From: Sphingobacterium deserti
GTDB taxonomy: Bacteria > Bacteroidota > Bacteroidia > Sphingobacteriales > Sphingobacteriaceae
DNA length: 64,000 bases
Direction: 5' to 3'
Assembly (NCBI RefSeq): GCF_000757725.1
Contig: NZ_JJMU01000022.1
Span: forward strand, 1 to 64,000
Below are positions 1 to 64,000 of the stretch, piece by piece (position 1 is the stretch's first letter; the number at the start of each line of letters is the position of its first letter). Below the pieces are notes generated by a model that made no database searches, was not told where the DNA came from, and saw only the letters and a program-made list of their open reading frames with translations. The position numbers were made by a program, and so were the translations under genes.

Positions 1-32
1 AAAGAAAAAGCCTGCAATATGAAGCAGGCTTT
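1..32 (-). terminator. Intrinsic terminator after the NlpE-like gene
   Basis: Nine-base-pair inverted repeat (7-15 pairing with 24-32, loop of 8) just past the stop of the minus-strand lipoprotein gene. Read on the minus strand it is followed by a T-rich stretch (positions 9-1), the classic intrinsic terminator layout. Confidence 0.8.
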
Positions 33-48
33 CCGTATTAATTTGACA

Positions 49-495
49 TTATACTTTCTTTTTATAGATATAATGAGCGGCTAATTCGCCTTCGATAACC
101 TTCCCATCCTGATCCAACTGAAAGAGCTGGTTTTCCCCCACCTTTAATTTTAAGTCACTGTCCTTCCCTTTCAGATGTATTACAGACCCATTGTCATGCC
201 ACATGATCCTGCCACTGTCTTCCGTCTTCAAATTTCTTTCCAGATAATCGCTGGTAATCTGGAAGCTTTCATCCTCGTTGATCACGATCCGGGTTTTTAT
301 CCCAGGACAATCGGCACAGGGCAGTGTCGCTTCATATGTTCCAGGCCAGTCGAGTGAATTTTGCGAGTTATGTGCTGATGCAGCCTGCGGCGCTACCGCA
401 ACGGTGTCTGTCGTCTTCGTACTATCTGTGGAAGTAGATCCGCCACAGGATATAAAAGACACGCAAACCATAACTAAACCAAGTAGTTTTTTCAT
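49..495 (-). CDS. NlpE-like copper-resistance lipoprotein
   Basis: A 148-residue predicted outer-membrane lipoprotein. The N-terminus is a lipoprotein signal with lipobox SFISCGG (acylated Cys17). After a Ser/Thr/Ala-rich linker (about residues 18-45), an NlpE N-terminal domain begins at WPGTYEATLPCADCPG, with the CxxC pair and Gly characteristic of the family. The domain continues with the usual beta-strand pattern to a lysine-rich C-terminus. In Enterobacteria NlpE senses envelope stress and copper. Here only the family domain is present and the long C-terminal domain of E. coli NlpE is absent, so the role is at most an analogous one. A terminator follows directly and the gene appears monocistronic. 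Confidence 0.85.
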   Translation of the reverse strand: MKKLLGLVMVCVSFISCGGSTSTDSTKTTDTVAVAPQAASAHNSQNSLDWPGTYEATLPCADCPGIKTRIVINEDESFQITSDYLERNLKTEDSGRIMWHDNGSVIHLKGKDSDLKLKVGENQLFQLDQDGKVIEGELAAHYIYKKKV

Positions 496-559
496 AATTG
501 CTTTTTCATTTCAACTGCAAATTGTTTGCCAGTAAACCGTTCAATCTTGGTTGCAAACA

Positions 560-590
560 ACGCGAGAGCAGCTATTCAGTACTCTCGTGT
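560..590 (-). terminator. Hairpin after the nitroreductase gene
   Basis: Near-perfect 9-bp inverted repeat (560-568 with 582-590) eight bases past the stop of the minus-strand nitroreductase. On the minus strand it is followed by a short T-rich tract (TTGTTT). It probably separates the nitroreductase from the downstream lipoprotein gene. Confidence 0.6.
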
Positions 591-597
591 TTTTATT

Positions 598-1161
598 TTA
601 CTCTTCCCAGCGAATTTTTTCCTCAATCGGGGAGCGTGCCGGTTCGCGGGCTTCACTCTCATGATGTCCAAGGTAGAAGAGACCTATACATTTCTGATTG
701 GCCTCAAGTCCTAAAAACTCTCCCAGGTGGTTGATAAGTCCTGGTGTTGCCCAATAACCACCGATTCCTATGGAATGCGCCGCAAGCCATAAGTTTTGAA
801 CGGCACAAGAAGTTGCAGCAAGCTCTTCCCACTCGGGAAGGTCTCCGGTATAATTGACCACGATAGCGATGGCTACATTTGCGGTTGTAGCTTTCTTGCC
901 CATGTTGATCTCGGTTGCCTCCGAATATTTTTCCGCGGGTGTTATGTTTTTGTAGATGCGACTGAGTTCTGCACCTAAGCGGTTCAAACCTGCTTTTTGA
1001 AACACGACAAAGCGCCACGGCTGTGTGCGTTTGTGTGTAGGAGCGGCATTTGCGGCCTCTAGGATCGTTAAAAGATCTTCTTTGCTGATGTCCTGATCGG
1101 TAAAACTGTTTTGATTCACCGTTCTTCTATATTGTATAGCTTTTAATACGTCGTTTGTCAT
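598..1161 (-). CDS. Nitroreductase family protein (YdjA-like)
   Basis: A 187-residue FMN-binding oxidoreductase of the small nitroreductase family. It opens with a typical AIQYRRTVN motif (FMN phosphate-binding arginines), followed by AANAAPTHKRTQPWRF, where the family has its APT...QPW signature. Near the C-terminus SIGIGGYWATPG is the glycine-rich FMN loop. Length and motifs fit the YdjA/TM1586 subgroup, which reduces nitro compounds or quinones with NAD(P)H. The physiological substrate cannot be told from sequence. The ATG start at 1161 lies 55 bases after the pepT stop, so it may be co-transcribed with pepT. Confidence 0.85.
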   Translation of the reverse strand: MTNDVLKAIQYRRTVNQNSFTDQDISKEDLLTILEAANAAPTHKRTQPWRFVVFQKAGLNRLGAELSRIYKNITPAEKYSEATEINMGKKATTANVAIAIVVNYTGDLPEWEELAATSCAVQNLWLAAHSIGIGGYWATPGLINHLGEFLGLEANQKCIGLFYLGHHESEAREPARSPIEEKIRWEE

Positions 1162-1216
1162 ATGTTATATATTACTATTTACTTAAGTTTTTATGTGTAA
1201 AGATTTTACGAGCTTG

Positions 1217-2479
1217 CTACGCACGCTCTTCCCAAATACTGGCAATGTGCAATATGGTGCATACCGCCTTTTCCATGTCTTGACGGCTAACCCATTCCAT
1301 TTTACCGTGAAATGCATGCCCACCAGCGAAAACATTGGGACAGGGTAGCCCCATAAATGATAGCCTCGAACCGTCTGTGCCACCCCTTATGCTGCGACGC
1401 TCCGCGGATAGACCGGCGCGCGTGATGGCTTCTAATCCTACATCCATAATTTCTGGATATTGATCCAGCACCTCTTTCATGTTTCTGTACTGTTCGTTAA
1501 CCGTAAAATCATACGCTACGCCGGGGTACTTAGAAACTACACTTTCGACAATTGCGCGCAGCTCGTCCTCGTGTTTTTGTAGGTGAGCGGTAACGTGGTC
1601 CCTAATGATAAAATCGATTTCCGCCTTATCAACGCCACCCTGTATATGGTTAGGATGGACAAACCCTTCTTTTTTGGAAGTTGTTTCGGGCGACAAACGG
1701 TCTTTCGGCAAAGCCTGAATGATTTCCGAAGCTACCTTTATCGCACTCTGCATCTTACCCTTTGCAAAGCCAGGGTGTACCGAAACACCGTGAATGCGGA
1801 TGCGTACAGCATCGGCAGAGAATGTTTCGTCTTCGATAGTACCAGCTTTCTCCCCATCCATAGTGTATCCAAAGTCGGCCCCCAGTTTATCTAGGTCTAC
1901 ATGGTTTACACCTTTCCCGATTTCTTCATCTGGCGTGAAGAGTATCTTGATGGTGCCGTGCTTAATTTCGGGGTTTGCCATCAGTAGACGAGCCGCATCC
2001 ATAATCTCGGCGACGCCGGCTTTATCATCAGCACCCAGTAAAGTGTTGCCACTTGCGGTTATAATATCATTCCCGATCTGGTTGCTGAGATCCGGATGTT
2101 CATTAAACTTGATCAGTACAGAAGGATCATCGGGTAATGCCAGATCCTGTCCTTGGTAGTTTGCGTGAATAATCGGCTTCACATCCTTGCCTGAACAGTC
2201 GGGCGATGTGTCCACGTGCGAGCAAAAGCAAATTACCGGTACATCTTTATCTGTATTGGAAGGAATAGTTGCATATACATAGCCATACTCGTCTAGATGT
2301 GCGTCGGCTACACCGATTTTCAACAACTCCTCAACCAGCATACGGCTTAATTTTTTTTGCTTTTCCGTTGAGGGAAAGCTGGTAGAATTTGGATCAGATT
2401 CCGTATCTACCTGTACGTAGCGCATGAAGCGTTCTGCCACCTCAAAATCTTTTATTGCATTTATATTGAACGAACTCAT
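1217..2479 (-). CDS. pepT: Peptidase T (tripeptide aminopeptidase)
   Basis: A 420-residue cytoplasmic M20-family zinc aminopeptidase that removes the N-terminal residue of tripeptides. The metal site is visible: FCSHVDTSPD (His88, Asp90), TLLGADDKAG (bridging Asp), FTPDEEIGKG (catalytic Glu-Glu) and YTMDGE. The central segment VHPGFAKGKM belongs to the dimerisation domain. The frame is open for 22 codons upstream, but the ATG at 2479 gives a protein beginning MSSFNINAIKDF, which matches the family's usual N-terminus and length (about 410), so I chose that start. Confidence 0.93.
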   Translation of the reverse strand: MSSFNINAIKDFEVAERFMRYVQVDTESDPNSTSFPSTEKQKKLSRMLVEELLKIGVADAHLDEYGYVYATIPSNTDKDVPVICFCSHVDTSPDCSGKDVKPIIHANYQGQDLALPDDPSVLIKFNEHPDLSNQIGNDIITASGNTLLGADDKAGVAEIMDAARLLMANPEIKHGTIKILFTPDEEIGKGVNHVDLDKLGADFGYTMDGEKAGTIEDETFSADAVRIRIHGVSVHPGFAKGKMQSAIKVASEIIQALPKDRLSPETTSKKEGFVHPNHIQGGVDKAEIDFIIRDHVTAHLQKHEDELRAIVESVVSKYPGVAYDFTVNEQYRNMKEVLDQYPEIMDVGLEAITRAGLSAERRSIRGGTDGSRLSFMGLPCPNVFAGGHAFHGKMEWVSRQDMEKAVCTILHIASIWEERA

Positions 2480-2591
2480 GTTTATTTGTTTTTTGATCTT
2501 CCAAAAATAACAACTTCTGCATTCTCCATTGCTAGTATTGTACAACTTTGTTGAAGTGACGCATTGCTGCCCCGCGCATCCGTATCGAAAT

Positions 2592-3425
2592 TTACCACGT
2601 CAACTCCGCCACGACTGGAAAATGATCGGAGGGAAACTTGTCTAGATAAGTATCTGTAAGGATTCCGTATTTGCGGACTTTAAATGGTTTTGTAATGAAG
2701 ATATGGTCTATCCTTCCTTTTGGAGACAGGCTTTTCCCCCAGCCGTTAAATGTAGAATTTGGCTCGTATACGATTTGTGCTAAGTCATGTACATCTTGTA
2801 CAATACCACTCTTCGCTAAGGTGAAATAAGCTTCATTATTCTCGTCGACATTGAAGTCTCCGGTCAGAATCAAAGGAAGATCTTTTGCAAATTCTTTTGC
2901 TTTAGCAAGAATCAGCTTGGCACTTTCACGACGAGCGGCAACGCCGACATGGTCAAAATGCGTATTCATAAAGATAAACTGCTTGCCACTCTCCTTATCT
3001 TTAAACACTCCCCAAGTACAAATGCGGGGTAAAACAGCATCCCAACCCTTATTTGGCTTTTCAGTGTCTGTGGCTGAAAGCCAGAAGGTACCACTTTTTA
3101 TCACCGTAAAACGCTTCTCATTATAAAAAATCGCAGAATGCTCGCCTTCCTGCTTGCCATCATCTCTCCCTACCCCCACATAGTTGAAACCTGGCAACTG
3201 CTGTTTCATATCTTGCACCTGCGCATAAAAACCCTCTTGAATCCCGAAGATCTCAAACTCATGGTATTTGACCAAATTGGTTAAAGCTACTTTTCTGTCA
3301 TCCCATAGATTTCCGGTATCAGAATTTGTCTTCATGCGGATATTAAAGGAAGCGACGTTCATCTCCTGTGCCTGTGCCCAAAGCAGAAAGACGGATAGAA
3401 TTGCGGACAATATTGTACTTTTCAT
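2592..3425 (-). CDS. Secreted endonuclease/exonuclease/phosphatase family protein
   Basis: A 277-residue protein with an N-terminal Sec signal peptide (hydrophobic stretch at residues 5-16, AQA cleavage site) and one endonuclease/exonuclease/phosphatase (EEP) domain. Family motifs are VASFNIRM, FGIQEGFY, LILTGDFNVDENN, RIDHIFI and SDHFPVVAEL, which supply the Mg2+ ligands and the catalytic His/Asp pair. Members hydrolyse phosphodiesters in nucleic acids, phosphoinositides or sphingomyelin. The secreted Bacteroidota members are uncharacterised, so the substrate is unknown. The start at 3425 was chosen because the signal peptide begins there. The next gene upstream encodes another secreted phosphodiesterase, but a terminator lies between them. 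Confidence 0.85.
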   Translation of the reverse strand: MKSTILSAILSVFLLWAQAQEMNVASFNIRMKTNSDTGNLWDDRKVALTNLVKYHEFEIFGIQEGFYAQVQDMKQQLPGFNYVGVGRDDGKQEGEHSAIFYNEKRFTVIKSGTFWLSATDTEKPNKGWDAVLPRICTWGVFKDKESGKQFIFMNTHFDHVGVAARRESAKLILAKAKEFAKDLPLILTGDFNVDENNEAYFTLAKSGIVQDVHDLAQIVYEPNSTFNGWGKSLSPKGRIDHIFITKPFKVRKYGILTDTYLDKFPSDHFPVVAELTW

Positions 3426-3445
3426 AGGATTAAATGTAGTGTTAT

Positions 3446-3485
3446 AAAAAAAGAAACCTGCTTTTCTCAAGTCGAGGCAGGTTTC
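3446..3485 (-). terminator. Intrinsic terminator after the glycerophosphodiesterase gene
   Basis: Perfect 9-bp inverted repeat (3453-3461 with 3477-3485) followed on the minus strand by a run of T (3452-3446). It lies 20 bases past the stop of the upstream minus-strand gene. Confidence 0.9.
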
Positions 3486-3504
3486 AAATAAATTTCAGGA
3501 ATTG

Positions 3505-4266
3505 TTATTTACCCAGCAAGCTGTTCAAAGCTTCCGGTTCATCGGTGGAGATATAGTCAATTTTGTTTTCGATAAAATAACGCATATCATCTTCTTTGTT
3601 CACCGTCCACACATTGGTTTTCAATTTTAAATCTTTTGCATCCTTAATCCAGGTAGGATTTTTTTTATAGATGGAAAGATGATAATCGATACCACTTAAT
3701 TTTGCGTCTTTGATTTCTTTTGGCGTTTTATCACCCGTCAGATAATGCACCATCGCCGACTTATCCAACGCTCTTAATTTTACACAAGCATCATAGCTAA
3801 AAGCGATGTATTCAACTGCTTTATCTGCTTTCAGCTTTTTTACCAAGGCGACAGATAACTCTGCAGACTTTAGTGTTCTTTCCGTACCCAGCTTATTCGT
3901 TTTTAACTCGAAAATAAGCTTTGTTCCCTTATGTTTCAGACCTTCTTTTAAATAAGCTTCCGCTGTAGGGATAGATTCTCCATTAGGATGCTTTTTTGTC
4001 AACAACTCATCATAGGTTGATGTCGCGATATCCAATCCGTAAAAATCGTTATCGTGGTTCACCACCAATACATCATCTTTCGTGATATGTACGTCAAATT
4101 CGCTTCCCCAGGCATTCAGCTTTACAGCCTCCTGTAGCGAAGCTAGCGAGTTTTGAGGCACCTTCGTGTTTTTCCAAGCGCCCCGGTGCGCAATCATCTG
4201 TGTCTGTGCAATGGATGCTAAGCTCATAGCCGAAAAAAGTGTTAATAGAACCAGTGATTTTTTCAT
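3505..4266 (-). CDS. Periplasmic glycerophosphodiester phosphodiesterase
   Basis: A 253-residue GDPD-family protein with an N-terminal Sec signal (residues 1-20, ending SIAQ). The GDPD core is clear: AHRGAW (first catalytic His), NSLASLQ, GSEFDVHIT (metal-binding Glu and Asp), VVNHDND (second His), LIFELKTN (Glu) and a terminal YISTDEPEAL. It should cleave glycerophosphodiesters from phospholipid turnover into glycerol-3-phosphate and an alcohol in the periplasm. Length matches secreted Bacteroidota GDPDs. It stands alone with its own terminator. Confidence 0.88.
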   Translation of the reverse strand: MKKSLVLLTLFSAMSLASIAQTQMIAHRGAWKNTKVPQNSLASLQEAVKLNAWGSEFDVHITKDDVLVVNHDNDFYGLDIATSTYDELLTKKHPNGESIPTAEAYLKEGLKHKGTKLIFELKTNKLGTERTLKSAELSVALVKKLKADKAVEYIAFSYDACVKLRALDKSAMVHYLTGDKTPKEIKDAKLSGIDYHLSIYKKNPTWIKDAKDLKLKTNVWTVNKEDDMRYFIENKIDYISTDEPEALNSLLGK

Positions 4267-4345
4267 TGTTACCTACTTTTATTAGTGTATATCCGTTTTT
4301 TTTTACAAAACGAAGATACCGAATTCAAGTTAACCTAATATTAAA

Positions 4346-4996
4346 TCAACGCTCCCCATTCCATTCGCCATAGAATTGTTGCAGGAACAACTCCATAAAG
4401 TGATGGCGGCTGTCAGCAATTCTCTTTCCTGACGCGGTATTCATCTTATCTCGTAAAAGAAGTAGCTTCTCATAGAAATGATTGATGGTCGGCGCTTGGG
4501 TATTTTTATAAGACTCTTTTGTTAAATGTTCATCCACGGGAATGTGCGGATTGTATATTTCTCGATTTTTATACCCGCCGTAATTAAAGGCACGGGCTAT
4601 GCCAATGGCGCCTATAGCGTCCAAACGATCGGCATCTTGCACCACCTCCAACTCTTTGGAATGAAATGTAACTTCACCGAAGGATGCTTTGAATGACATA
4701 TGAAGAATAATATGTTGGACATGCTCCACAATATCGTTGTCGACCCCAATACCCGTCAGGAACTCCCCAGCAATACGCGGGCCGAGCTGCTCATCGCCAT
4801 CGTGAAATTTGCTATCTGCGATATCATGCAGCAAGGCTGTTAGTTCACAAACCGTCCTGTCGGCAGACTCCGTTTCCAATAGCAGTTTCGTGTTATTCCA
4901 CACCCGCTCAATGTGCCACCAATCATGCCCGGATTCCGCATGCTTCAAACGCTCTTTAACGAAGGTGACCGTCTGTTCGATAATGGAGTTCTGCAT
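4346..4996 (-). CDS. HD-domain phosphohydrolase (YedJ-like)
   Basis: A 216-residue cytoplasmic HD-superfamily hydrolase. The metal-binding residues are HDWWHIERV (first His), LTALLHDIAD (the HD pair) and VVQDADRLDAIG (final Asp). This pattern fits the YedJ/YpgQ family, which hydrolyses nucleoside triphosphates or related phosphoesters. The in-frame region upstream has an earlier start at 5089, but that would overlap the upstream methyltransferase. The ATG at 4996 gives the normal N-terminus, four bases after that gene's stop, so the two are probably co-transcribed. Confidence 0.82.
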   Translation of the reverse strand: MQNSIIEQTVTFVKERLKHAESGHDWWHIERVWNNTKLLLETESADRTVCELTALLHDIADSKFHDGDEQLGPRIAGEFLTGIGVDNDIVEHVQHIILHMSFKASFGEVTFHSKELEVVQDADRLDAIGAIGIARAFNYGGYKNREIYNPHIPVDEHLTKESYKNTQAPTINHFYEKLLLLRDKMNTASGKRIADSRHHFMELFLQQFYGEWNGER

Positions 4997-5000
4997 CGTA

Positions 5001-6164
5001 TTAATTCTCCTTTGTTCCTTCGTATAGCTCGTACTGAAGCAATCTACAATCCAATTTACCATTGAAAAATTCAAATCGGCGTGATGCACGCAAGCCTATC
5101 TTCTTTGCTAAGTCTGGATTTCCAGTAAAGACATAGCCGCGATAGCCCTTGCATTCCTGCTTGAGAAAGTCGCCTACTCGCTTATACGTTTCTTCCAGTT
5201 TGCTATGTACACCTAAGCGTTCTCCATATTCTGGATTAAACATCACGACGCCATTCCCTTCAGGCACGGTAGTATCTGCAAAATCACCAACTTCAAAGGT
5301 GATCAGATGTTCGACACCAGCCGTCCGTGCATTTAATTTTGATATTTCAATGGCTTCGGCGGAGATATCGGAAGCGATGATCGGCGGAAGATTCGTTTTT
5401 TCGGTGATCTCTTTGATACGACGACGCTCCTCGAAAAACACAGCCTCGTCATAGCCGATGAAATGCATAAAGGAATAGTTCATGCGCTGTAAGCCCGGAA
5501 CGCGGTTTTGGGCAAGCAGGGCAGCTTCGATAGCTAAGGTCCCCGAACCACACATCGGATTTACGAAAGGTGATTTTTTGTCCCAACCGGTGGCCAATAT
5601 GGTCGATGTAGCAAGGGCCTCCAACATGGGCGCTTTGCCAGGATGCTTACGATAGCCGTGCTTGGCTAACGTTTCTCCTGAGGTGTCGATAAAAATCTCA
5701 GCCCTCTCTTCCATCCAGTGCAAATGGACGACACACTTGTGCATATCAGGACCACTATTCGGGCGCATACCTTTCTTATCTTTGATACGATCAACGATAG
5801 CATCTTTTACTTTTACATTGGCAAAAAGTGGCGTCGTAATTGTCTCATTATGCACGGTAGATGTTACAGTAAAATAACTATCAAAGGGGATAATTTCTTC
5901 CCAAGCGATCGAAAGCAAGTTCTGGTAAAGCTCGTTTGGATCCTTCGCACGGAACGACTTAATTTCGTAAAGAATTTGGCTGGCAACACGAAGATTCAGA
6001 TTCAATCGAATACACTCATTTACAGAGGCTTTTATTTCTACGCCGGTATTAAAAGCACGGACGATAGTGAAGCCTAAATCCTTGACTTCCTGCTCCAAAT
6101 ACGGAGATAATCGTCGGTTGCAGGTTATAATTACCTTATTGGGGGTGTTGAAAACTTCCATCAT
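5001..6164 (-). CDS. THUMP-domain class I SAM-dependent RNA methyltransferase (RlmL N-half type)
   Basis: A 387-residue protein with an N-terminal ferredoxin-like/THUMP RNA-binding region (about residues 10-165) and a C-terminal Rossmann methyltransferase (about 170-385). Motifs are FVNPMCGSGTLAIEAAL (SAM-binding motif I), IIASDISAEAIEIS (motif II) and VVMFNPEYGERLG at the catalytic position. E. coli RlmL, which makes m2G2445 in 23S rRNA, has NPPY there; this protein has NPEY. Homologues are annotated as 23S rRNA guanine-N2 methyltransferases, and the rRNA target is inferred. Either of two adjacent ATGs (6164, 6161) may be the start. A TAnnTTTG element lies only 7 bases upstream. Confidence 0.85.
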   Translation of the reverse strand: MMEVFNTPNKVIITCNRRLSPYLEQEVKDLGFTIVRAFNTGVEIKASVNECIRLNLNLRVASQILYEIKSFRAKDPNELYQNLLSIAWEEIIPFDSYFTVTSTVHNETITTPLFANVKVKDAIVDRIKDKKGMRPNSGPDMHKCVVHLHWMEERAEIFIDTSGETLAKHGYRKHPGKAPMLEALATSTILATGWDKKSPFVNPMCGSGTLAIEAALLAQNRVPGLQRMNYSFMHFIGYDEAVFFEERRRIKEITEKTNLPPIIASDISAEAIEISKLNARTAGVEHLITFEVGDFADTTVPEGNGVVMFNPEYGERLGVHSKLEETYKRVGDFLKQECKGYRGYVFTGNPDLAKKIGLRASRRFEFFNGKLDCRLLQYELYEGTKEN

Positions 6165-6171
6165 ATTTTTG

Positions 6172-6179
6172 CAAAGTTA
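6172..6179 (-). promoter_or_regulatory. Bacteroidota -7 element of the THUMP methyltransferase gene
   Basis: TAACTTTG on the minus strand matches the Bacteroidota -7 consensus TAnnTTTG and ends 7 bases before the ATG at 6164, implying a leaderless or very short-leader transcript. The nearest TTG upstream is only 14 bases away, so the -33 part is weak. Confidence 0.45.
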
Positions 6180-6231
6180 CTTATTCTGCTTAGCAAAAAA
6201 TGCTTAATTTTACAGTTTAATACGTTTTGAT

Positions 6232-6606
6232 ATGGAAATAAGAGGAAAAGTTCACGAGATAGGCGCAACGCAACAGGTTACAGAATCTTTCAAAAAGAGA
6301 GATCTAATTGTTGCTTACGCAGAAAACCCACAATTTGTAGAATACATTCGTTTTGAATCTACTCAAGATCGTGTAAATATATTTGACAACTTAGCTATTG
6401 GCGATGAAATTGAGGTTTCATTCAATTTACGCGGCCGTCCTTGGACTAACAAAGATGGTGTTACCACCTATTTTAACTCACTTGTTGCATGGCGCGTCAC
6501 AAAATTAGCTAATACTGCGCAAGCAGCTTCCGCACCGGGTTATGCTGATATGCCTCCAGTAGATATTACATCATCTGGAGCTGATGACGACGACTTGCCG
6601 TTCTAA
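6232..6606 (+). CDS. DUF3127 protein with SSB-like acidic C-terminal tip
   Basis: A 124-residue protein whose first ~90 residues match DUF3127, a Bacteroidota family predicted to take an OB-like fold (MEIRGKVHEI ... KRDLIVAY ... VNIFDNLAIGDEIEVSFNLRG ... YFNSLVAWRV). A low-complexity Ala/Pro linker follows, and the protein ends GADDDDLPF. That ending closely resembles the DDDIPF protein-docking tip of single-stranded DNA-binding proteins. The function of DUF3127 is not established. The tail suggests it binds nucleic acid or recruits DNA-repair partners, which is inference. It is divergent from the THUMP methyltransferase gene and has its own terminator. Confidence 0.82.
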   Translation: MEIRGKVHEIGATQQVTESFKKRDLIVAYAENPQFVEYIRFESTQDRVNIFDNLAIGDEIEVSFNLRGRPWTNKDGVTTYFNSLVAWRVTKLANTAQAASAPGYADMPPVDITSSGADDDDLPF

Positions 6607-6614
6607 GAAATAAG

Positions 6615-6645
6615 AAAACCTTGATGAAAGTCAAGGTTTTTTTTT
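6615..6645. terminator. Bidirectional terminator between convergent genes
   Basis: Perfect 10-bp stem (6615-6624 with 6631-6640, loop of 6) followed on the plus strand by nine T and on the minus strand by a T-rich stretch. It serves the DUF3127 gene and the convergent membrane protein gene. Confidence 0.92.
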
Positions 6646-6648
6646 GCT

Positions 6649-7290
6649 TTAATCGGAGAAGACAATTTCAATATATCCTTCTTTCCCTTTCCATTCCGGC
6701 CCCCTCCTTAAAAGATCAACAACGTTTTCTTGCATCGCAGCATCACTTACTTGTGGCCTTATATCATAGGCTTTCCCTGCCGCATCCACCTTAAAAAACA
6801 CCGCTACGCGTTTTTCTTTGCTATCAACGTTGTGATTGTCGGCTACAAATTCCGAAAATGCTTCCCATCCGCCATTGGGGACAGCATCTGCTCCTGAAAG
6901 CGGGCGAACAACCACAGTGGAGTGTAGCTTATCATCCATCAACTCTACTTCCGTAACGGTATTTGCACCCCGCTTAGGCAGGTACCGCATGAGTACCAAC
7001 GTGCATACGGTAATAAACATCACGGCGGCAACTAAACCTATTGCCAAACGCTGCCAACCGAAAAAATAACTGTTCTTCCGCTGGGCATTTGCCTGCAAGC
7101 GACGCTCCAGCCTTTGCTGCAATAAACTCAACGATTTGGCATCCACGCCGTTCTGCAATCTATAGCCGTCAATGGCATCCTGCAAAAATGGGTCGTCCAA
7201 CGCTTCGCGTTCAAGTGCATGCATATCTTCCTTACTCATCAAACCATGGATATAGTTATGTATCCTTGATAATTGGTAATTATTTTCCAT
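6649..7290 (-). CDS. Membrane protein, probable anti-sigma partner with TonB-C-like end
   Basis: A 213-residue single-pass membrane protein. Residues 1-80 form a cytoplasmic helical segment (IHNYIHGLMSKEDMHALE resembles the N-terminal anti-sigma zinc-finger-like region without its Cys/His ligands). One transmembrane helix follows at about 80-102 (LAIGLVAAVMFITVCTLVL). The periplasmic C-terminus (about 155-213) has the pattern VAVFFKVDAAGKAYDI ... LLRRGPEWKGKEG, resembling a TonB C-terminal domain. Its start overlaps the end of the ECF sigma gene by 11 bases, so the pair is translationally coupled. By context it is a candidate anti-sigma factor; I do not recognise an experimentally studied homologue. 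Confidence 0.65.
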   Translation of the reverse strand: MENNYQLSRIHNYIHGLMSKEDMHALEREALDDPFLQDAIDGYRLQNGVDAKSLSLLQQRLERRLQANAQRKNSYFFGWQRLAIGLVAAVMFITVCTLVLMRYLPKRGANTVTEVELMDDKLHSTVVVRPLSGADAVPNGGWEAFSEFVADNHNVDSKEKRVAVFFKVDAAGKAYDIRPQVSDAAMQENVVDLLRRGPEWKGKEGYIEIVFSD

Positions 7291-7831
7291 TTTTTCTACT
7301 CTCCATACATATTTTCAGGTTACGTTTCCCATTCTGAATATGGCTTTTCACCTGATTTAAATCGATTTTTAACTCTTCCGCGATATCTTTATAGCATTTC
7401 TGCTCGATATAAAACATCCGCACGCAAAGGCCCTGCTTTTCTTGAAGCGTAGCTAAACAAGATTGCATGCTATCGAAATCCTGATCCGTCCAACGTTCAT
7501 CGCCCACTGTAGCACCCAGCTTTTGTTCCGATTCGAGCAGGTGATTTTCAATATCGACAAACGTGCGCGCCTTCCCCTTGCGTAATTCCATGAGGCAGTA
7601 ATTGCGCGCATATACATATAGCCAACTCTTAAAGCTATCCACTTCATGAATACGCAATTTTTCAATTAATTGCTCGAAGATCTGCATCACAGCATCCTGA
7701 CTTGCCTCTTGGTCTTGAAGGTACTTGTAGCACACACCATACAGCAACGACATATAGGGCGAATATAATTTGCCCAACGTTTCTACATCGCCTGTCCGCC
7801 TATAGTCATGTAACAACTCCTTCTCGTTCAT
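7280..7831 (-). CDS. ECF-type RNA polymerase sigma factor
   Basis: A 183-residue sigma-70 family protein of extracytoplasmic-function size. Region 2 is at about residues 15-85 (LYGVCYKYLQDQEASQDAVM; FKSWLYVYARNYCLMELRK). Region 4, a helix-turn-helix, is at about 120-175 (YIEQKCYKDIAEELKIDLNQVKSHIQNGKRNLK). It should redirect RNA polymerase to a small regulon. The membrane protein gene overlapping its 3' end is the likely regulator. No FecR-like gene or TonB receptor is adjacent, so this is not an iron/polysaccharide-uptake type of ECF locus. Confidence 0.88.
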   Translation of the reverse strand: MNEKELLHDYRRTGDVETLGKLYSPYMSLLYGVCYKYLQDQEASQDAVMQIFEQLIEKLRIHEVDSFKSWLYVYARNYCLMELRKGKARTFVDIENHLLESEQKLGATVGDERWTDQDFDSMQSCLATLQEKQGLCVRMFYIEQKCYKDIAEELKIDLNQVKSHIQNGKRNLKICMESRKNGK

Positions 7832-8159
7832 ACTATTTTTCTACACTAATAAGATGCTTCAATTTAACAAAATCCATACAAAATGTTTAAATACTTTGGA
7901 TAAAACATATCAAAAACTCCTGAACTTACTGGAACAAACACAGGCAAGAAACAATGTAATCTAGAGGTTAACCAATGGTGCTGACTGCAAAGTCCAAACG
8001 AAGTTTCTTAAGCTGATGCACAATGTACACCACCCGTTTAGAAGAAATGCTAAATGATGGCCCAGCTACACCAGCACAAACTTTAGAAAGCCTTCTTAGT
8101 TCACTATTAATTGGAATTTATAGGAGATTTGATTGACGAAGATGGCACGAGAAATGTAC
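7832..8159. other. Intergenic region without a supported gene
   Basis: Between the sigma factor start and the terminator of the beta-oxidation operon. It holds the sigma gene's upstream region. The only open frame of note is a 37-codon plus-strand ORF (8023-8136, beginning MYTTRLEEMLNDGPATP) with no ribosome-binding site, which may be a gene remnant. Nothing else is recognisable. Confidence 0.6.
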
Positions 8160-8187
8160 AAGCCTGTCACGTAGTTGTAACAGGCTT
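8160..8187 (-). terminator. Hairpin ending the beta-oxidation operon
   Basis: Perfect 8-bp stem (8160-8167 with 8180-8187) 19 bases past the acyl-CoA dehydrogenase stop, read on the minus strand. The following T tract is poor, so termination efficiency is uncertain. Confidence 0.6.
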
Positions 8188-8206
8188 TCCAAAAATATAT
8201 AACGCC

Positions 8207-9985
8207 TTAAAAGGTATACCGATTCTCGTCGATTAGCTTTTTAGCAATACGCTGTCGTGCATCTTTCACATTAAAGGGTTCCGCTTTTGTAAATCGCCTT
8301 AATCCGACTAGCATCATTTTTAACTCATCGCCTTCACCGAATGAATACAAAGCTTCCTTTCCAGCTGCATGAATCTTATCAATTGCTCCATATAAATATA
8401 CGCGCGCGATATCTGATGGCAGCTCAGCCGCTTCCGCTCCTACCGTGTGGTAAAGTTTTTCAGCTCTTAGCAGAACAGATTCCGCAATATATACGTAACC
8501 AATTATATCCGCAATGTTCATCAGGATCTCCTGTTCTTTTGACAAAGACATCATCAGTTTCTGTACTGCCGCTCCAGCGATCAGTAAACCTGCCTTCTTC
8601 AAATTAGCAATGATCTTTTTCTCTGCAGCGAAAGGGGCTTGCACCTCTTCCGCGAAATCAGGGATAGCCATAAGCTCGCCAGCGACAGCGGTAGCTGGCC
8701 CCATCAAATCTATCTCACCCTTCATAGCACGCTTCAACAGCATATCGACAATGAGCAAGCGATTGACCTCATTCGTGCCTTCAAAGATGCGGTTGATCCG
8801 TGAATCTCGATAAGCGCGCTCCATAGGCGCCTCTGCCGAGTAGCCCATACCTCCGTAAATCTGCACCCCTTCGTCCACCACGTAATCTAGCATTTCGGAG
8901 CACCAAACCTTGATAATTGCACACTCGATCGCAAATTGTTCTACCGATTTGAGCTTTGCTTTGGCTTCGTCCATCCCCGAAGCTACCAAAGCTTCGTAGG
9001 CATCATCAATATTTTGACCTGCACGATATGTTGCTGACTCGGTTGCATAGAGCCGGGTAGCCATCTCGGCAAGTTTATACCGTATAGCGCCAAATTTGGA
9101 AATAGGTAAATTAAACTGCGACCGCTCGTTAGCGTAACGGACCGCCTGCGTAATGATAGACCGGGAAGAGCCTATCGTTGCCGCGCCCAATTTAATGCGT
9201 CCGATATTGAGGATATTTACGGCTATTTTAAATCCGTTTTCGCGCTCGGAAAGCAGATTTTCTACCGGCACCGGGCAGTCATTGAAGAAAACTTGTCTGG
9301 TCGATGATCCTTTAATCCCCAGTTTATGCTCCTCGGGGTTCATATTGATGCCTCCAAAGTCTTTCTCCACGATAAACGCTGTTAGGTTTTTATCGTCATC
9401 AATCTTGGCAAACACAATAAAAATATCAGCAAAGCCGCCATTGGTGATCCACATCTTTTGACCATTGATCAAATAGTGGGTACCTTCCGCATTCAGCTTC
9501 GCAGATGTGCGCCCAGAATTGGCGTCAGAACCAGCATTGGGTTCTGTAAGGCAGTAGGAAGCCTTCCATTCTCCAGTCGTCAATTTAGGGATGTACTTTT
9601 GCTTTTGCTCGTCGTTTCCATAATACAGAATAGGCAATGTGCCTATACCCGTATGCGCGGAAAGTGCTACGGCAAAAGAATAGCCGCCACCCACAGCATC
9701 AGTGACCAGCATTGAGGTGTTGAAGTTTTTTCCAAAGCCGCCATATGCTTCCGGAATGGAAACACCAAGCATGCCCAGATCACCGGCCTTTTCCAACAAG
9801 TTCTGCATAAGGCCTTCTTCTTGGGAATCGATGCGATCTAATTTGTTTAAGACCTCAGTCTCCAAAAAATCTCGACAGGTTTGCCGAATCATCTTGGCTT
9901 CCTCATCAAATTCTTCCGGAATAAATACATCGGTATATGGAGTCTCACGAATAACGAACTCCCCTCCTTTTATTGCGTTGCTCAT
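8207..9985 (-). CDS. Acyl-CoA dehydrogenase (long, VLCAD-like form)
   Basis: A 592-residue FAD enzyme that makes the trans-2,3 double bond in acyl-CoA, the first step of beta-oxidation. The ordinary dehydrogenase core spans about 30-410: CLTEPNAGSDAN (substrate/FAD loop), MWITNGGFADIF, RSQFNLPISKFG and DSRINRIFEGTNEVNR, where the Glu of IFEGTNE is the probable catalytic base as in very-long-chain dehydrogenases. A C-terminal extension of about 180 residues, absent from short forms, is typical of the VLCAD/ACAD9 group. It is the last gene of the operon, 50 bases after the thiolase stop. Confidence 0.93.
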   Translation of the reverse strand: MSNAIKGGEFVIRETPYTDVFIPEEFDEEAKMIRQTCRDFLETEVLNKLDRIDSQEEGLMQNLLEKAGDLGMLGVSIPEAYGGFGKNFNTSMLVTDAVGGGYSFAVALSAHTGIGTLPILYYGNDEQKQKYIPKLTTGEWKASYCLTEPNAGSDANSGRTSAKLNAEGTHYLINGQKMWITNGGFADIFIVFAKIDDDKNLTAFIVEKDFGGINMNPEEHKLGIKGSSTRQVFFNDCPVPVENLLSERENGFKIAVNILNIGRIKLGAATIGSSRSIITQAVRYANERSQFNLPISKFGAIRYKLAEMATRLYATESATYRAGQNIDDAYEALVASGMDEAKAKLKSVEQFAIECAIIKVWCSEMLDYVVDEGVQIYGGMGYSAEAPMERAYRDSRINRIFEGTNEVNRLLIVDMLLKRAMKGEIDLMGPATAVAGELMAIPDFAEEVQAPFAAEKKIIANLKKAGLLIAGAAVQKLMMSLSKEQEILMNIADIIGYVYIAESVLLRAEKLYHTVGAEAAELPSDIARVYLYGAIDKIHAAGKEALYSFGEGDELKMMLVGLRRFTKAEPFNVKDARQRIAKKLIDENRYTF

Positions 9986-10035
9986 ATCTCTTTATTTAGC
10001 TTTTTTATTCTCTCTTATTTTGTTACATGTTGGTA

Positions 10036-11208
10036 CTACAGCATTTCGAAAATACCCGCAGCACCCTGCCCTGTTCCGACACACATGGTTACCATGCCAT
10101 ACTTTTCGTTTCTTCTTTTCAGATCATTTAAAAGTTGGACAGTAAGTTTTGCTCCTGTGCAGCCCAGCGGATGGCCTAATGCGATAGCACCGCCATTGAT
10201 ATTAATCTTCGATTCATCCAGTTGCAGCTCCCGAATCACGGCTAATGACTGCGACGCAAATGCTTCGTTCAATTCGATAAGATCGATGTCTTCTTTGCGC
10301 AGATTCGCCTGTGCTAGCGCTTTTGGAATAGCCGCTACAGGGCCAATCCCCATGATGCGTGGCGGAACGCCAGCAACGGCGTAGCTTACCAAACGTGCTA
10401 TAGGGTCTACCTGCAATTGTTTCAACATCTTCTCGGATACCACCAACACAAAGGCCGCTCCGTCTGACGTTTGAGAAGAATTACCCGCCGTGACACAGCC
10501 ATCGGCAGCGAATACCGGCCGCAATTTAGCTAGTGCCTCTGCAGATGAATCCGCACGTGGCCCCTCATCTTTGTCAACGATATAATCACGGGTTGCTATT
10601 TTATCATCTTTGATATAGGTTTCCTGTATTTTAATCGGCACAATTCCGGCCTGCAGGTGACCGTTTTGCTGGGCAGCAACGGCTTTTTGATGCGATTTTA
10701 GTGCAAAAGCGTCTTGGTCTTCGCGAGACACGTTAAAATCTTTCGCCACGGCCTCAGCTGTTAGGCCCATCCCCCAATACCAGTCTGGATGCTCTTTCGC
10801 AACGACCGGATTTGGAACGATCTTCCATCCCCCAAACGGCATTCCCGACATTACTTCCACACCGCCAGCAATAATGCAATCAGCCATACCCGATTTGATC
10901 TTCGCCACAGCAGTGGCGATAGTATCCAAACCAGAGGCACAATACCGGTTAACGGTTACACCAGGCACCTTATCCGTGTTTAAGCCCATCAGGGAAATTA
11001 ACCTCCCGACGTTTAAACCCTGTTCGGCCTCTGGCATCGCATTGCCGACGATAACATCATCTATCTGCTCTACATCCAAATTTGGAATTGTAGTAACCAT
11101 ATGCTTTATAACATCTGCGGCCAAATCATCGGCACGCATAAAACGAAAAACTCCTCGCGGGGCCTTGCCCACCGCGGTACGATATCCTGCTATAATGTAT
11201 GCTTCCAT
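10036..11208 (-). CDS. Acetyl-CoA C-acyltransferase (thiolase)
   Basis: A 390-residue thiolase that cleaves 3-ketoacyl-CoA to acetyl-CoA and a shortened acyl-CoA. The acylated Cys is in VNRYCASGLDTIATA. The His is in GGAIALGHPLGCTGAK, the Asn-Glu-Ala-Phe motif in IELNEAFASQS, and the second active Cys in MVTMCVGTGQGAAG. Its position between the multifunctional hydroxyacyl-CoA dehydrogenase and the acyl-CoA dehydrogenase points to degradation rather than acetoacetyl-CoA synthesis. Its upstream region is disrupted by the repeat and S23-type gene at 11216-11762, so it may depend on readthrough or on a promoter there. Confidence 0.95.
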   Translation of the reverse strand: MEAYIIAGYRTAVGKAPRGVFRFMRADDLAADVIKHMVTTIPNLDVEQIDDVIVGNAMPEAEQGLNVGRLISLMGLNTDKVPGVTVNRYCASGLDTIATAVAKIKSGMADCIIAGGVEVMSGMPFGGWKIVPNPVVAKEHPDWYWGMGLTAEAVAKDFNVSREDQDAFALKSHQKAVAAQQNGHLQAGIVPIKIQETYIKDDKIATRDYIVDKDEGPRADSSAEALAKLRPVFAADGCVTAGNSSQTSDGAAFVLVVSEKMLKQLQVDPIARLVSYAVAGVPPRIMGIGPVAAIPKALAQANLRKEDIDLIELNEAFASQSLAVIRELQLDESKININGGAIALGHPLGCTGAKLTVQLLNDLKRRNEKYGMVTMCVGTGQGAAGIFEML

Positions 11209-11215
11209 TTTTAAT

Positions 11216-11360
11216 TAGTATTTAGTAGTGAGTATTGCGTATTGAGACAATGAACTCATCAGCTTTTTTAGTATTTAGTAGTGAGTATTGCCTATTGAGA
11301 CAATGAACTCATCAGTTTTTTAGTATTTAGTATTGTGTAGTGCGTAATGCGCAATGCGAT
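11216..11360. repeat. Tandem direct repeat, about 53-bp unit, two full copies and one partial
   Basis: Copy 1 starts at 11216, copy 2 at 11269 and a diverging third at 11321, each beginning TAGTATTTAGTA. Copies 1 and 2 differ at only a few positions over 52-53 bases. The unit contains GTAGTGAGTATTGCGT, which is also the left arm of the inverted repeat around the neighbouring S23-type gene. Confidence 0.85.
11225..11240 (+). repeat. Left arm of the inverted repeat flanking the S23-type gene
   Basis: The 16-base sequence GTAGTGAGTATTGCGT here is found as its exact reverse complement at 11747-11762, on the other side of the four-helix-bundle gene. A copy with one change sits in the second tandem unit near 11278. 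Confidence 0.85.
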
Positions 11361-11365
11361 ACGCT

Positions 11366-11725
11366 TTAGCTTATTTTTTTTAATGCTTTCATTAATTTAA
11401 ATAGCATTTTTTGTATCTCGTCAACGCGATCTAACAAAGCGATCTTAGACGTATTATCTAGGTAGTTCAATCTATCAAGCAATTCAATTTGCGTTTGTAA
11501 CTCATTGGCAGAACCATTGGCTATACCTAAAAATTGGATAAATTCACCTTCAGAATTTCGACCCGCGCCCTCCGCGATGTTTGAACAAATGGAAACTGCG
11601 CTTCTTCTTACCTGTGATAAAAGGCCGAAACGTTCCGATTGTGGCAGGTGATCCGTATACTTATACACATCTACCGTCAAATCCATCGCCTTTTGCCAAA
11701 CTTTCAAATCTTGAAATTTATGCAT
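11366..11725 (-). CDS. Four-helix-bundle protein (S23 / 23S rRNA intervening-sequence family)
   Basis: A 119-residue protein of the family first seen in intervening sequences of 23S rRNA genes, related to the Avd accessory protein of diversity-generating retroelements. It starts with the diagnostic FQDLKVWQKAMDL and has RRSAVSICSNIAEGAGR and a C-terminal helix ending KLMKALKKIS. The fold is a pentameric four-helix bundle; the cellular function is unknown. It interrupts a beta-oxidation operon in the same orientation and is bracketed by perfect 16-bp inverted repeats plus tandem repeats, which suggests it came in as a small mobile or REP-like cassette. No reverse transcriptase or transposase is nearby. 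Confidence 0.88.
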   Translation of the reverse strand: MHKFQDLKVWQKAMDLTVDVYKYTDHLPQSERFGLLSQVRRSAVSICSNIAEGAGRNSEGEFIQFLGIANGSANELQTQIELLDRLNYLDNTSKIALLDRVDEIQKMLFKLMKALKKIS

Positions 11726-11746
11726 ATCGCTCTATTAATCCGCTTA

Positions 11747-11762
11747 ACGCAATACTCACTAC
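11747..11762 (-). repeat. Right arm of the inverted repeat flanking the S23-type gene
   Basis: ACGCAATACTCACTAC, the exact reverse complement of 11225-11240. It lies between the stop of the hydroxyacyl-CoA dehydrogenase gene (11773) and the S23-type gene start. Confidence 0.85.
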
Positions 11763-11772
11763 GCTATACGCC

Positions 11773-14199
11773 CTAATTTCTCAAAGGCTTTCCTTTAGTC
11801 AGCATATGCTGTATTCTTTCTAGCGTTTTACGTTCGGCGCATAGCTCTAGAAAGGCTTTCCTTTCCAGATCGAGCAGGTACTGCTCAGACACCTCGGTGG
11901 GAGCGGAAAGATTGCCGCCACACATCACCCATCCTAGTTTCTCAGAAATCTTTTTATCGTGATCGGAGATATAGTTACCGGCTCGCATAGACGATGCACC
12001 TACATATACAATACCTAAACCTTGATTTCCAAGCACCTTGATATCTTTACGTGCTGCTGGCTGCACATAACCTGCATTAGCTAGCTCAAGCACTTTTGCC
12101 TTCGCATCGGCCAGGAGGCGCTTCCGATTCATGGTGATCGCGTATTTCCCCTCTTGTAGGTAGCCAAGTTCTGCCGCTTCGACTGCCGACGTAGAAACTT
12201 TAGCCTGTCCGATGGTCAGAAATCGCTCTTTCAACGTGTTCTGCACGATCTGATCGGGTTGATATTCGTCGGAAGCACGCAAAGCGAACTCTTTGGAACC
12301 ACCGCCCCCCGGGATAACGCCGACACCGAATTCAACCAGACCCATGTAGGTTTCCGCATGCAGCTGCACAAAATCAGCATGCATAGAAAATTCACAACCA
12401 CCGCCTAACGTAAGTTGGAACGGGGCTACCACGACCGGAATGGACGAATAGCGAATTCGCATGGCTGTATTTTGAAACATCTTCACCGCCATATTCAGCT
12501 CATCGTAATCTTGCTCTACCGCCATCATAAATATCATTCCGATATTCGCGCCGGCCGAAAAGTTCTTGCCCTCGTTAGTAATGACAAGTCCTTTGTATTG
12601 CTGCTCGGCTAAATCTATCGCCTTGTTAAGCCCCTGGATGACATCCCCGCCAATCGTATTCATTTTAGTATGAAACTCACAATTGATGACGCCATCTCCT
12701 AAGTCGGTGATCGTGACTCCTGAATTTTTCCAGACGGTATGTTCATCACGGATGTGGTCAAGCACGATCAGATCTTCAGCTCCCGGAATAGGCGCATAAC
12801 TTTTGGAAGCGATATCGTAGAAGTTTTTCACGCCGTCGATGACTTTGTAAAAGGTTTCACAGCCCGCCGCTAACATATCATGCACCCAAGCAGCAACTTC
12901 CCCGCGCTGACCGGGCAGGCGTTTTTCTTCGGTCTGTATTTTCGCGATTGTCTCACGCACGCCCAAAGCGTCCCATACCTCAAAAGGGCCTAGTTCCCAT
13001 CCAAAACCGGCACGCATAGCGTCATCAATACGGTAAAACTCTTCCGTGATTTCAGGCACGCGGTTAGAAACATATTCAAATAGCGGATAGTGCATCGCAC
13101 GGAAAAGCGTCGCCGCCTTATCTGTTCCGCCCTCGTACACTTTCATCCGCTTGCGAATGTCATCCACGGGCTTGGTCGCTTCCAGCGTTGCCGATTTAAC
13201 TTTTTCCTGTTCTTTATAGCTAAGGCTTTTCAAATCCAGCGATAGAATGACGGAATTGCCTTTATCATCCTTTTCCTTCTTATAAAAACCTTGCTTCGTT
13301 TTCTCACCCAGCCATTTATTTTCTACCATTTTATTGATATAGGCCGGTAATTGAAAAACTCCCTTAGCCTCGTCATTTGGCGCATTCTGATCGAGTCCAT
13401 TTGCTACATTCACGAGCGTGTCCAATCCCACAACGTCCGCTGTCCGAAAAGTTGCAGATTTTGGGTGCCCCATGGCTGGACCGGTGTATTTATCAACCTC
13501 TTCCACAGAAAGATCCAATTTTTCAACCAAGTGAGTCAGTGCGAGCATGGAGTACACCCCTATTCTATTACCGATAAAAGCCGGAGTGTCTTTGCATAGC
13601 ACCACTGTTTTTCCAAGCATCTTATCACCAAAATGCGTCAGAAAATCAACAACAGCGACATCGGTATCTGCAGTTGGGATGATTTCAAAGAGCTCGAGAT
13701 AGCGTGGAGGATTGAAAAAATGTGTTCCACAGAAATTTGCTTTGAAATCTGCTGAACGGCCTTCCGCCATCAAGTGTATAGGAATACCGGAAGTATTGGA
13801 GGTGATCAGCGTGCCGGCTTTGCGGTGCTCTTCTACCTGATCAAACACCTTCTTTTTGATATCTAAACGCTCTACGACGACCTCAATAACCCAATCGCAG
13901 CTTGCGATTTCCTTCATATTGTCCTCGAAATTACCCGTAGTAATGCGAGAGACGTAGCTCTTACTATAGATGGGAGATGGGTTGGTCTTCAGCGCTGTGT
14001 CGAGCGACTGATTAACTATCCGGTTACGGACAGCCGGGCTTTGAAGCGTCAGCCCTTTCGACTCTTCCGCAGGAAGGAGCTCGCGAGGGACAATATCTAA
14101 AAGCAAAACCTCTACCCCAATATTGGCAAAGTGGCAGGCTATTCGAGACCCCATCACACCGGAACCCAGAACAGCTACCTTTTTAATATTTCTATTCAT
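11773..14199 (-). CDS. 3-hydroxyacyl-CoA dehydrogenase / enoyl-CoA hydratase, multifunctional
   Basis: An 808-residue fusion catalysing steps two and three of beta-oxidation. The dehydrogenase comes first: NAD-binding VAVLGSGVMGSRIACHFAN at the N-terminus, the His of FCGTHFFNPPRYLELFE, and C-terminal dehydrogenase domains to about residue 440. A crotonase (enoyl-CoA hydratase) domain follows at about 490-720, with EGKNFSAGANIGM and QLTLGGGCEFSMHADF forming the oxyanion hole, and FGVGVIPGGGG. This order (dehydrogenase then hydratase) is the reverse of E. coli FadB and is common in Bacteroidota and other non-enteric bacteria. It lies 32 bases after the MarR gene. Confidence 0.94.
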   Translation of the reverse strand: MNRNIKKVAVLGSGVMGSRIACHFANIGVEVLLLDIVPRELLPAEESKGLTLQSPAVRNRIVNQSLDTALKTNPSPIYSKSYVSRITTGNFEDNMKEIASCDWVIEVVVERLDIKKKVFDQVEEHRKAGTLITSNTSGIPIHLMAEGRSADFKANFCGTHFFNPPRYLELFEIIPTADTDVAVVDFLTHFGDKMLGKTVVLCKDTPAFIGNRIGVYSMLALTHLVEKLDLSVEEVDKYTGPAMGHPKSATFRTADVVGLDTLVNVANGLDQNAPNDEAKGVFQLPAYINKMVENKWLGEKTKQGFYKKEKDDKGNSVILSLDLKSLSYKEQEKVKSATLEATKPVDDIRKRMKVYEGGTDKAATLFRAMHYPLFEYVSNRVPEITEEFYRIDDAMRAGFGWELGPFEVWDALGVRETIAKIQTEEKRLPGQRGEVAAWVHDMLAAGCETFYKVIDGVKNFYDIASKSYAPIPGAEDLIVLDHIRDEHTVWKNSGVTITDLGDGVINCEFHTKMNTIGGDVIQGLNKAIDLAEQQYKGLVITNEGKNFSAGANIGMIFMMAVEQDYDELNMAVKMFQNTAMRIRYSSIPVVVAPFQLTLGGGCEFSMHADFVQLHAETYMGLVEFGVGVIPGGGGSKEFALRASDEYQPDQIVQNTLKERFLTIGQAKVSTSAVEAAELGYLQEGKYAITMNRKRLLADAKAKVLELANAGYVQPAARKDIKVLGNQGLGIVYVGASSMRAGNYISDHDKKISEKLGWVMCGGNLSAPTEVSEQYLLDLERKAFLELCAERKTLERIQHMLTKGKPLRN

Positions 14200-14231
14200 G
14201 TCATCCTATTTTATTTAGTTTATACTAACTG

Positions 14232-14681
14232 TTATTTAACATCTTGCTCTACGTTTGGAACATAACTCGCCGCCAACGAATTAATCTTTTGCAGCGATTC
14301 AAGAAGCTGCTCCCGTTCCTTCGCAGGGATTTGCGCATCTAAAAATTCATTAAACTCGCGCACGACATTCTTCGCTATCTGTCTCTTTTCACGCCCCAAT
14401 GGGGTGAGGTAAACCTTTACAGATCGTTTATCAGATGCATTAATTTCTCTGTAAATAAAGCCCAATGACTCCAAATTGTTCAAAACCCGAGAAAGTGATG
14501 TGGTTTTTACCCCCGTTGAATTGGCAATCTGCGATACAGAGGTACCCTCTTTATGTATATTAATGAGGATATAGCCGGCCGCTTGAGTAAACCCAAATTG
14601 GGAGGCTATAACGTTATATTTATTGGCTACTGTCTGCCAACTGGTCTTTAAAAAGTAATCAATTGTATTTTCCTGGCTCAT
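14232..14681 (-). CDS. MarR-family transcriptional regulator of the beta-oxidation operon
   Basis: A 149-residue winged helix-turn-helix regulator. The DNA-binding part is at about residues 45-110: GTSVSQIANSTGVKTTSLSRVLNNLESLGFIYR (HTH and recognition helix) and the wing with SDKRSVKVYLTPLGREK. It heads the operon, so it most likely controls fatty-acid degradation, probably in response to acyl-CoA. A perfect TATGC-AA-GCATA palindrome at the predicted transcription start is the obvious candidate operator and suggests autorepression. The ligand is inferred from context only. Confidence 0.88.
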   Translation of the reverse strand: MSQENTIDYFLKTSWQTVANKYNVIASQFGFTQAAGYILINIHKEGTSVSQIANSTGVKTTSLSRVLNNLESLGFIYREINASDKRSVKVYLTPLGREKRQIAKNVVREFNEFLDAQIPAKEREQLLESLQKINSLAASYVPNVEQDVK

Positions 14682-14699
14682 AACTTGATCTACATTTAC

Positions 14700-14711
14700 T
14701 ATGCAAGCATA
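14700..14711. promoter_or_regulatory. Candidate MarR operator palindrome
   Basis: TATGCAAGCATA has perfect 5-base inverted arms around a 2-base centre. It lies just downstream of the -7 element of the MarR operon promoter, covering the expected transcription start. A repressor bound here would block initiation. No binding data. Confidence 0.5.
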
Positions 14712-14712
14712 A

Positions 14713-14743
14713 CAAATCTAAACTATTGAATCGATAAAAACAA
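14713..14743 (-). promoter_or_regulatory. Promoter of the MarR/beta-oxidation operon
   Basis: On the minus strand, TTG (complement of 14741-14743), a spacer of exactly 20 bases and TAGATTTG (14720-14713) match the Bacteroidota consensus TTG-N19-21-TAnnTTTG. The predicted start is near 14706, 25 bases before the MarR ATG. Confidence 0.75.
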
Positions 14744-14940
14744 TTCTTTTTTTCGATTTTCGCTACCAATGCCCACTATCTCGTATTCAGGCCGATTTCA
14801 TAATCATTGGCTATATAACGATACAGCTCGCGTTTTCTTTTTAAAATGTGGAAAACTTTTACCAACTGATTTCCTTATCTTTAAAACATATACAAGGCAG
14901 ATTATAAACAAAAGGCATCGTGATGCATTGATTATTACAT

Positions 14941-14948
14941 TACCTTTG
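14941..14948 (+). promoter_or_regulatory. -7 element of the dioxygenase gene
   Basis: TACCTTTG matches TAnnTTTG, 19 bases before the ATG at 14968. No TTG lies at the expected -33 position. Confidence 0.4.
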
Positions 14949-14967
14949 TTAGCAAATAAAAAAGCAT

Positions 14968-15930
14968 ATGGCATTAGTGAACATACCCCGCTTAGATCTT
15001 TTGAAATACGCGCAAGGCTCCAGCGTGGAGCGCGACCAATTTGTCCAAGACATTGGTAAAGCTTTTAACGAAACAGGCTTTGTTACCATAGCCAACCATG
15101 GATTAAGCCCAGCGCTTATCGACGAATTATACCAAGTAGTGAAGTCTTTTTTCGAGCTTCCTGACGCCGTAAAGCGAAAATACGAATACCCTGAACTTGC
15201 GGGACAACGCGGCTATACATCGAAAGGAAAAGAGAAAGCCAAAGATGCGAACACGCCAGATCTAAAAGAATTCTGGCAACGCGGCCAAACGATTGTCGGC
15301 GAGGATTACTCCAAAGCGGATTTTCCAGACAATATTTTGGCCGATGAGCTCCCGCGCTTTAATCAGGTGACTGCTGAAGTATATAAAAAATTGGAAGATG
15401 CAGGCCGAAGCCTTTTAAAAGCTATTGCTTCCTATCTAAAATTGGAGGAAAATTACTTCGAAGAATTTGTAATTAATGGCAATTCTATTCTTCGCGCTAT
15501 ACATTACTTCCCTATAGAAAATCCAGATACTATTTCTCCGGATGCTGTTCGAGCGGGGGCACATGAAGATATCAACCTGATCACGCTGTTGATTGGCGCG
15601 AGTGCTGATGGTCTTGAAGTGTTAACGAAGGACGGTGATTGGTTTCCTATTAAGGCAAAAGGTGAAGACATTGTCGTTAACGTTGGCGACATGCTTCAGC
15701 GTCTCACAAATAACAAATTGAAATCCACTACGCACCGTGTGGTAAATCCGCCTCGAGAACTGATGCGCACGTCTCGATTTTCCGTTCCATTCTTCTTACA
15801 TCCAAAGGCGAGCATGAATTTAGCTAGCTTGGAATCCTGCATATCGCAAGAATATCCGAAAGCTTACGACGATTACACGGCCGGACAATACCTAGACGAA
15901 AGACTTCGCGAAATCGGACTGAAAATGTAA
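14968..15930 (+). CDS. Isopenicillin-N-synthase-family Fe(II)/2-oxoglutarate-type dioxygenase
   Basis: A 320-residue non-haem iron oxygenase. The N-terminal DIOX_N domain is visible (NIPRLDLLKYAQGSS; FNETGFVTIANHGLSPALI), followed by the jelly-roll core. The iron triad is His199 and Asp201 in AGAHEDINLIT and His256 in STTHRVVNPP. Arg270 and Ser272 (SRFS) form the RxS motif that binds 2-oxoglutarate or an equivalent carboxylate. Family members hydroxylate, desaturate or cyclise diverse small molecules; nothing here fixes the substrate. It is a single plus-strand gene with a hairpin behind it. It is not a gibberellin or penicillin enzyme by context. Confidence 0.87.
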   Translation: MALVNIPRLDLLKYAQGSSVERDQFVQDIGKAFNETGFVTIANHGLSPALIDELYQVVKSFFELPDAVKRKYEYPELAGQRGYTSKGKEKAKDANTPDLKEFWQRGQTIVGEDYSKADFPDNILADELPRFNQVTAEVYKKLEDAGRSLLKAIASYLKLEENYFEEFVINGNSILRAIHYFPIENPDTISPDAVRAGAHEDINLITLLIGASADGLEVLTKDGDWFPIKAKGEDIVVNVGDMLQRLTNNKLKSTTHRVVNPPRELMRTSRFSVPFFLHPKASMNLASLESCISQEYPKAYDDYTAGQYLDERLREIGLKM

Positions 15931-15944
15931 AAAAAGCTGGACAT

Positions 15945-15973
15945 GCAGTCCGTTCATACCAATAACGGACTGC
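15945..15973 (+). terminator. Hairpin after the dioxygenase gene
   Basis: Perfect 10-bp stem (15945-15954 with 15964-15973, loop of 9) starting 14 bases past the stop. There is no T tract, so it may stabilise the transcript end rather than act as an intrinsic terminator alone. Confidence 0.5.
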
Positions 15974-16312
15974 CTTGCCGCAACTACAAGGGCTAATCAT
16001 ATTACTATTTTCAGAGGCTGCGTTTGCCTTGGCAACGCTAAACCATAAGCGCAGCTAACATCAAAACCACAATATCCAATCAACTGACAGTCAACTGGAA
16101 ACCTATAACCTCCCGTTTGATTTCGACTATCAAAAAATACTTTTAGCCTATCCGCCAAAAAGTTGCACTGCTGCAGGGAGAGAGTATTCGTATACAGCAT
16201 GCATGAAATGTAGATGTTTAGATCGTTTATATTCATTATTATTGCGGATATCGAATGCCTAAAATCAGCTGTTAAATTGTGTTAAATGCACATTTAGAAG
16301 CTTTTACATACC
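15974..16312. other. Intergenic region without a supported gene
   Basis: About 340 bases between the dioxygenase hairpin and the sensor kinase promoter element. A 79-codon minus-strand frame (15997-16236) has no recognisable domain, no good start context and atypical composition. I see no gene, RNA or repeat here. Confidence 0.55.
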
Positions 16313-16320
16313 TATTTTTG
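16313..16320 (+). promoter_or_regulatory. -7 element of the two-component system operon
   Basis: TATTTTTG matches TAnnTTTG and ends 6 bases before the ATG of the histidine kinase, again implying a nearly leaderless transcript. There is no TTG at the expected -33 distance. Confidence 0.4.
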
Positions 16321-16326
16321 TAACAC

Positions 16327-18144
16327 ATGAAAAAACGGAGCATCACGCTTATAATTTGGTTAATGTCTATCGCTCTACTTGGGGTAATGGCTATGCAATA
16401 TTATTTTGTGCGTGAGTCTTACAAACAGAAGTCACAACTCTTTGATGAGGCGGTGACTGCCTCCCTTCTCACCGTTGCGAGTAAAATTGAAAAACGTGAG
16501 GTGTATGATTTTGTAAAGGAGCAGCAAAAGATTGATCGCGAAAAATACAGGAAAGAGCAGGCTAAGCAGAAAACGCTCGCCAAACAGTTAGCACTCCAAA
16601 AACGTATCGAAGAACTTCGCATACAGCAGTATGAACTAGAACAAAAGTTTAAGGATGAAGAAGACCTGTTACGATCCCGCTATCCACTTATTGCATACAT
16701 TGAAAACTCGTTTTATGAAACATACATCAAAAGGACACGCTATAATGATTTTGTAACCATACGCATTCTTCCAGGAGAAATTGACCGCGACATACAAAAC
16801 AACGTTGTTGAAGTGTATGCGACAAAAAAAATACCCATGATTCCTGCGAAGGACGATAGCACGCGGTATCTTGCTTTCTTAAATTCATATAATGATATTA
16901 ACTGGGTTGTTCGTGTACTACCACCGAGAGCGGATCTAAAGATTTCTTTTCGGATCCATGCGCTAGAACAGGAATTGGCGCTTAACACCGCGCAAACATT
17001 AATCGATAGTGTAGCTGTGATGGGTGGGAAAAACAAAGAATTGGTAACCAGTGTAGCTGCGGCGGAAGAACTTTCAAAGCGCCCTTTTCGAGACCGCGTG
17101 AACTTTACCTACCTAAAGAATGAAATGGAGAATGAACTCAGCAAGCGAGATATCCATGCGCCCTTTAATTTGGAGGTAAGGGACGATCGGAGCTTGTTGG
17201 TATACGAAACCTGGCGTGAAAAGGAAGGCGCAAAAAACGCCGCAAGAGCTAATTACAGCACGCGTCTTTTTGAAAATGATTTAGGAAGATCGCCGGGGCG
17301 TGTAACAGTTTATTTCCCTGACAAGCCTTCTATAATACGGGACAACATCAGCTATCTTCTACTGCCCATGATAGCGCTACTGGCCCTGTTGATTGGAGCA
17401 TTCGCCTATACGCTAAGCATTATTTTCAAGCAAAAGAAAATTTCGGCGATGAAGACGGATTTTATGAATAATATGACGCACGAGTTTAAAACGCCAGTTG
17501 CGACCATAATGATTGCCAGTGAATCGTTACGAGACCCCGAAATATCATCGGACGAACGCCGCGTGAATCGTTTGGCTAATATTATTTATGATGAAAATGT
17601 GCGCTTAGGGAATCATATTGAGCGCGTTCTTAATATCGCACGCTTGGAAAAAGAAAATCTAAAAATCGAAAAAGTTAATGTACATATAAACGAGGTGGTA
17701 TCTGGCGTTTTAGATAGTATGGCTTTACAGCTCCAAAAAGCAAACGGAACGTTAACAACCGATATGGCCGCAGTTAACGATTTAGTTACAGGCGATGAAT
17801 TGCATCTCTCAAACGTATTCTTTAACTTAGTTGACAATGCCATCAAATACAGCAGAGAAACTCCGGACATAACGGTAAAAACTTTTAATTCCAAAAACAA
17901 CATTGTTATAACCATTGCCGACAAAGGAATGGGAATGACAAAGGATCAAAAAGAAAAGATATTCGACCAATTCTATCGTATCCCAACAGGGAATGTGCAC
18001 AATGTGAAGGGATTTGGTCTTGGCTTAAGTTATGTTAATGACATTGTAAAACGACTTAATGGCAAAATTCAGGTGAAGAGCGAAAAAGACAAGGGCACAA
18101 TCTTTGAGCTATCCTTTCCTTTGAAAGGGACTACGCTGAATTAG
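16327..18144 (+). CDS. Membrane sensor histidine kinase
   Basis: A 605-residue two-component kinase. A transmembrane helix at about 6-27 is followed by a large periplasmic sensor (28-340) that begins with a long charged coiled coil (about 55-112, rich in Lys/Glu/Gln). A second transmembrane helix lies at about 343-366. The cytoplasmic part has the HisKA H-box NNMTHEFKTPVAT (phospho-acceptor His385) and an ATPase domain with N-box NLVDNAIKYS, G1 box DKGMGM and G2 box GFGLGLSYV. It should phosphorylate the response regulator encoded 19 bases downstream. The signal is unknown. Confidence 0.92.
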   Translation: MKKRSITLIIWLMSIALLGVMAMQYYFVRESYKQKSQLFDEAVTASLLTVASKIEKREVYDFVKEQQKIDREKYRKEQAKQKTLAKQLALQKRIEELRIQQYELEQKFKDEEDLLRSRYPLIAYIENSFYETYIKRTRYNDFVTIRILPGEIDRDIQNNVVEVYATKKIPMIPAKDDSTRYLAFLNSYNDINWVVRVLPPRADLKISFRIHALEQELALNTAQTLIDSVAVMGGKNKELVTSVAAAEELSKRPFRDRVNFTYLKNEMENELSKRDIHAPFNLEVRDDRSLLVYETWREKEGAKNAARANYSTRLFENDLGRSPGRVTVYFPDKPSIIRDNISYLLLPMIALLALLIGAFAYTLSIIFKQKKISAMKTDFMNNMTHEFKTPVATIMIASESLRDPEISSDERRVNRLANIIYDENVRLGNHIERVLNIARLEKENLKIEKVNVHINEVVSGVLDSMALQLQKANGTLTTDMAAVNDLVTGDELHLSNVFFNLVDNAIKYSRETPDITVKTFNSKNNIVITIADKGMGMTKDQKEKIFDQFYRIPTGNVHNVKGFGLGLSYVNDIVKRLNGKIQVKSEKDKGTIFELSFPLKGTTLN

Positions 18145-18163
18145 GCTTAAATTGAACATTTAT

Positions 18164-18850
18164 ATGCAAAAAATATTATTAGCGGAAGACGATCCAAACC
18201 TTGGTGAACTTCTTAAAGATTATTTGGAACTTAAAGGAAAATTCGATGTTACGTTATGCCAAGATGGCGACGAGGCACTCGCTGCTTTCCGCAAAGAAAC
18301 TTTTGAGCTGTGCATTTTTGATGTGATGATGCCAAAGAAGGACGGATTTTCTCTAGGCAAAGACGTCCGGAAAATGGACAAAAAAGTTCCTATCATTTAT
18401 GCAACAGCAAAAGGAATGATGGAAGATAAAACACAAGCCTTTGAGCTTGGCGGTGACGATTATATCACCAAACCTTTCCGCGTTGAAGAATTGCTGCTCC
18501 GTATAAATGCTTTGCTAAAGAGAGTTTCAAAAGACAAAGAAGAGGAAGTGGCCGATAAATTTGAGATTGGCGAATACTATTTCGATTACACCAGCCAAAT
18601 CGTTTCCTATAAAGGGCAGCAACAGAAGCTATCAACCAAAGAGGCGGAGCTATTGCGCCTGCTGTGTCTGAATAAGAACGATGTACTGACTCGCGAAGAA
18701 GCGTTGGTAAAAATCTGGCACGATGATAACTATTTTACGGGAAGAAGTATGGACGTTTTCTTAAGTAAGCTTCGCAAATACCTTAAAGAAGATCCTAATG
18801 TGGAAATTGTCAATGTACATGGAAAGGGTTATAAGCTTTTGGTAAGCTAA
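18164..18850 (+). CDS. OmpR-family response regulator
   Basis: A 228-residue two-domain regulator. The receiver domain carries the acidic pocket LAEDDPN, phospho-acceptor Asp53 in CIFDVMMPKKDGF, Thr in IIYATAKG and Lys in YITKPFR. A C-terminal winged-helix DNA-binding domain (about 130-228) contains LSTKEAELLRLLCLNKNDV and RSMDVFLSKLRKYLK. I start at the ATG at 18164; an in-frame TTG at 18152 would add four residues before the family's usual N-terminus. Paired with the upstream kinase. The convergent efflux operon is a possible but unproven target. Confidence 0.92.
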   Translation: MQKILLAEDDPNLGELLKDYLELKGKFDVTLCQDGDEALAAFRKETFELCIFDVMMPKKDGFSLGKDVRKMDKKVPIIYATAKGMMEDKTQAFELGGDDYITKPFRVEELLLRINALLKRVSKDKEEEVADKFEIGEYYFDYTSQIVSYKGQQQKLSTKEAELLRLLCLNKNDVLTREEALVKIWHDDNYFTGRSMDVFLSKLRKYLKEDPNVEIVNVHGKGYKLLVS

Positions 18851-18916
18851 CAGAACAGTCCAAAATGAGAAATAGGAACTATTGAGATCCCTATTTATAA
18901 AAAATAAACGAAAGAT

Positions 18917-18945
18917 GGGCGCGGCAAAAAACCGCGCTCATTTTT
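18917..18945. terminator. Bidirectional terminator between response regulator and efflux genes
   Basis: GC-rich 8-bp stem (18917-18924 with 18932-18939) with an A6 loop, followed by T5 on the plus strand. On the minus strand it follows the efflux gene stop and leads into a T-rich region. Confidence 0.85.
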
Positions 18946-18956
18946 GTTATTATGAC

Positions 18957-21900
18957 TTATCGCCAACCGCCTCCGAGTGCTTTATAAATCACGATCTCGT
19001 TCAAGAGTTCTTCCTTTTGGATTTCAACTTGATCAATCTCTGCAACGATCGCGTCTTTCTGTGCCGTAATAATATCCAGGTACGAAACCCTGCCCGCTAT
19101 AAATAGCTCATTCGCGGCATCCACCGCTCCGCGTAACGCAAGAACCTGATCCTCGATATGTTGCTCTCTATTTTGGATAAACTCCTGTGTATTCACCGCA
19201 TTAGAAACTTCATTATACGCTTGCAAAACGCGCTTTTCATATTCCAAGAAACTTAGTCCGTAAGTCGCTTTGTAGGTCTCATACTGGCTTTTCAACTGCC
19301 GTTGATTGAACAGAGGCGCCGTCAATCCGCCAAGTAAGCCATAGGTTAACGACTTATCGAAATCAACCAATTTACTGAAACTAAATGTTTGCAAGCCCAT
19401 ATAAGGCGACAAAACTAGCGTAGGCAAAAACGAAGCTTTGGAAGCTTTGACATCTTGCTCGGCGCTCAACAATAGAAAAGATGCCTCCCTAATATCTGGC
19501 CGTGAGGCCAACATCTGAAACGGGGTACCAACATCCAGCTTCTCAAACAATCGCTTATTCGCAAAGCCATCCGCTGAACGCTCAACAGGCTGATTATAGC
19601 GGCCTACCAAATAGTTGATATGATTTTCTAATATCGCAATCTCCTGCTTTACCTTCTCTCTTTCTGCTTTTGCGCCAGCCACAATCGCGGTAAATTGACG
19701 AACACCTAACTCCGATGTTCTTCCAGCTTCTTTTTGCAAAACAGAGATCTCCAACGCGCGCTCATTCAGCTCGATGTTATTATCAAACACCTTAATTTTG
19801 GCATCTAAACTTAACAAGTCGTAATAAGCCGATGCAACGTTGGTCACCAGCTCGGTTTCAATGAGCCTTCTTGCTTCATTTTCTGCCAATAATGAGTTGA
19901 ATGCAGAATTTTTCTGGCTCTTTAGTTTCCCCCAGAGATCCAGCTCCCAAGACGCTCGCACGCCAATGAAATAATCTGGAACTGCTGGCTCGGGGATTTT
20001 CTCATCATCCCGCAGGTTTTCCGAAAAATTGGAATCGTAGTTACCAATACCTGCTTCAGTGTAAAATCCATACTTCCGTAAGCCAGCCTCTGCGGCAAGA
20101 TCTAAGCTGGGCAGAAGTGCTGCCTTTCGCTGCTTGAAACTGGCTTGCGCAATCTCTATCCGCTTAATCGCTTGCTGCAAATCATAGTTGTAAATCAATG
20201 CTGAATCGATAAGCATTTTCAAGTTTACATCAGAAAACACCGCCTCCCAAGGCTGATGCGCAACCGTAGCACTATCCATATCTGCAGCCAGACTATCATG
20301 GGAAAAGCCTTTCGGCAGCGATTGTGCCTGCGGCTTATCCAATTGTTTGGGAACATTACAGGATACGAAGAAGCCCAAGAGAAGTAAAATAGTGGCAACC
20401 GCTGGAATATTTTTCTTTTTCTTCTTCTCTCTAGAAACAAGGACAAATAATCCCGGAATAATAATTACACCTAACAGGGTACCGATGATCATCCCGCCAA
20501 CAGAAGCGGTACCGATTGTACGGTTACCGATGGCGCCAGCACCCGAAGCAAGCATCAGCGGAATCAGACCTGCAATAAAGGCAAATGACGTCATCAGGAT
20601 TGGGCGAAGCCTAGCATACGCGCCCTCAATGGATGCTTGAACTATTCCCATCCCTTGCTTTTGCTTCAATACAGCATATTCTACAATAAGTATCGCATTT
20701 TTACCTAACAGACCAATTAACATGACTAAAGCTACTTGCGCATAAATATTGTTTTCCAAACCAAAAAGCTTCAAGAATAAGAAAGATCCAAAGACCCCAG
20801 CCGGCAAACATAGAATGACGGGTAGTGGCAATAGGAAACTTTCATATTGGGCAGAAAGCAACAGATAGACAAAAACCAGACAAAGCGCGAAGATATAGAC
20901 GGCTTGGTCGCCAGAAATTACCTGCTCACGTGTCATCCCTGACCATTCTATTGAATAGCCTTGAGGAAGGTTTTCTGCGATGCTAAGAACCGTTTCAATA
21001 GCTTGCCCCGTACTAAATCCGGGTGCAGGTTGCCCCGTGATCATGGCCGATGTAAACATATTGTATCGTGTGATTTGTTCTGGTCCATAAATTCTTTTCA
21101 TCGTAATGAAGGAAGAATACGGAACCATTTCGCCATCCGCGGTCTTCAGATACAATTTGAGGACGTCCTCTGGTGTCTGCCGGTAGTTAGGATCAGCCTG
21201 TACCATGACCTTGTACATCTGGCCGAAGCGTATGAAATTAGTGGCATAAAAACTACCCATCAGGGTTTGCAATGTATTCATCGCATTTTCCACGGAGATT
21301 CCTTTTTTTGCCGCCAAGTCATAGTCTATATTTAACATGTATTGCGGAAATGATACGTCAAACCCGGACGAAGCACTCTCTATCGCATCCGACGCAGCCA
21401 GATCTGACAAAAACTTATCCAATACTTCCGCTGTCTTTCCCAGATCTTCATTTCCACTTCGGTCCAATAACCGCAATTCAAATCCAGAAGCATTACCAAA
21501 CCCAGGAACGGTAGGCGGTGGAAAAAATTCAATTTCAGCATCGGCAATGTGTGCCGTTTTGAGCCGAAGCTCGTTGATCATATCATCGACTGTTTGGGTA
21601 CGCTGATCCCAAGCTTTTAGATTGATCATTCCCATTCCGTAAGACGCTCCGGAAACCTCCGTCAGGATACTGTACCCCGCTAAAGTGGACACGGTCTCCA
21701 CAGCTTCCAAATTTCTTGCAATGACATCGACCTCGTCCAGTGCTTTCTCCGTCCTATCAACAGTAGCGCCTGGCGGCGTCGTCACGCTAACGTAAATCAT
21801 ACCCTGATCTTCCGTAGGGATAAAGCCGGATGGCAAAACGCTGCTGGCACCCCAAGTCGCAATAAAAAAAGTGGCCAATAGACCTATCGTTATTACTCGC

Positions 21901-23519
21901 CTGCCGACAATCTTTGCTAAAAGGCTACGGTATCGTCCAGCGGTTTTATCATAGGCGGCGTTGAATCGTCTAAAAAATCGTGACAATAAGCTGTTTGACT
22001 CTTTTTTATCGTGTGGAGAACGAAGAATTATGGCACATAAAGCCGGCGTTAACGTTAATGCATTGATTCCAGAAATGACGATAGCCGATGCCAACGTTAA
22101 GGAGAATTGTCGATAAAATATCCCAACCGGGCCTGATAAAAAGGCTACGGGCACAAATACGGCGGACATGACCAACGTAATAGCAATAACTGCTGCGCCC
22201 ACTTCTTTAATCGCTGCTAAGGTTGCTTCCATCGGTTGGAGATGCTCTTCTTCCATTTTTGCATATACTGCTTCCACAACCACAATTCCATTATCCACCA
22301 CGATCCCGATGGCCAAAACCAGTGCAAACAATGTCAACAGATTTATGGAGAAACCCATCATCATCATGAAAAATAATGCGCCAATCAAACTGACTGGAAC
22401 GGCAAGAATGGGAATAATTGTTGCGCGAAAATCTTGCAGGAATATAAAAACAACGAGGAATACCAAGATAAATGCTTCGATCAAGGTTTTCACAACACTT
22501 GAAATTGAAGCATCCAAAAAACGGGATACATCATAGCCCATCGTATATGTCATGCCTGACGGGAAGTTTGTTGTCTTCAACTCTTCCATACGATCCTTCA
22601 CACGCTGGATAACATCCTGCGCATTGGATCCGGGCAACTGTTTCACCATGATGGAGGCAGACGGACGTCCATCTGTTTTTGACACCATCTCGTAATCTAA
22701 TGACCCAAACTCTACATCGGCAATATCCCGCACGCGAATGATGGATCCATCTGTATTTGCACGGATAGCGATATTAGCATACTCCTCCGGCTCGGAAAAT
22801 TTGCCGGGATAACGGAGTACATACTGCTGCATGTTCGTGGTCTTATCTGAACTAATACCCGTCTGTCCTGGAGCGGCCTCTATATTTTGGCGACGCAAAG
22901 ATGCAATCACCTCGTCGGTAGAAATTTGATAGGCTGCCAAGCGATCTGGCTTTAGCCAAACGCGCATGGCATAGTCGCGCATCCCCATGATTTGGGCAAA
23001 ACCCACACCTTCAATACGTTTCAGCTCCTTTAAAATATTGATGTCCGTGAAGTTGTAAATGAAGCGTTCGTCGGCCGTCTCATCTGACGTATAAATATTC
23101 AGATACATCAGCATACTATTTACTTCCTTTTCGGTGGTCACACCCGCTCGAATAACTTCCTCAGGAAGTTCATCCAACACGGTGGTCACCCTATTCTGCA
23201 CGTTCACCGCCGCAATATCGGGATCTACCCCTACTTGGAAAGCAACCTGAATCAGTGTTGTACCATTATTTGTTGTTACGGTGTTCATGGAGGTCATCCC
23301 CGCAACACCATTAATCGCCTTCTCAAGCGGAATGGCGACCGCGTTTGTACTTACGTCGGCATTGGCTCCTGTATAATTTGCTGTGACAACGACAGAGGGT
23401 GGAACAATATCGGGAAACTGGGTAATAGGTAAACTAAACAACGCCAGTAAGCCCAGCAAAGTAATAAATATGGATATAACCAGTGATAATACTGGTCTTC
23501 TTATATATGTTTCGAACAT
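18957..23519 (-). CDS. RND efflux pump fused to an outer-membrane channel (AcrB-TolC type fusion)
   Basis: A single 1520-codon frame. Residues 1 to about 1030 are a full HAE1-type RND permease (FETYIRRPVLSLVISIFIT; PGSNAQDV; FFMMMMGFSINLLTLFALV; proton-relay Asp pair in IGIVVDNGIVVVE; YFFMRPILMTSFAF-like end). After a Lys-rich cytoplasmic tail (REKKKKK) comes a hydrophobic stretch ending in a lipobox FFVSC (Cys1054). From about 1070 to 1520 it is a NodT/OprM-type outer-membrane factor (WEAVFSDVNLKMLIDSALIYN; SWELDLWGKL; ASRPDIREAS). The pump and channel are normally separate genes. Either the fusion is real and may be cut at the lipobox, or an A-rich frameshift at about 20413-20440 joins two genes. 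The adaptor gene lies 29 bases upstream. Confidence 0.88.
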   Translation of the reverse strand: MFETYIRRPVLSLVISIFITLLGLLALFSLPITQFPDIVPPSVVVTANYTGANADVSTNAVAIPLEKAINGVAGMTSMNTVTTNNGTTLIQVAFQVGVDPDIAAVNVQNRVTTVLDELPEEVIRAGVTTEKEVNSMLMYLNIYTSDETADERFIYNFTDINILKELKRIEGVGFAQIMGMRDYAMRVWLKPDRLAAYQISTDEVIASLRRQNIEAAPGQTGISSDKTTNMQQYVLRYPGKFSEPEEYANIAIRANTDGSIIRVRDIADVEFGSLDYEMVSKTDGRPSASIMVKQLPGSNAQDVIQRVKDRMEELKTTNFPSGMTYTMGYDVSRFLDASISSVVKTLIEAFILVFLVVFIFLQDFRATIIPILAVPVSLIGALFFMMMMGFSINLLTLFALVLAIGIVVDNGIVVVEAVYAKMEEEHLQPMEATLAAIKEVGAAVIAITLVMSAVFVPVAFLSGPVGIFYRQFSLTLASAIVISGINALTLTPALCAIILRSPHDKKESNSLLSRFFRRFNAAYDKTAGRYRSLLAKIVGRRVITIGLLATFFIATWGASSVLPSGFIPTEDQGMIYVSVTTPPGATVDRTEKALDEVDVIARNLEAVETVSTLAGYSILTEVSGASYGMGMINLKAWDQRTQTVDDMINELRLKTAHIADAEIEFFPPPTVPGFGNASGFELRLLDRSGNEDLGKTAEVLDKFLSDLAASDAIESASSGFDVSFPQYMLNIDYDLAAKKGISVENAMNTLQTLMGSFYATNFIRFGQMYKVMVQADPNYRQTPEDVLKLYLKTADGEMVPYSSFITMKRIYGPEQITRYNMFTSAMITGQPAPGFSTGQAIETVLSIAENLPQGYSIEWSGMTREQVISGDQAVYIFALCLVFVYLLLSAQYESFLLPLPVILCLPAGVFGSFLFLKLFGLENNIYAQVALVMLIGLLGKNAILIVEYAVLKQKQGMGIVQASIEGAYARLRPILMTSFAFIAGLIPLMLASGAGAIGNRTIGTASVGGMIIGTLLGVIIIPGLFVLVSREKKKKKNIPAVATILLLLGFFVSCNVPKQLDKPQAQSLPKGFSHDSLAADMDSATVAHQPWEAVFSDVNLKMLIDSALIYNYDLQQAIKRIEIAQASFKQRKAALLPSLDLAAEAGLRKYGFYTEAGIGNYDSNFSENLRDDEKIPEPAVPDYFIGVRASWELDLWGKLKSQKNSAFNSLLAENEARRLIETELVTNVASAYYDLLSLDAKIKVFDNNIELNERALEISVLQKEAGRTSELGVRQFTAIVAGAKAEREKVKQEIAILENHINYLVGRYNQPVERSADGFANKRLFEKLDVGTPFQMLASRPDIREASFLLLSAEQDVKASKASFLPTLVLSPYMGLQTFSFSKLVDFDKSLTYGLLGGLTAPLFNQRQLKSQYETYKATYGLSFLEYEKRVLQAYNEVSNAVNTQEFIQNREQHIEDQVLALRGAVDAANELFIAGRVSYLDIITAQKDAIVAEIDQVEIQKEELLNEIVIYKALGGGWR

Positions 23520-23548
23520 AGACTAAAACTCGTAAAATGTGTAACCTT

Positions 23549-24652
23549 CTATTTCTGTGCTATAGGCTTTATTTTCATACCATCGCGAAGACCTTGCACG
23601 CCTTCATAAACGATACGGTCATTTTTATCAAGACCGTCCGCAACGATATAATAATGTCCTACGCGCTGGCCGGCAATAAATGGTTTCATTTTTACTGTTT
23701 GATCGTCCGTCACAACGTATACATATGCTTTATCCTGAATCTCGAAAACCGACTTCTGATGAACGAACTGGGTAAGCCCCGTGGAAATCGGCACCCCAAT
23801 TTTACCGGAAGCGCCATGTTTAAGCAGCCCCGCTTCGTTTGGAAATTTCGCCCGCAACGAAATTGACCCTGTTGTCGGCTCAAATTCGTTATCCACCAAA
23901 CGCGCCTCGCCCGTATGCGGATATTCTTGCCCATTGGCTAAAGCTAGCTTTACCTTACGTTTAAATGTATTACTGCTAAATGTTGAGTCGGTAGCGAGTG
24001 CAAGGTATTCAGCTTCAGAAATATCGAAATAAACATTTAAATCACTGACGTCAGATAGGCTTGTTATCAGCGCACCTTCTTCTAACAACGATCCGGCCTT
24101 AAGCAAAATCCGATTAATCCGGCCGCTAAATGGAGCTCTAATCAGCGTCCGCGCCAGTCGAGTCCCCGTTTGGTTAACTACGGCTCTTGCCTGCTCCACT
24201 TTGGATTGTGCCGCTTTGTATTGCACAGCGATAAGCTCCTGCTCCGTTGTCGAGACGATATCTTTTTCGACGAGCTTCTTCGTGCGTTCTTTTTCTAATT
24301 CCACCTTCTTCGCTTCAGCGATTGCTGTATTTAAAGCAGCTTGTGCCTTTGCATGATCAGCTTTATACTCTTCATCATTCATCCGGAATAGCACCTGCCC
24401 AGCTTTAACCATCCGGCCTTCATCGACATAAATTTCTTCCAAAAAGCCGCTTAATCGAGATCGAACCTCCACATTGCGGGCGGCCTGTATATCGGCTATA
24501 TAATATTGATAGATAGTGGTATCCATGGATATCAAACCACCTACGGGTACTTCGCGTAAAGACGTAGATTTATTTTCAGCACTTTTTCCATTGCAACCGG
24601 CTAATAGCCAAAACATCCCCACCACAGGGAAAAACAAGAAATATTTATTCAT
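23549..24652 (-). CDS. RND efflux periplasmic adaptor (membrane fusion) lipoprotein
   Basis: A 367-residue HlyD/AcrA-family adaptor that links the inner-membrane RND pump to the outer-membrane channel. The N-terminal lipobox WLLAGCNG gives a lipid anchor at Cys20. The lipoyl-like half motifs are SGFLEEIYVDEGRMVKAGQVLF and LIRAPFSGRINRILLKAGSLLEEG, flanking an alpha-helical hairpin (about 105-165, rich in Ala/Glu/Lys). The beta-barrel and membrane-proximal domains follow. With the fused pump-channel gene downstream it makes a complete tripartite exporter from two genes. Substrates are unknown; drugs or dyes are typical. Confidence 0.93.
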   Translation of the reverse strand: MNKYFLFFPVVGMFWLLAGCNGKSAENKSTSLREVPVGGLISMDTTIYQYYIADIQAARNVEVRSRLSGFLEEIYVDEGRMVKAGQVLFRMNDEEYKADHAKAQAALNTAIAEAKKVELEKERTKKLVEKDIVSTTEQELIAVQYKAAQSKVEQARAVVNQTGTRLARTLIRAPFSGRINRILLKAGSLLEEGALITSLSDVSDLNVYFDISEAEYLALATDSTFSSNTFKRKVKLALANGQEYPHTGEARLVDNEFEPTTGSISLRAKFPNEAGLLKHGASGKIGVPISTGLTQFVHQKSVFEIQDKAYVYVVTDDQTVKMKPFIAGQRVGHYYIVADGLDKNDRIVYEGVQGLRDGMKIKPIAQK

Positions 24653-24731
24653 TTACTTTTTTTGTTAAAACATGTAATCACACAGGGCATCAAACCCAAA
24701 AAATTCAAACCCAGCTTTCTACGCTGACGTT

Positions 24732-24739
24732 CAAAGCTA
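24732..24739 (-). promoter_or_regulatory. Possible -7 element of the efflux operon
   Basis: TAGCTTTG on the minus strand matches TAnnTTTG, leaving a leader of about 75 bases before the adaptor ATG. No clear TTG 20 bases upstream. Confidence 0.35.
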
Positions 24740-24776
24740 AACCTAGAATTAGGAAACTATTCGGAATAGCACGTGA

Positions 24777-25148
24777 TTAGAATGGTTTTAACCGATACAG
24801 GAAGGCATAATAACCGGGAATTATTTGACGCTTTTTCGCATCATATACAGGATGTTTCTGATCTTGGGTAGGCGGCCTGAACAAAAACAGGGTACCCAAA
24901 ATAAGTACAAATATAGGGAGGATATAATCTGAATAAGGAATAGCACGATATTCTTCGTACCTGATTTCTACGTCATCCGTCTCTTTATCGACAGGCAGGT
25001 CTAGGACGTCATCTAACACGAATTCCAAAAGTGATTCACCGTTTAAAAGATAATCATCTTCAATTTCGGGAATATTTGCGCTGGCTTCATATCCGAGGAT
25101 ATTTAAATAGCTCAACAAAACCAAATAATGAATCAATTTGTGTAACAT
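24777..25148 (-). CDS. Small membrane protein of unknown function
   Basis: A 123-residue protein with an N-terminal hydrophobic helix (MLHKLIHYLVLLSYLNILG), an acidic middle section rich in Asp/Glu (about residues 25-68) and a second transmembrane helix (YILPIFVLILGTLFLFRPP) followed by a basic tail. The acidic part is probably periplasmic. I recognise no characterised family. The frame continues to a TTG at 25157, but the ATG at 25148 is the likelier start. It is upstream of the efflux operon in the same orientation, though a shared function is not shown. Confidence 0.6.
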   Translation of the reverse strand: MLHKLIHYLVLLSYLNILGYEASANIPEIEDDYLLNGESLLEFVLDDVLDLPVDKETDDVEIRYEEYRAIPYSDYILPIFVLILGTLFLFRPPTQDQKHPVYDAKKRQIIPGYYAFLYRLKPF

Positions 25149-25228
25149 GCTTGACAAAGCTAATAAGCCTGTCGCAAGCTAGCAACGTCTATTTGTAAAA
25201 AACCTGTTAAAAGGAGACTGGATGAGTC

Positions 25229-25280
25229 AAAAAAATGTTACATCGTGGTTGTCCGGTCTAGATAATCCTGACAACCACGA
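25229..25280 (-). terminator. Long hairpin after the small lipoprotein gene
   Basis: Perfect 11-bp inverted repeat (25243-25253 with 25270-25280, loop of 16). On the minus strand a run of seven T follows seven bases after the stem (25235-25229). It lies about 90 bases past the small lipoprotein stop and is probably its terminator. Confidence 0.55.
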
Positions 25281-25367
25281 CTTATGCTGACTTTTGCTTT
25301 GGTGGGAGATTCGAAACATAACGTTTCAACAGTGGGCTAGTAGTGCTGCTGTTTGAATTAGTTGTTA

Positions 25368-25544
25368 TTAGCGTTTTCCGCCGCCGGCAACTTTCGCTAT
25401 GATCCAAATAATAACCGCGATGACCACGACCACTAGGATAACCCCAGACCAAACTCCTGCTTTAAAAATGTCGCCTATAAGTTGACAACTTGTTAACATC
25501 GTGATTGCAAAAGCAAACACCGTAAAATAAGAGAATCTTTTCAT
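25368..25544 (-). CDS. Small lipoprotein with one transmembrane helix
   Basis: A 58-residue peptide: a lipoprotein signal with lipobox MLTSCQ, a short linker (LIGDIFKAGVWSG) and a very hydrophobic helix (VILVVVVIAVIIWIIAKVAGG) with a basic end. Short proteins of this exact layout are common in Bacteroidota and are sometimes misnamed phosphatidate cytidylyltransferase, an enzyme they are far too small to be. Function unknown. The start at 25544 was chosen because it begins the signal peptide; the longer open frame runs into the metE terminator. Confidence 0.7.
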   Translation of the reverse strand: MKRFSYFTVFAFAITMLTSCQLIGDIFKAGVWSGVILVVVVIAVIIWIIAKVAGGGKR

Positions 25545-25614
25545 CGTAATTTTTTTATAAAGAACAACGGCAAAGGCAAAATGTTGCACAGAAAGCGTTA
25601 TTTGTATCGAATAT

Positions 25615-25655
25615 AAAAAAAAAGAACAGCCTGAAAGGTAAAACTTCAGGCTGTT
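25615..25655 (-). terminator. Intrinsic terminator after metE
   Basis: Perfect 11-bp stem (25625-25635 with 25645-25655, loop of 9) 28 bases past the metE stop, followed on the minus strand by a run of T (25623-25615). Confidence 0.93.
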
Positions 25656-25683
25656 GCTCATTTTATAAATACTAATTCCGATG

Positions 25684-27996
25684 TTATTCCGCGCGCAAGA
25701 TTTTTGCAGCCTCAACCATCGATTCTAACGCTGCTTTGGTTTCTGGCCAAGCTCTGGTTTTCAAACCACAGTCTGGATTTACCCAAAGCTGCTCTGCAGG
25801 AACTACAGCTTTTGCTTTACGCAATAAATCTACCATCTCTTCGGTGCTAGGCACACGTGGCGAGTGAATATCGTAAACACCCGGTCCGATATCGTTTGGA
25901 TATTTGAAATCAGCAGCGAATGCATCCAACAGCTCCATTTGGGAACGCGATGTCTCAATGGTAATTACATCAGCATCCATAGCCGCGATATCTTCAATGA
26001 TATCGTTAAACTCGGAATAACACATGTGCGTGTGGATCTGCGTATCGTCATCTACATTGGACGAAGAAACGCGGAAAGCGCGAACCGCCCAATTTAAATA
26101 ATCTTGCTGATCTGCTTGACGCAATGGCAGACCTTCACGGATTGCAGGCTCATCAATCTGAATAATTTTGATCCCTGCTTTTTCTAAAGCTTGCACCTCA
26201 TCCAAAATCGCCAAAGCAATTTGGTATGTTGTCGTAGAGCGCGGTTGATCGTTACGAACGAATGACCATTGTAAGATGGTAACCGGACCTGTTAACATTC
26301 CTTTTACAGGGCGGCTAGTTAATGATTGCGCATAAGCAGACCAACGAACGGTCATATCTTCTGGGCGGTAAACATCGCCATAAATTACCGGCGGTTTAAC
26401 ACAACGTGAACCGTACGACTGTACCCATCCATTTTTGGTGAAGGCATAGCCGGCTAATTGCTCTCCAAAGTACTCCACCATGTCGTTACGTTCGAACTCC
26501 CCATGTACCAATACATCGATATCCAGTTCTTCTTGTAAACGAATCGTTCTTTCTGTTTCTTCCGCAATTTCTTTATCATACGCTTCTTGGCTGATAGCAC
26601 CTTTTTTAAGGTCTGCTCTCCACTTACGTACATCTTTGGTTTGTGGGAATGAACCGATAGTAGTTGTCGCAAAGGATGGCAAGTTAAATTTCGCTTGTTG
26701 CGCTTCTTTACGTGCGGCGAAAACGGAGGTACGTTTCGCATCCTCATCGGTAATATTGCTCACACGGTCTTTTACTTCCCGCTTGTGGATTAAAGGTGAA
26801 GTACGGCGGCTTTCAGCAGCTGCTTTATTTGCTTCAAAGCGTTCAGCTGTCTTTGCGTCAACTTCTCCATCAGCCAATACAGCTAAATCTTTAACTTCCG
26901 CTAATTTCTGCTTCGCAAAAGCTAACCAGTTTTTTACCTCTGCTGGTAATGATTCTTCGTTATCCTCATTATCTAAATCGAAAGGCACGTGCAACAACGA
27001 TGATGAAGGCGCAACCCAAACGCGGTCAGCACCTAAAGCATCCACAGCTTGTTTAATTTTTCCTAACGATTTCTCATAGTCATTTTTCCAGATATTCCGA
27101 CCTTCAACGACACCTAGAGAAAGCGTTAATGACGCAGGAACTTTCGCTAAAACGCTGTCCAGTTGGTTTTCACCGCGGACAAGATCAAGGTGAAGCGCGT
27201 GAACAGGAAGGTTTAATGCTGTTTCCTCGTTATCACGAAGAGCTTCGAAATAGGTAGCAACAATTAATTTCACACCTTTCGCTGCTGCTGCCAATTTTTC
27301 GAAAACTGTAGCGTAAAGGCTGCGCGTTGACGCATCGATATCCAAGGCCAAAAAAGGCTCATCTATCTGCACATATTGTGCACCTGCTTCTGCCAATTTT
27401 GCCAATATCTCTTCGTAAACAGGCAATAGTGCATCTATTAAATCGATTCTGTTGAAGTCAGCTTCTTTTTCTTTACCTAATAAAAGGTAAGTTATTGGGC
27501 CAATCAATACCGGTTTCGTTTCGATACCTAATGATTTTGCTTCTTTATACTCGTTTAAAAACTTTTCGGATGTTAATTTGAACGTTTGACCTTTCGTAAA
27601 CTCCGGAACAATGTAATGGTAATTGGTGTCAAACCATTTAGTCATTTCCATCGCCGTAACATCGACACCCTCTTCTTGGAAACCACGCGCCATTGCAAAG
27701 TACAAGTCCAAATTATACTGACGGTCGATCTTATCCAATAGCGAGTTATAACGTGCTGGAATAGCCCCTACTGTCAACGACAAATCCAATACTTGATCAT
27801 AAAACGAAAAGTCGTTGGAAGGGATCAGGTCGATACCTGCATCTTGCTGTGTTTTCCAGTTGCTCTCCCGAATTTTAAGCGCAGCTTGCAATAATTCTTC
27901 AGCGCTGATTTTCTTCGCCCAATATGCTTCATTAGCCTTCTTCAATTCGCGGAAAGCACCCACGCGAGGATATCCTAAATTGTTTGTTAATAACAT
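25684..27996 (-). CDS. metE: Cobalamin-independent methionine synthase
   Basis: A 770-residue cytoplasmic enzyme that transfers the methyl group of 5-methyltetrahydropteroyl-triglutamate to homocysteine. It has the usual two-domain layout: the N-terminal domain starts NNLGYPRVGAFRELKKANEAYW, and the C-terminal catalytic domain starts LPSFATTTIGSFPQT. The zinc ligands are His and Cys in THMCYSEFND, the Glu in the DVITIETSRSQ region, and Cys in VNPDCGLKTR. Length equals the family norm. A SAM-I riboswitch precedes it, so expression should fall when S-adenosylmethionine is plentiful. It is a single-gene unit with its own terminator. Confidence 0.97.
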   Translation of the reverse strand: MLLTNNLGYPRVGAFRELKKANEAYWAKKISAEELLQAALKIRESNWKTQQDAGIDLIPSNDFSFYDQVLDLSLTVGAIPARYNSLLDKIDRQYNLDLYFAMARGFQEEGVDVTAMEMTKWFDTNYHYIVPEFTKGQTFKLTSEKFLNEYKEAKSLGIETKPVLIGPITYLLLGKEKEADFNRIDLIDALLPVYEEILAKLAEAGAQYVQIDEPFLALDIDASTRSLYATVFEKLAAAAKGVKLIVATYFEALRDNEETALNLPVHALHLDLVRGENQLDSVLAKVPASLTLSLGVVEGRNIWKNDYEKSLGKIKQAVDALGADRVWVAPSSSLLHVPFDLDNEDNEESLPAEVKNWLAFAKQKLAEVKDLAVLADGEVDAKTAERFEANKAAAESRRTSPLIHKREVKDRVSNITDEDAKRTSVFAARKEAQQAKFNLPSFATTTIGSFPQTKDVRKWRADLKKGAISQEAYDKEIAEETERTIRLQEELDIDVLVHGEFERNDMVEYFGEQLAGYAFTKNGWVQSYGSRCVKPPVIYGDVYRPEDMTVRWSAYAQSLTSRPVKGMLTGPVTILQWSFVRNDQPRSTTTYQIALAILDEVQALEKAGIKIIQIDEPAIREGLPLRQADQQDYLNWAVRAFRVSSSNVDDDTQIHTHMCYSEFNDIIEDIAAMDADVITIETSRSQMELLDAFAADFKYPNDIGPGVYDIHSPRVPSTEEMVDLLRKAKAVVPAEQLWVNPDCGLKTRAWPETKAALESMVEAAKILRAE

Positions 27997-28085
27997 AAAT
28001 GTGTTTGTTAAATTTTTCTTTCCTTAAATATTGCTGCTTGGAGAGAAGGACACTAGGACTAGTGATCTCAGCTTATCTTTCCCCA

Positions 28086-28173
28086 GCTTATCCGGAGTAG
28101 AATGTAGCACCTTGTCTAGTGACAGGTTGCTAAGGCTTCAGCGGGTCTATTCCCTCGGCCTTTCTCTATAAGC
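28086..28173 (-). ncRNA. SAM-I (S-box) riboswitch aptamer upstream of metE
   Basis: Read on the minus strand, the conserved S-box core appears in order: P1 strand GCTTAT, AGAGAAAGG, AGGGAATAGACCC (P2 region), GAAGCC, GCAACC, then AAGGTGCTA, TTC, and the closing strand ATAAGC (28091-28086) pairing with the first. This is the class I SAM riboswitch pattern and fits control of methionine synthesis. The sequence between aptamer and metE start (27997-28085) is the expression platform; it repeats ATAAGC at 28076-28071 and has a small CACTAG/CTAGTG hairpin at 28051-28064. Confidence 0.92.
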
Positions 28174-28177
28174 GGTG

Positions 28178-28208
28178 CTAAGATATACATTAAATTTCAA
28201 TATAACAA
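28178..28208 (-). promoter_or_regulatory. metE promoter
   Basis: On the minus strand TTG (complement of 28206-28208), a 20-base spacer and TATCTTAG (28185-28178, one mismatch to TAnnTTTG) match the Bacteroidota promoter. The predicted start falls right at the 5' end of the riboswitch, which supports both calls. Confidence 0.7.
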
Positions 28209-28306
28209 AAAATATTTATCGAAATCAGGGAAGACCGACCTGTACAGGATGGTATTTTCATGAATAGTACGTATATTCGGCTCCTATAATTTAAACCGTC
28301 GTTTAC

Positions 28307-29476
28307 ATGAGTAAGAAGATTCTCTATAAGTACAATCCAAGATATCCATCCATTGCAGATCTAAAAATCAAGGCAAAATCGCGCATTCCTAAGTTTGCAT
28401 TTGACTATTTGGAAGGCGGGGCGAATGAAGAGTTGAACCTCGTAAGAAACGAAAGCGATTTTGACGACATCTTACTTAAACCACAATATTTACACGTAGC
28501 GGGCGACATTGACATGTCCGTGGAATTGTTCGGACGACGCTACAGCGCCCCATTTGGGATTTCACCCATCGGCCTCCAAGGGCTGATGTGGCCTAATGCG
28601 CCGGAAATCCTAGCAAAAGCAGCGGCTAAACATGACATCCCATACACGCTAAGTACGGTTTCTACAAGCAGCATCGAACGCATTGCAGAAGTTTCAGATG
28701 GCAAAGCATGGTTTCAGCTTTACCATCCTACTGAAGACAGGTTGCGGGATGACATCCTCCGTCGCTTGAAGGAGGTAGAATGTCCGGTATTGGTAGTGCT
28801 GGTAGATGTTCCATCCTTTGGATTACGTTACAGGGAGATAAAAAGCGGACTTTCTATGCCCCCCAAAATGAATATAGCAAATGTGGTGCAAGCTATGCTA
28901 AGACCTTTATGGGGCATCAAAACCCTGCAACACGGCATTCCGTCTTTTGCGACATTGAAACCATACATGGAAAAAGGGCTAGATTTAAGTCAGCTGGGCC
29001 AATTTATGAACCGCACCTTCACTGGGAAGGTAAATGTCGAGAAAGTGAAGGCAATACGCGATATTTGGAAAGGCCCATTGGTATTGAAAGGTATCACGAC
29101 AGAAGAAGATATGCAAGCTTCTATTGATATTGGCGTGGATGGCGTTATTGTATCAAACCATGGTGGGCGACAGATTGATGCCGGTGAATCTTCCATCAAT
29201 TCGTTAATTCGATTGGCGCAAAACCCATTGTATACTGGCAAAACGAAAATCATGTTGGATGGTGGCATACGCTCGGGCGTGGATTTAGCAAGAGCACATG
29301 CAGTTGGGGCTGACTTTAACTTTATGGGGCGGCCGTTTATGTATGGCGTAGGTGCCCTGGGCGATGAAGGTGCAGAACATACCATCAACCTTTTTAAAGC
29401 ACAACTTTACCAAGTGATGCAACAATTGACTCTGGAAAATATCAGTCAATTTCCGGGCCGCCTTATTCAAAAATAG
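28307..29476 (+). CDS. FMN-dependent alpha-hydroxy-acid dehydrogenase (lactate dehydrogenase type)
   Basis: A 389-residue TIM-barrel flavoenzyme of the LldD/glycolate oxidase family. It oxidises an L-2-hydroxy acid, most often L-lactate, to the keto acid. Motifs are FDYLEGGANEE near the N-terminus, FGISPIGLQGLMWP, LVLKGITTEED (flavin-binding Lys), VSNHGGRQID (catalytic His and substrate Arg) and LDGGIRSGVDLARAHAVGA with FMGRPFMYG (FMN phosphate). There is no signal peptide, so it is cytoplasmic or peripheral. It is monocistronic and divergent from metE. The precise hydroxy acid is not determined. Confidence 0.9.
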   Translation: MSKKILYKYNPRYPSIADLKIKAKSRIPKFAFDYLEGGANEELNLVRNESDFDDILLKPQYLHVAGDIDMSVELFGRRYSAPFGISPIGLQGLMWPNAPEILAKAAAKHDIPYTLSTVSTSSIERIAEVSDGKAWFQLYHPTEDRLRDDILRRLKEVECPVLVVLVDVPSFGLRYREIKSGLSMPPKMNIANVVQAMLRPLWGIKTLQHGIPSFATLKPYMEKGLDLSQLGQFMNRTFTGKVNVEKVKAIRDIWKGPLVLKGITTEEDMQASIDIGVDGVIVSNHGGRQIDAGESSINSLIRLAQNPLYTGKTKIMLDGGIRSGVDLARAHAVGADFNFMGRPFMYGVGALGDEGAEHTINLFKAQLYQVMQQLTLENISQFPGRLIQK

Positions 29477-29499
29477 CTATAGGAATTCCTAGAACGGAG

Positions 29500-29547
29500 A
29501 CAGCATGTATGCGAATGATGATATTTCGTATACATGCTGTTTTTTTG
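29500..29547 (+). terminator. Strong intrinsic terminator after the hydroxyacid dehydrogenase gene
   Basis: A 16-base arm (29500-29515) pairs with 29525-29540 with one internal mismatch, followed by seven T. Confidence 0.93.
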
Positions 29548-29573
29548 TATCCCCACCCCTAAAAATCTATTTG

Positions 29574-29581
29574 TATCTTTG
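29574..29581 (+). promoter_or_regulatory. -7 element of queD
   Basis: TATCTTTG is a perfect TAnnTTTG, ending 4 bases before the queD ATG at 29586, so the message would be leaderless or nearly so. No TTG at -33. Confidence 0.45.
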
Positions 29582-29585
29582 CACC

Positions 29586-30011
29586 ATGATAGTTGCTGAA
29601 CGATACCACGATATTTCCTGTGGACACCGTGTAGTGGGGCATGAAGGAAAATGCCGCTTTCTACACGGACACAACTACCGTATACATTTTACGGTAGCCG
29701 CAGAAAAACTGGATGAAGTTGGGAGAGTGGTTGATTTTTCTGTGATAAAATCAACATTATGCGCATGGCTCGAAGAACATTTCGACCATAAATTTTTAAT
29801 CTGGCAGGAAGATGAGCTACTACCGCAGCTGCAAGCACTTACGGAAGATAGCCTCGTGATTGTTCCCTTTAACCCTACCGCGGAAAATATAGCGCGTTAT
29901 CTTGTTGAAGAAATTGGCCCGCAACAACTACAGCCCCATGCCGTGACTTTGCTTTCGTGCAAGGTTGAAGAAACAGCAAAATGCTCGGCCACGTATACAC
30001 GCAGCTTATAA
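29586..30011 (+). CDS. queD: 6-carboxytetrahydropterin synthase
   Basis: A 141-residue member of the 6-pyruvoyl-tetrahydropterin synthase family, which converts dihydroneopterin triphosphate to 6-carboxytetrahydropterin in queuosine precursor synthesis. The zinc histidines are His in GHRVVGHEG and the pair in FLHGHNYR, with catalytic Cys in EGKCRFLHGHN. VVDFSVIKSTL and EEHFDHKFL are also family motifs, and a final Glu lies in NPTAENIARYL. The frame extends 27 codons upstream into the preceding terminator; the ATG at 29586 gives the family's usual start. No other queuosine genes are in the window. Confidence 0.92.
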   Translation: MIVAERYHDISCGHRVVGHEGKCRFLHGHNYRIHFTVAAEKLDEVGRVVDFSVIKSTLCAWLEEHFDHKFLIWQEDELLPQLQALTEDSLVIVPFNPTAENIARYLVEEIGPQQLQPHAVTLLSCKVEETAKCSATYTRSL

Positions 30012-30014
30012 CGG

Positions 30015-30035
30015 CTCGAGCTATCTAAGCTCGAG
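30015..30035. terminator. Hairpin between convergent queD and exonuclease III genes
   Basis: CTCGAGCT (30015-30022) pairs perfectly with AGCTCGAG (30028-30035) and overlaps the exonuclease stop codon. It lacks a T tract on either side, so it is a weak bidirectional terminator at best. Confidence 0.45.
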
Positions 30036-30785
30036 TAACACTGGGCAATGATCGGAATGTATTGCGGTGGGTATAATCTCCGCAGCAACTAAACGCTCCT
30101 GAAGGGGCTTGGAGATCATGTTATAATCAATGCGCCAACCCAAGTTTCTCGCTCTAGCCCCTGCACGATAACTCCACCAGGTGTAGTGGTGTGGATCTTC
30201 ATGTAGATGTCGAAAGGAATCAACATAGCCGGAATTGATAAAATTTTCCATCCACTCGCGTTCCGCAGGTAAAAAACCCGAGCTATTGGCATTTGATTTT
30301 GGATTGTGGATATCGATAGCCCGATGACAGATGTTATAATCTCCAGAAATCACGAGATTAGGCTTGTCTACTAGAAGCTTATCGCTATAATCCTGAAAAT
30401 CTGCTAGAAACTTATATTTAAAGTCTTGTCGGGTATCGCCGGTCGTTCCGGAAGGGAAGTACACACTCATCACGGAGACATCATCAAAATCAGCACGAAT
30501 CATCCGGCCTTCGAAATCGTAGTCTTCATGACCGCAACCATACTCCACATGATTTGGCGCGATCTTGGTGAAGATAGCTGTACCGCTATAGCCTTTTTTC
30601 TGCGCCGGATACCAATAGTGCTCGTACCCCATTTGTTCTAAAAATAGGATTTCCGGAATTTGATCTTGAGTCGCTTTAATCTCCTGCAGGCAGATAACAT
30701 CGGGATTTATCGTCTTCACCCAGCCTAGCCAATCTTTTTTCAAAGCAGCGCGCAAGCCGTTGACGTTATAGGTAATAACTTTCAT
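30021..30785 (-). CDS. Exodeoxyribonuclease III (AP endonuclease)
   Basis: A 254-residue DNA-repair enzyme that cuts at abasic sites and degrades DNA 3' to 5'. Motifs are VITYNVNGLRAAL, VICLQEIKAT (metal-binding Glu), VYFPSG, VISGDYNICH (Asp-Tyr-Asn catalytic set), WRIDYNMIS and HSDHCPVLLEL (catalytic Asp-His). Length and motifs match Xth/ExoA. Its ATG overlaps the TAA of the cyclophilin gene by one base (TAATG), so translation is coupled. Confidence 0.95.
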   Translation of the reverse strand: MKVITYNVNGLRAALKKDWLGWVKTINPDVICLQEIKATQDQIPEILFLEQMGYEHYWYPAQKKGYSGTAIFTKIAPNHVEYGCGHEDYDFEGRMIRADFDDVSVMSVYFPSGTTGDTRQDFKYKFLADFQDYSDKLLVDKPNLVISGDYNICHRAIDIHNPKSNANSSGFLPAEREWMENFINSGYVDSFRHLHEDPHHYTWWSYRAGARARNLGWRIDYNMISKPLQERLVAAEIIPTAIHSDHCPVLLELR

Positions 30786-31552
30786 TAATATCTTTTTGAA
30801 GAAAATAGATCAAAAAATCGCGTAAGCACACCAGTCTTTGCCGGCAAGCCAGCGGCTTCACGTTCTAGATTCAGTGCTTCCCGGCGTGTTAACAACTTCA
30901 TCGACATACGCAGGTCCCGGATGGGTCGATCTTTTTCATCCGTTTTTACCGCGGCGATATTGTCTATAGTTTCGACCCCATTCATCAACTCGCCAAAAAC
31001 GGTATAGTTTCCATCCAAGTGTGGCGTGCCCCCAACCGTGGTGTATGCTTTGCGTTGCGCATCACTAAGCTTTTTTCCTTTTAGCCGGAATTGCTCCAAG
31101 GAGTCAAGCGCAGCATTACTGAACACACGCCCCTGCACGAAGTAAAATTGTGATCCAGATGATTGTTTGGCAGGATTATCATCGCGCGCCGCGCCGATAG
31201 TCCCTTTTTTATGGATCAAGCCCTCCTGCATTTCAGCCGGTATAGTATAATCTGGCCCTCCATTTCCTAGCGCTTGCTTCTCAGCAGCATATCGGGAGTC
31301 GGGATCGCCACCCTGCACCATAAAGTTGTGTATAACGCGATGAAAAAGAAGGCTATCATAATATCCGCTATCAACTAATTTAACGAAGTTGTCGCGGTGT
31401 TTAGGGGTTTCGTTATATAGCTTCAATAAGCAAGTACCCTTATCCGTCTTAATCACTACATAGTGAAAAACAGGGGTCTTTGCGAAGACTACGCCTCCAA
31501 CAAGCAGCGTAAAAACGAAGGTTAAAATTTTTCTTAAATGCTGATTCATCAT
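30785..31552 (-). CDS. Exported peptidyl-prolyl cis-trans isomerase (cyclophilin type)
   Basis: A 255-residue cyclophilin with an N-terminal signal peptide (hydrophobic residues about 9-24). The isomerase core includes HRDNFVKLVDSGYYDSLLFHRVIHNFMVQGGD (catalytic FHRVI...FMVQGGD), GSQFYFVQG and TVFGELMNGVETID. It assists protein folding in the periplasm. A C-terminal extension of about 40 residues beyond the core is basic. There are two adjacent ATG codons; the first is used here. It starts four bases after the preceding small gene. Confidence 0.93.
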   Translation of the reverse strand: MMNQHLRKILTFVFTLLVGGVVFAKTPVFHYVVIKTDKGTCLLKLYNETPKHRDNFVKLVDSGYYDSLLFHRVIHNFMVQGGDPDSRYAAEKQALGNGGPDYTIPAEMQEGLIHKKGTIGAARDDNPAKQSSGSQFYFVQGRVFSNAALDSLEQFRLKGKKLSDAQRKAYTTVGGTPHLDGNYTVFGELMNGVETIDNIAAVKTDEKDRPIRDLRMSMKLLTRREALNLEREAAGLPAKTGVLTRFFDLFSSKRY

Positions 31553-31556
31553 TTGT

Positions 31557-31904
31557 TTAAAAGGTATAGGTATCTTCGAAATAGTCGACTATCAATGATT
31601 TTATAATAAGTTCCTGCTCCAGCAGCGTATAGTTCGGAATCGGTTTAACAAGTTCCCAATGCGGCCACCCTTCTTCGTCCAATCCCCGGAGTTCATAAAA
31701 ACCCATCGCACTGAACAGTCTGCAGGTTGCAATATGCATAAGCTCTTCCTTCTCCCGCTTTGAAAAGGTTTGTGGACCTTTCCCAAGCTCTTGCACGCCA
31801 ATTAAAAACAAGACGACCTTTAAATCTGGCGTATCCATATCGAATTCCGTCGCTAATGTGCGCTGCAACTCGCTCCATTTTTTATTTACTTCTGCTATTT
31901 TCAT
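31557..31904 (-). CDS. Conserved protein of unknown function
   Basis: A 115-residue soluble protein with no signal peptide or transmembrane segment. It is mostly helical by composition (KKWSELQRTLATEF; FSKREKEELMHIATCRLF) with an acidic, Trp/Tyr-containing C-terminal half. I recognise it only as a Bacteroidota-conserved type without a known domain. It is the first gene of a tight unit with the cyclophilin and exonuclease III genes (4-base and minus-1-base spacings). I start at the ATG at 31904; an in-frame start 15 codons upstream lies beyond the probable promoter region. Confidence 0.65.
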   Translation of the reverse strand: MKIAEVNKKWSELQRTLATEFDMDTPDLKVVLFLIGVQELGKGPQTFSKREKEELMHIATCRLFSAMGFYELRGLDEEGWPHWELVKPIPNYTLLEQELIIKSLIVDYFEDTYTF

Positions 31905-31946
31905 TTTTTCACTTCCTATAGCCTCCCCAATACAGCGGGCTGCAAA

Positions 31947-31954
31947 CAAAAGTA
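31947..31954 (-). promoter_or_regulatory. -7 element of the small protein/cyclophilin/exonuclease operon
   Basis: TACTTTTG on the minus strand matches TAnnTTTG and lies 42 bases before the ATG at 31904. No TTG at -33. Confidence 0.4.
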
Positions 31955-32051
31955 GGAAATTATTAAAGACTTTCGACCGTCACATGCGAGCAGACACGAC
32001 GAACTCGACAGGAAAGATTCCGGATCTTCGTCATATTTACCCTGCTACTAC

Positions 32052-32495
32052 CTAGTTCTCGCTCTGCAGCTCGTTAATAAGCACTTGACAGCGGTCTGCA
32101 ATAAGTTGGTAAACAGGTTCAAATTGGGTTTCGTCAAAGTAAGGATCAGGAACAATCCCTTCCAACAAAAACATTTTTACCTTTTTAAGATCTGCTTCGT
32201 CTCGAGCTAGTGATCGCACATCGCTGTAATTTTTGTCATCCATAACAAAAATATAGTCGTATTGATCGAAGAAAGCTTGAGCAAAGTGCCTTGCGCGCTG
32301 CGCGGATATATCTACACCATATTTTTTGGCGACGCTGACAGATCGCCTATCTGGCGCTTGTCCAACGTGCCAATCACCGGTACCCGCAGACTCTACCGTC
32401 CAATCCAAACCATTCTCGTGAATCATGTGCGCCAATATACCATGAGCAAGCGGTGAACGGCAAATATTACCTAAACAAACCATTAAAATTTTCAT
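32052..32495 (-). CDS. Low-molecular-weight protein tyrosine phosphatase
   Basis: A 147-residue phosphatase. The P-loop CLGNICRSP at residues 7-15 contains the CX5R active site (Cys7, Arg13). A catalytic Asp is in IVPDPYFDE near residue 118 and a second family motif is YIFVMDDKNY. It removes phosphate from tyrosine in proteins or from small aryl phosphates. No tyrosine kinase gene is nearby, so the partner is unknown. It lies downstream of the HtrA gene but beyond that gene's terminator. Confidence 0.93.
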   Translation of the reverse strand: MKILMVCLGNICRSPLAHGILAHMIHENGLDWTVESAGTGDWHVGQAPDRRSVSVAKKYGVDISAQRARHFAQAFFDQYDYIFVMDDKNYSDVRSLARDEADLKKVKMFLLEGIVPDPYFDETQFEPVYQLIADRCQVLINELQSEN

Positions 32496-32521
32496 TCTCC
32501 TAAATTAGTATATTCTGGAAA

Positions 32522-32555
32522 TAAAAAGGGCAGACCACTCGCGCGATCTACCCTT
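32522..32555 (-). terminator. Intrinsic terminator after the HtrA gene
   Basis: A 9-base stem with one mismatch (32526-32534 with 32547-32555), followed on the minus strand by a T-rich tract (TTTTTATTT) running toward the phosphatase gene. Confidence 0.8.
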
Positions 32556-32578
32556 AATCTAATCAACCAAATCTTCAA

Positions 32579-34129
32579 TTAATATTCAATGGGAAAGTTA
32601 AATTCTACTGTTCCGCTTTCGGAGACGCCTGTAATACGCACGATGTTACGTTTTGTACTGGCTAATGCCGACTCCACATCGTCAACGTTGTTCACCGGTT
32701 TACCATTAACATGTGTCACCACCAATCCTTTCTCTACGCCGAAATATTCGAACATGCCACCGCGGTGTACCTGCGTAATAACCACACCCGAATTAGCACC
32801 AAATTTCTTTTTCTGCGCATCAGACGCCGGCGTGAAGCTTGCTCCTAATTTGTTGAAAATCTCCGTTGCGCTTTTACTGCTGGCTTCGTCTTCGGCAGAC
32901 TTCTTCGCCTCTTGCGCTTTCAACGTTAGGTTAACATCCTTCTCTTTACCATCGCGTTTGTAGGTTAGCTTCAATTTGTCGCCTGGACTCAATCTTGCCA
33001 CGCGTTCTTGTAAATCTGCTGAAGACCGGATCATTACGCCATCAACTTTAGTAATGATATCGCCTTTTTTGATCCCTGCCGCCGCAGCTGCACCTTCTTT
33101 TACGGTATCAAAAACATACAAGCCGTTAACATCTTCTAAATTGAATTCTTTACGGATACTAGCATCCATCTCGCGGAAGTTAATGCCTACATAGCCACGC
33201 TGTACTGCTCCGAATTTTTTGAAATCGTTAACGATCTTTTTAACTAAATTCACCGGAATCGCAAAGCCGTAGCCCGCATATACACCTGTAGGAGATGCAA
33301 TCGCGGCGTTAATACCGATAAGTTCACCTTGTGCATTCACCAATGCACCACCACTATTCCCTTTATTGATCACGGCATCTGTCTGGATGAACGATTCTAC
33401 CGCTGTGCGCACCAAAGGCTCTTGCGGTTGCCCGTAACCATAAGGTGACCCCTGGCCTTGCCCCTGCTCGCCTAAGATTCCAATTTGACGGCCTTTCGCG
33501 CTAACAATACCAGCGGTGACTGTAGATTGTAAGCTTAATGGATAACCAACCGCTAAAACCCATTCCCCGATCCGGACATTGTCCGAATCGCCAAATTTAA
33601 CAAAGGGCAGATCTTTCGCGTTAACTTTCACTAGCGCCAAATCGAAGTCTGGATCACGACCTATAACTTTCGCTTCCAAAGTCCGCTGATCAGTCAACTG
33701 CACTTCTATTTTATCAGCATCTTCCACGACGTGGTTGTTGGTAACGATATACCCATCCGGAGATACCAATACGCCTGAACCGGAAGCCATAGCCTGGCGA
33801 GGCTGCGCACGACGCTGCTGCGGCATCCCAAAAAATTCTTCAAACATATCAAATGGCGAACCTCCGCCCCCACCACGCTGCGAGTTGCGCGCGGACATTG
33901 TCACCTTAAGGTGAACCACCCCTGGAGACACCGCAGCGGCTGCCTGCGTAAAATCAGGGTTTCCCGTCGATGACAAAATCTCTGCTCCTGGATTGTTCGC
34001 AAAATAGACTTTCTGTTGGTCTTCGAAAGTCATTTTCTCCATCTGCTTATTCTCAAAAATCTTATACCCCCCAATTGCTACCGCTCCACCGACGAAAGCA
34101 GTCAATAAACTTACTCCTATCTTCTTCAT
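32579..34129 (-). CDS. Periplasmic serine protease/chaperone of the HtrA (Do) family
   Basis: A 516-residue envelope quality-control protease. A membrane-spanning signal anchor is at about residues 5-22. The trypsin-like domain carries the triad His133 (VTNNHVVED), Asp163 (DPDFDLALV) and Ser259 (NKGNSGGAL). Two PDZ domains follow (about 300-400 and 420-515), and ITKVDGVMIRSSADL marks the first. A Gln/Gly-rich surface loop before the catalytic domain (RGGGGGSPFDMFEEFFG) is the usual variable LA-loop region. Single gene with a good promoter and terminator. Confidence 0.95.
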   Translation of the reverse strand: MKKIGVSLLTAFVGGAVAIGGYKIFENKQMEKMTFEDQQKVYFANNPGAEILSSTGNPDFTQAAAAVSPGVVHLKVTMSARNSQRGGGGGSPFDMFEEFFGMPQQRRAQPRQAMASGSGVLVSPDGYIVTNNHVVEDADKIEVQLTDQRTLEAKVIGRDPDFDLALVKVNAKDLPFVKFGDSDNVRIGEWVLAVGYPLSLQSTVTAGIVSAKGRQIGILGEQGQGQGSPYGYGQPQEPLVRTAVESFIQTDAVINKGNSGGALVNAQGELIGINAAIASPTGVYAGYGFAIPVNLVKKIVNDFKKFGAVQRGYVGINFREMDASIRKEFNLEDVNGLYVFDTVKEGAAAAAGIKKGDIITKVDGVMIRSSADLQERVARLSPGDKLKLTYKRDGKEKDVNLTLKAQEAKKSAEDEASSKSATEIFNKLGASFTPASDAQKKKFGANSGVVITQVHRGGMFEYFGVEKGLVVTHVNGKPVNNVDDVESALASTKRNIVRITGVSESGTVEFNFPIEY

Positions 34130-34197
34130 GTTACTATTTGCTATAAATCTTTATATTAAAAAAAATCTTTAATTTTACGTTGCTTAAAAGGTTAGGT

Positions 34198-34229
34198 CAA
34201 ATGTAATACCATTAGAAATGCCGTGTCAA
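34198..34229 (-). promoter_or_regulatory. HtrA gene promoter
   Basis: On the minus strand TTG (complement of 34227-34229), a 21-base spacer and TACATTTG (34205-34198) match the Bacteroidota consensus. The predicted leader is about 60 bases. Confidence 0.7.
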
Positions 34230-34345
34230 CTTTTGGCAGTTAAAAAATGTTAACTAAGACGCTGACATGAATCTTTTAACATGATTTAACAATCTAAACT
34301 TCTTTTGTAACAAGAATATTAATTTTAATCCAAAATTTCAAGCAA

Positions 34346-35131
34346 ATGAGTGGAAAACTGTATTTCTCAAAATACCAGGGAGCTGGCAATGATTTCATCC
34401 TAATCGACAATAGATCGGATGTTTTCGGGCCTAAAGATATAGATTTTGTAAAAAAACTGTGCGATCGGAAATTTGGGATTGGAGCGGACGGATTAATGCT
34501 TCTTCAAGATATAAAAAATTTTGATTTTGAAATGTTGTACTTCAATGCGGATGGTCGTGAGGGGACAATGTGTGGCAACGGTGGCCGCTGCATCGTCGCT
34601 TTTGCCAGAGATCTTGGCATAATAGATAGCAAAACTGCCTTTATGGCAGTAGACGGAACCCACGATGCCAAAATATCCGCGAGTCAAGTGGATCTAGGCA
34701 TGATCGATGTGCAAGAAGTAAAGCAAGATGGCGAAGCCTATATTCTCAATACAGGCTCTCCTCATTATGTCTCATTCGTCGATGACCTGGGTGAAATGGA
34801 CGTTTATGCTAAAGGCTACGCCATCCGAAACAATGACAACTACAGAAAAGAAGGCATCAACGTCAACTTTATTGAAGCAGAGGAAAATGGTTACCTCGTG
34901 CGTACATTCGAGCGTGGCGTGGAAGATGAAACGCTAGCCTGTGGCACAGGGGCCACCGCGGCTGCGATGGCTGTCGCGGTGCACAACCAATTGGAAGGCG
35001 ATATGGAAATACCTATTCGTGTGCTTGGTGGGCAGCTGTACATCAGTTTCAGAAAAGAAGGGTCGTATTTTACCAACGTACGTTTGAAAGGTCCGGCAGA
35101 TTTTGTTTTTAATGGAGAAATAGTACGGTAA
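34346..35131 (+). CDS. dapF: Diaminopimelate epimerase
   Basis: A 261-residue cofactor-independent racemase that converts L,L- to meso-diaminopimelate for lysine and peptidoglycan. The two catalytic cysteines sit in TMCGNGGRC and TLACGTGATA. The N-terminal KYQGAGNDFILIDNR and FGIGADGLMLL are also family signatures. Length is normal. Not in an operon with other lysine genes; two hairpins follow before the helicase gene. Confidence 0.96.
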   Translation: MSGKLYFSKYQGAGNDFILIDNRSDVFGPKDIDFVKKLCDRKFGIGADGLMLLQDIKNFDFEMLYFNADGREGTMCGNGGRCIVAFARDLGIIDSKTAFMAVDGTHDAKISASQVDLGMIDVQEVKQDGEAYILNTGSPHYVSFVDDLGEMDVYAKGYAIRNNDNYRKEGINVNFIEAEENGYLVRTFERGVEDETLACGTGATAAAMAVAVHNQLEGDMEIPIRVLGGQLYISFRKEGSYFTNVRLKGPADFVFNGEIVR

Positions 35132-35137
35132 CATCGG

Positions 35138-35176
35138 AAAAATGCGTTGCTTTAGTAAAAGTAGCAGGCATTTTTC
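35138..35176 (+). terminator. Terminator-like hairpin after dapF
   Basis: Interrupted stem (35138-35150 with 35161-35175) followed by a short T run. It starts seven bases past the dapF stop. Confidence 0.6.
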
Positions 35177-35192
35177 GCCAAATTATGTATAT

Positions 35193-35219
35193 TAGAGCCT
35201 TTTTTTAGGGGCTCTATTT
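35193..35219 (+). other. Hairpin just upstream of the SNF2 helicase gene
   Basis: TAGAGCC (35193-35199) pairs with GGGCTCTA (35208-35215), with a T-rich loop and the tract TTTTATTT after it. It ends about ten bases before the helicase ATG. It could be a second dapF terminator or a leader structure of the helicase gene. Confidence 0.45.
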
Positions 35220-35225
35220 TATTTA

Positions 35226-38102
35226 ATGCAACAGGTTGATAATAAATTACCATTCAAATTAGTATACGCTTTAGGAGAACATCCCTACTTGGGGTTTTTG
35301 ATCGAACCACACATTGTCCAGTTAAATCCTAATGGATCGTACTCGTTGAGCTATAAGCGTATCTTTACCAACACCGCGAAGGACTTTGCCAGTGCATTGG
35401 ATGAGACGGATTATCAACTGATTAAAATGCTTGATGAGATCGAACAGACGAACATCATCAAGCGCTACAATAAAAAGGCCATGCGTCCCGTGGACTTTTT
35501 CGGAAAAATATTTGATCAAAAAATCTTTGCCTTTATTCGCCCTAAAATTGAGCAAAAGATGCTTGCTGTATTGCAGCTACTTTCGGGAAAACCACTTTTT
35601 TTAATGAGTAAGGATGGATACCCGGCAGATCAGCCATTACAGATCGCAACACAACCCACCTCTGTGCTTTTCCACTTTCGCCGGAATGAAGAGGAAACAC
35701 GTTACTTCCCGACTTTGAAACATGAGGAGAACCGTCTGGATTTCATGTATAAAGGGGCGCAGGTCATCGTAAATAAACAAGCTTGGTTGCTTGTAGAAAA
35801 TACTTTGTATCATTTTGATCAAGAAATTGATGGAAAGAAACTAAGTCCATTTCTCAACAAACGTTACATTGCTGTGCCGCGATCGACGGAGAAAAAATAC
35901 TTTGAAACCTTTGTCACAGGGTTGATTGAAAAGCATAATGTTTACGCGGAGGGGTTTACGATAAAAACCCACAAGGAAAATGCAACACCGCTTTTGAAAC
36001 TCTTCTATGTGGCTTCAGGAGAATCGTTTGTGCAACTCTCTTTTTTCTACGGCCCTTATGAATTTTCATCCGGCGCCGAACACCCGGTCACCGTAAGGCT
36101 AGAGCATCTTGAGGAAACGGATGATTACATTTTCCATCGCATAAAGCGATCGTTGGCTTGGGAGCAAAAGCAGATCAGCTACATTGAGCAGATGGGCTTG
36201 CAAAAAAAGGATGCCTTATTCGGCAGCTACATATTCCCAAAAGAAAAAACCAGTGTTTTAGAATGGCTTAATACCCATGAAGAACAATTGCTCGCTGCAG
36301 GCTTTCTCATCAAGCAGGCAAAGGGCGACAAACGTATCATCATTGGAAAGACTACACTTGAGATTAGCATTGAAGAGGGCAATGATTGGTTTGATATTCA
36401 CGCCGTAGCCTTTTTCGGCATACATGAGGTACCCTTTATTGAGTTGCGAGAACATATCCTCAATAAAATTCGGGAGTTTAAACTGCCTACTGGCGAAATC
36501 GCTATTATCCCTGAAGAATGGTTTTCGCAGTATGAGCACCTTTTTCAGTTTACCACAAAAAAGGACAGCTTAAAGTTGAGCAAAACCCATATCGGGTTGC
36601 TGTACGAAATCTCCGAACATACGCAGATTTCGTTCCATCGGAAGTTGGAGCAGTTACTAAATTTTGATCAGATCGATGAAGCACCGCTCCCACAGTCGTT
36701 TAAAGGAGAACTACGCCCCTACCAACGAGCCGGATACAACTGGTTTCATTTTCTACAGCATTATAAATTTGGAGGATGCCTTGCGGACGATATGGGCTTA
36801 GGAAAGACTGTCCAGACTTTGGCCTTGCTTCAACAACAAAAGGAGATGTTGCAAAAAACTGAACATACAAAAGTATCGCTTTTGATCCTCCCTACATCCC
36901 TCATCTACAATTGGCAAAAAGAAGCGGAGCGATTTGCGCCCGGCCTTCGCTTGTTGATACATGCCGGCAGCAATCGGTTACGCGATCCATTCGGTTTCTC
37001 TCATTTTGATTTAATCATTACCACGTATGGTATCGCACGTAGTGATGAGCAACTATTTAGCAAGTTTTTTTTCAACTACATCATTCTGGACGAGAGTCAG
37101 CATATCAAGAACCCAACATCTAAATCGTTCAAAGCGATAAAAGCTTTAAAAAGTCGCAACAAGCTAGCACTGAGTGGTACGCCAATAGAAAATTCTGTGG
37201 GCGACATTTGGTCGCAAATGCATTTCGCCAACCCTGGTTTGTTGGGATCGTACAGCTATTTTCAGAAGGAATTTGTGACGCCGATAGAAAAAAAGAAGGA
37301 TGAAGATAAAGCTACTCGTTTGCAAGCGATTATCAAGCCGTTTGTCTTACGTCGTACGAAAGACCAGGTAGCAAAAGAACTGCCTCCAAAAACGGAACAA
37401 ACGATTTACTGCGAGATGCTCGATGAACAAGCGGAGCTGTATGAAAGCACGAAATCGGAATACCGCAACGCCATACTCGACAATGCGTTGAAGCAAAATG
37501 GAAAGGGCAATCAAATTATCTTGCTACAGGGGTTAACGAAATTACGGCAAATTGCGAACCACCCTAACATGATCGGCGAGAATGAAACCCTTTCATCAGG
37601 TAAATTTGAAACCGTGATCGAGATGATCAATTCTGTTTCGGCAGAAGGGCACAAAGTGTTGATCTTCTCTCAATTCGTGAAGCACCTGCATTTATTTAGA
37701 ACGTATTTCGATGATAAAAGCATGCCTTACGCTTATCTTGACGGGAGCACTCGGGATCGCGCCGAGGCCGTTTCCACGTTCAAAGAGAAGCCGGGCACCA
37801 ATCTTTTTTTGATCTCTATCAAAGCGGGTGGGGTAGGCCTCAACCTCACCGAAGCCGACTATGTTTTTATCTTGGACCCTTGGTGGAATCCAGCGGTAGA
37901 GCAGCAAGCTGTAGACCGCTCACACCGTATCGGCCAAACGAAGAACGTGTTCATCTATAAATTTATCAGTAAAGATACCGTGGAGGAAAAAATATTAGCG
38001 CTTCAAAACAGAAAAAAAGCGATATCATCTGCACTGATAACAACGGAAGAAAGCTTCGTCAAATCGCTTTCTACAGAGGATATACAAGAACTGCTGAGAT
38101 AA
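35226..38102 (+). CDS. SNF2-family DNA-dependent ATPase/helicase
   Basis: A 958-residue cytoplasmic SWI2/SNF2 protein. Residues 1 to about 480 are a family-specific N-terminal region with no catalytic motifs. The ATPase core then runs from ELRPYQRAGYNWFHFLQ: Walker A DDMGLGKTVQT (motif I), motif II DESQ (in place of the usual DEAH), motif III LALSGTPIENS, and the C-terminal lobe with SIKAGGVGLNLTEADYV (motif V) and VDRSHRIGQTKNV (motif VI). Such proteins translocate on DNA and remodel protein-DNA complexes, for example recycling RNA polymerase (RapA). The specific role here is unknown. Convergent with the pigment cluster, 14 bases from its last stop. Confidence 0.93.
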   Translation: MQQVDNKLPFKLVYALGEHPYLGFLIEPHIVQLNPNGSYSLSYKRIFTNTAKDFASALDETDYQLIKMLDEIEQTNIIKRYNKKAMRPVDFFGKIFDQKIFAFIRPKIEQKMLAVLQLLSGKPLFLMSKDGYPADQPLQIATQPTSVLFHFRRNEEETRYFPTLKHEENRLDFMYKGAQVIVNKQAWLLVENTLYHFDQEIDGKKLSPFLNKRYIAVPRSTEKKYFETFVTGLIEKHNVYAEGFTIKTHKENATPLLKLFYVASGESFVQLSFFYGPYEFSSGAEHPVTVRLEHLEETDDYIFHRIKRSLAWEQKQISYIEQMGLQKKDALFGSYIFPKEKTSVLEWLNTHEEQLLAAGFLIKQAKGDKRIIIGKTTLEISIEEGNDWFDIHAVAFFGIHEVPFIELREHILNKIREFKLPTGEIAIIPEEWFSQYEHLFQFTTKKDSLKLSKTHIGLLYEISEHTQISFHRKLEQLLNFDQIDEAPLPQSFKGELRPYQRAGYNWFHFLQHYKFGGCLADDMGLGKTVQTLALLQQQKEMLQKTEHTKVSLLILPTSLIYNWQKEAERFAPGLRLLIHAGSNRLRDPFGFSHFDLIITTYGIARSDEQLFSKFFFNYIILDESQHIKNPTSKSFKAIKALKSRNKLALSGTPIENSVGDIWSQMHFANPGLLGSYSYFQKEFVTPIEKKKDEDKATRLQAIIKPFVLRRTKDQVAKELPPKTEQTIYCEMLDEQAELYESTKSEYRNAILDNALKQNGKGNQIILLQGLTKLRQIANHPNMIGENETLSSGKFETVIEMINSVSAEGHKVLIFSQFVKHLHLFRTYFDDKSMPYAYLDGSTRDRAEAVSTFKEKPGTNLFLISIKAGGVGLNLTEADYVFILDPWWNPAVEQQAVDRSHRIGQTKNVFIYKFISKDTVEEKILALQNRKKAISSALITTEESFVKSLSTEDIQELLR

Positions 38103-38116
38103 GACCGCGCTTTGAT

Positions 38117-39481
38117 CTAAGCGTCGAGTTGTCGTTTGTCAATAAACGTGATTGGCTTCCGGCTTAACGGATTGAATATAATCTTTTGTAATTCTTCCGC
38201 CCCACGCCACTCTATGCGCGGCGTAACGCGAAGCTTTGCGCGGAAGTGGTCTTTTATATCAGATAGCAGTTCTTCGGACTGATTTTTTGCGCTGATATAA
38301 ACAACAATCTCGTCCGTGCCAATATCATTGCCTAGTATCTCAATAACATGTTGCTCGATTTGCGGGAATCCTGCTAAAAGATCATGCATGGCCGGAGGAT
38401 ATAACGTGGTGCCTTTATACTTAACCATATGCTGTTTACGCCCTTCGACTGGGCCGATACGGTAGGTATTCCGTCCGCAGCCGCAAGGCTCGCTGTAACG
38501 CTTTACCACGTCACCGGTCTTGAACCGCAGCAATGGAACTCCCTGAATACCCAGCGTGGTGATCACTAACTCGCCGCTCTCGCCATCGGGGACGGGATTT
38601 TCAAACTCGTCAAGCACTTCGGTAATGATTAGATCCTCGTGCACATGTCCGCCCTGAAAAAATTCACATTCGGTAAATGCAGCCCCCATTTCTGTAGAAG
38701 CATAAGTGGAATGTAGTTGTATTGGCCATTTTTCTTGAATACGCTTCGTCAAGACGGTGTCTTGAAGATGCTGGTCGCGAAGAGACTCGCCGATGCAGAG
38801 CACACGCTCAACACTACTATTACGATAGTCTATACCGTGCTGTTCTGCGTATTCAATCATCTTCAGCAGAAAAGACGGAACGGCAATCAGAAAACGCGGC
38901 TTATACTGCAAAATAGAATCCCACTGCATCTGTGGAACACCAGATCCCACACGCAAAATGCCTGCTCCCAGCTTACGTAGGCCTAAAAAATAAGCCAGTC
39001 CGGCCATAAATCTTCTATCCATTGTTGTCATAAGCTGCACAATGTCTCCTTTTTGAATCCCTATTGTTCGAAAGGAACGACTTTCGTTGTAGGCTAAACG
39101 CTCCAAATCGTGTTCTGTAAGCCCAAAGGAAACGGGGCGCCCTAAAGTTCCCGATGTGGAGCAATAATCAATCACCTCGCTAGCATCCACACAGAAGAAT
39201 TGATCGTTATGCTGCTGAATATCGTCTTTGCTTGTTGTAGGGATACGGGAGAGGTCTTCGAGTGTCTGGATACGCGACACCTCAATCCCGTGCATAGCAA
39301 AAAGCGCCTGGTAATACGGCGATTTCTCGTTCAGATAGTGTAGCTGCCTACGCAACAGTTCTTCCTGATAAGCTTTTATCTCAACAGCTGTTTGCCTCTC
39401 CATCGCCATTTCTTCCATTTTCATTTTTTTTGCTAGCCTGGGCATGAAGCTCAGGATTTTTATCAAAAACCCGCTAAACAC
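38117..39481 (-). CDS. AMP-forming acyl/aryl ligase (PaaK-like), pigment cluster
   Basis: A protein of about 430-454 residues from the adenylate-forming superfamily, phenylacetate-CoA ligase branch. Motifs are VIDYCSTSGTLGRPVSF (phosphate-binding loop), STYASTEMGAAFTE, LLRFKTGDVVKRY, and a cysteine pair in EPCGCGRN typical of PaaK-type enzymes. Such enzymes activate aromatic or acyl acids as AMP esters and load them on CoA or ACP. As the last gene of the flexirubin-type set, it is a candidate for activating 4-coumarate. The start is uncertain: the longest frame opens with GTG at 39481, and ATGs at 39445, 39424 or 39418 are likelier. A 63-base gap separates it from the oxidoreductase gene. Confidence 0.8.
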   Translation of the reverse strand: MFSGFLIKILSFMPRLAKKMKMEEMAMERQTAVEIKAYQEELLRRQLHYLNEKSPYYQALFAMHGIEVSRIQTLEDLSRIPTTSKDDIQQHNDQFFCVDASEVIDYCSTSGTLGRPVSFGLTEHDLERLAYNESRSFRTIGIQKGDIVQLMTTMDRRFMAGLAYFLGLRKLGAGILRVGSGVPQMQWDSILQYKPRFLIAVPSFLLKMIEYAEQHGIDYRNSSVERVLCIGESLRDQHLQDTVLTKRIQEKWPIQLHSTYASTEMGAAFTECEFFQGGHVHEDLIITEVLDEFENPVPDGESGELVITTLGIQGVPLLRFKTGDVVKRYSEPCGCGRNTYRIGPVEGRKQHMVKYKGTTLYPPAMHDLLAGFPQIEQHVIEILGNDIGTDEIVVYISAKNQSEELLSDIKDHFRAKLRVTPRIEWRGAEELQKIIFNPLSRKPITFIDKRQLDA

Positions 39482-39544
39482 ATGCTGCGTGAAGATATAA
39501 AAATCTTCTTATATACATCATACCAAAAATCTCCGTGCGCATAA

Positions 39545-41089
39545 TTACATATCTATTTCGCCATTTGTTACTGCTTTGATTTTTTTCAATAGATATGACT
39601 TTCCCAATATCGCTGAACAGGTTTCCAAAGCGCCCACCGTGACGCCGAGTATCCCATGCATATACACAGCATGGCCTGCCATATAGAGGTTTTCTATTTT
39701 TGTTTTAGGGGATATAAAGGTCTTTAACGGGTCATTTACGTCCTTTTCATGGCCATATAAATTTCCCTTATGCACACCAATGTAATCCCGATAAGATAAG
39801 GGTGTTGAGATGTACTGCTGGGCAACACTTTCGCTCAGGCCCGGCACAAAGCCTTTGGCTTTATTCAACAATTGTTGTGCTTTGTTCTCCTTAAATTCAT
39901 CATAGCTTCTGCCCCGCCAACTAGGGCTCACCACGGTATTGAAACTATGCTCCCATGCTTTCACCTCGTCGAAATGCATATAGGTAAGGATTGTCACCGT
40001 ATCGGCGTAATCAGGCTCCGCCGGATCTGCCGTCATGGACAGCATAAACATGTTCGGCCAATCTATTTGTTCGTAGCGCGTGGCTCTCCACACGGAAGCG
40101 ATGCTCGCATGATAATACAGGTTTTGTGCTTGATATGGCAGTTCTTTCGGTTTGAGGACCAGATGTAAACTAAAGCAAGATGTGGTAACTGGCAGGTTCT
40201 GAATACGGTCAAAATAGCTGCTTCTGAAATGAGATCTTCCGATGAGCTGCAACGCACGCTTAGGATCGATGTTCATCACAAATAGATCTGCATTAATGCG
40301 GTTCCCACATTGTGTGGTCACGCTCGTAATTTTTCCTTGGTCCAACTCCACAGATAAAACTTCCTCCCGTTTGAAAGCCATTCCACCGAGTTTCCGCAAT
40401 TCTTTAACAAGCAGTTTGCTGATTTGGCTTCCGCCGACTTCGCAACGATATGCACTAAGCAAGTAAGAGTTTACAGCAAGCGCATGCACATAAAAAGGCG
40501 TTTTATCGTCATCTCCAGCGTATAAAAAGTTATTCCCAATCAACACCGCACGCAGTGTCTCATTTTTTGTCAACTCCTCCATATAAGCTTTCACGCTCTG
40601 CTGCATGACCGCTGATTTATACCCTTCTCCATCTTCTACATAATATAATGGAAAGGCATGGCAGGTATATTGCAAATCTTCAACGTACTGAATAAGCGTA
40701 TCGCGCTCAGACGGAAAGTAAGCGGCAAGGGCATCTATAAAATCGGCGTAGCCCTGAGCAATGGGATAGCGAATAGGCGTGTCGCCAAATACAACATGGT
40801 CAAAAACGACAGGCATCTGCTTGATTTGCAAATGCGGCATAATGCCCAAATAAGAAAAATACTGGTAGAGATTTTGTCCGGGAGCAAGTCCGCCGATGTA
40901 GTGTACACCTGTATCAAATAGCTTTTTGTTACGAGCGAAAGTCTGCAGGTTTCCACCAAACTGGTTGTTTTTTTCCAGTACACATACTCGCTTACCCTCT
41001 TTCGCTAACGTGACCGCCGTGACCAAGCCACCCAAGCCGCTACCAACGATGACGACATCATACTTCTCTTGATCCGGATTGTTTTTCAT
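39545..41089 (-). CDS. CrtI-like FAD/NAD(P)-dependent oxidoreductase, pigment cluster
   Basis: A 514-residue flavoprotein of the phytoene desaturase / carotenoid isomerase family. The dinucleotide-binding fold is DVVIVGSGLGGLVTAVTLAKEGKRVCVLEKN, followed by FGGNLQTFARNKKLFDTGVHYIGGL. The C-terminal FAD segment is NLYMAGHAVYMHGILGVTVGALET. It may desaturate, reduce or isomerise the polyene chain; the reaction is not established. Its ATG lies 32 bases inside the 3' end of the MMPL exporter gene, so translation is coupled. Confidence 0.85.
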   Translation of the reverse strand: MKNNPDQEKYDVVIVGSGLGGLVTAVTLAKEGKRVCVLEKNNQFGGNLQTFARNKKLFDTGVHYIGGLAPGQNLYQYFSYLGIMPHLQIKQMPVVFDHVVFGDTPIRYPIAQGYADFIDALAAYFPSERDTLIQYVEDLQYTCHAFPLYYVEDGEGYKSAVMQQSVKAYMEELTKNETLRAVLIGNNFLYAGDDDKTPFYVHALAVNSYLLSAYRCEVGGSQISKLLVKELRKLGGMAFKREEVLSVELDQGKITSVTTQCGNRINADLFVMNIDPKRALQLIGRSHFRSSYFDRIQNLPVTTSCFSLHLVLKPKELPYQAQNLYYHASIASVWRATRYEQIDWPNMFMLSMTADPAEPDYADTVTILTYMHFDEVKAWEHSFNTVVSPSWRGRSYDEFKENKAQQLLNKAKGFVPGLSESVAQQYISTPLSYRDYIGVHKGNLYGHEKDVNDPLKTFISPKTKIENLYMAGHAVYMHGILGVTVGALETCSAILGKSYLLKKIKAVTNGEIDM

Positions 41090-44000
41090 AGCGTATCAGC
41101 GTCGCATCTAGGCTTACCGATTTCCAGCCCTCGTTTTGTAGCAACGCTTCTTCCTTAAAAGTATATATTTCTTGAAATTTTTCCAATAGAACAATCGGAA
41201 AATTTGATAGATCTGCATCAGGATGTACCACCAATAGCTGTGCATCGCACGCCTCCACAGCTGAAAACTTCACCGGCCGTTGCTGCCTCCAATAGATACT
41301 CTCCGCGACGGAACGCTTCTCCTCGTCTTGAATAAGTCCCTGAATTTTTCGCAAACCATGTTGCAGCGATAGCAGGTAGTCAAAATGTCCGTAGGTATCC
41401 GAGTAGTGGGCAATTTTAATTTGATTGGGAACGAGTGCGCGAAGCGTATGGTAGCACGCCGCATACTGCGCAAAATCTGTCTTTACAGCATCCAAAATAT
41501 CCTCGTCTTTAAAGTAATACGCGAGTAGTATCCTTTTTTTGAAATAACTAGCATCTTCGATCTTGTAACGCCATTCTGGATATTGATTCCGGAAGTAGCG
41601 ATTTATACTTTTGGTGCGACTCGCGTAGCCTTTTCCGAAACGTGGATCGTTTGGCGAAATACGTTCACCAATCACGGGATTGAGGGCGCCCCCAAAAATC
41701 ATGATGTCGCCTTTAGGCAATACATCGCCATTTCCTAATAAATAAACAGGAACTATATCAAGATTAAATTCCTGTGCAAGATAAAATGCTCCTTTATGAA
41801 AACGCTTCACCACATTCGTATACGACCGTGTGCCTTCAGGAAATACAATGAGTGAATAGCCTGCTGCTACTTTATCTTTTAAAACATCCTTCCCGTTTTC
41901 CAAACCTTGACTTACGGGATAGAAGCCTAAAGCTTTTACAGCTCGGCCAAAAATCGGTGAGTTCCAAACCCAATCATTTACTAAAAAAATTCCTTTCGGG
42001 ATAAGCATCCCCAACGACAAGGTGTCTAAAAAAGAGCTGTGGTTTGCTATAATTACCGCTGGCTTGCTAAATGATTCGTTGTATGGATTCCAGATCTTAT
42101 GGGTTGTGCGCGGATCCATATACAAGACGGACTTCATAAAGAGTGCCATTATTTTTCTAAAAGTCTGGTCTTTTCGTTGCGGCGATATGGGCAGAACCAT
42201 TAAAAGTGTCCGACATAAAAACGAAAGAATTATTGTGCCAACACCATAATACACGAAAAAAATGATCGAAAAAAGTAGCGTTGTGATCGTAAAGGGGGAT
42301 TTGCCCTGCTTGGCTCTATTTGATATAAAGAAGCGGAACAGGATCGGGTAAAAGACGAAGGTGATGACCACTGCCGCGAAGACGCCGATAAGGGATACCG
42401 ATGCTATAGATAATAGAGCGGGATGCTTCGCAAATATTAGCGCGCCGATAGCCAGTACCGTCGTCAGTACTGCCAGTAATATAGAGGTTCGGTAGGTTTG
42501 CAATTCATCTTCGCCGGTGCTATACTGCTTTTGTAGCGCCGCCGTCATAAAAATGCTAAAGTCGACACCGTGTCCGAAAACAAGCGTGCACACAATGGCA
42601 CTAAAGATGTTAAACTCCAAACCAAAAAGGCCCATTAGCCCCGCAGTCATCAAACCTGTCAACGCAATAGGGATGGCGCTCAGCAACACCAATTCTACAC
42701 GGCGGAAAAACACCCAAAGGATAAGTAGTACGGCAATGAAGGAGTAGCCGATAAGCCGATTGAAGTCGTCTCGTAACTGCCCTAAGAACCGTTCATTTAG
42801 ATTTTGTCGGTCGATAACTAATACATCATTGTTTTTTTCGACTTCTTTTAAGAATGCATCTCGCTTATCAGGTTCTACCTTTACTAAAGTAGATATCGTG
42901 TAAAAGCCATCCCGAGCAGCAACAAACTCGCTTGCCCCCAAAAAATTAGTTCCCATCAAGCCATCAAACGTCAGCTTTGGCTGCTTGTTGCTAAGGCGTG
43001 CATAGAATTCGTCGTGCATATCTGGTGTGAAGCCATATTGCTGACCGGAGGCAATAAGGTGTGATCGAAGGGTGGAAATCCGCTCTTTTGTCCAAAAAGA
43101 CTCCCAAACTTGGACATGCTTACGTTGGGAGTCTTCAGAAAGCGGCAAGGCTGTCAAACCCGAATAATTTAATACTTCCCCGGCCTTTTGCGCTGCTGCT
43201 AAAGAAAGATGAAGTTGATCGGCCTTCGCGGCTACTTCTTGAAAGCTACCACCAGCGGCCACAAGATAAAGCGACTTGGACGAGGTATTCATGAGGGAAT
43301 CCAGTTTTGCTTCGACTTTCCGCAAATTTTCAGGCATGTAATTCAATGCCGCTAAGTTGTTATTGTAACCCACTCGGCTGCTTGTAAAGACGCTGACGAG
43401 TAATAGCACGATACAGGTCACGATAAGCGGTTTGTTCCGTTCGAACGAAAATGCGGCAATCTTATCGATCAGCGAATTATATCGCAGTTCCTTCTTTGGT
43501 CGGTAGAGGTGCGGAATTAACAGCAATGTAAATAGGGAAGATGAGAAAATGCAGATCGATGCGAATATGCCGAGATCAATAAGTGCCGACGAGTGAACAA
43601 AAAGCAGGCAGATAAAGGCTACTGCATTGGTGGCGCCGCTCATCAACAATGGCCGTGTCAGCTCCTTGTATAGCGCCTTGACATCTGCAGATTTCTTGAA
43701 ATGCGTAAGCACATGCAGGGTATAATCGATCGTAATTCCCACCAGCACGGCGGCGATACTTAGTGATATTGCAGAGATAACAGGTTTATATAAGTACAGG
43801 CAGGCCAATGCAAAGGCGACGGAAAAAATTGTTGGTATAAATACCAGGATAGGGATGTATATCTTTCTGTAGAAAAACACCAATAAGACCATAAGAACAG
43901 CCGTAGATATGAGTACTGTCGTGGTAATATCATGTTTGATTTGTTTGGCATTTGCCACGGCGACAAAGGTGGAACCATAGTAAGCTATGGATTGTCCCTC

Positions 44001-44726
44001 AAATTTCCTTTCTAGGCTTTCTCGAAGTGACTCGAGGAAGGTCACAAACTTTGTATTGTGCTCCGTGTCGGCACCTTGAAAAATAGGGTCTAGAAAGAGC
44101 AAAATTTTACTGCTGTCTTTGCTGGCCACGTAGCCATCAAGAAGGATAAAATGTTCGCCTATACCTTGGCGTCTTAGCTTTTCCAACGCCAAAAAGCCTA
44201 CCCCCAAGGGATCTTTTTGTACAAAGCGCCCTGTGACGAAGCCTGTAGGCGATATTAAGGCGCGATAGTTTGCCGCCGTCCGGTGCGCTATGGAGTCGGG
44301 TTGTAAACGCCCTTCTATCGTCAGATACGTTGCTGTATCTAAGAAAAACGGCAGATTTCGGTATAAAAAATCGTAGCTTTCTTCCATCTCATCTTGGCCG
44401 ACTTTTCCCGAGATACCTTTCACAAACGTGCTATCGTTCGATAAGGAATCTACGAACAAGCCTGCCATCGCTGAAAGGTTGTTGGTATGCGATAAAGGGA
44501 GCCTTTCGAAAATGACCGTAATTTTATCGGAAAAATTGAGTTGTTTCAACGCTCTGGAAAGATCGTCCGAATCTTCATTTTTTGGAAGTATCTGCGTGAT
44601 ATCTTCTTCAAAGCGAATCTGCGCAGCCAATAGGCTGCAGCCCATCAAAAAGACAAGCGCACAAATCCCGGAAAGAACCTTACGCCGTTGTACGGCTGCA
44701 TAAATATGGTAAAATACCTTCTCCAT
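41058..44726 (-). CDS. MMPL exporter fused to PlsC-like acyltransferase and a degenerate methyltransferase-like tail
   Basis: A 1222-residue fusion. Residues 1 to about 830 are an RND/MMPL lipid exporter: twelve transmembrane helices in two sets, two large periplasmic loops, and GITIDYTLHVLTHFKKS and FGHGVDFSIFMTAALQK as the paired MMPL motifs. From about 870 to 1070 is a lysophospholipid-type acyltransferase with NHSSFLDTLSLG (HX4D) and FPEGTRSYT. The last ~150 residues look like a methyltransferase domain that has lost its SAM-binding glycines (IKIAHYSDTYGHFDYLLSL where a DIGCGYG motif would be). It probably moves pigment or its lipid precursor across the inner membrane. Start overlaps the preceding stop (TAATG). 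Confidence 0.85.
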   Translation of the reverse strand: MEKVFYHIYAAVQRRKVLSGICALVFLMGCSLLAAQIRFEEDITQILPKNEDSDDLSRALKQLNFSDKITVIFERLPLSHTNNLSAMAGLFVDSLSNDSTFVKGISGKVGQDEMEESYDFLYRNLPFFLDTATYLTIEGRLQPDSIAHRTAANYRALISPTGFVTGRFVQKDPLGVGFLALEKLRRQGIGEHFILLDGYVASKDSSKILLFLDPIFQGADTEHNTKFVTFLESLRESLERKFEGQSIAYYGSTFVAVANAKQIKHDITTTVLISTAVLMVLLVFFYRKIYIPILVFIPTIFSVAFALACLYLYKPVISAISLSIAAVLVGITIDYTLHVLTHFKKSADVKALYKELTRPLLMSGATNAVAFICLLFVHSSALIDLGIFASICIFSSSLFTLLLIPHLYRPKKELRYNSLIDKIAAFSFERNKPLIVTCIVLLLVSVFTSSRVGYNNNLAALNYMPENLRKVEAKLDSLMNTSSKSLYLVAAGGSFQEVAAKADQLHLSLAAAQKAGEVLNYSGLTALPLSEDSQRKHVQVWESFWTKERISTLRSHLIASGQQYGFTPDMHDEFYARLSNKQPKLTFDGLMGTNFLGASEFVAARDGFYTISTLVKVEPDKRDAFLKEVEKNNDVLVIDRQNLNERFLGQLRDDFNRLIGYSFIAVLLILWVFFRRVELVLLSAIPIALTGLMTAGLMGLFGLEFNIFSAIVCTLVFGHGVDFSIFMTAALQKQYSTGEDELQTYRTSILLAVLTTVLAIGALIFAKHPALLSIASVSLIGVFAAVVITFVFYPILFRFFISNRAKQGKSPFTITTLLFSIIFFVYYGVGTIILSFLCRTLLMVLPISPQRKDQTFRKIMALFMKSVLYMDPRTTHKIWNPYNESFSKPAVIIANHSSFLDTLSLGMLIPKGIFLVNDWVWNSPIFGRAVKALGFYPVSQGLENGKDVLKDKVAAGYSLIVFPEGTRSYTNVVKRFHKGAFYLAQEFNLDIVPVYLLGNGDVLPKGDIMIFGGALNPVIGERISPNDPRFGKGYASRTKSINRYFRNQYPEWRYKIEDASYFKKRILLAYYFKDEDILDAVKTDFAQYAACYHTLRALVPNQIKIAHYSDTYGHFDYLLSLQHGLRKIQGLIQDEEKRSVAESIYWRQQRPVKFSAVEACDAQLLVVHPDADLSNFPIVLLEKFQEIYTFKEEALLQNEGWKSVSLDATLIRYEKQSGSREV

Positions 44727-45907
44727 TATCGGCTTGAAATCGTACGTTGCTGATTAACACGCATGAAAAAATAGCTGGAGAAGCCGATCAATAAGGACAT
44801 GCCCGCGGCCAATAAGATGCTGCCAACGATGTATTGCCAAAGGTGGGATTTCACGGTGTCCAATGTGATGCGATCCAAATCCAACGTAGTGTCGGATGGG
44901 TAAAGTAAACCGCCAACAAGCAATGAAGCATAAATAACGACAGGAATAAATGGAGCAAAGCTGATATTGGAGAAAGCGAACGCCAATACTTTATTTAATC
45001 GTAAAAATACCGCCAATGTGATGGTGAGTGCCGTTTGGAAGCCCCATACAGGAGCAATACCCATAAAAACACCAAGGCCTATTGAAAGCGCCTTCTTCTC
45101 TGGGGAGTCCTGACTTCCCAAAATATTCTGTTTAATAAAATCTTTTAGATTTTTTTTTTTGAAGTTTCTAAAAAAGTTACGCGGAAGAATGTAGAAAAAG
45201 GTTAAAAAAACCAGCACGGTGTTCAAGATGCTAATACGCGTAAAATCCTTGAAAGGCCGAAAATGTGAAACACGTTCTGCAGGATCATAGAGCACTTGGA
45301 TAGGAATATTCTTCACCTCAATACCACGCCAGGCCGCCCGCACGATGACCTCTATTTCAAACTCAAATTTATTGGTATAGAACTTCTTGGAAATAGCATG
45401 CAGTGGGTATGCACGAAATCCCGATTGCGTATCTGTAAGTTTTATTCCTGTCTCGAACCAAAACCAAAAATTTGAAAATCGATTGCCAAAGCTGCTTTTA
45501 CGTGGAACCGAGTCGTGATTCATATTTCGGCTACCAATTAATAGTACAGGTTCTGTGGCCTGTTGTAGTGCGTCGTGAAACGCAGGAATATCTGCCGGAA
45601 AGTGCTGCCCGTCAGAATCTATACTAATGGCGTAATCGTACCCCTCTTTTCGCGCGCGTGCGATAGCCGCCCGTAAAGCGGCTCCTTTTCCCTTGTTCTG
45701 CGTAAACGCAATGACATCCAACTGCTTGTACCGAAGAAGAATATTAGCGGTGTTATCTGTAGAACCATCATTGACGACAATAATATTATCTGTGAAAGAA
45801 AGAATACCATCCAAAACGCGCGTAAGCGTTTTCTCATTATTATAGGTAGGTACAATAATGACAACAGCTTGCTCTTTCTTGGATTCTATTACCACTCCCT
45901 CGCTCAT
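44726..45907 (-). CDS. Family 2 glycosyltransferase with C-terminal DUF2062 membrane domain
   Basis: A 393-residue protein. The N-terminal GT-A domain (about 15-240) shows VVIIVPTYNNEKTL, IIVVNDGSTDNT and the metal-binding AISIDSDGQHFP. A C-terminal DUF2062 domain (about 255-385) has GLGVFMGIAPVWGFQTAL and several hydrophobic helices, anchoring it in the inner membrane. This GT2-DUF2062 arrangement resembles dolichyl-phosphate-sugar synthases. It may glycosylate a lipid or the pigment; no product is assigned. Part of the long operon, 8 bases from its neighbour. Confidence 0.85.
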   Translation of the reverse strand: MSEGVVIESKKEQAVVIIVPTYNNEKTLTRVLDGILSFTDNIIVVNDGSTDNTANILLRYKQLDVIAFTQNKGKGAALRAAIARARKEGYDYAISIDSDGQHFPADIPAFHDALQQATEPVLLIGSRNMNHDSVPRKSSFGNRFSNFWFWFETGIKLTDTQSGFRAYPLHAISKKFYTNKFEFEIEVIVRAAWRGIEVKNIPIQVLYDPAERVSHFRPFKDFTRISILNTVLVFLTFFYILPRNFFRNFKKKNLKDFIKQNILGSQDSPEKKALSIGLGVFMGIAPVWGFQTALTITLAVFLRLNKVLAFAFSNISFAPFIPVVIYASLLVGGLLYPSDTTLDLDRITLDTVKSHLWQYIVGSILLAAGMSLLIGFSSYFFMRVNQQRTISSR

Positions 45908-45915
45908 CAGATACG

Positions 45916-46401
45916 CTATTTCGTTAATTTTTGACCATCTTCTGCGGTAAAAAACGTGGATTGCTTAGCATAACGCTTGATTATAGACTTTACTTCCACA
46001 GTTTGTGCGGCATAATGAGCTAATATCAATTGTTTGTCTTCCTGCATATTCATTTTATACTTCAGAATTTTAGGAGAATTTTCTTGTACGGCTAGCCGTA
46101 TCAAACGAAGCTCTATATTGTTCGGTGCTGATTTTATAGCCCCTTCCAATGTCCTTATCCCCTGCGCTACCATCGCGCGCTTTTCGGAACGTTCCTGTTC
46201 ATACCGCGCCTTCAGCGTAAGCGAAGCGCCCTTGTACCCAATAAGCAACGGATCTGTTTCGCGATAGCTGTGCAGCGAATTGTATAGGTTGTCTGTTGCT
46301 GCTTTGGATCCCTTCGCTTCTTCAAAGTTCTTCCTTACAGCAGTTAAGTCTACCGCCCCACTCGATACCATCATTAGAAAAGCTATCAATATCGTTTTCA
46401 T
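45916..46401 (-). CDS. Exported protein of unknown function, pigment cluster
   Basis: A 161-residue protein with a short signal peptide (MKTILIAFLMMVSSGAV). The mature part is helical and rich in Lys, Glu, Ala and Tyr, resembling a single TPR-like helical repeat (LKARYEQERSEKRAMVAQGIR; SAPNNIELRLIRLAVQENSPK). I do not recognise a named family. It lies two bases after the dehydratase-like gene inside the operon, so it is probably a periplasmic accessory protein in pigment transport or assembly. Confidence 0.6.
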   Translation of the reverse strand: MKTILIAFLMMVSSGAVDLTAVRKNFEEAKGSKAATDNLYNSLHSYRETDPLLIGYKGASLTLKARYEQERSEKRAMVAQGIRTLEGAIKSAPNNIELRLIRLAVQENSPKILKYKMNMQEDKQLILAHYAAQTVEVKSIIKRYAKQSTFFTAEDGQKLTK

Positions 46402-46403
46402 GG

Positions 46404-46784
46404 CTATGCTTCCTTATTTCTGTAGACATTTGTCAATTTCAATGCCACAGTATCGCCAAAGGTGGTCACGTTTTTTACCTTTAATGTACCATCATCTCCT
46501 TCGCTAAGATCTAGCTCCAAGCGCAACAGCGGATTGTGTTCCGGATTAATGAGCGCCATAAATTTAACGTTGGAAGATTTGCTTAAAAATAGCGGCCGGT
46601 TTACAATATGTTCACTGAGCTCTTTTATAATATGCATCATACATACTCCCGGCGTTACTGGATTTCCGGGAAAATGACCTTGAAAAATAGCATGATGCGG
46701 ATTTAGACGCACTGATGCCACATGCTTACCCGCTTCTTGCTCGACAAATTGCTCAATTTCATAGAATCCTTGTAGTAAACTCAT
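46404..46784 (-). CDS. Hot-dog 3-hydroxyacyl-ACP dehydratase-like protein
   Basis: A 126-residue single hot-dog domain of the FabZ/FabA type. The active-site helix signature HHAIFQGHFPGNPVTPGVCMM is present with its His, but where FabZ has an acidic residue (the Glu of LEAMAQ) this protein has MMHIIKEL, a His at that place. It may dehydrate with altered chemistry, or bind acyl-ACP without catalysis. Two other hot-dog proteins in the cluster keep the Glu. Between a lipoprotein gene and an exported-protein gene. Confidence 0.75.
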   Translation of the reverse strand: MSLLQGFYEIEQFVEQEAGKHVASVRLNPHHAIFQGHFPGNPVTPGVCMMHIIKELSEHIVNRPLFLSKSSNVKFMALINPEHNPLLRLELDLSEGDDGTLKVKNVTTFGDTVALKLTNVYRNKEA

Positions 46785-46794
46785 GCTTTGCGTT

Positions 46795-47418
46795 TTATAA
46801 ATTACTTTGTTTCCTGTCTAATTCAAAATCCAGTGTGATAGGATATTTGCTATGCGTAACGTGGATACTTTTTGCAATACGTTGCTCCACGTTTAAAAAG
46901 GCTACCTTAAATCGTTCTTTGCCATTTTTCGTTTGCAAGATCTGCGCCACGTGTCTCTCCTGTAGGGTATAATAGCTATCGCCTACCACATACACCGGAA
47001 AATGCTGCTTGTCCATAAACAAAAGTGCTGACTCTGCGTAGCGGCGAGTTGTCAACGTTCGAAAGATATCAGCCACCTCATTCAAAAGCAACTTCTTATT
47101 CATGTCAGGCATCACATAATGCACATCATACCGCTCAGGATAGATGCTCATATCAAAAAGTGTCTGACCGAAATCGCTTACCAAAGCAATTCGGTGCGTT
47201 TCTGGCGATACTGCTTCTATTAATAAATTTCCGTTTTGCGCTTGCTTAAACGCCTGCATCTTGAATCGGTACACATAGGTTTGTGTAGTGTCTAAGTAGA
47301 AGTTGTTTAACTCTTGTTGCGTCGATTCACGCATACCTACGGCATTTGGAAATTTAAATGTCGCACAGGAGCTTGACAAAACAAGAAGGGCTACACTATA
47401 AATTAAAAACCGCATCAT
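46795..47418 (-). CDS. Lipoprotein of unknown function next to the LolA-like gene
   Basis: A 207-residue predicted lipoprotein with lipobox LSSSCA. The mature part is beta-rich (YVYRFKMQAFKQAQNGNLLIEAVSPE; FPVYVVGDSYYTLQERHVAQIL). Size, fold pattern and position right after a LolA-like gene suggest a LolB-like outer-membrane receptor, but no diagnostic motif proves it. The longest frame starts at a TTG (47421); the ATG one codon later is preferred. It overlaps the LolA-like gene by 23 bases. Confidence 0.6.
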   Translation of the reverse strand: MMRFLIYSVALLVLSSSCATFKFPNAVGMRESTQQELNNFYLDTTQTYVYRFKMQAFKQAQNGNLLIEAVSPETHRIALVSDFGQTLFDMSIYPERYDVHYVMPDMNKKLLLNEVADIFRTLTTRRYAESALLFMDKQHFPVYVVGDSYYTLQERHVAQILQTKNGKERFKVAFLNVEQRIAKSIHVTHSKYPITLDFELDRKQSNL

Positions 47419-48022
47419 CAATTGTTGTATTTATTTTTCGATTTTTTAAAACAAAGCGCGTATAGTCATTCGAAGGTTCTATCAGTTTTACCTCTTCTAC
47501 CTGCTCATCCTTTGTGGAGAATAAAAGCTCGATTTCTTTTACGTATTTTTTCGCGTCATTCATTTTCGGACGTAGTTTGACCATGTCTGCATTACCTTTC
47601 TTGAAATACGTTACGACAAACTCTTTTTCATCGTAGCCACTCCCCTTCATACTGGAAGAGATTAACTTACTGATTTTTTCAAATTGCTTGCTATTGCCAA
47701 GGTCGAGTGTTTTCTTATCCCCTTGATCATTGATAAAAATTTTCCCGTCTTTAAACACCATTTTGTACTGAAACGGGCTGACATAAGCCCAACTTAGTTT
47801 ATTTGGTTGCTTCACGTATACCTTCCCTGCAGATTCCACAGGCTTCTTCATAAAGCTCATATGCTTATACTGAATGAAATCAGCAGACAAACTTTTCACC
47901 TCGGCCGTCTTCTTAAGCTTTTGCTGAAAAGTGTTTACCTCCGACGCGGTCATCTGTCGTGTCTGTGCACTCAGAAAAAATGGAGCGATAAATAGAAAAA
48001 AATAAAATACGCTAGTCTTCAT
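47396..48022 (-). CDS. LolA-like outer-membrane lipoprotein carrier, pigment cluster
   Basis: A 208-residue periplasmic protein with a signal peptide (residues 1-18, ending LSAQ). The LolA fold pattern is recognisable: LKKTAEVKSLSADFIQYKH, SAGKVYVKQPNKLSWAYVSPFQYKMVFKDGKIFI and a C-terminal strand set. LolA ferries hydrophobic cargo through the periplasm in its half-barrel. A second LolA inside a pigment operon suggests a dedicated carrier for the lipophilic pigment or its precursor. Homologues recur in aryl-polyene and flexirubin clusters. It overlaps the deacetylase gene by 11 bases. Confidence 0.85.
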   Translation of the reverse strand: MKTSVFYFFLFIAPFFLSAQTRQMTASEVNTFQQKLKKTAEVKSLSADFIQYKHMSFMKKPVESAGKVYVKQPNKLSWAYVSPFQYKMVFKDGKIFINDQGDKKTLDLGNSKQFEKISKLISSSMKGSGYDEKEFVVTYFKKGNADMVKLRPKMNDAKKYVKEIELLFSTKDEQVEEVKLIEPSNDYTRFVLKNRKINTTIDDAVFNL

Positions 48023-48785
48023 ACAGTTGCAAATTTAACAAATCATCCACAGAAACACAGGCATAACCTTCAGCTTTCAAATACATCATGAGCTTCGATA
48101 ATGCGTAAACAGTGCGCTGCGACGTATCGTGCAATAAAATAATATCGCCAGAGCGAACCTTCGACTTCACTCGTTCATAGATTTTTTCCCCATCAGCAAT
48201 AACGGTGTCCAAAGAACGATTGCTCCAGCCGATAACCTGCTTATTCAGTAATTCGACTGCTTTTGCGACCGAAGGATTAGTGACGCCAAATGGTGGGCGG
48301 AATAAGGCGGGCGTATGGCCCACTAACTTCGCCATAATGGCATCACATTTTTTTATATCATCGATTATCTGCTCTGCGTTTAAAAAGCCAAAACGCTGCG
48401 GATGGCTGTAGGTATGGTTTCCAATACTATGTCCCTCATTCAGAATCTGTTTAAAAATATCGGGATGTTGCTTGATCTGCTGGCCTATACAAAAAAAAGT
48501 AGCTTTTGCTTTGTAAAGGGCTAAAAGATGGAGGATTTCGCTCGTGTAAAGCGATGGACCATCGTCGAATGTTAATGCAACTACCTTTTTCGGTGGATTT
48601 TTTTTTCGGAATTTCGTTGCGATGAAGTAACCTAAACGGATGTCGAAAGCGCCCCATGCCGTGACAGCAAGTGCCAATGAAATCGTGGTAATGAACACCC
48701 ACCATATTCCCGACGCTATTCCATAAATAAAAGCAACTCCATTAGAAATGACGAAAAAGGGAAATAGAACCCTATGCCTTAGCAT
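48012..48785 (-). CDS. Polysaccharide deacetylase (NodB-like) family protein
   Basis: A 257-residue protein with two N-terminal transmembrane helices (about 5-45) and a NodB homology domain (about 65-250). Catalytic motifs are VALTFDDGPS (Asp base and metal Asp), GNHTYSHPQRF (metal His pair), LFRPPFGV and IILLHDTSQ. These enzymes remove acetyl groups from sugars or other amide/ester substrates. Its presence in a pigment operon is unexpected. With a glycosyltransferase also encoded, it may act on a glycosylated intermediate; this is inference. It overlaps the ketosynthase-like gene by 7 bases. Confidence 0.82.
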   Translation of the reverse strand: MLRHRVLFPFFVISNGVAFIYGIASGIWWVFITTISLALAVTAWGAFDIRLGYFIATKFRKKNPPKKVVALTFDDGPSLYTSEILHLLALYKAKATFFCIGQQIKQHPDIFKQILNEGHSIGNHTYSHPQRFGFLNAEQIIDDIKKCDAIMAKLVGHTPALFRPPFGVTNPSVAKAVELLNKQVIGWSNRSLDTVIADGEKIYERVKSKVRSGDIILLHDTSQRTVYALSKLMMYLKAEGYACVSVDDLLNLQLYED

Positions 48786-49840
48786 GATCGTAGAAGTACC
48801 AAGGAGTGGTCTTCACCTCGAAACTGATTGTAAAGCAACACGTTTCGAAGGGGCCTGTCTAACGTCACTTGATTTCGTTGAATAATTGCTGGTATAATCT
48901 GCTCCCTTATCAGTTTGGCGGCTGTTGCTACTGCAAAAGCGGAGCTGGTGTCACACTGCCCGATAAGGTGTTTGTAGTAAATGGAGGGGATTGACGGGAA
49001 AATGCATTCAAAAATATCATACCATCCATCAAATTCCTTATCACCATTATAGCCCAGTACAAGCGCATCTATATCACCAGCATGCAAGCCATTCCGTTCT
49101 AAAAACTCCTTTGTGAACGCAGCAAGATCTCCTTGCGATAATTTATTTTGAAGATTGATATCCTGAACTTCGCAATAAGAATATGCCGTTTTCTGTTGTG
49201 ACAGCGTGAAAAATGTGGCGGACTCCGCGTAATTTGCTCCTGGACTGTTGCTATCATGAATCGTTTCATGCACATCCGATGGCTTAATATGTCCCACAAG
49301 CTGCAAAAGACGAAAGGTATGATCTGAGACCTCGTCCACCCCACCTACTAAAATATCAGTGGCTTCCGCATCTTGCAGCTGCATGGAAGCGTCTAACAAT
49401 GCAGATTCAAAAGATACCGAACGGTTGACATAAGTAAAATTATAACCTTTGCACCCTAAACGTAAAGCAATTTGAGCCGCTACCGTATTATGCGTGGACT
49501 GAATGAAAGCAGTAGGCGTCAAAAACTCTTCATCGTTATCCAGTATGTTTCGCAGAAACTTTTCCGAGTCTTCGGAACATCCTAACCCCGTACCTGTGAT
49601 AATCGCGTCAGGGATATCGATTTGCGCTTCATCAAGTGCTTGCTGCGCAGCATATATCCCCATTTTGATTCCTCTTGACATGCGTCGCGCCATAGCTGGA
49701 CTAATCAGCTCTCTATAGGATGGCTGCTGTGCGGCATTAACAGCTTGCTGTAAGGGCTGCGATTCGGTAAAAAAATCTGTTCGCCATATTCCTTGCGCTG
49801 TCACCGCTCCTATTCCGTTGATGTATCTACTTTTTTTCAC
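48779..49840 (-). CDS. Ketosynthase-like chain-length-factor type protein lacking the active-site triad
   Basis: A 353-residue thiolase-fold protein of the beta-ketoacyl-ACP synthase family. It lacks all three catalytic residues: the Cys position reads VNRSVSFESA (Ser), the first His motif is ALVLGYNGDKEFDG without His, and the second reads KHLIGQCDTSS with Gln for His. This matches a chain-length factor that pairs with an active ketosynthase. The start is best placed at GTG 49840, overlapping the TGA of the upstream active ketosynthase (GTGA), which also supports a heterodimer made in equal amounts. The longer frame begins at a TTG. Confidence 0.82.
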   Translation of the reverse strand: MKKSRYINGIGAVTAQGIWRTDFFTESQPLQQAVNAAQQPSYRELISPAMARRMSRGIKMGIYAAQQALDEAQIDIPDAIITGTGLGCSEDSEKFLRNILDNDEEFLTPTAFIQSTHNTVAAQIALRLGCKGYNFTYVNRSVSFESALLDASMQLQDAEATDILVGGVDEVSDHTFRLLQLVGHIKPSDVHETIHDSNSPGANYAESATFFTLSQQKTAYSYCEVQDINLQNKLSQGDLAAFTKEFLERNGLHAGDIDALVLGYNGDKEFDGWYDIFECIFPSIPSIYYKHLIGQCDTSSAFAVATAAKLIREQIIPAIIQRNQVTLDRPLRNVLLYNQFRGEDHSLVLLRSC

Positions 49841-51036
49841 GCCTTTGAAAAGATTAAGGATGAACAATTACCGCCAAAACCGAATGAGTTGGATAATACA
49901 TTCGTCAAGCTCGCTTGGCACACTTCTGTTTGCGGAGAAAAATCAAGCTCTTCCATCTGTGTCTTGAAATTAAGGTTTGGAAAAATGATTTGCTTCTGTA
50001 GTGCTAATACACAGAAAACAGCCTCGATAGCAGCGGCGGCGGCCAATGTATGCCCGGTAAAAGCCTTCGTCGAGCTGAAGAGCGGCATATTGGCTGAGAA
50101 AATACGTTGTAAGGCTCGTCCTTCCGAAAGGTCATTGTTGGGCGTTGCTGTGCCATGCGCATTCACGTAATCGATGTCCGAGGGAGCCAAATCCGCAACG
50201 GTAAGCGCTTTTCGCATAGCTAAAAACGCCCCTTCCCCATCTTCCGAGGATGCCGTCTGATGAAATGCATCGTTTGCATTGCCATAACCAGTCAGGTAAG
50301 CCAATGGCTTACGATGCTCTCTCTGCACAACATCTTCTGATTCCAACACAAGATAAGCGGCAGCCTCTCCTAAGTTTAGGCCCTTACGATTTTGGTCGAA
50401 AGGCTGGCATAGCTCATCGGTCAAGATCATCAAGGTCTTAAAACCATTGATTGTAAATTTGCTCAATGCATCAGTTCCACCAACAACTACCCGATCCAAC
50501 CGACCGCTTTTTATCAAGCGTGCCCCCATCATGATGGCATTAGCGGCCGATGAGCAGGCTGTACTTATTGTCGTCACCAAACCTTGAATTCCCAAATAGT
50601 CTGCAATTTTGTGGGAAGAGTCGCCAGCATCATGCGTCGTGATGTAGGGGTACAAGGCCGGATTTTCCAAGTAATCGTAGAAGTAACGTTCTGTATAATC
50701 CATTCCTCCTACACTTGTGGAGGAGATGAGACCAGTCTTGTAAGCGCCCATATCGCAACCTCCCAAAGCGTCTACTGCTGCTTTTGCGGCATAGCAACCG
50801 AGCATCGCCGTTCGCGTGTAATTATGGCCTGCCGGTAGATGCAAAAGATCGGCAAGCTCCGTATTGGAATATTTAATTTCCCCTACCCAAATACGTTCTT
50901 TCTGCTTGGTCTCTACATTTTTAATACGAGATATGCCATGTGTACCAGATAATAGTGCATGTTGGCTCTCTTCGATAGTTTTTCCTATCGACGAAATTAT
51001 CCCTATTCCAGTGATGGCAACGCCCGCTACCGCCAT
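49837..51036 (-). CDS. Beta-ketoacyl-ACP synthase (active partner of the chain-length factor)
   Basis: A 399-residue condensing enzyme with the full Cys-His-His set: Cys161 (TTISTACSSAANA), His in YVNAHGTATPNND and His in KAFTGHTLAAAAA. It extends acyl chains on ACP with malonyl-ACP. The ACP gene lies directly upstream (one-base overlap) and the catalytically dead paralogue directly downstream, giving the layout ACP-KS-CLF of type II polyketide systems and aryl-polyene clusters. It most likely builds the polyene chain. Confidence 0.92.
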   Translation of the reverse strand: MAVAGVAITGIGIISSIGKTIEESQHALLSGTHGISRIKNVETKQKERIWVGEIKYSNTELADLLHLPAGHNYTRTAMLGCYAAKAAVDALGGCDMGAYKTGLISSTSVGGMDYTERYFYDYLENPALYPYITTHDAGDSSHKIADYLGIQGLVTTISTACSSAANAIMMGARLIKSGRLDRVVVGGTDALSKFTINGFKTLMILTDELCQPFDQNRKGLNLGEAAAYLVLESEDVVQREHRKPLAYLTGYGNANDAFHQTASSEDGEGAFLAMRKALTVADLAPSDIDYVNAHGTATPNNDLSEGRALQRIFSANMPLFSSTKAFTGHTLAAAAAIEAVFCVLALQKQIIFPNLNFKTQMEELDFSPQTEVCQASLTNVLSNSFGFGGNCSSLIFSKA

Positions 51037-51293
51037 TACTTGGTACGATTTTCTGCGATGTAGGCCGCCATGGTATCAATCGATTGAAAGATTGATTTAC
51101 CCTGCTTCGGATCAGATAACTTGATGCCGTATTCTTTATCCATCAACACGATCAACTCCAATGCGTCAATAGAATCTAAACCCAAGCCTTCGCCGAATAA
51201 TGGGTCGCTATCGGCAATATCAGCAACAGCGATATCTTCAAGATTCAACACTTCAATGATCTTCCCTTTTAATTCTTCTTTTAACTCTGCCAT
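51036..51293 (-). CDS. Acyl carrier protein 1
   Basis: An 85-residue acidic carrier protein. Ser41 in LGLDSIDALELIVLM takes the phosphopantetheine arm. The four-helix outline and length are standard. It overlaps the ketosynthase start by one base (TAATG), so the pair is translationally linked. Probable carrier for the growing polyene. Confidence 0.93.
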   Translation of the reverse strand: MAELKEELKGKIIEVLNLEDIAVADIADSDPLFGEGLGLDSIDALELIVLMDKEYGIKLSDPKQGKSIFQSIDTMAAYIAENRTK

Positions 51294-51346
51294 TTCTAAT
51301 CTATAAATAATGTCATTCGGCTGTGGAATAACCGATTTAAATCGGC

Positions 51347-51946
51347 CTATTCAAACAGCTTTTTAATATTTTCTGCGCTGTGTTTATTTGTCCCTTTAGG
51401 GGAAACAATATACAAAACAGCATCATACTTTTCTTCAAAAAATTCGACCCAGCCACATAGCACACGCTTTGCCTTCCCTGATTTTAGCAGGTACTCGGTG
51501 TATGATCGCGCGGTATTAATGGGGTAGTCTTCGGCAATAAAGAAAGCATTTTCCGTTTGCAATCCATGCCGTATGCTTATCTCGCCGGCACATATATTCG
51601 CTAATGTATACACGAATGTTGCAGGGCTCGGATAGTATTCTTGTTCATTTTGGATAGATTCCTGATGGCGTACATCGGTATCCAAGCTTCCAGATCGATT
51701 TGCCAAAACCAAAGCCAAATCATCTATAGGCTGCCCCTCTAGCAGATATTCCGCCGCTAGTACAGCAAGTTTACTGAGGGAGTCCATTTTAAAAAACTTT
51801 GGATATTCCGGGTTTATCTGTCGGAAAGCCTGTTTGGAAAATTCCGCAAACAGTGAGTCATCGGAAGAAAAACGCGGCACTGTATCTACGACAATGCTAT
51901 TCGCGCGCACGATACACACTTTTTCTATGTAAGTTTCTTCTACCAT
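51347..51946 (-). CDS. Half-length ketosynthase-like protein
   Basis: A 199-residue protein resembling only the N-terminal half of a ketosynthase fold (FKMDSLSKLAVLAAEYLL; LALVLANRSGSLDTD; YPSPATFVYTLANICAGEISIRHGL; AKRVLCGWVEFF). The segment where the nucleophile lies in true ketosynthases has no Cys (AFFIAEDYPIN), and the C-terminal half with the two His is absent. It overlaps the upstream ketosynthase by 7 bases. Genes like this recur beside ketosynthases in flexirubin-type clusters. It may be a structural or carrier-docking partner; no activity is expected. Confidence 0.68.
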   Translation of the reverse strand: MVEETYIEKVCIVRANSIVVDTVPRFSSDDSLFAEFSKQAFRQINPEYPKFFKMDSLSKLAVLAAEYLLEGQPIDDLALVLANRSGSLDTDVRHQESIQNEQEYYPSPATFVYTLANICAGEISIRHGLQTENAFFIAEDYPINTARSYTEYLLKSGKAKRVLCGWVEFFEEKYDAVLYIVSPKGTNKHSAENIKKLFE

Positions 51947-53043
51947 GTCTTTTCGATCAGTATTGCGGCGTTACTCCCGCCAAAACCAGAAGCTGTTTTC
52001 AACACACGTCTAACCGTTTTTTTCGTTATCCGTTCGACAACGTTGAGCGGTTGGGACGTCCCTAATTTTTCAAAGCCTAACGTAGGAATTAATACCCCTT
52101 CCTGCATACTTTTTAGCGTGATCACTGTTTCCAGTAGGCCAGAAGCACCAAGGGTGTGACCAAAATATCCTTTTAAGCTGTTTAGAGGAACCGTTGATAG
52201 TCCTAAACGATTAAAAGCGATGCTTTCCATTTCGTCATTATAGGCTGTTGCTGTACCATGTGCCGCAATAAATTCTATTGCATCAGCCTCTACATTCGCT
52301 TCTTCCAGTGCGGCCTGAACACTTCTAAACAAGCCTTCACCTGTACGGGATGGACCAGAAATATGGTTCGCATCATTGATTGCCCCTTCGCCGAGGATTT
52401 TAAACATACTTGAATCACGCGATAGGAATAAACATGCCCCTGCTTCCCCCAATGAAACGCCAGCGCGATCTGCATCAAAAGGCTTACAAGGAAATGGGCT
52501 TACTGCTTGAAACGCTTGAAATCCCGACAGCACAAATGCGCTCAATTCGTCACCGGCCAAAACAATAGCTTCGTCATATTGATCCATTTGGATCAGCCTT
52601 TTCGCCACAGAAATAGCTAGGACGCCTGAAACGCAAGCGTGTGAAACCAAGATCGGTTCCGTCACTATGCCGGCTTTTACCGACAGCTTCTTTGCCAATC
52701 GATAAAGTTCAGCCTCCTTTTTTTTGCCACTTTCTAAATAGCTGATATTCCCTTTTGTGGATGACAATACCAATGCCGTCCGTCGCGAGGGTTTGTGATT
52801 GTTTAAAATGGGAGCCATAACCTGCGACAATATATACTCCAACCGGGTTTCTTCACTTGCCTCGTCCACTGCAATCGTAGAAAAATCGATCTTCGACGCG
52901 TACACTTCGCTTAGAAACCCAATATTATGGGCTTTGATTCCGCCATTGCCTGCCAAAATCGATGCCCAGTTCGCCTCAGCATCCTCCCCCAATGCGGTGA
53001 AGCAATTGAAATCATGGATATATACGGCGCTTCCAAAACTCAA
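51940..53043 (-). CDS. Beta-ketoacyl-ACP synthase
   Basis: A 367-residue condensing enzyme with Cys137 (ILVSHACVSGVLA), His in IAAHGTATAYND and His in LKGYFGHTLGASG, so it should be active. It is shorter than FabF because the N-terminus lacks the usual leading strand. The best start is TTG 53043, which overlaps the thioesterase TGA (TTGA); no ATG occurs near. It sits between a thioesterase and the half-length paralogue. It may prime or extend the chain for either the aryl polyene or the dialkylresorcinol. Confidence 0.87.
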   Translation of the reverse strand: MSFGSAVYIHDFNCFTALGEDAEANWASILAGNGGIKAHNIGFLSEVYASKIDFSTIAVDEASEETRLEYILSQVMAPILNNHKPSRRTALVLSSTKGNISYLESGKKKEAELYRLAKKLSVKAGIVTEPILVSHACVSGVLAISVAKRLIQMDQYDEAIVLAGDELSAFVLSGFQAFQAVSPFPCKPFDADRAGVSLGEAGACLFLSRDSSMFKILGEGAINDANHISGPSRTGEGLFRSVQAALEEANVEADAIEFIAAHGTATAYNDEMESIAFNRLGLSTVPLNSLKGYFGHTLGASGLLETVITLKSMQEGVLIPTLGFEKLGTSQPLNVVERITKKTVRRVLKTASGFGGSNAAILIEKTW

Positions 53044-53486
53044 AGCAAACCCACCTTTCTTTTCCAGTCGCCAATAAAGTCCGGCGTATTTAAAACCAAG
53101 TTATTATCGTGATCCAAAAATACTTGTACGGTTTCCCCTTGACAAACCAAGTCATTCTGCTCATTAAAAATTTGATAGGAAAAAATCAACTTAGCCGCTG
53201 GGGTATCGAAGAAAGAAGTTACAATACGCGCTTGCTCTCCATAGCGAAGTGGTAATTTATGCTCGCAGGTAGATTTTACGATGGGGGTCGTGTAGCCCAT
53301 CCGCTGAACGGTCAGATAGTCTATCCCGTATTTCTTTCCGAATGCCTCGCGACCTTGTTCAAAATATAAAATGTAATGCCCATGCCAAACTATACCTAAG
53401 GAGTCTACCTCACTAAAGCGCACGGGAATGGTAACGCTTTCCGTCAACGCAGTTTTTACATTATATGGTTTTCTTCTTTTTATCAT
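53040..53486 (-). CDS. Acyl-CoA/acyl-ACP thioesterase (4-hydroxybenzoyl-CoA type)
   Basis: A 148-residue hot-dog thioesterase. The active-site segment FSEVDSLGIVWHGHYILYFEQGREAF matches the 4HBT pattern with catalytic Asp. In polyene clusters such enzymes release the finished or misprimed chain from the carrier. It starts within the 3' end of the ABC permease gene (26-base overlap) and ends in a 4-base overlap with the next ketosynthase. Confidence 0.88.
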   Translation of the reverse strand: MIKRRKPYNVKTALTESVTIPVRFSEVDSLGIVWHGHYILYFEQGREAFGKKYGIDYLTVQRMGYTTPIVKSTCEHKLPLRYGEQARIVTSFFDTPAAKLIFSYQIFNEQNDLVCQGETVQVFLDHDNNLVLNTPDFIGDWKRKVGLL

Positions 53487-54741
53487 AGGTTACGGCAATA
53501 AGTAGGGTCAGTACGAAAAACGAAAATAGTAAAATTATGGCAGGAAAGATTGATGTTAAACCACCTTGCCGGAGTAGGACATCGTAAAAGGCACCCAAAC
53601 CCCAATTCATTGGCGATAACACGGCGAGCTTCTGCATAATTGAAGGCATTAAAAATACAGGCACCCAAACACCACCAAAAGCAGCCAAAACTACGGTAAG
53701 CGTGGCTCCAAACGGAGCAGATTGCTCTTGCGTGCTTGCTATTGTACCAATTAATATACCTAAACCCACAGCAGCTAAACCGCTAAAGAGCGCAATAAGA
53801 CTTAGTAAGAAAAATTGACCCTCTACCAGGAAGGGATGCAGCCCGATATATGGAAAAACGTAAATGCCGACAAGTAGCATCAGATAAAACTGTATCAGGC
53901 TTATTAAAACATAGCTAACCGTCTTCCCACATAGAAAAAGTGCATAGGACGTTGGGCTCGTTCTGAGACGTACCATCGTTCCCTGAGATTTTTCCTTCAC
54001 AATATTGATGGAAAGGGGGACAACAATAAAAAAAATAGCAAAAAGAGCCCAAGCTGGTACGTTATGTTGAGCAGCAGTGGGAATGGTTTTAACATCATCT
54101 TCAGCATCGGTAACTTCCTTGAACGAGATGAATTGCTGTTCCTGAAAATGCGTATGATCACTCTCGCCCAGCTCATTCTGAAAGGTACTATAGATCGACT
54201 GTGACTCAATGTTAGACACCATCTTGTCGATGGACATCTTAACCGCCGTTTTAAAGGAAGCCTGCGTTGCCGGATCAAAGTATAGCTTGATTTCTTTTGC
54301 TACTACCGCCCTAGGCTTTGCTACAGTACTATCAGCGCTGAAATCAAACTCCGCTAAGATTTTATCGACGTTTTGCTTGACGTGTACATGCAGGTCTTTG
54401 CTTAAATTCTGCGGCAAAACAATTGCTAGCTGATAAACCCCCTCATGTACGAGCTGTTTTGCAACCGACTCTTCGATGGGTTTTCCATCCAGTATGGTTA
54501 CCAAAGATAAATTTTCATCTTCACTAAAGTCTTCTTGGATGCGTTTAGCGATATCCCCGCCGTCATTATCAACCAACAGCACTTCCATACGACTGCCTAA
54601 AAGCGAATCGAAGGAGCCGCTCTGTACCATAGTAACCGCCAAAAGAAGGATCATGGGCATAACGAAAAGAATCACAATACCACCGGCATCGCGCGCTAAC
54701 AAAAGCATTTCTTTGCGGATAGACATAAGGAACTTAGACAT
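53461..54741 (-). CDS. ABC-2 type transporter permease, pigment cluster
   Basis: A 426-residue membrane protein of the ABC-2 family. One transmembrane helix near the N-terminus (about 20-40) is followed by a long periplasmic domain (about 45-245) and five or six helices in the C-terminal part (VPAWALFAIFFIVVPLSINIV; motif KEKSQGTMVRLRTSP after helix 2). It forms the channel of an exporter with the ATPase encoded just upstream (8-base overlap). The ATG at 54741 was preferred to an earlier start that would overlap the ATPase gene much further. Cargo is presumably pigment or precursor. Confidence 0.88.
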   Translation of the reverse strand: MSKFLMSIRKEMLLLARDAGGIVILFVMPMILLLAVTMVQSGSFDSLLGSRMEVLLVDNDGGDIAKRIQEDFSEDENLSLVTILDGKPIEESVAKQLVHEGVYQLAIVLPQNLSKDLHVHVKQNVDKILAEFDFSADSTVAKPRAVVAKEIKLYFDPATQASFKTAVKMSIDKMVSNIESQSIYSTFQNELGESDHTHFQEQQFISFKEVTDAEDDVKTIPTAAQHNVPAWALFAIFFIVVPLSINIVKEKSQGTMVRLRTSPTSYALFLCGKTVSYVLISLIQFYLMLLVGIYVFPYIGLHPFLVEGQFFLLSLIALFSGLAAVGLGILIGTIASTQEQSAPFGATLTVVLAAFGGVWVPVFLMPSIMQKLAVLSPMNWGLGAFYDVLLRQGGLTSIFPAIILLFSFFVLTLLIAVTYDKKKKTI

Positions 54742-55486
54742 CGCGAAAGCCCTTTCCCGTAAGATCGATAAACACATCTTCCAAACTCTTCGCCCCGGGA
54801 ATAGATGAGATCAAGCTATCTGGCGTACCGATACGCCACAATTGCCCGGATTCGATGATCCCCACACGGGTACAGAATTCCTGCGCTTCCATCAAATGAT
54901 GGGATGTGTAAACTATAGTTGTTCCATTTTCATTCAGCCTTTGGAGGTAGTCCATAATAGCTTTTTTTGAATGAACATCTACACCAACGGTTGGTTCGTC
55001 CAAAAAAAGCACGGCAGGCTTGTGCAGTACGGCTGCGAGTAGGTTGACCCTTCTTTTCATCCCTCCAGAAAAAGTCTCTACTCTTTTATTGCTATGCGCG
55101 GTAAGTCCCAAGCTTTCAAGGGCATGATCAACATCTGTCGACAAATGCCTTCCCTTAAGGCCATACATAGCACCGAAATACATTAAATTTTCCTTCGCTG
55201 TTAACGATGGATACAATGCAAAGTCCTGCGGTACTATGCCTATTGATGCTTTAAGCTGTGTCGCAGATTTCCCATAGGAGAATCCCTGGATCGTAAATGA
55301 ACCATAACTCGGGCTGATCAAACCACAAAGAATAGAGATAAGGGTTGTTTTTCCGGCACCATTGGGTCCCAATAGCCCAAAAACTTCGCCGCGAAAGATA
55401 TCTAAGCTTAAGCTTTCCAAGGCGAAACTGTCGGCACCGCGGTACTTTTTAGAAAGTTTGTCGATATGTATAACGGCCTCGCTCAA
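54734..55486 (-). CDS. ABC transporter ATP-binding protein, pigment cluster
   Basis: A 250-residue nucleotide-binding subunit. Walker A is GPNGAGKTTLISI, the Q-loop IVPQDFALYP, signature ETFSGGMKRR, Walker B VLFLDEPTVGVD and H-loop VYTSHH. It powers the adjacent ABC-2 permease. Translation begins at TTG 55486, overlapping the TGA of the BtrH-like gene (TTGA); no alternative ATG fits the conserved N-terminus (VIHIDKLSKKY). Confidence 0.92.
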   Translation of the reverse strand: MSEAVIHIDKLSKKYRGADSFALESLSLDIFRGEVFGLLGPNGAGKTTLISILCGLISPSYGSFTIQGFSYGKSATQLKASIGIVPQDFALYPSLTAKENLMYFGAMYGLKGRHLSTDVDHALESLGLTAHSNKRVETFSGGMKRRVNLLAAVLHKPAVLFLDEPTVGVDVHSKKAIMDYLQRLNENGTTIVYTSHHLMEAQEFCTRVGIIESGQLWRIGTPDSLISSIPGAKSLEDVFIDLTGKGFRDV

Positions 55487-56478
55487 ACTGCCTTTCTCAA
55501 TTTTTTGAAAAACGCTTCCTCTAAATCTGCCAAATGCAGCAAATCATTGGAAAGCTTGTTGTATACATCGTCCTGATTGCTTCTGTTTTTATACACGCGA
55601 GAAGCGGCTACAGCAAAGTCCCGCCACAAATCACCAATATTTGTCATTTCCTGCGAAAGCACCGTCAAAGCAGGCTTGTTTATCTTTTGGCCAGCTTCCT
55701 GCAAAAATGCTGAATATATATAGCGAAAGCCGCCACCACCTGTTCCGATTTCTTCCTGCATACGTACCATTTGTGCCAAATAGTAGTTCGCCTTTTTTAC
55801 CCCTACTTTTTTCGGCCAGTTTCTGATGGCACGAGCCACCATGCGCATACCGCGAACGCCGATGATCGGTACCGGCGCTAACATGTCGCTGCAGGTCTTT
55901 TTTATGGCTTTTGTTATAGCCTTTTCCCAGTCTATCTCCGCTGGAATATATATCGGGTAATACATATGACCCTTTGGTGCGAGTACTCCTTTAGCAAAAC
56001 GGACTTTCTCCAATTCCGCTTCCGTAAGCGTGTGCACCTCTTCCATTGTCGGGTCGCTAATCAGGTAGTTTCCATTTTCCTTCCCATAGACCACAAGATT
56101 ATGGGCATTAAAATGAAAACGGTAGTCTTCCGGGAAATACGGGAGATGGTAAACCCCTACCTGCAAGCCACTGGGGATATTATTGGCCAGGTTCTCATCC
56201 AGCGCTTGCTGCGCCTTTTTTTTGTCAGAGAATTTGAGCCTTTTGATCTTAAGTCCTAATCTTTTTGCCAAGCGGTTGAAAATCCAGCCCGGAGCAGGGC
56301 GATAGCTTAAACCTGGAGCGTGATTGACCTTTAGAAAGGGTAGATACACGTAGAAAAGTCCAGATCCGATACCGAAAACCATGGGTTCACTAATAGGAAG
56401 CCCTTTATTTTTAAGTAGATTGGATGCAACGCCGTTTTCACAATGCGCCGTTATTTGGTGTTCAAAATTCAGTTGCAT
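55483..56478 (-). CDS. BtrH N-terminal domain protein (cysteine-peptidase-like), pigment cluster
   Basis: A 331-residue protein. The N-terminal ~150 residues match the BtrH domain (HCENGVASNLLKNKG with the candidate nucleophile Cys13; FGIGSGLFYVYLPF; HFNAHNLVVYGKENG with the candidate His; YLISDPT). BtrH is an acyl transferase of butirosin synthesis that moves an acyl group from an acyl carrier protein to an amine. The C-terminal half is the DUF4872-type helical region. In this cluster it could move an acyl or aryl group from ACP to an acceptor. One-base overlap with the upstream small gene and four-base with the ABC ATPase. Confidence 0.8.
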   Translation of the reverse strand: MQLNFEHQITAHCENGVASNLLKNKGLPISEPMVFGIGSGLFYVYLPFLKVNHAPGLSYRPAPGWIFNRLAKRLGLKIKRLKFSDKKKAQQALDENLANNIPSGLQVGVYHLPYFPEDYRFHFNAHNLVVYGKENGNYLISDPTMEEVHTLTEAELEKVRFAKGVLAPKGHMYYPIYIPAEIDWEKAITKAIKKTCSDMLAPVPIIGVRGMRMVARAIRNWPKKVGVKKANYYLAQMVRMQEEIGTGGGGFRYIYSAFLQEAGQKINKPALTVLSQEMTNIGDLWRDFAVAASRVYKNRSNQDDVYNKLSNDLLHLADLEEAFFKKLRKAV

Positions 56479-56882
56479 TAATCGCCTTTATAATTTCTTA
56501 ATTCTTCTATACTAATATCGAATGTGTCCGCATATTTAGCAAGCATTCGATCATTCAATTTGTGGAATACGGACGGCTTAGCATGGCGTCTCACGCGCCA
56601 TTTCCAAAACCCGGTATAATCGGACAACAACTGCCAGTCCATACGTCGCAGCTCCATAAAATATACGATAGGGCTTACCAAACCGTCGCGCACATCTTGC
56701 TGAGCTTTGTCAATACGTTCCTGCAGCACGAGCATTGTTTGATCTTGAACAACAGTTTTTGCATCCCAGCCCGTGCTCAACTGCGTGGTATATTGCCCAT
56801 CTTCATCAAGCGCATAATAGAGCTCCCTCGATCCTTTTTCAAACACCCGCCCATTGTCTTGAGGTACTTCTGATTTTTTCAT
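56478..56882 (-). CDS. Conserved protein of unknown function in the pigment cluster
   Basis: A 134-residue soluble protein, no signal or membrane segment. The middle part is charged and helical (LQERIDKAQQDVRDGLVSPI), followed by an aromatic basic stretch (DYTGFWKWRVRRHAKPSVF) and a C-terminal helix-turn-helix-like end (LAKYADTFDISIEELRNYKG). I do not recognise a family beyond its recurrence in Bacteroidota pigment clusters. It is tightly coupled to the BtrH-like gene, suggesting a shared role. Confidence 0.6.
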   Translation of the reverse strand: MKKSEVPQDNGRVFEKGSRELYYALDEDGQYTTQLSTGWDAKTVVQDQTMLVLQERIDKAQQDVRDGLVSPIVYFMELRRMDWQLLSDYTGFWKWRVRRHAKPSVFHKLNDRMLAKYADTFDISIEELRNYKGD

Positions 56883-56887
56883 CGCTA

Positions 56888-57349
56888 TTACTGCTTTTTT
56901 AAATATAAATTTATCTCTGCTGTCGACAGTAACTCACTTTCTTGCCTTGCCTGAACGACCATCGTGCAAATGGAGTAATCATCGCCATCAAATTTGGATG
57001 TCAGCGTTGACTCGGTTAAAATCCTTTGGCCAACTAACGGTAGTTTTAGAATGGTCATGTTTTTCACTCCGGAGATAAACCCTATGATTCTCTTGTCAGA
57101 AATCGGGTCATAGTCCGCGCTGTAAAAGCGCTGCCCAACAATGGAAGAACAGGTTTGTGCCATGTTTTCCATTAAACCCACTTCTTGGAAAAAACCGTCT
57201 TCCAAAAAAATATTATCCGACTGAACAACAAAGCTGCAGACCACATGGTTTTCTGAAATATCCAAAATAGAATCAACCATAAGCATGGGCGGCCTATGCG
57301 GAAGAAAATCCTCGATATGAATAAGGGTATTGTATACGTATTCAGCCAT
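56888..57349 (-). CDS. Hot-dog dehydratase (FabZ/ApeP-like)
   Basis: A 153-residue hot-dog protein. DFLPHRPPMLMVDSI and GFFQEVGLMENMAQTCSSIVG form the usual active-site regions, the latter with an acidic residue at the expected place. In aryl-polyene systems a pair of such dehydratases (ApeI and ApeP) acts together on 3-hydroxyacyl-ACP; the next gene encodes the other member. One-base overlap (TAATG) with that gene supports a heterodimer. Confidence 0.85.
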   Translation of the reverse strand: MAEYVYNTLIHIEDFLPHRPPMLMVDSILDISENHVVCSFVVQSDNIFLEDGFFQEVGLMENMAQTCSSIVGQRFYSADYDPISDKRIIGFISGVKNMTILKLPLVGQRILTESTLTSKFDGDDYSICTMVVQARQESELLSTAEINLYLKKQ

Positions 57350-57777
57350 TATGTTCCTGCGATTACCGTCTTCATTTGCGATTTGGCAATGATCACTTCA
57401 TCTAATTTAGTAATTATTTCCACTAAAGTGACACCCATAAATTCCTGAAGGATTTGTACATCCGTGTAAATTCGCTGTCCCACTGCGGGCAAAGCTAAAA
57501 TCTCCACCTGCTGCATGGCGCCTATATACCCTACAGGAGCTGTGTCGCCGCGCAAGTAATATCCATAGCCCGTGTGCAATGCTACAGATTGCGCCATATG
57601 TTCCAATAAACCGCTCTCCACCAATACGTTTTCCTCTACCAGTATATTGGCGGCTTCGACCAGAAAACTTGAGGTAAGATCAGATTCGGAATACGATTCC
57701 AAACTAGATACCATCACCATGGGTGGGCGCTGCGGAATAAGGTTTAGGAGCGTAGGCCCGGTCAACGGCAAGCTCAT
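57349..57777 (-). CDS. Hot-dog dehydratase (ApeI/FabA-like)
   Basis: A 142-residue hot-dog protein with LIPQRPPMVMVSSLE and VESGLLEHMAQSVALHTGYG, keeping the catalytic Glu of LLEHMAQ. It is the partner of the following dehydratase and should produce the trans double bonds of the polyene. The ATG at 57777 overlaps the darB stop (TGATG); the longer frame would begin inside darB and adds 19 unrelated residues. Confidence 0.85.
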   Translation of the reverse strand: MSLPLTGPTLLNLIPQRPPMVMVSSLESYSESDLTSSFLVEAANILVEENVLVESGLLEHMAQSVALHTGYGYYLRGDTAPVGYIGAMQQVEILALPAVGQRIYTDVQILQEFMGVTLVEIITKLDEVIIAKSQMKTVIAGT

Positions 57778-58910
57778 CAGCAAACAGTTAGGTAAGCGTA
57801 AGCATACGTAAATCTGGCACTCTCTGGTACACACAACATGATATGTTGCCCTTTTCTCAATTTGCCACTGCGGAAAAGCTCCTCCAACACCAAATACACT
57901 GATCCAGCGCCAACATTGCCCACATCACGCAAATTCATGTACCATTTACTCCGCTCTATCTCAATACCTGCCTCGGCAAAGCCTTGGTATAAGCCGTCCA
58001 CAAAATATTGTGACGATACATGTGGTAATAGGTAGTCAATATCTGAAGGGCTTATGCCATTTTTTTCCATGGCCAGTTTCATGCTATCGACACCCTTGGC
58101 TAGGATATGCTTATCTAACAGCTTGGTATCCTGCTTCACTGCAAATATCGATTTCGACAGCCATTCCTCTGAGGTATAGTCAGAAAACGATTTCAAGGAA
58201 CCATCTTCGGTTTTATCGCCCCCGGCATACATACACACCTCCAATTCATGAGCGTAAGAGTACCCCTCCATCCAGTCAATCCGAAGAGACATCTCACCTT
58301 TCGGCTCATTCTCTAAAAGGAAAGCTCCCGCTCCATCAGAAAGCATCCACCTCAAAAAATCTTTATTAAAGCCGATAATGGGCTGTTGCTCCAATTGCTT
58401 TAGATTTTCTACTTCTTTGTTAAAATGATCCGCAACCATCCATGAAGACATTCTCTCCGAACCTGTACAAACGGCGTTTTTAGTATTCCCAGATTTTACG
58501 GATAGAAAGCCAAATTTCAGTGCATTCATTCCTGCACAGCAGTTTCCTGCGGCAGAGTTTACTTCCACATTTCGATTTCCCAGAACACCGTGAACCATGA
58601 CAGCGTGCGACGGCATTAAATAATCCGGTGAAGATGTGCCGCAGGATAGTAATTCCATATCTGTAGCTTTAAATTCTTCATCAAACAGCGCCTTGATCGC
58701 TTCTGCGGTCAATTCTGCATTTGTATGCGTGGGTTCGCCGGCTTCTGTTAGTGCATAGTAGCGGGTTTTTATACCGTTATTGCGCAGTACAATTCGTCTG
58801 GCCTTAGATTCGCGGTCATTTATCTTCCCCAAAAAAGCTTCCATGCCATCATTATCAACAGGAGCGTTAGGTAGAAATTTCGCTATTTTATTTATGTAAA
58901 CTTCGTTCAT
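57777..58910 (-). CDS. darB: Dialkylresorcinol ketosynthase DarB (KAS III type)
   Basis: A 377-residue thiolase-fold ketosynthase. The nucleophile is Cys125 (VNSAAGNCCAGMNAL), His is in LLPHVSSQYFVDG and Asn in NLRDVGNVGAGSVYL, the KAS III set. In dialkylresorcinol synthesis DarB joins two beta-keto acyl units and DarA completes the aromatic ring. The pairing here with the adjacent darA (one-base gap) makes this assignment firm. Start ATG 58910. Confidence 0.9.
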   Translation of the reverse strand: MNEVYINKIAKFLPNAPVDNDGMEAFLGKINDRESKARRIVLRNNGIKTRYYALTEAGEPTHTNAELTAEAIKALFDEEFKATDMELLSCGTSSPDYLMPSHAVMVHGVLGNRNVEVNSAAGNCCAGMNALKFGFLSVKSGNTKNAVCTGSERMSSWMVADHFNKEVENLKQLEQQPIIGFNKDFLRWMLSDGAGAFLLENEPKGEMSLRIDWMEGYSYAHELEVCMYAGGDKTEDGSLKSFSDYTSEEWLSKSIFAVKQDTKLLDKHILAKGVDSMKLAMEKNGISPSDIDYLLPHVSSQYFVDGLYQGFAEAGIEIERSKWYMNLRDVGNVGAGSVYLVLEELFRSGKLRKGQHIMLCVPESARFTYAYAYLTVC

Positions 58911-58911
58911 T

Positions 58912-59817
58912 TTAAATTCCTTCGTAATGCTGTCTTTCCCTTCTGTACTTCAAAAAGTATAAAAGTGGATAAAGTAACAGCTCTATGAGATAAACTATCG
59001 GGGAAATTCCATAGATGGCAAACACCACATAGTATTTAAATAGGCTGATCAGGCGACGTCTTTTTTTCGGGTTTTTGAGAATTAGGGAAGACCAAATTTT
59101 AAACATTCTGTTCCCTTTTTGATCCATGGAGACCAAAAAAAACCGATAATCTATCGCGCCCAGTTGCACCAACTGCTTTTGCAAACCTTCAAAAATACCT
59201 TTTTTTAGGAATGTTAATACTACTTTCCCGTATTTATCTGCACCCTGTATTTCTATTTCGGAAACGCCTGGCTTCGGAAAAACACCGTAAGCCTTTCTTT
59301 TTTTCCCGGAAAACATCCAATCTACAATCGTAATAACAGATACGAGATTATGATGGCGGTCTGTCAAGGCAATGTTGCCAACCAGCAGCGCTTCGTTATC
59401 CTGCAGTAATATCTTAATCTTATCTTGCGCTAAAGCCCACATATTTCGGCTTCCGCTCACGGTCACTACCGGCCGGTTTGTCAGCATCTGCTTTGCGTAG
59501 CCACTTTTCAAAAATGAATTAATAGGAATAGACGGCGTCAAATACCAAACTTGGTAATGAAGAATAACCAGATCATAGGATGTTTCAAGGAAGTGGGCCG
59601 CGGGCGGATGTATTTCCTCTGGAAGTTGGGCAAATGTTTCTGGGAAGGTATTGAAAAACGCATCAGATGTCCACGGGAAAGGAAAGCGATGCACCATTTT
59701 TATTTCATAAAAGTCTACCTCCACAGTCGAATCCGCAAGGAAAGGTTTCGCAATAGATTTTGCAATCTCTTCAAGTTGTCCAGATTGGGAAAAATAAATA
59801 AAAAGCACCCTTTTCAT
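58912..59817 (-). CDS. darA: Dialkylresorcinol condensing enzyme DarA
   Basis: A 301-residue protein with a flavodoxin-like N-terminus (VLFIYFSQSGQLEEIAKSIA) and long uncharged/basic C-terminal part that ends in a hydrophobic helix (YYVVFAIYGISPIVYLIELLLYPL), so it is probably membrane-associated. It matches the DarA family, which with DarB makes 2,5-dialkylresorcinol, the alcohol half of flexirubins. The mechanism of DarA is incompletely known. It is translated just before darB. Confidence 0.88.
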   Translation of the reverse strand: MKRVLFIYFSQSGQLEEIAKSIAKPFLADSTVEVDFYEIKMVHRFPFPWTSDAFFNTFPETFAQLPEEIHPPAAHFLETSYDLVILHYQVWYLTPSIPINSFLKSGYAKQMLTNRPVVTVSGSRNMWALAQDKIKILLQDNEALLVGNIALTDRHHNLVSVITIVDWMFSGKKRKAYGVFPKPGVSEIEIQGADKYGKVVLTFLKKGIFEGLQKQLVQLGAIDYRFFLVSMDQKGNRMFKIWSSLILKNPKKRRRLISLFKYYVVFAIYGISPIVYLIELLLYPLLYFLKYRRERQHYEGI

Positions 59818-59826
59818 TGTTCTTTT

Positions 59827-60714
59827 TTACTTGCTCCTATTCGATGACCAAAAATCGAAAAAGTTAAACCACTGTAGTGGGTATCGTTCTAACATTTGCT
59901 CCACACTAACTCGGTAGGCATCTAGATAAGACTGTGGATCTCTACGCTTTACGTCCTCGGCGCGCCGTGCATACAGATGATAATGTAAATTCTTTTCTTT
60001 CATCACATACACAAAGATTACCGGCACGGCTAAACGGGAAGCAATGTGAAAAGGGCCTGCCGGAAACGATGCTTCCTTACCCAAAAAGCTACTTTCCAGT
60101 GTCTTCATGCCTTCGAAATATCGATCGCCGGTGAAACATATCAGCTCATTGTTAGACAAAGCATCAGCAATTTCAAACACGTGAGACATATCGTTTTTGA
60201 TATTGATAAATTTCACCGATGATTCGCCGTTTATACCTTGCAGATAATCTTTGATGATCGTCCGCTCTTGATCAACCGTCACCAAATTGATTTGGAAATT
60301 AAAATCAATGTCGGCGAAGAATTTATCGGCTATTTCAAAGTTGCCAACGTGCGCCGATATTAAAATACCACCACGCTTGTCATCCAGCGCATCCTTTAAT
60401 GTTTCAATACCATCAAACTCGTATGTAAAGTGATTCCTTAGTCCTGCGGAAATAGCCACTTTGTCAATAATGGTCTGACCAAACACAAAATACACCCGAT
60501 AAACAGAGCAAAATGCAGTCCAAAAACCGTAGCCCCGGCGGTGGCGAAGGTAATAGTATACAGCTCGGAAACTTTTGGGATTAAAGAGAAAATAATAAAG
60601 GGAAACGAAGAGCAGGAGTGCATATGCAGCCCTGACACCTACCTTTTTTATGAGAAATACAAATATCTTATAGCCTAGGAGTGTTCCTTTAGATTTTCCG
60701 TCCCATTGGCTCAT
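59827..60714 (-). CDS. LpxL/HtrB-like acyltransferase, pigment cluster
   Basis: A 295-residue membrane-bound acyltransferase of the lipid A late-acyltransferase family. A hydrophobic helix lies at about 28-46. The HX4E catalytic motif is at His122-Glu127 (ISAHVGNFEIAD), and GDRYFEG and SFPAGPFHIASRLAVPVIFVY are further family blocks. Such enzymes take acyl chains from ACP onto a hydroxyl. It is located between ACP 2 and darA, so it is the best candidate for joining the ACP-bound aryl-polyene acid to the dialkylresorcinol hydroxyl. That role is inference. Confidence 0.85.
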   Translation of the reverse strand: MSQWDGKSKGTLLGYKIFVFLIKKVGVRAAYALLLFVSLYYFLFNPKSFRAVYYYLRHRRGYGFWTAFCSVYRVYFVFGQTIIDKVAISAGLRNHFTYEFDGIETLKDALDDKRGGILISAHVGNFEIADKFFADIDFNFQINLVTVDQERTIIKDYLQGINGESSVKFINIKNDMSHVFEIADALSNNELICFTGDRYFEGMKTLESSFLGKEASFPAGPFHIASRLAVPVIFVYVMKEKNLHYHLYARRAEDVKRRDPQSYLDAYRVSVEQMLERYPLQWFNFFDFWSSNRSK

Positions 60715-60723
60715 TGTAAATTG

Positions 60724-60978
60724 TTAGTTTTTTGCCGCTATTTTACGATCTACCACATCATAAAAATCCTGGAATGTCACCATCTCTGCAAAATCAGCTT
60801 CAACGAGCTTTACGCCAAAATTAGACTCTATTATAACAACTAAATCAACATAGTCTAGGCTATCTAGGTCAAGCGATTCTTTCAAAGATGCATCAGGATT
60901 GATAACCTCCTCATCAACCTCAAACTCCTCAATCAATATTTCGTTTATCTTTTGATGTATGCTCACCTTATTATTCAT
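60724..60978 (-). CDS. Acyl carrier protein 2
   Basis: An 84-residue acidic carrier protein with Ser40 in LDLDSLDYVDLVVII for the phosphopantetheine arm. It overlaps the FabB-type ketosynthase gene by 8 bases and lies 9 bases before the LpxL-like gene, so it may present the finished acyl chain to that acyltransferase. Distinct from ACP 1 in sequence. Confidence 0.93.
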   Translation of the reverse strand: MNNKVSIHQKINEILIEEFEVDEEVINPDASLKESLDLDSLDYVDLVVIIESNFGVKLVEADFAEMVTFQDFYDVVDRKIAAKN

Positions 60979-62197
60979 TATTAAATTTCTTGACTACCAA
61001 CGCAGAATTGGTTCCTCCAAATCCGAATGAGTTAGACAAATATATATCAAATTCTTGTTTTATTGTGTGCGAAACAAAATTTATATCTTTCAAATCATCA
61101 TCAGGTTCATCCAAATTGATGGATGGTGCGATAAAGCCATGCTGCATCATAAGTGTCGAATAAACGATCTCTGATGATCCAGCCATCCAGCATTCGTGCC
61201 CCGTCATTGACTTTGTCGAGCTTACGAAAGGTTTACTCCCAAAAACTTCCAATATAGCTTTTGCTTCGTTGGCATCGCCGATTGGCGTAGAAGTAGCATG
61301 CGCATTGATATAATCGACATCTTCCGGTTTTACATTGGCTTGCTCTAGGGCTCTTCGCATTGCCTTCGCCGGTCCCTCGATATTTGGCGTAGATATATGT
61401 CCGCCATTCGAAGAGAAACCATAGCCCAGCACCTCCGCTATAATCGGTGCGCCGCGCGCGACGGCAGACTCATAGCTTTCCAGAATAACGGTTGCCGCTC
61501 CCCCACTTGGTACCAGCCCTGTCCGTTTTTTATCAAACGGTCGCGAGGCTTGCGTAGGGTGATCAATATCTGTTGCAAACACGCCGAGCCCGTCAAAACT
61601 TGCCATAGCGTAGGGATTAATTTCTTGTGCGCCGCCGCAGATAATAAGATCTTGCAATCCTTGCTGGATAAACATAAAACCTAAACCTATAGCATGTGAG
61701 CCGCTTGCGCAGGCTGCACTAATCGTCATATTAACACCAGATAGCCCAAAGATAGTTGCCAAGTTCATGGTGACCGTCGAATTCATTGACTTAAAAATAG
61801 CGCCAGAACCGATCAGCTGTGTATCCTTCTTTTCCCGCGCGATGTCAGTTGCATCAATTACGGCTTTTGACACGCTGTCGTTCCCATAGAGAATGCCCAC
61901 TTCGCGCTTAAGAATACTTTCATCGTCCAAATGCGCATTACGGAGTGCCTCCACTGTGGCCATATAAGCATATTCAGATTCCTCGCCCATGCTTATCCGC
62001 TGTCGCCTACTTAAAACTTTCTTCAGATCAGGGGCGGGTACCATACCGGTTAAAGGCGACTTAAATCCGAAATCTAAGCGCTCCCGGTCAACCACAATCC
62101 CTGACTTTCCATCGAATAGGGACTGCTTAACTGCTTCTAAGTTTGTTCCGATACAGGAATAGATCCCCATCCCCGTAATCACCACGCGCTTATTCAT
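60971..62197 (-). CDS. Beta-ketoacyl-ACP synthase (FabB/FabF type)
   Basis: A 408-residue condensing enzyme with Cys163 (ISAACASGSHAIG), His in INAHATSTPIGD and His in KSMTGHECWMAG. The motif spacing is FabB-like. With FabG directly upstream and an ACP downstream, it forms an elongation module. Two elongation modules in the operon would fit the two chains of a flexirubin (polyene and dialkylresorcinol). Start ATG 62197, 8 bases after the FabG stop. Confidence 0.92.
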   Translation of the reverse strand: MNKRVVITGMGIYSCIGTNLEAVKQSLFDGKSGIVVDRERLDFGFKSPLTGMVPAPDLKKVLSRRQRISMGEESEYAYMATVEALRNAHLDDESILKREVGILYGNDSVSKAVIDATDIAREKKDTQLIGSGAIFKSMNSTVTMNLATIFGLSGVNMTISAACASGSHAIGLGFMFIQQGLQDLIICGGAQEINPYAMASFDGLGVFATDIDHPTQASRPFDKKRTGLVPSGGAATVILESYESAVARGAPIIAEVLGYGFSSNGGHISTPNIEGPAKAMRRALEQANVKPEDVDYINAHATSTPIGDANEAKAILEVFGSKPFVSSTKSMTGHECWMAGSSEIVYSTLMMQHGFIAPSINLDEPDDDLKDINFVSHTIKQEFDIYLSNSFGFGGTNSALVVKKFNNE

Positions 62198-62205
62198 GTG
62201 CTATC

Positions 62206-62940
62206 TTATGAATAGATTCCACCATTTATATTAATCACCTCGCCTGTGATATATCCTGATTTTTTTGATGCTAAAAAACAGACAAGATCAGCAACTTCTT
62301 CCGCTTCCCCAAAGCGGTTCAGCGGAACCATTTTGGTGAGCTCTTTTTCGTCCATATCTTGCGTCATATCTGTCCGGATAAAGCCCGGCGCTACCGCATT
62401 CACGGTGATGTTACGCTTAGCGACTTCTTGTGCCAATGCTTTCGTAGCGCCAATCACTCCGGCTTTCGCCGCAGAATAGTTTACCTGACCCGCAGTACCC
62501 TTCACGCCCGATATAGACACAATATTGATAATACGACCATACCTGTTACGTAACAGTTTTTGGATAAAAAAGTTTGTGACATTGTAAAAGCCCTGTAGAG
62601 AAATCTGCAAAACGGAAGACCAGTCTTCCGGAGTCATCCACATAAATAGGCCATCTTTCGCAATGCCTGCATTATTAACAATCACTTCCACAATACCATC
62701 CGTATTCTGCTCTGACCAGGTGCCGAGTACATCGGTCACTTCTTTCGCATTGCTCACATCAAATTTCAGAAGTTCTCCAGAACCGCCTGCGGCCTGAATA
62801 TAAGCCAAAGTCTCTGTTGCTGCTGCATCATTTCCTTTGTAATTTATAAGCACGTGATAGCCTAGTTCGATAGCTAATTTCTGACAAACTGCACGACCTA
62901 TGCCACGCGATCCCCCTGTTACCAATGCACTTTTCATCAT
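62206..62940 (-). CDS. 3-oxoacyl-ACP reductase (FabG type), pigment cluster
   Basis: A 244-residue short-chain dehydrogenase. The NADP loop is ALVTGGSRGIGRAVC, NNAGIAKDGLF follows, the catalytic set is in VSISGVKG...YSAAKAGVIG (Ser, Tyr, Lys), and PGFIRTDMT is the C-terminal loop. It reduces 3-ketoacyl-ACP in each elongation round. Two in-frame ATGs (62940, 62937); the first overlaps the TAA of the ammonia-lyase gene (TAATG). Cluster FabG is specific to pigment synthesis by context. Confidence 0.93.
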   Translation of the reverse strand: MMKSALVTGGSRGIGRAVCQKLAIELGYHVLINYKGNDAAATETLAYIQAAGGSGELLKFDVSNAKEVTDVLGTWSEQNTDGIVEVIVNNAGIAKDGLFMWMTPEDWSSVLQISLQGFYNVTNFFIQKLLRNRYGRIINIVSISGVKGTAGQVNYSAAKAGVIGATKALAQEVAKRNITVNAVAPGFIRTDMTQDMDEKELTKMVPLNRFGEAEEVADLVCFLASKKSGYITGEVININGGIYS

Positions 62941-64000
62941 TATTTCATCAAATATTCTTTTACCTGCTGTATTGCTGGGTAAAGCGGTTTATCATCAGAA
63001 AACGCAGGAATGATATTTCTAACATCATTATAAACCATTTTCGTTTTTGAAGATACAAAATTTTGATAATTTAATATATCAATGGCTTGACATACTGATA
63101 TCATTTGAATAGCTAAAACTTCAAAGGCATTGACAATGACTTTGTGCGCAATTATAGCGGCATTTGTTCCCATACTGACGATATCCTGATTATCATTATT
63201 ATTCGGGATGCTATGGACGTACATCGAAGTAGAAAGCGTTTGATTTTCAGCTGTGGTGGAAGTAGCAGTAAATTGAGCGCCCTGCATGCCGAAATTGAAG
63301 CCGAGCTTGCCCATATTCACGAACGGCGGCAAAATTTCATTTATCTTGCTATTCATCAAATAATTTAGCTGGCGTTCAGACAACATCGTCAAACGGGTAA
63401 CAGCAAGCTTCAATTTATCCATTTCCAGCGAAATATAATCACCGTGGAAATTCCCACCGTGGTATACGTTTTTATCATCGACAGAAATAATAGGGTTATC
63501 ACTAACAGAGTTCAATTCGTCTTCTAGAATTTGCCCTGCTTGTGTTATGGTTTCCAATACCGGACCCAAAATCTGCGGTACACAGCGCAAAGAATAGTAC
63601 TCCTGCACTTTGTCTTTAAAAATTTCCTCCTGGTTATTTCCCGAATATAGATCTTCCTCTCGCTTTTTAATAAGCGCGCTATCCGCTAGATGTTCACGCA
63701 TAGCCGCAGCTACCGCTTGCTGCCCTTGGTGAAGTTTTACCCCATTGAGTGTGCTAGAGTAGTGGTCATCATGTGCCTTTACAACTTCATTCATTGTGCA
63801 AGCTAGCCAGATAGACCAATCATAAAGTTTTCGTGCATAAAAGAAATTTACCAAACCAATCCCCGTCATTACAGAGGTTCCGTTAATTAGGGAAAGCCCT
63901 TCGCGAACCACAACTTCGATCGGCGTTAAATTTAATTCTTCAAAAACTGCCGAGGTAAGTTTTCGCTCGCCCTTATACAATACTTCGCCTTCGCCGATTA
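62940..64000 (-). CDS. Aromatic amino acid ammonia-lyase (HAL/TAL family), 5' end outside the window
   Basis: The C-terminal ~353 residues of a histidine/tyrosine ammonia-lyase; the frame is open to the right edge, so the N-terminus and the MIO-forming Ala-Ser-Gly are not seen. Visible motifs are VREGLSLINGTSVMTG, NPIISVDDKNVYHGGNFHGD and QDIVSMGTNAAI. Full enzymes are about 500 residues. In flexirubin and aryl-polyene clusters this enzyme is a tyrosine ammonia-lyase making 4-coumarate as the starter unit. The substrate-selectivity residues are in the missing part, so TAL rather than HAL is inferred from context. Confidence 0.88.
   Translation of the reverse strand, partial: IGEGEVLYKGERKLTSAVFEELNLTPIEVVVREGLSLINGTSVMTGIGLVNFFYARKLYDWSIWLACTMNEVVKAHDDHYSSTLNGVKLHQGQQAVAAAMREHLADSALIKKREEDLYSGNNQEEIFKDKVQEYYSLRCVPQILGPVLETITQAGQILEDELNSVSDNPIISVDDKNVYHGGNFHGDYISLEMDKLKLAVTRLTMLSERQLNYLMNSKINEILPPFVNMGKLGFNFGMQGAQFTATSTTAENQTLSTSMYVHSIPNNNDNQDIVSMGTNAAIIAHKVIVNAFEVLAIQMISVCQAIDILNYQNFVSSKTKMVYNDVRNIIPAFSDDKPLYPAIQQVKEYLMK

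Follow-up and report, generated by a model that had tools for sequence, protein, structure and literature searches.

Flexirubin is a yellow-orange bacterial pigment that serves as a chemotaxonomic marker, commonly by way of a KOH colour test. In Flavobacterium johnsoniae UW101 (BGC0000838) its genes form a single large cluster, reported as 37 kb, that encloses darA/darB and carries lolA2/lolB2 in the operon (parts of PMC3992019 and PMC11885536); mutating darB in that organism abolishes the pigment (parts of PMC3992019). The Chitinophaga pinensis flxA-flxY cluster (BGC0000839) has its TAL and CoA ligase genes at opposite ends and also holds five KS-like genes and Lol and exporter genes; the dar locus is separate in the genome, the flexirubin (C43H54O4, m/z 634.40) is ring-methylated, and activity has been shown for FlxA, FlxY and DarAB (parts of PMC3992019). 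Azoarcus sp. BH72 spreads its genes over several separate loci, among them a dar locus that encodes DarA and DarB together with a BtrH-like protein and an ABC transporter, and an arcuflavin cluster with halogenase, LolA and exporter genes beside the polyene genes; its starter is made by a chorismate-utilising enzyme and not by tyrosine ammonia-lyase (parts of PMC3949708). LolA2/LolB2 are always found in flexirubin-type loci, in the relevant parts of the survey PMC11885536.

The Sphingobacterium deserti locus described here, likened to those of F. johnsoniae and C. pinensis by description, resembles the former in being one cluster, about 26.3 kb long, that encloses darA/darB and lolA2/lolB2, and the latter in having FlxA and FlxY at opposite ends, five KS-like genes and Lol and exporter genes; it shares with Azoarcus the DarA-like, DarB, BtrH-related, ABC, LolA, exporter and halogenase-like elements. 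The window is the whole stretch of 64,000 nucleotides that was analysed, and reading the open frames in it and in its contig gives a run of 28 minus-strand genes, 38117-64457. The preliminary description correctly placed the operon on the minus strand from 38117; its 27 genes are those complete in the window, and FlxA, truncated at the window end (64000) and whole in the contig, brings the run to 28. Two gaps of 63 and 53 nt interrupt it, all other neighbours overlapping or lying no more than 10 nt apart. Fractions of 41 in the list refer to clusters in a survey of 93 Sphingobacterium genomes by profile cut-offs for FlxY, DarB and FlxA, in which FlxY exceeded its cut-off 41 times; paired bit values are score/cut-off.

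38117..39481, minus: FlxY, acyl-CoA (4-coumarate-CoA) ligase; NCBIfam NF053551, 691/520 bits
39545..41089, minus: CrtI/CrtD-like FAD oxidoreductase; Pfam Amino_oxidase, NAD_binding_8; 41/41 clusters
41058..44726, minus: MMPL/RND exporter fused to glycerolipid-type acyltransferase; Pfam MMPL, Acyltransferase; 41/41 clusters
44726..45907, minus: GT2 glycosyltransferase fused to DUF2062; Pfam; 41/41 clusters
45916..46401, minus: hyp161, unannotated, 161 aa, DAR-linked; no family over cut-off
46404..46784, minus: DH3, FabA/FabZ-type dehydratase; Pfam FabA 34.8/23 bits; 41/41 clusters
46795..47421, minus: LolB2 of the flexirubin locus, an outer-membrane acceptor of lipoproteins; NCBIfam NF053540, 136/60 bits
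47396..48022, minus: LolA2, periplasmic carrier; NCBIfam NF053544, 227/125 bits
48012..48785, minus: polysaccharide deacetylase-like; NCBIfam PdaB/PgdA-type matches, all under cut-off
48779..49867, minus: KS362, ketosynthase homologue lacking Cys-His-His (chain-length-factor-like); Pfam ketoacyl-synt, alignment
49837..51036, minus: KS399, ketosynthase with Cys-His-His; FabF-type matches under cut-offs, alignment
51036..51293, minus: ACP85, acyl carrier protein; NF006617 86/70 bits, PP-binding
51347..51946, minus: KSn199, only the N-terminal half of a ketosynthase; Ketoacyl-synt_2 19.6 bits, under cut-off 25, alignment
51940..53043, minus: KS367, ketosynthase with Cys-His-His; FabF-type matches under cut-offs, alignment
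53040..53486, minus: 4HBT-type thioesterase; TIGR00051 70.2/68.7 bits
53461..54777, minus: ABC-2 exporter permease (DAR cassette); matches under cut-off
54734..55486, minus: ABC exporter ATPase (DAR cassette); drrA-like, under cut-off
55483..56478, minus: DarH, BtrH-related acyltransferase (DAR cassette); NF053550 508/300 bits, BtrH_N, DUF4872
56478..56882, minus: DarG (DAR cassette); NF053545 186/170 bits
56888..57349, minus: DH2, FabZ-like, LPHR motif kept (DAR cassette); FabZ matches under cut-off
57349..57834, minus: DH1, classed as FabZ-like from its similarity to DH2, IPQR replacing LPHR (polyene branch); no family match; 41/41 clusters; translation may really begin at an ATG downstream of the GTG
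57777..58910, minus: DarB, dialkylresorcinol ketosynthase/cyclase; NF053539 657/550 bits, StlD (5gk0) 382 bits
58912..59817, minus: DarA-like flavodoxin-fold protein (DAR aromatase by position); Flavodoxin_4 21.1 bits, under cut-off 24
59827..60714, minus: lauroyl-type acyltransferase; Pfam Lip_A_acyltrans 43.9/22.3 bits
60724..60978, minus: ACP84, acyl carrier protein; PP-binding
60971..62197, minus: KS408, ketosynthase with Cys-His-His; FabB/FabF-type matches under cut-offs, alignment
62206..62940, minus: FlxB, SDR ketoreductase; NF053542 407/340 bits
62940..64000 (full gene, contig 62940-64457), minus: FlxA, tyrosine ammonia-lyase, 505 aa; NF053541 854/700 bits (full protein)

Directly beyond the window, a divergent halogenase-like FAD enzyme gene (contig 64585-65841) is counted as part of the locus and extends it to 27.7 kb.

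The enzymes that the preliminary description had listed are all there: the ammonia-lyase, a FabG-type reductase, condensing enzymes (five KS-like proteins, four of full and one of half length), two ACPs, dehydratases, DarB, a DarA-like flavodoxin, acyltransferases, and ABC and MMPL exporters. Its flexirubin-type assignment is supported by eight proteins (FlxA, FlxB, FlxY, DarB, DarG, DarH, LolA2 and LolB2) that exceed curated NCBIfam cut-offs, and by synteny. The 'polyene dehydratase pair' that it made part of the signature needs amending: there are three dehydratase-like genes, and the adjacent two part company across the genus, DH1 occurring in every cluster with the polyene genes and DH2 only with the DAR genes. 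DarB matches, along its entire length, a ketosynthase of solved structure, StlD. Alignment shows a GASGD stretch in FlxA and Cys-His-His in three ketosynthases, and the KS, ACP and FlxA motifs inspected are all intact. The DarA-like protein exceeds no family cut-off in NCBIfam and Pfam scans and is assigned by position and synteny, being 48-51% identical to the gene beside darB in three Flavobacteriaceae; as a query against annotated plasmids it found three matches at 27-28%, all annotated as hypothetical protein. Among 14 control genomes the FlxA and FlxY models each exceeded the cut-off in one (Bacteroides ihuae for FlxA), so these two proteins alone are insufficient proof of flexirubin; DarB exceeded its cut-off in none of the 14.

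The Sphingobacterium paludis locus has the same order and content over the stretches compared, at 72-100% identity, with a DarB 93% identical to the one here and one identical ACP. Three Flavobacteriaceae loci, from an uncultured member (L005), Ulvibacter antarcticus (L006) and Lacinutrix himadriensis (L007), keep the order over the stretches compared at 34-74% identity per gene and share the divergent FAD enzyme and hyp161; they differ in having a methyltransferase between two KS genes (3/3) and, in L005 and L007 (L006 being unread there), a WG-repeat gene after flxA. On these sequence grounds, chance as the source of the gene set is excluded by the curated-cut-off scores and the synteny with S. 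paludis and the three Flavobacteriaceae loci. Family scores, Flavobacteriaceae gene order and presence across the genus together argue for a further member of the known flexirubin type, and we put the probability of a complete flexirubin-type cluster, with two branches and an export line, at about 93%. Against it count the lack, in the cluster here, of the Flavobacteriaceae methyltransferase and of a gene, C45-type as judged by eye, that 12 of the 22 DAR-bearing clusters have.

The 93 genomes comprise 22 with the DAR branch, 19 with the polyene branch only, 51 without either FlxY or DarB over cut-off, and an incomplete one with DarB and FlxA but without FlxY; a FlxA tree took in 39 of the 41 clusters. 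Eight genes (darA, darB, DH2, darG, darH, the ABC permease and ATPase, and hyp161) occur in all 22 DAR-bearing clusters and in none of the 19 others. The DAR-bearing clusters share one genomic site, whose flanks lie no more than 4.7 kb apart in 44 of the 50 other genomes where they could be read. In G046 and G076 the flanks are 21-23 kb apart; a decayed cluster in G046 was considered and rejected, the gap there being free of flx and dar genes, and the part of the G076 gap that was read holds only an end of gltX. Outside the cluster, a DarB-like fusion occurs in three of 11 class-B genomes (G028, G057 and G092) at 380-386 bits, under cut-off. LolB2 went undetected in 10 of 22 DAR-bearing and five of 11 class-B clusters, perhaps because of fast divergence.

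The pathway that we infer from these similarities, with the DarH ester role, export and the unmethylated ring included, would run as follows in this strain. FlxA would deaminate tyrosine to 4-coumarate, which FlxY would then activate, and the aryl polyene would be extended by three intact ketosynthases with a chain-length-factor-like partner, the two ACPs, FlxB, DH1 and DH3. DarB would condense two fatty-acid-type intermediates and cyclise them to a ring, which the DarA-like protein would aromatise. DarH, the BtrH-related acyltransferase, would most likely esterify the polyene half to the DAR half, although PMC3992019 puts forward another enzyme, FlxW, for the ester step, which counts against this role. 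The ABC exporter, the MMPL-acyltransferase fusion, LolA2 and LolB2 would export the product to the outer membrane.

That the cluster yields only an aryl polyene of the xanthomonadin/APE kind, with no DAR ester, is what one would expect of the 19 genus clusters that have none of the DAR set; here it is very improbable, since all eight DAR-linked genes have open frames and DarB, DarG and DarH exceed their cut-offs, and the class of aryl polyene clusters without DAR is defined by the lack of genes that are all present in this one. The suggestion that the cluster is silent, or is decaying, draws some colour from its being missing at this site in many relatives, but is improbable for a locus with open reading frames in 28 of 28 genes, with every inspected KS, ACP and FlxA motif intact and with an ACP identical to that of S. 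paludis. Nor is the organism misplaced, as had also been proposed: the strain is a Sphingobacterium near S. paludis, the closest named relative found, which belongs to the same GTDB genus, and the cluster is common in that genus, FlxY exceeding its cut-off in 41 of the 93 genomes. The gene set is ordinary for the genus.

For the complete flexirubin-type cluster there is a refinement that we rate at slightly better than even, namely that the product is a DAR-polyene whose ring decoration is unlike that of C. pinensis flexirubin, unmethylated and possibly halogenated. The Flavobacteriaceae-type methyltransferase is in none of the 41 Sphingobacterium clusters and nowhere in this genome at E 0.001, and at E 1e-20 this query recovers homologues from 36 of the 295 class genomes; one hidden in the larger gaps of relatives was sought by eye among the gap genes of 10 genomes and rejected, these resembling a sugar-isomerase-like protein, a BlaI/BlaR-like pair, an HU-like protein and other ORFs. 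The lack of this enzyme leads us to predict an unmethylated flexirubin, which with the chain lengths of C. pinensis would have m/z 620.39, or about 34 more with one chlorine, but an unrelated enzyme encoded elsewhere could supply the methyl group. The divergent FAD enzyme exceeds the Pfam Trp_halogenase cut-off (74.8/21 bits), matches solved flavin-dependent halogenases and has WLWVIP and FLDPVFSSG stretches; against halogenation, the solved structure that it matches best (3nix, 452 bits) belongs to an uncharacterised flavoprotein, it falls far below the CmlS halogenase cut-off (158.8/900 bits), and this putative halogenase occurs in all 41 clusters. Methylation and chlorination vary among known flexirubins (parts of PMC3992019), and the methyltransferase is not counted as defining flexirubin because known derivatives vary in methylation. 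A partial literature search found no description of an unmethylated, possibly halogenated flexirubin from Sphingobacterium.

Natural deletions set the DAR and polyene genes apart from each other and single out one unstudied gene, hyp161. It is coinherited with darA/darB despite a distance of 11-13 kb and is present in all three Flavobacteriaceae records; its absence from the 19 DAR-less genomes refers to a search within their loci, a 916-base gap at the usual place in G014 being unread. The protein has a hydrophobic N-terminus and is all-alpha (structure model mean pLDDT 89.7); family scans of it gave nothing over cut-off, those of 25 homologues gave no family common to more than two members, and a PDB fold search gave no match at E <=0.001. 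We tentatively propose, at a little under even odds, that hyp161 serves the DAR or ester branch as a dedicated component, exported and all-helical, while the methyltransferase-less remainder of the unit makes an unmethylated, possibly halogenated flexirubin.

The KOH colour shift probably comes from the hydroxyphenyl polyene, and DAR-less strains could therefore test positive without making flexirubin.

There is good support for regarding the Sphingobacterium deserti pigment cluster as ordinary in kind, useful for the natural dissection that its relatives provide and notable for one orphan gene. It is a minus-strand run of 28 genes extending from 38117 to 64457 (gene calls and contig, the latter of 133,866 bases, of which the window takes 1-64000). 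The preliminary description of a 27-gene operon had the start right; the count is 28, made up of 27 genes complete in the window and FlxA, completed by the contig. Only two intergenic gaps (63 and 53 nt) are found, the remaining neighbors overlapping or lying no more than 10 nt apart, so that the run probably forms a single transcription unit. The cluster end, its other end and the genes singled out below are:

35226-38102, SNF2-type helicase gene (named by eye), tail to tail with the cluster end
45916-46401, minus strand, hyp161 (unannotated 161-aa protein), 7 kb away from the dialkylresorcinol (DAR) block at its closest gene, with darB and darA at 11-13 kb
57349-57834, minus strand, DH1 (dehydratase-like)
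contig 64585-65841, divergent FAD enzyme at the other end of the cluster, followed by gltX (named by eye)
15233-15880 of fetched locus L003, phosphopantetheinyl transferase gene (Pfam ACPS, 51/25 bits), ~11 kb beyond flxA

Identities were called with NCBIfam models, given here as score/cut-off in bits: full-length FlxA 854/700, FlxY 691/520, DarB 657/550, DarH 508/300, FlxB 407/340, LolA2 227/125, DarG 186/170 and LolB2 136/60. In 14 control genomes FlxY and FlxA each pass the cut-off once and DarB never does. The solved ketosynthase StlD aligns end to end with DarB (382 bits). The DarA-like protein passes no family model's cut-off, and its putative name comes from place and synteny. An alignment of the five ketosynthase-like proteins shows Cys-His-His, which we take to be the ketosynthase motif, kept in KS408, KS399 and KS367; KS362 has lost all three residues, presumably as in a chain-length factor, and KSn199 is an N-terminal half. 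Five putative ketosynthases were also counted in C. pinensis (PMC3992019, in part).

A cluster in Sphingobacteriia is to be expected, since flexirubin clusters have been reported from every Bacteroidetes class but Saprospiria, five out of six (available text of PMC9248904). In a class-wide sample FlxY passes its cut-off in 46/295 genomes; among 93 Sphingobacterium genomes the counts are 41 for FlxY, 42 for FlxA and 23 for DarB, with FlxY and DarB together in 22 and one genome (G077, 88% complete) having DarB and FlxA without FlxY. Six loci came out of a genome-contig scan with DarB as query: that of S. paludis (93% identity), three of Flavobacteriaceae (63-67%) and two of uncultured Bacteroidetes (52 and 59%). 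Within the fetched stretches, gene order, the divergent FAD enzyme included, is kept in S. paludis and the Flavobacteriaceae. The partly available literature on Sphingobacterium with flexirubin or aryl polyene yielded no statement on whether the genus has flexirubin or lacks it; carotenoids are mentioned for two of its species (PMC9559291, in part).

The clusters of all 41 FlxY-bearing Sphingobacterium genomes, scored for each gene at E 0.001, fall into three classes. Class A (n=22, S. deserti included) has DAR and polyene genes; class B (n=11) has polyene genes elsewhere in the genome and class C (n=8) has them in at least two separate blocks, both without DAR genes. DarA, DarB, DH2, DarG, DarH and the ABC ATPase and permease are present in 22/22 class A clusters and in none of class B (0/11) or C (0/8). 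Present in 41/41 are FlxA, FlxB, KS408, both ACPs, the lauroyl-type acyltransferase, DH1, KSn199, KS399, KS362, the deacetylase, LolA2, DH3, GT2, MMPL-AT, the CrtI-like protein, FlxY and the FAD enzyme. The 4HBT-type thioesterase and KS367 occur in all of classes A and B and in 5/8 of class C, being not found in the fetched stretches of three genomes, in one of which (G043) the contig stops at that point. LolB2 turned up in 12/22, 6/11 and 8/8 of classes A, B and C; LolA2/LolB2 are described as always present in flexirubin-type loci (available text of PMC11885536).

In full clusters DH1 has DarB on one side and DH2 on the other, and it is retained where those neighbors are missing; it therefore goes with the polyene, and DH2 (22/22 with DAR, 0/19 without) with DAR. 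The two dehydratases are thus not the polyene pair for which they had been taken. DH1 has IPQR at the position of LPHR in the FabZ-like DH2. Of the 21 copies examined in class A, 18 have the Gln (17 by pattern, S. deserti by eye; three unresolved), as do 8/8 of class C; six class B copies keep His.

A FlxA tree of 39 of the 41 Sphingobacterium rows and three outgroups unites class C in a single clade (100/99) next to lineages of class A, and the other side of the midpoint holds class B, the Flavobacteriaceae and two class A genomes (G052, G053). On these sequences, at least two separate origins of DAR-less clusters are likely. Loss of DAR genes is favored over gain but not proven, because the root is not fixed.

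Both flanking genes, SNF2 and gltX, could be placed in 93/93 genomes. In 20/22 of class A they share a contig and are separated by 27.8-55.7 kb that includes cluster genes; in 11/11 of class B they share one at 1.2-4.1 kb, and in 8/8 of class C they are on different contigs. Of the 51 genomes in which FlxY and DarB both stay under cut-off, 39 have the two genes on one contig, 33 at 0.09-4.7 kb, two at ~22 kb and four at >200 kb. These spacings mark the class A cluster as a discrete unit occupying one site and missing from many relatives.

The orphan, hyp161, is present in 22/22 class A and 0/19 class B and C clusters at E 0.001, a split that reflects a few lineages and not 41 independent events; at E 0.01 the fetched loci give the same 22 and no further Sphingobacterium. 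All three Flavobacteriaceae records have it (37-42% identity), that of Ulvibacter in the equivalent position, flanked by DH3 and GT2, and 19 columns are invariant across 25 aligned sequences. Pfam and NCBIfam scans put no family over its cut-off, and a fold search matched no solved structure at E 0.001. The predicted model is all-helical (mean pLDDT 89.7) with a hydrophobic, low-confidence N-terminus, which suggests export. We propose a role for hyp161 in the DAR or ester branch, or in export of that branch.

Activities of FlxA, FlxY and DarAB and a darB mutant phenotype are known from other work (PMC3992019, in part). DarH would form the ester between the halves, to judge from its kinship to BtrH, its strict DAR linkage and the BtrH-like gene that the Azoarcus dar locus likewise has (PMC3949708, in part); FlxW has been proposed instead (available text of PMC3992019). 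In 3/3 Flavobacteriaceae loci a methyltransferase gene, named by eye, separates KS367 from KSn199. Those two ketosynthase genes overlap in S. deserti, whose genome gave no methyltransferase homologue at E 0.001, and 0/41 Sphingobacterium clusters have one. The same query finds homologues in 36/295 class genomes at E 1e-20; cross-reading the two scans places one in 29 of the 46 FlxY-bearing genomes and none in 17. Since just 7/29 share a contig with FlxY at a distance of 30 kb or less, many may be unrelated to flexirubin. The divergent FAD enzyme matches Pfam Trp_halogenase (74.8/21 bits) and solved halogenases (E ~1e-34); it is far below the CmlS cut-off (158.8/900 bits), and among solved structures it is closest to 3nix (452 bits), an uncharacterised protein. 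Flexirubins vary in methylation and chlorination (PMC3992019), and the Azoarcus polyene cluster lists a halogenase (PMC3949708; both in part). Among 20 papers listed for this topic, one (PMC11187115) contains the words "flexirubin" and "halogenase", once each. The missing methyltransferase, the halogenase match, the known variation and the Azoarcus precedent together predict a pigment that is unmethylated and perhaps halogenated.

Relatives' clusters hold four further kinds of gene, each named by eye. A P-loop kinase-like (zeta-toxin-like) gene is inserted between KSn199 and ACP85 in genome G029 (L031:13466-14050). A BlaI/BlaR-like pair lies between lolA2 and DH3 in loci L051 and L063 (G090:C5:209945-212000; G033:C11:226921-228955), the BlaR-like protein ending in tandem FNSPEWHAHIAKIEENARKVEEK-type repeats. 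A WG-repeat-like gene separates flxA and flxB in an uncultured member of the Flavobacteriaceae and in Lacinutrix himadriensis (L005:4624-5751; L007:4625-5752) and occurs in 9/11 of class B, 0/22 of A and 0/8 of C. A C45-type acyltransferase/hydrolase gene between the CrtI-like gene and flxY (L039:16938-18611 and relatives) occurs in 12/22, 11/11 and 0/8 of classes A, B and C; it is missing from the S. deserti cluster and was not found in that genome. Separately, DarB/StlD-like stretches in larger open frames of 627-641 aa score 376-386 bits, under the DarB cut-off, at G057:C1:1570180, G092:C1:2023787, G012:C9:28561, G035:C1:2820812, G028:C31:56829, G020:C15:36590 and G059:C1:2821549; possibly these are a fused DAR-type synthase outside flexirubin loci.
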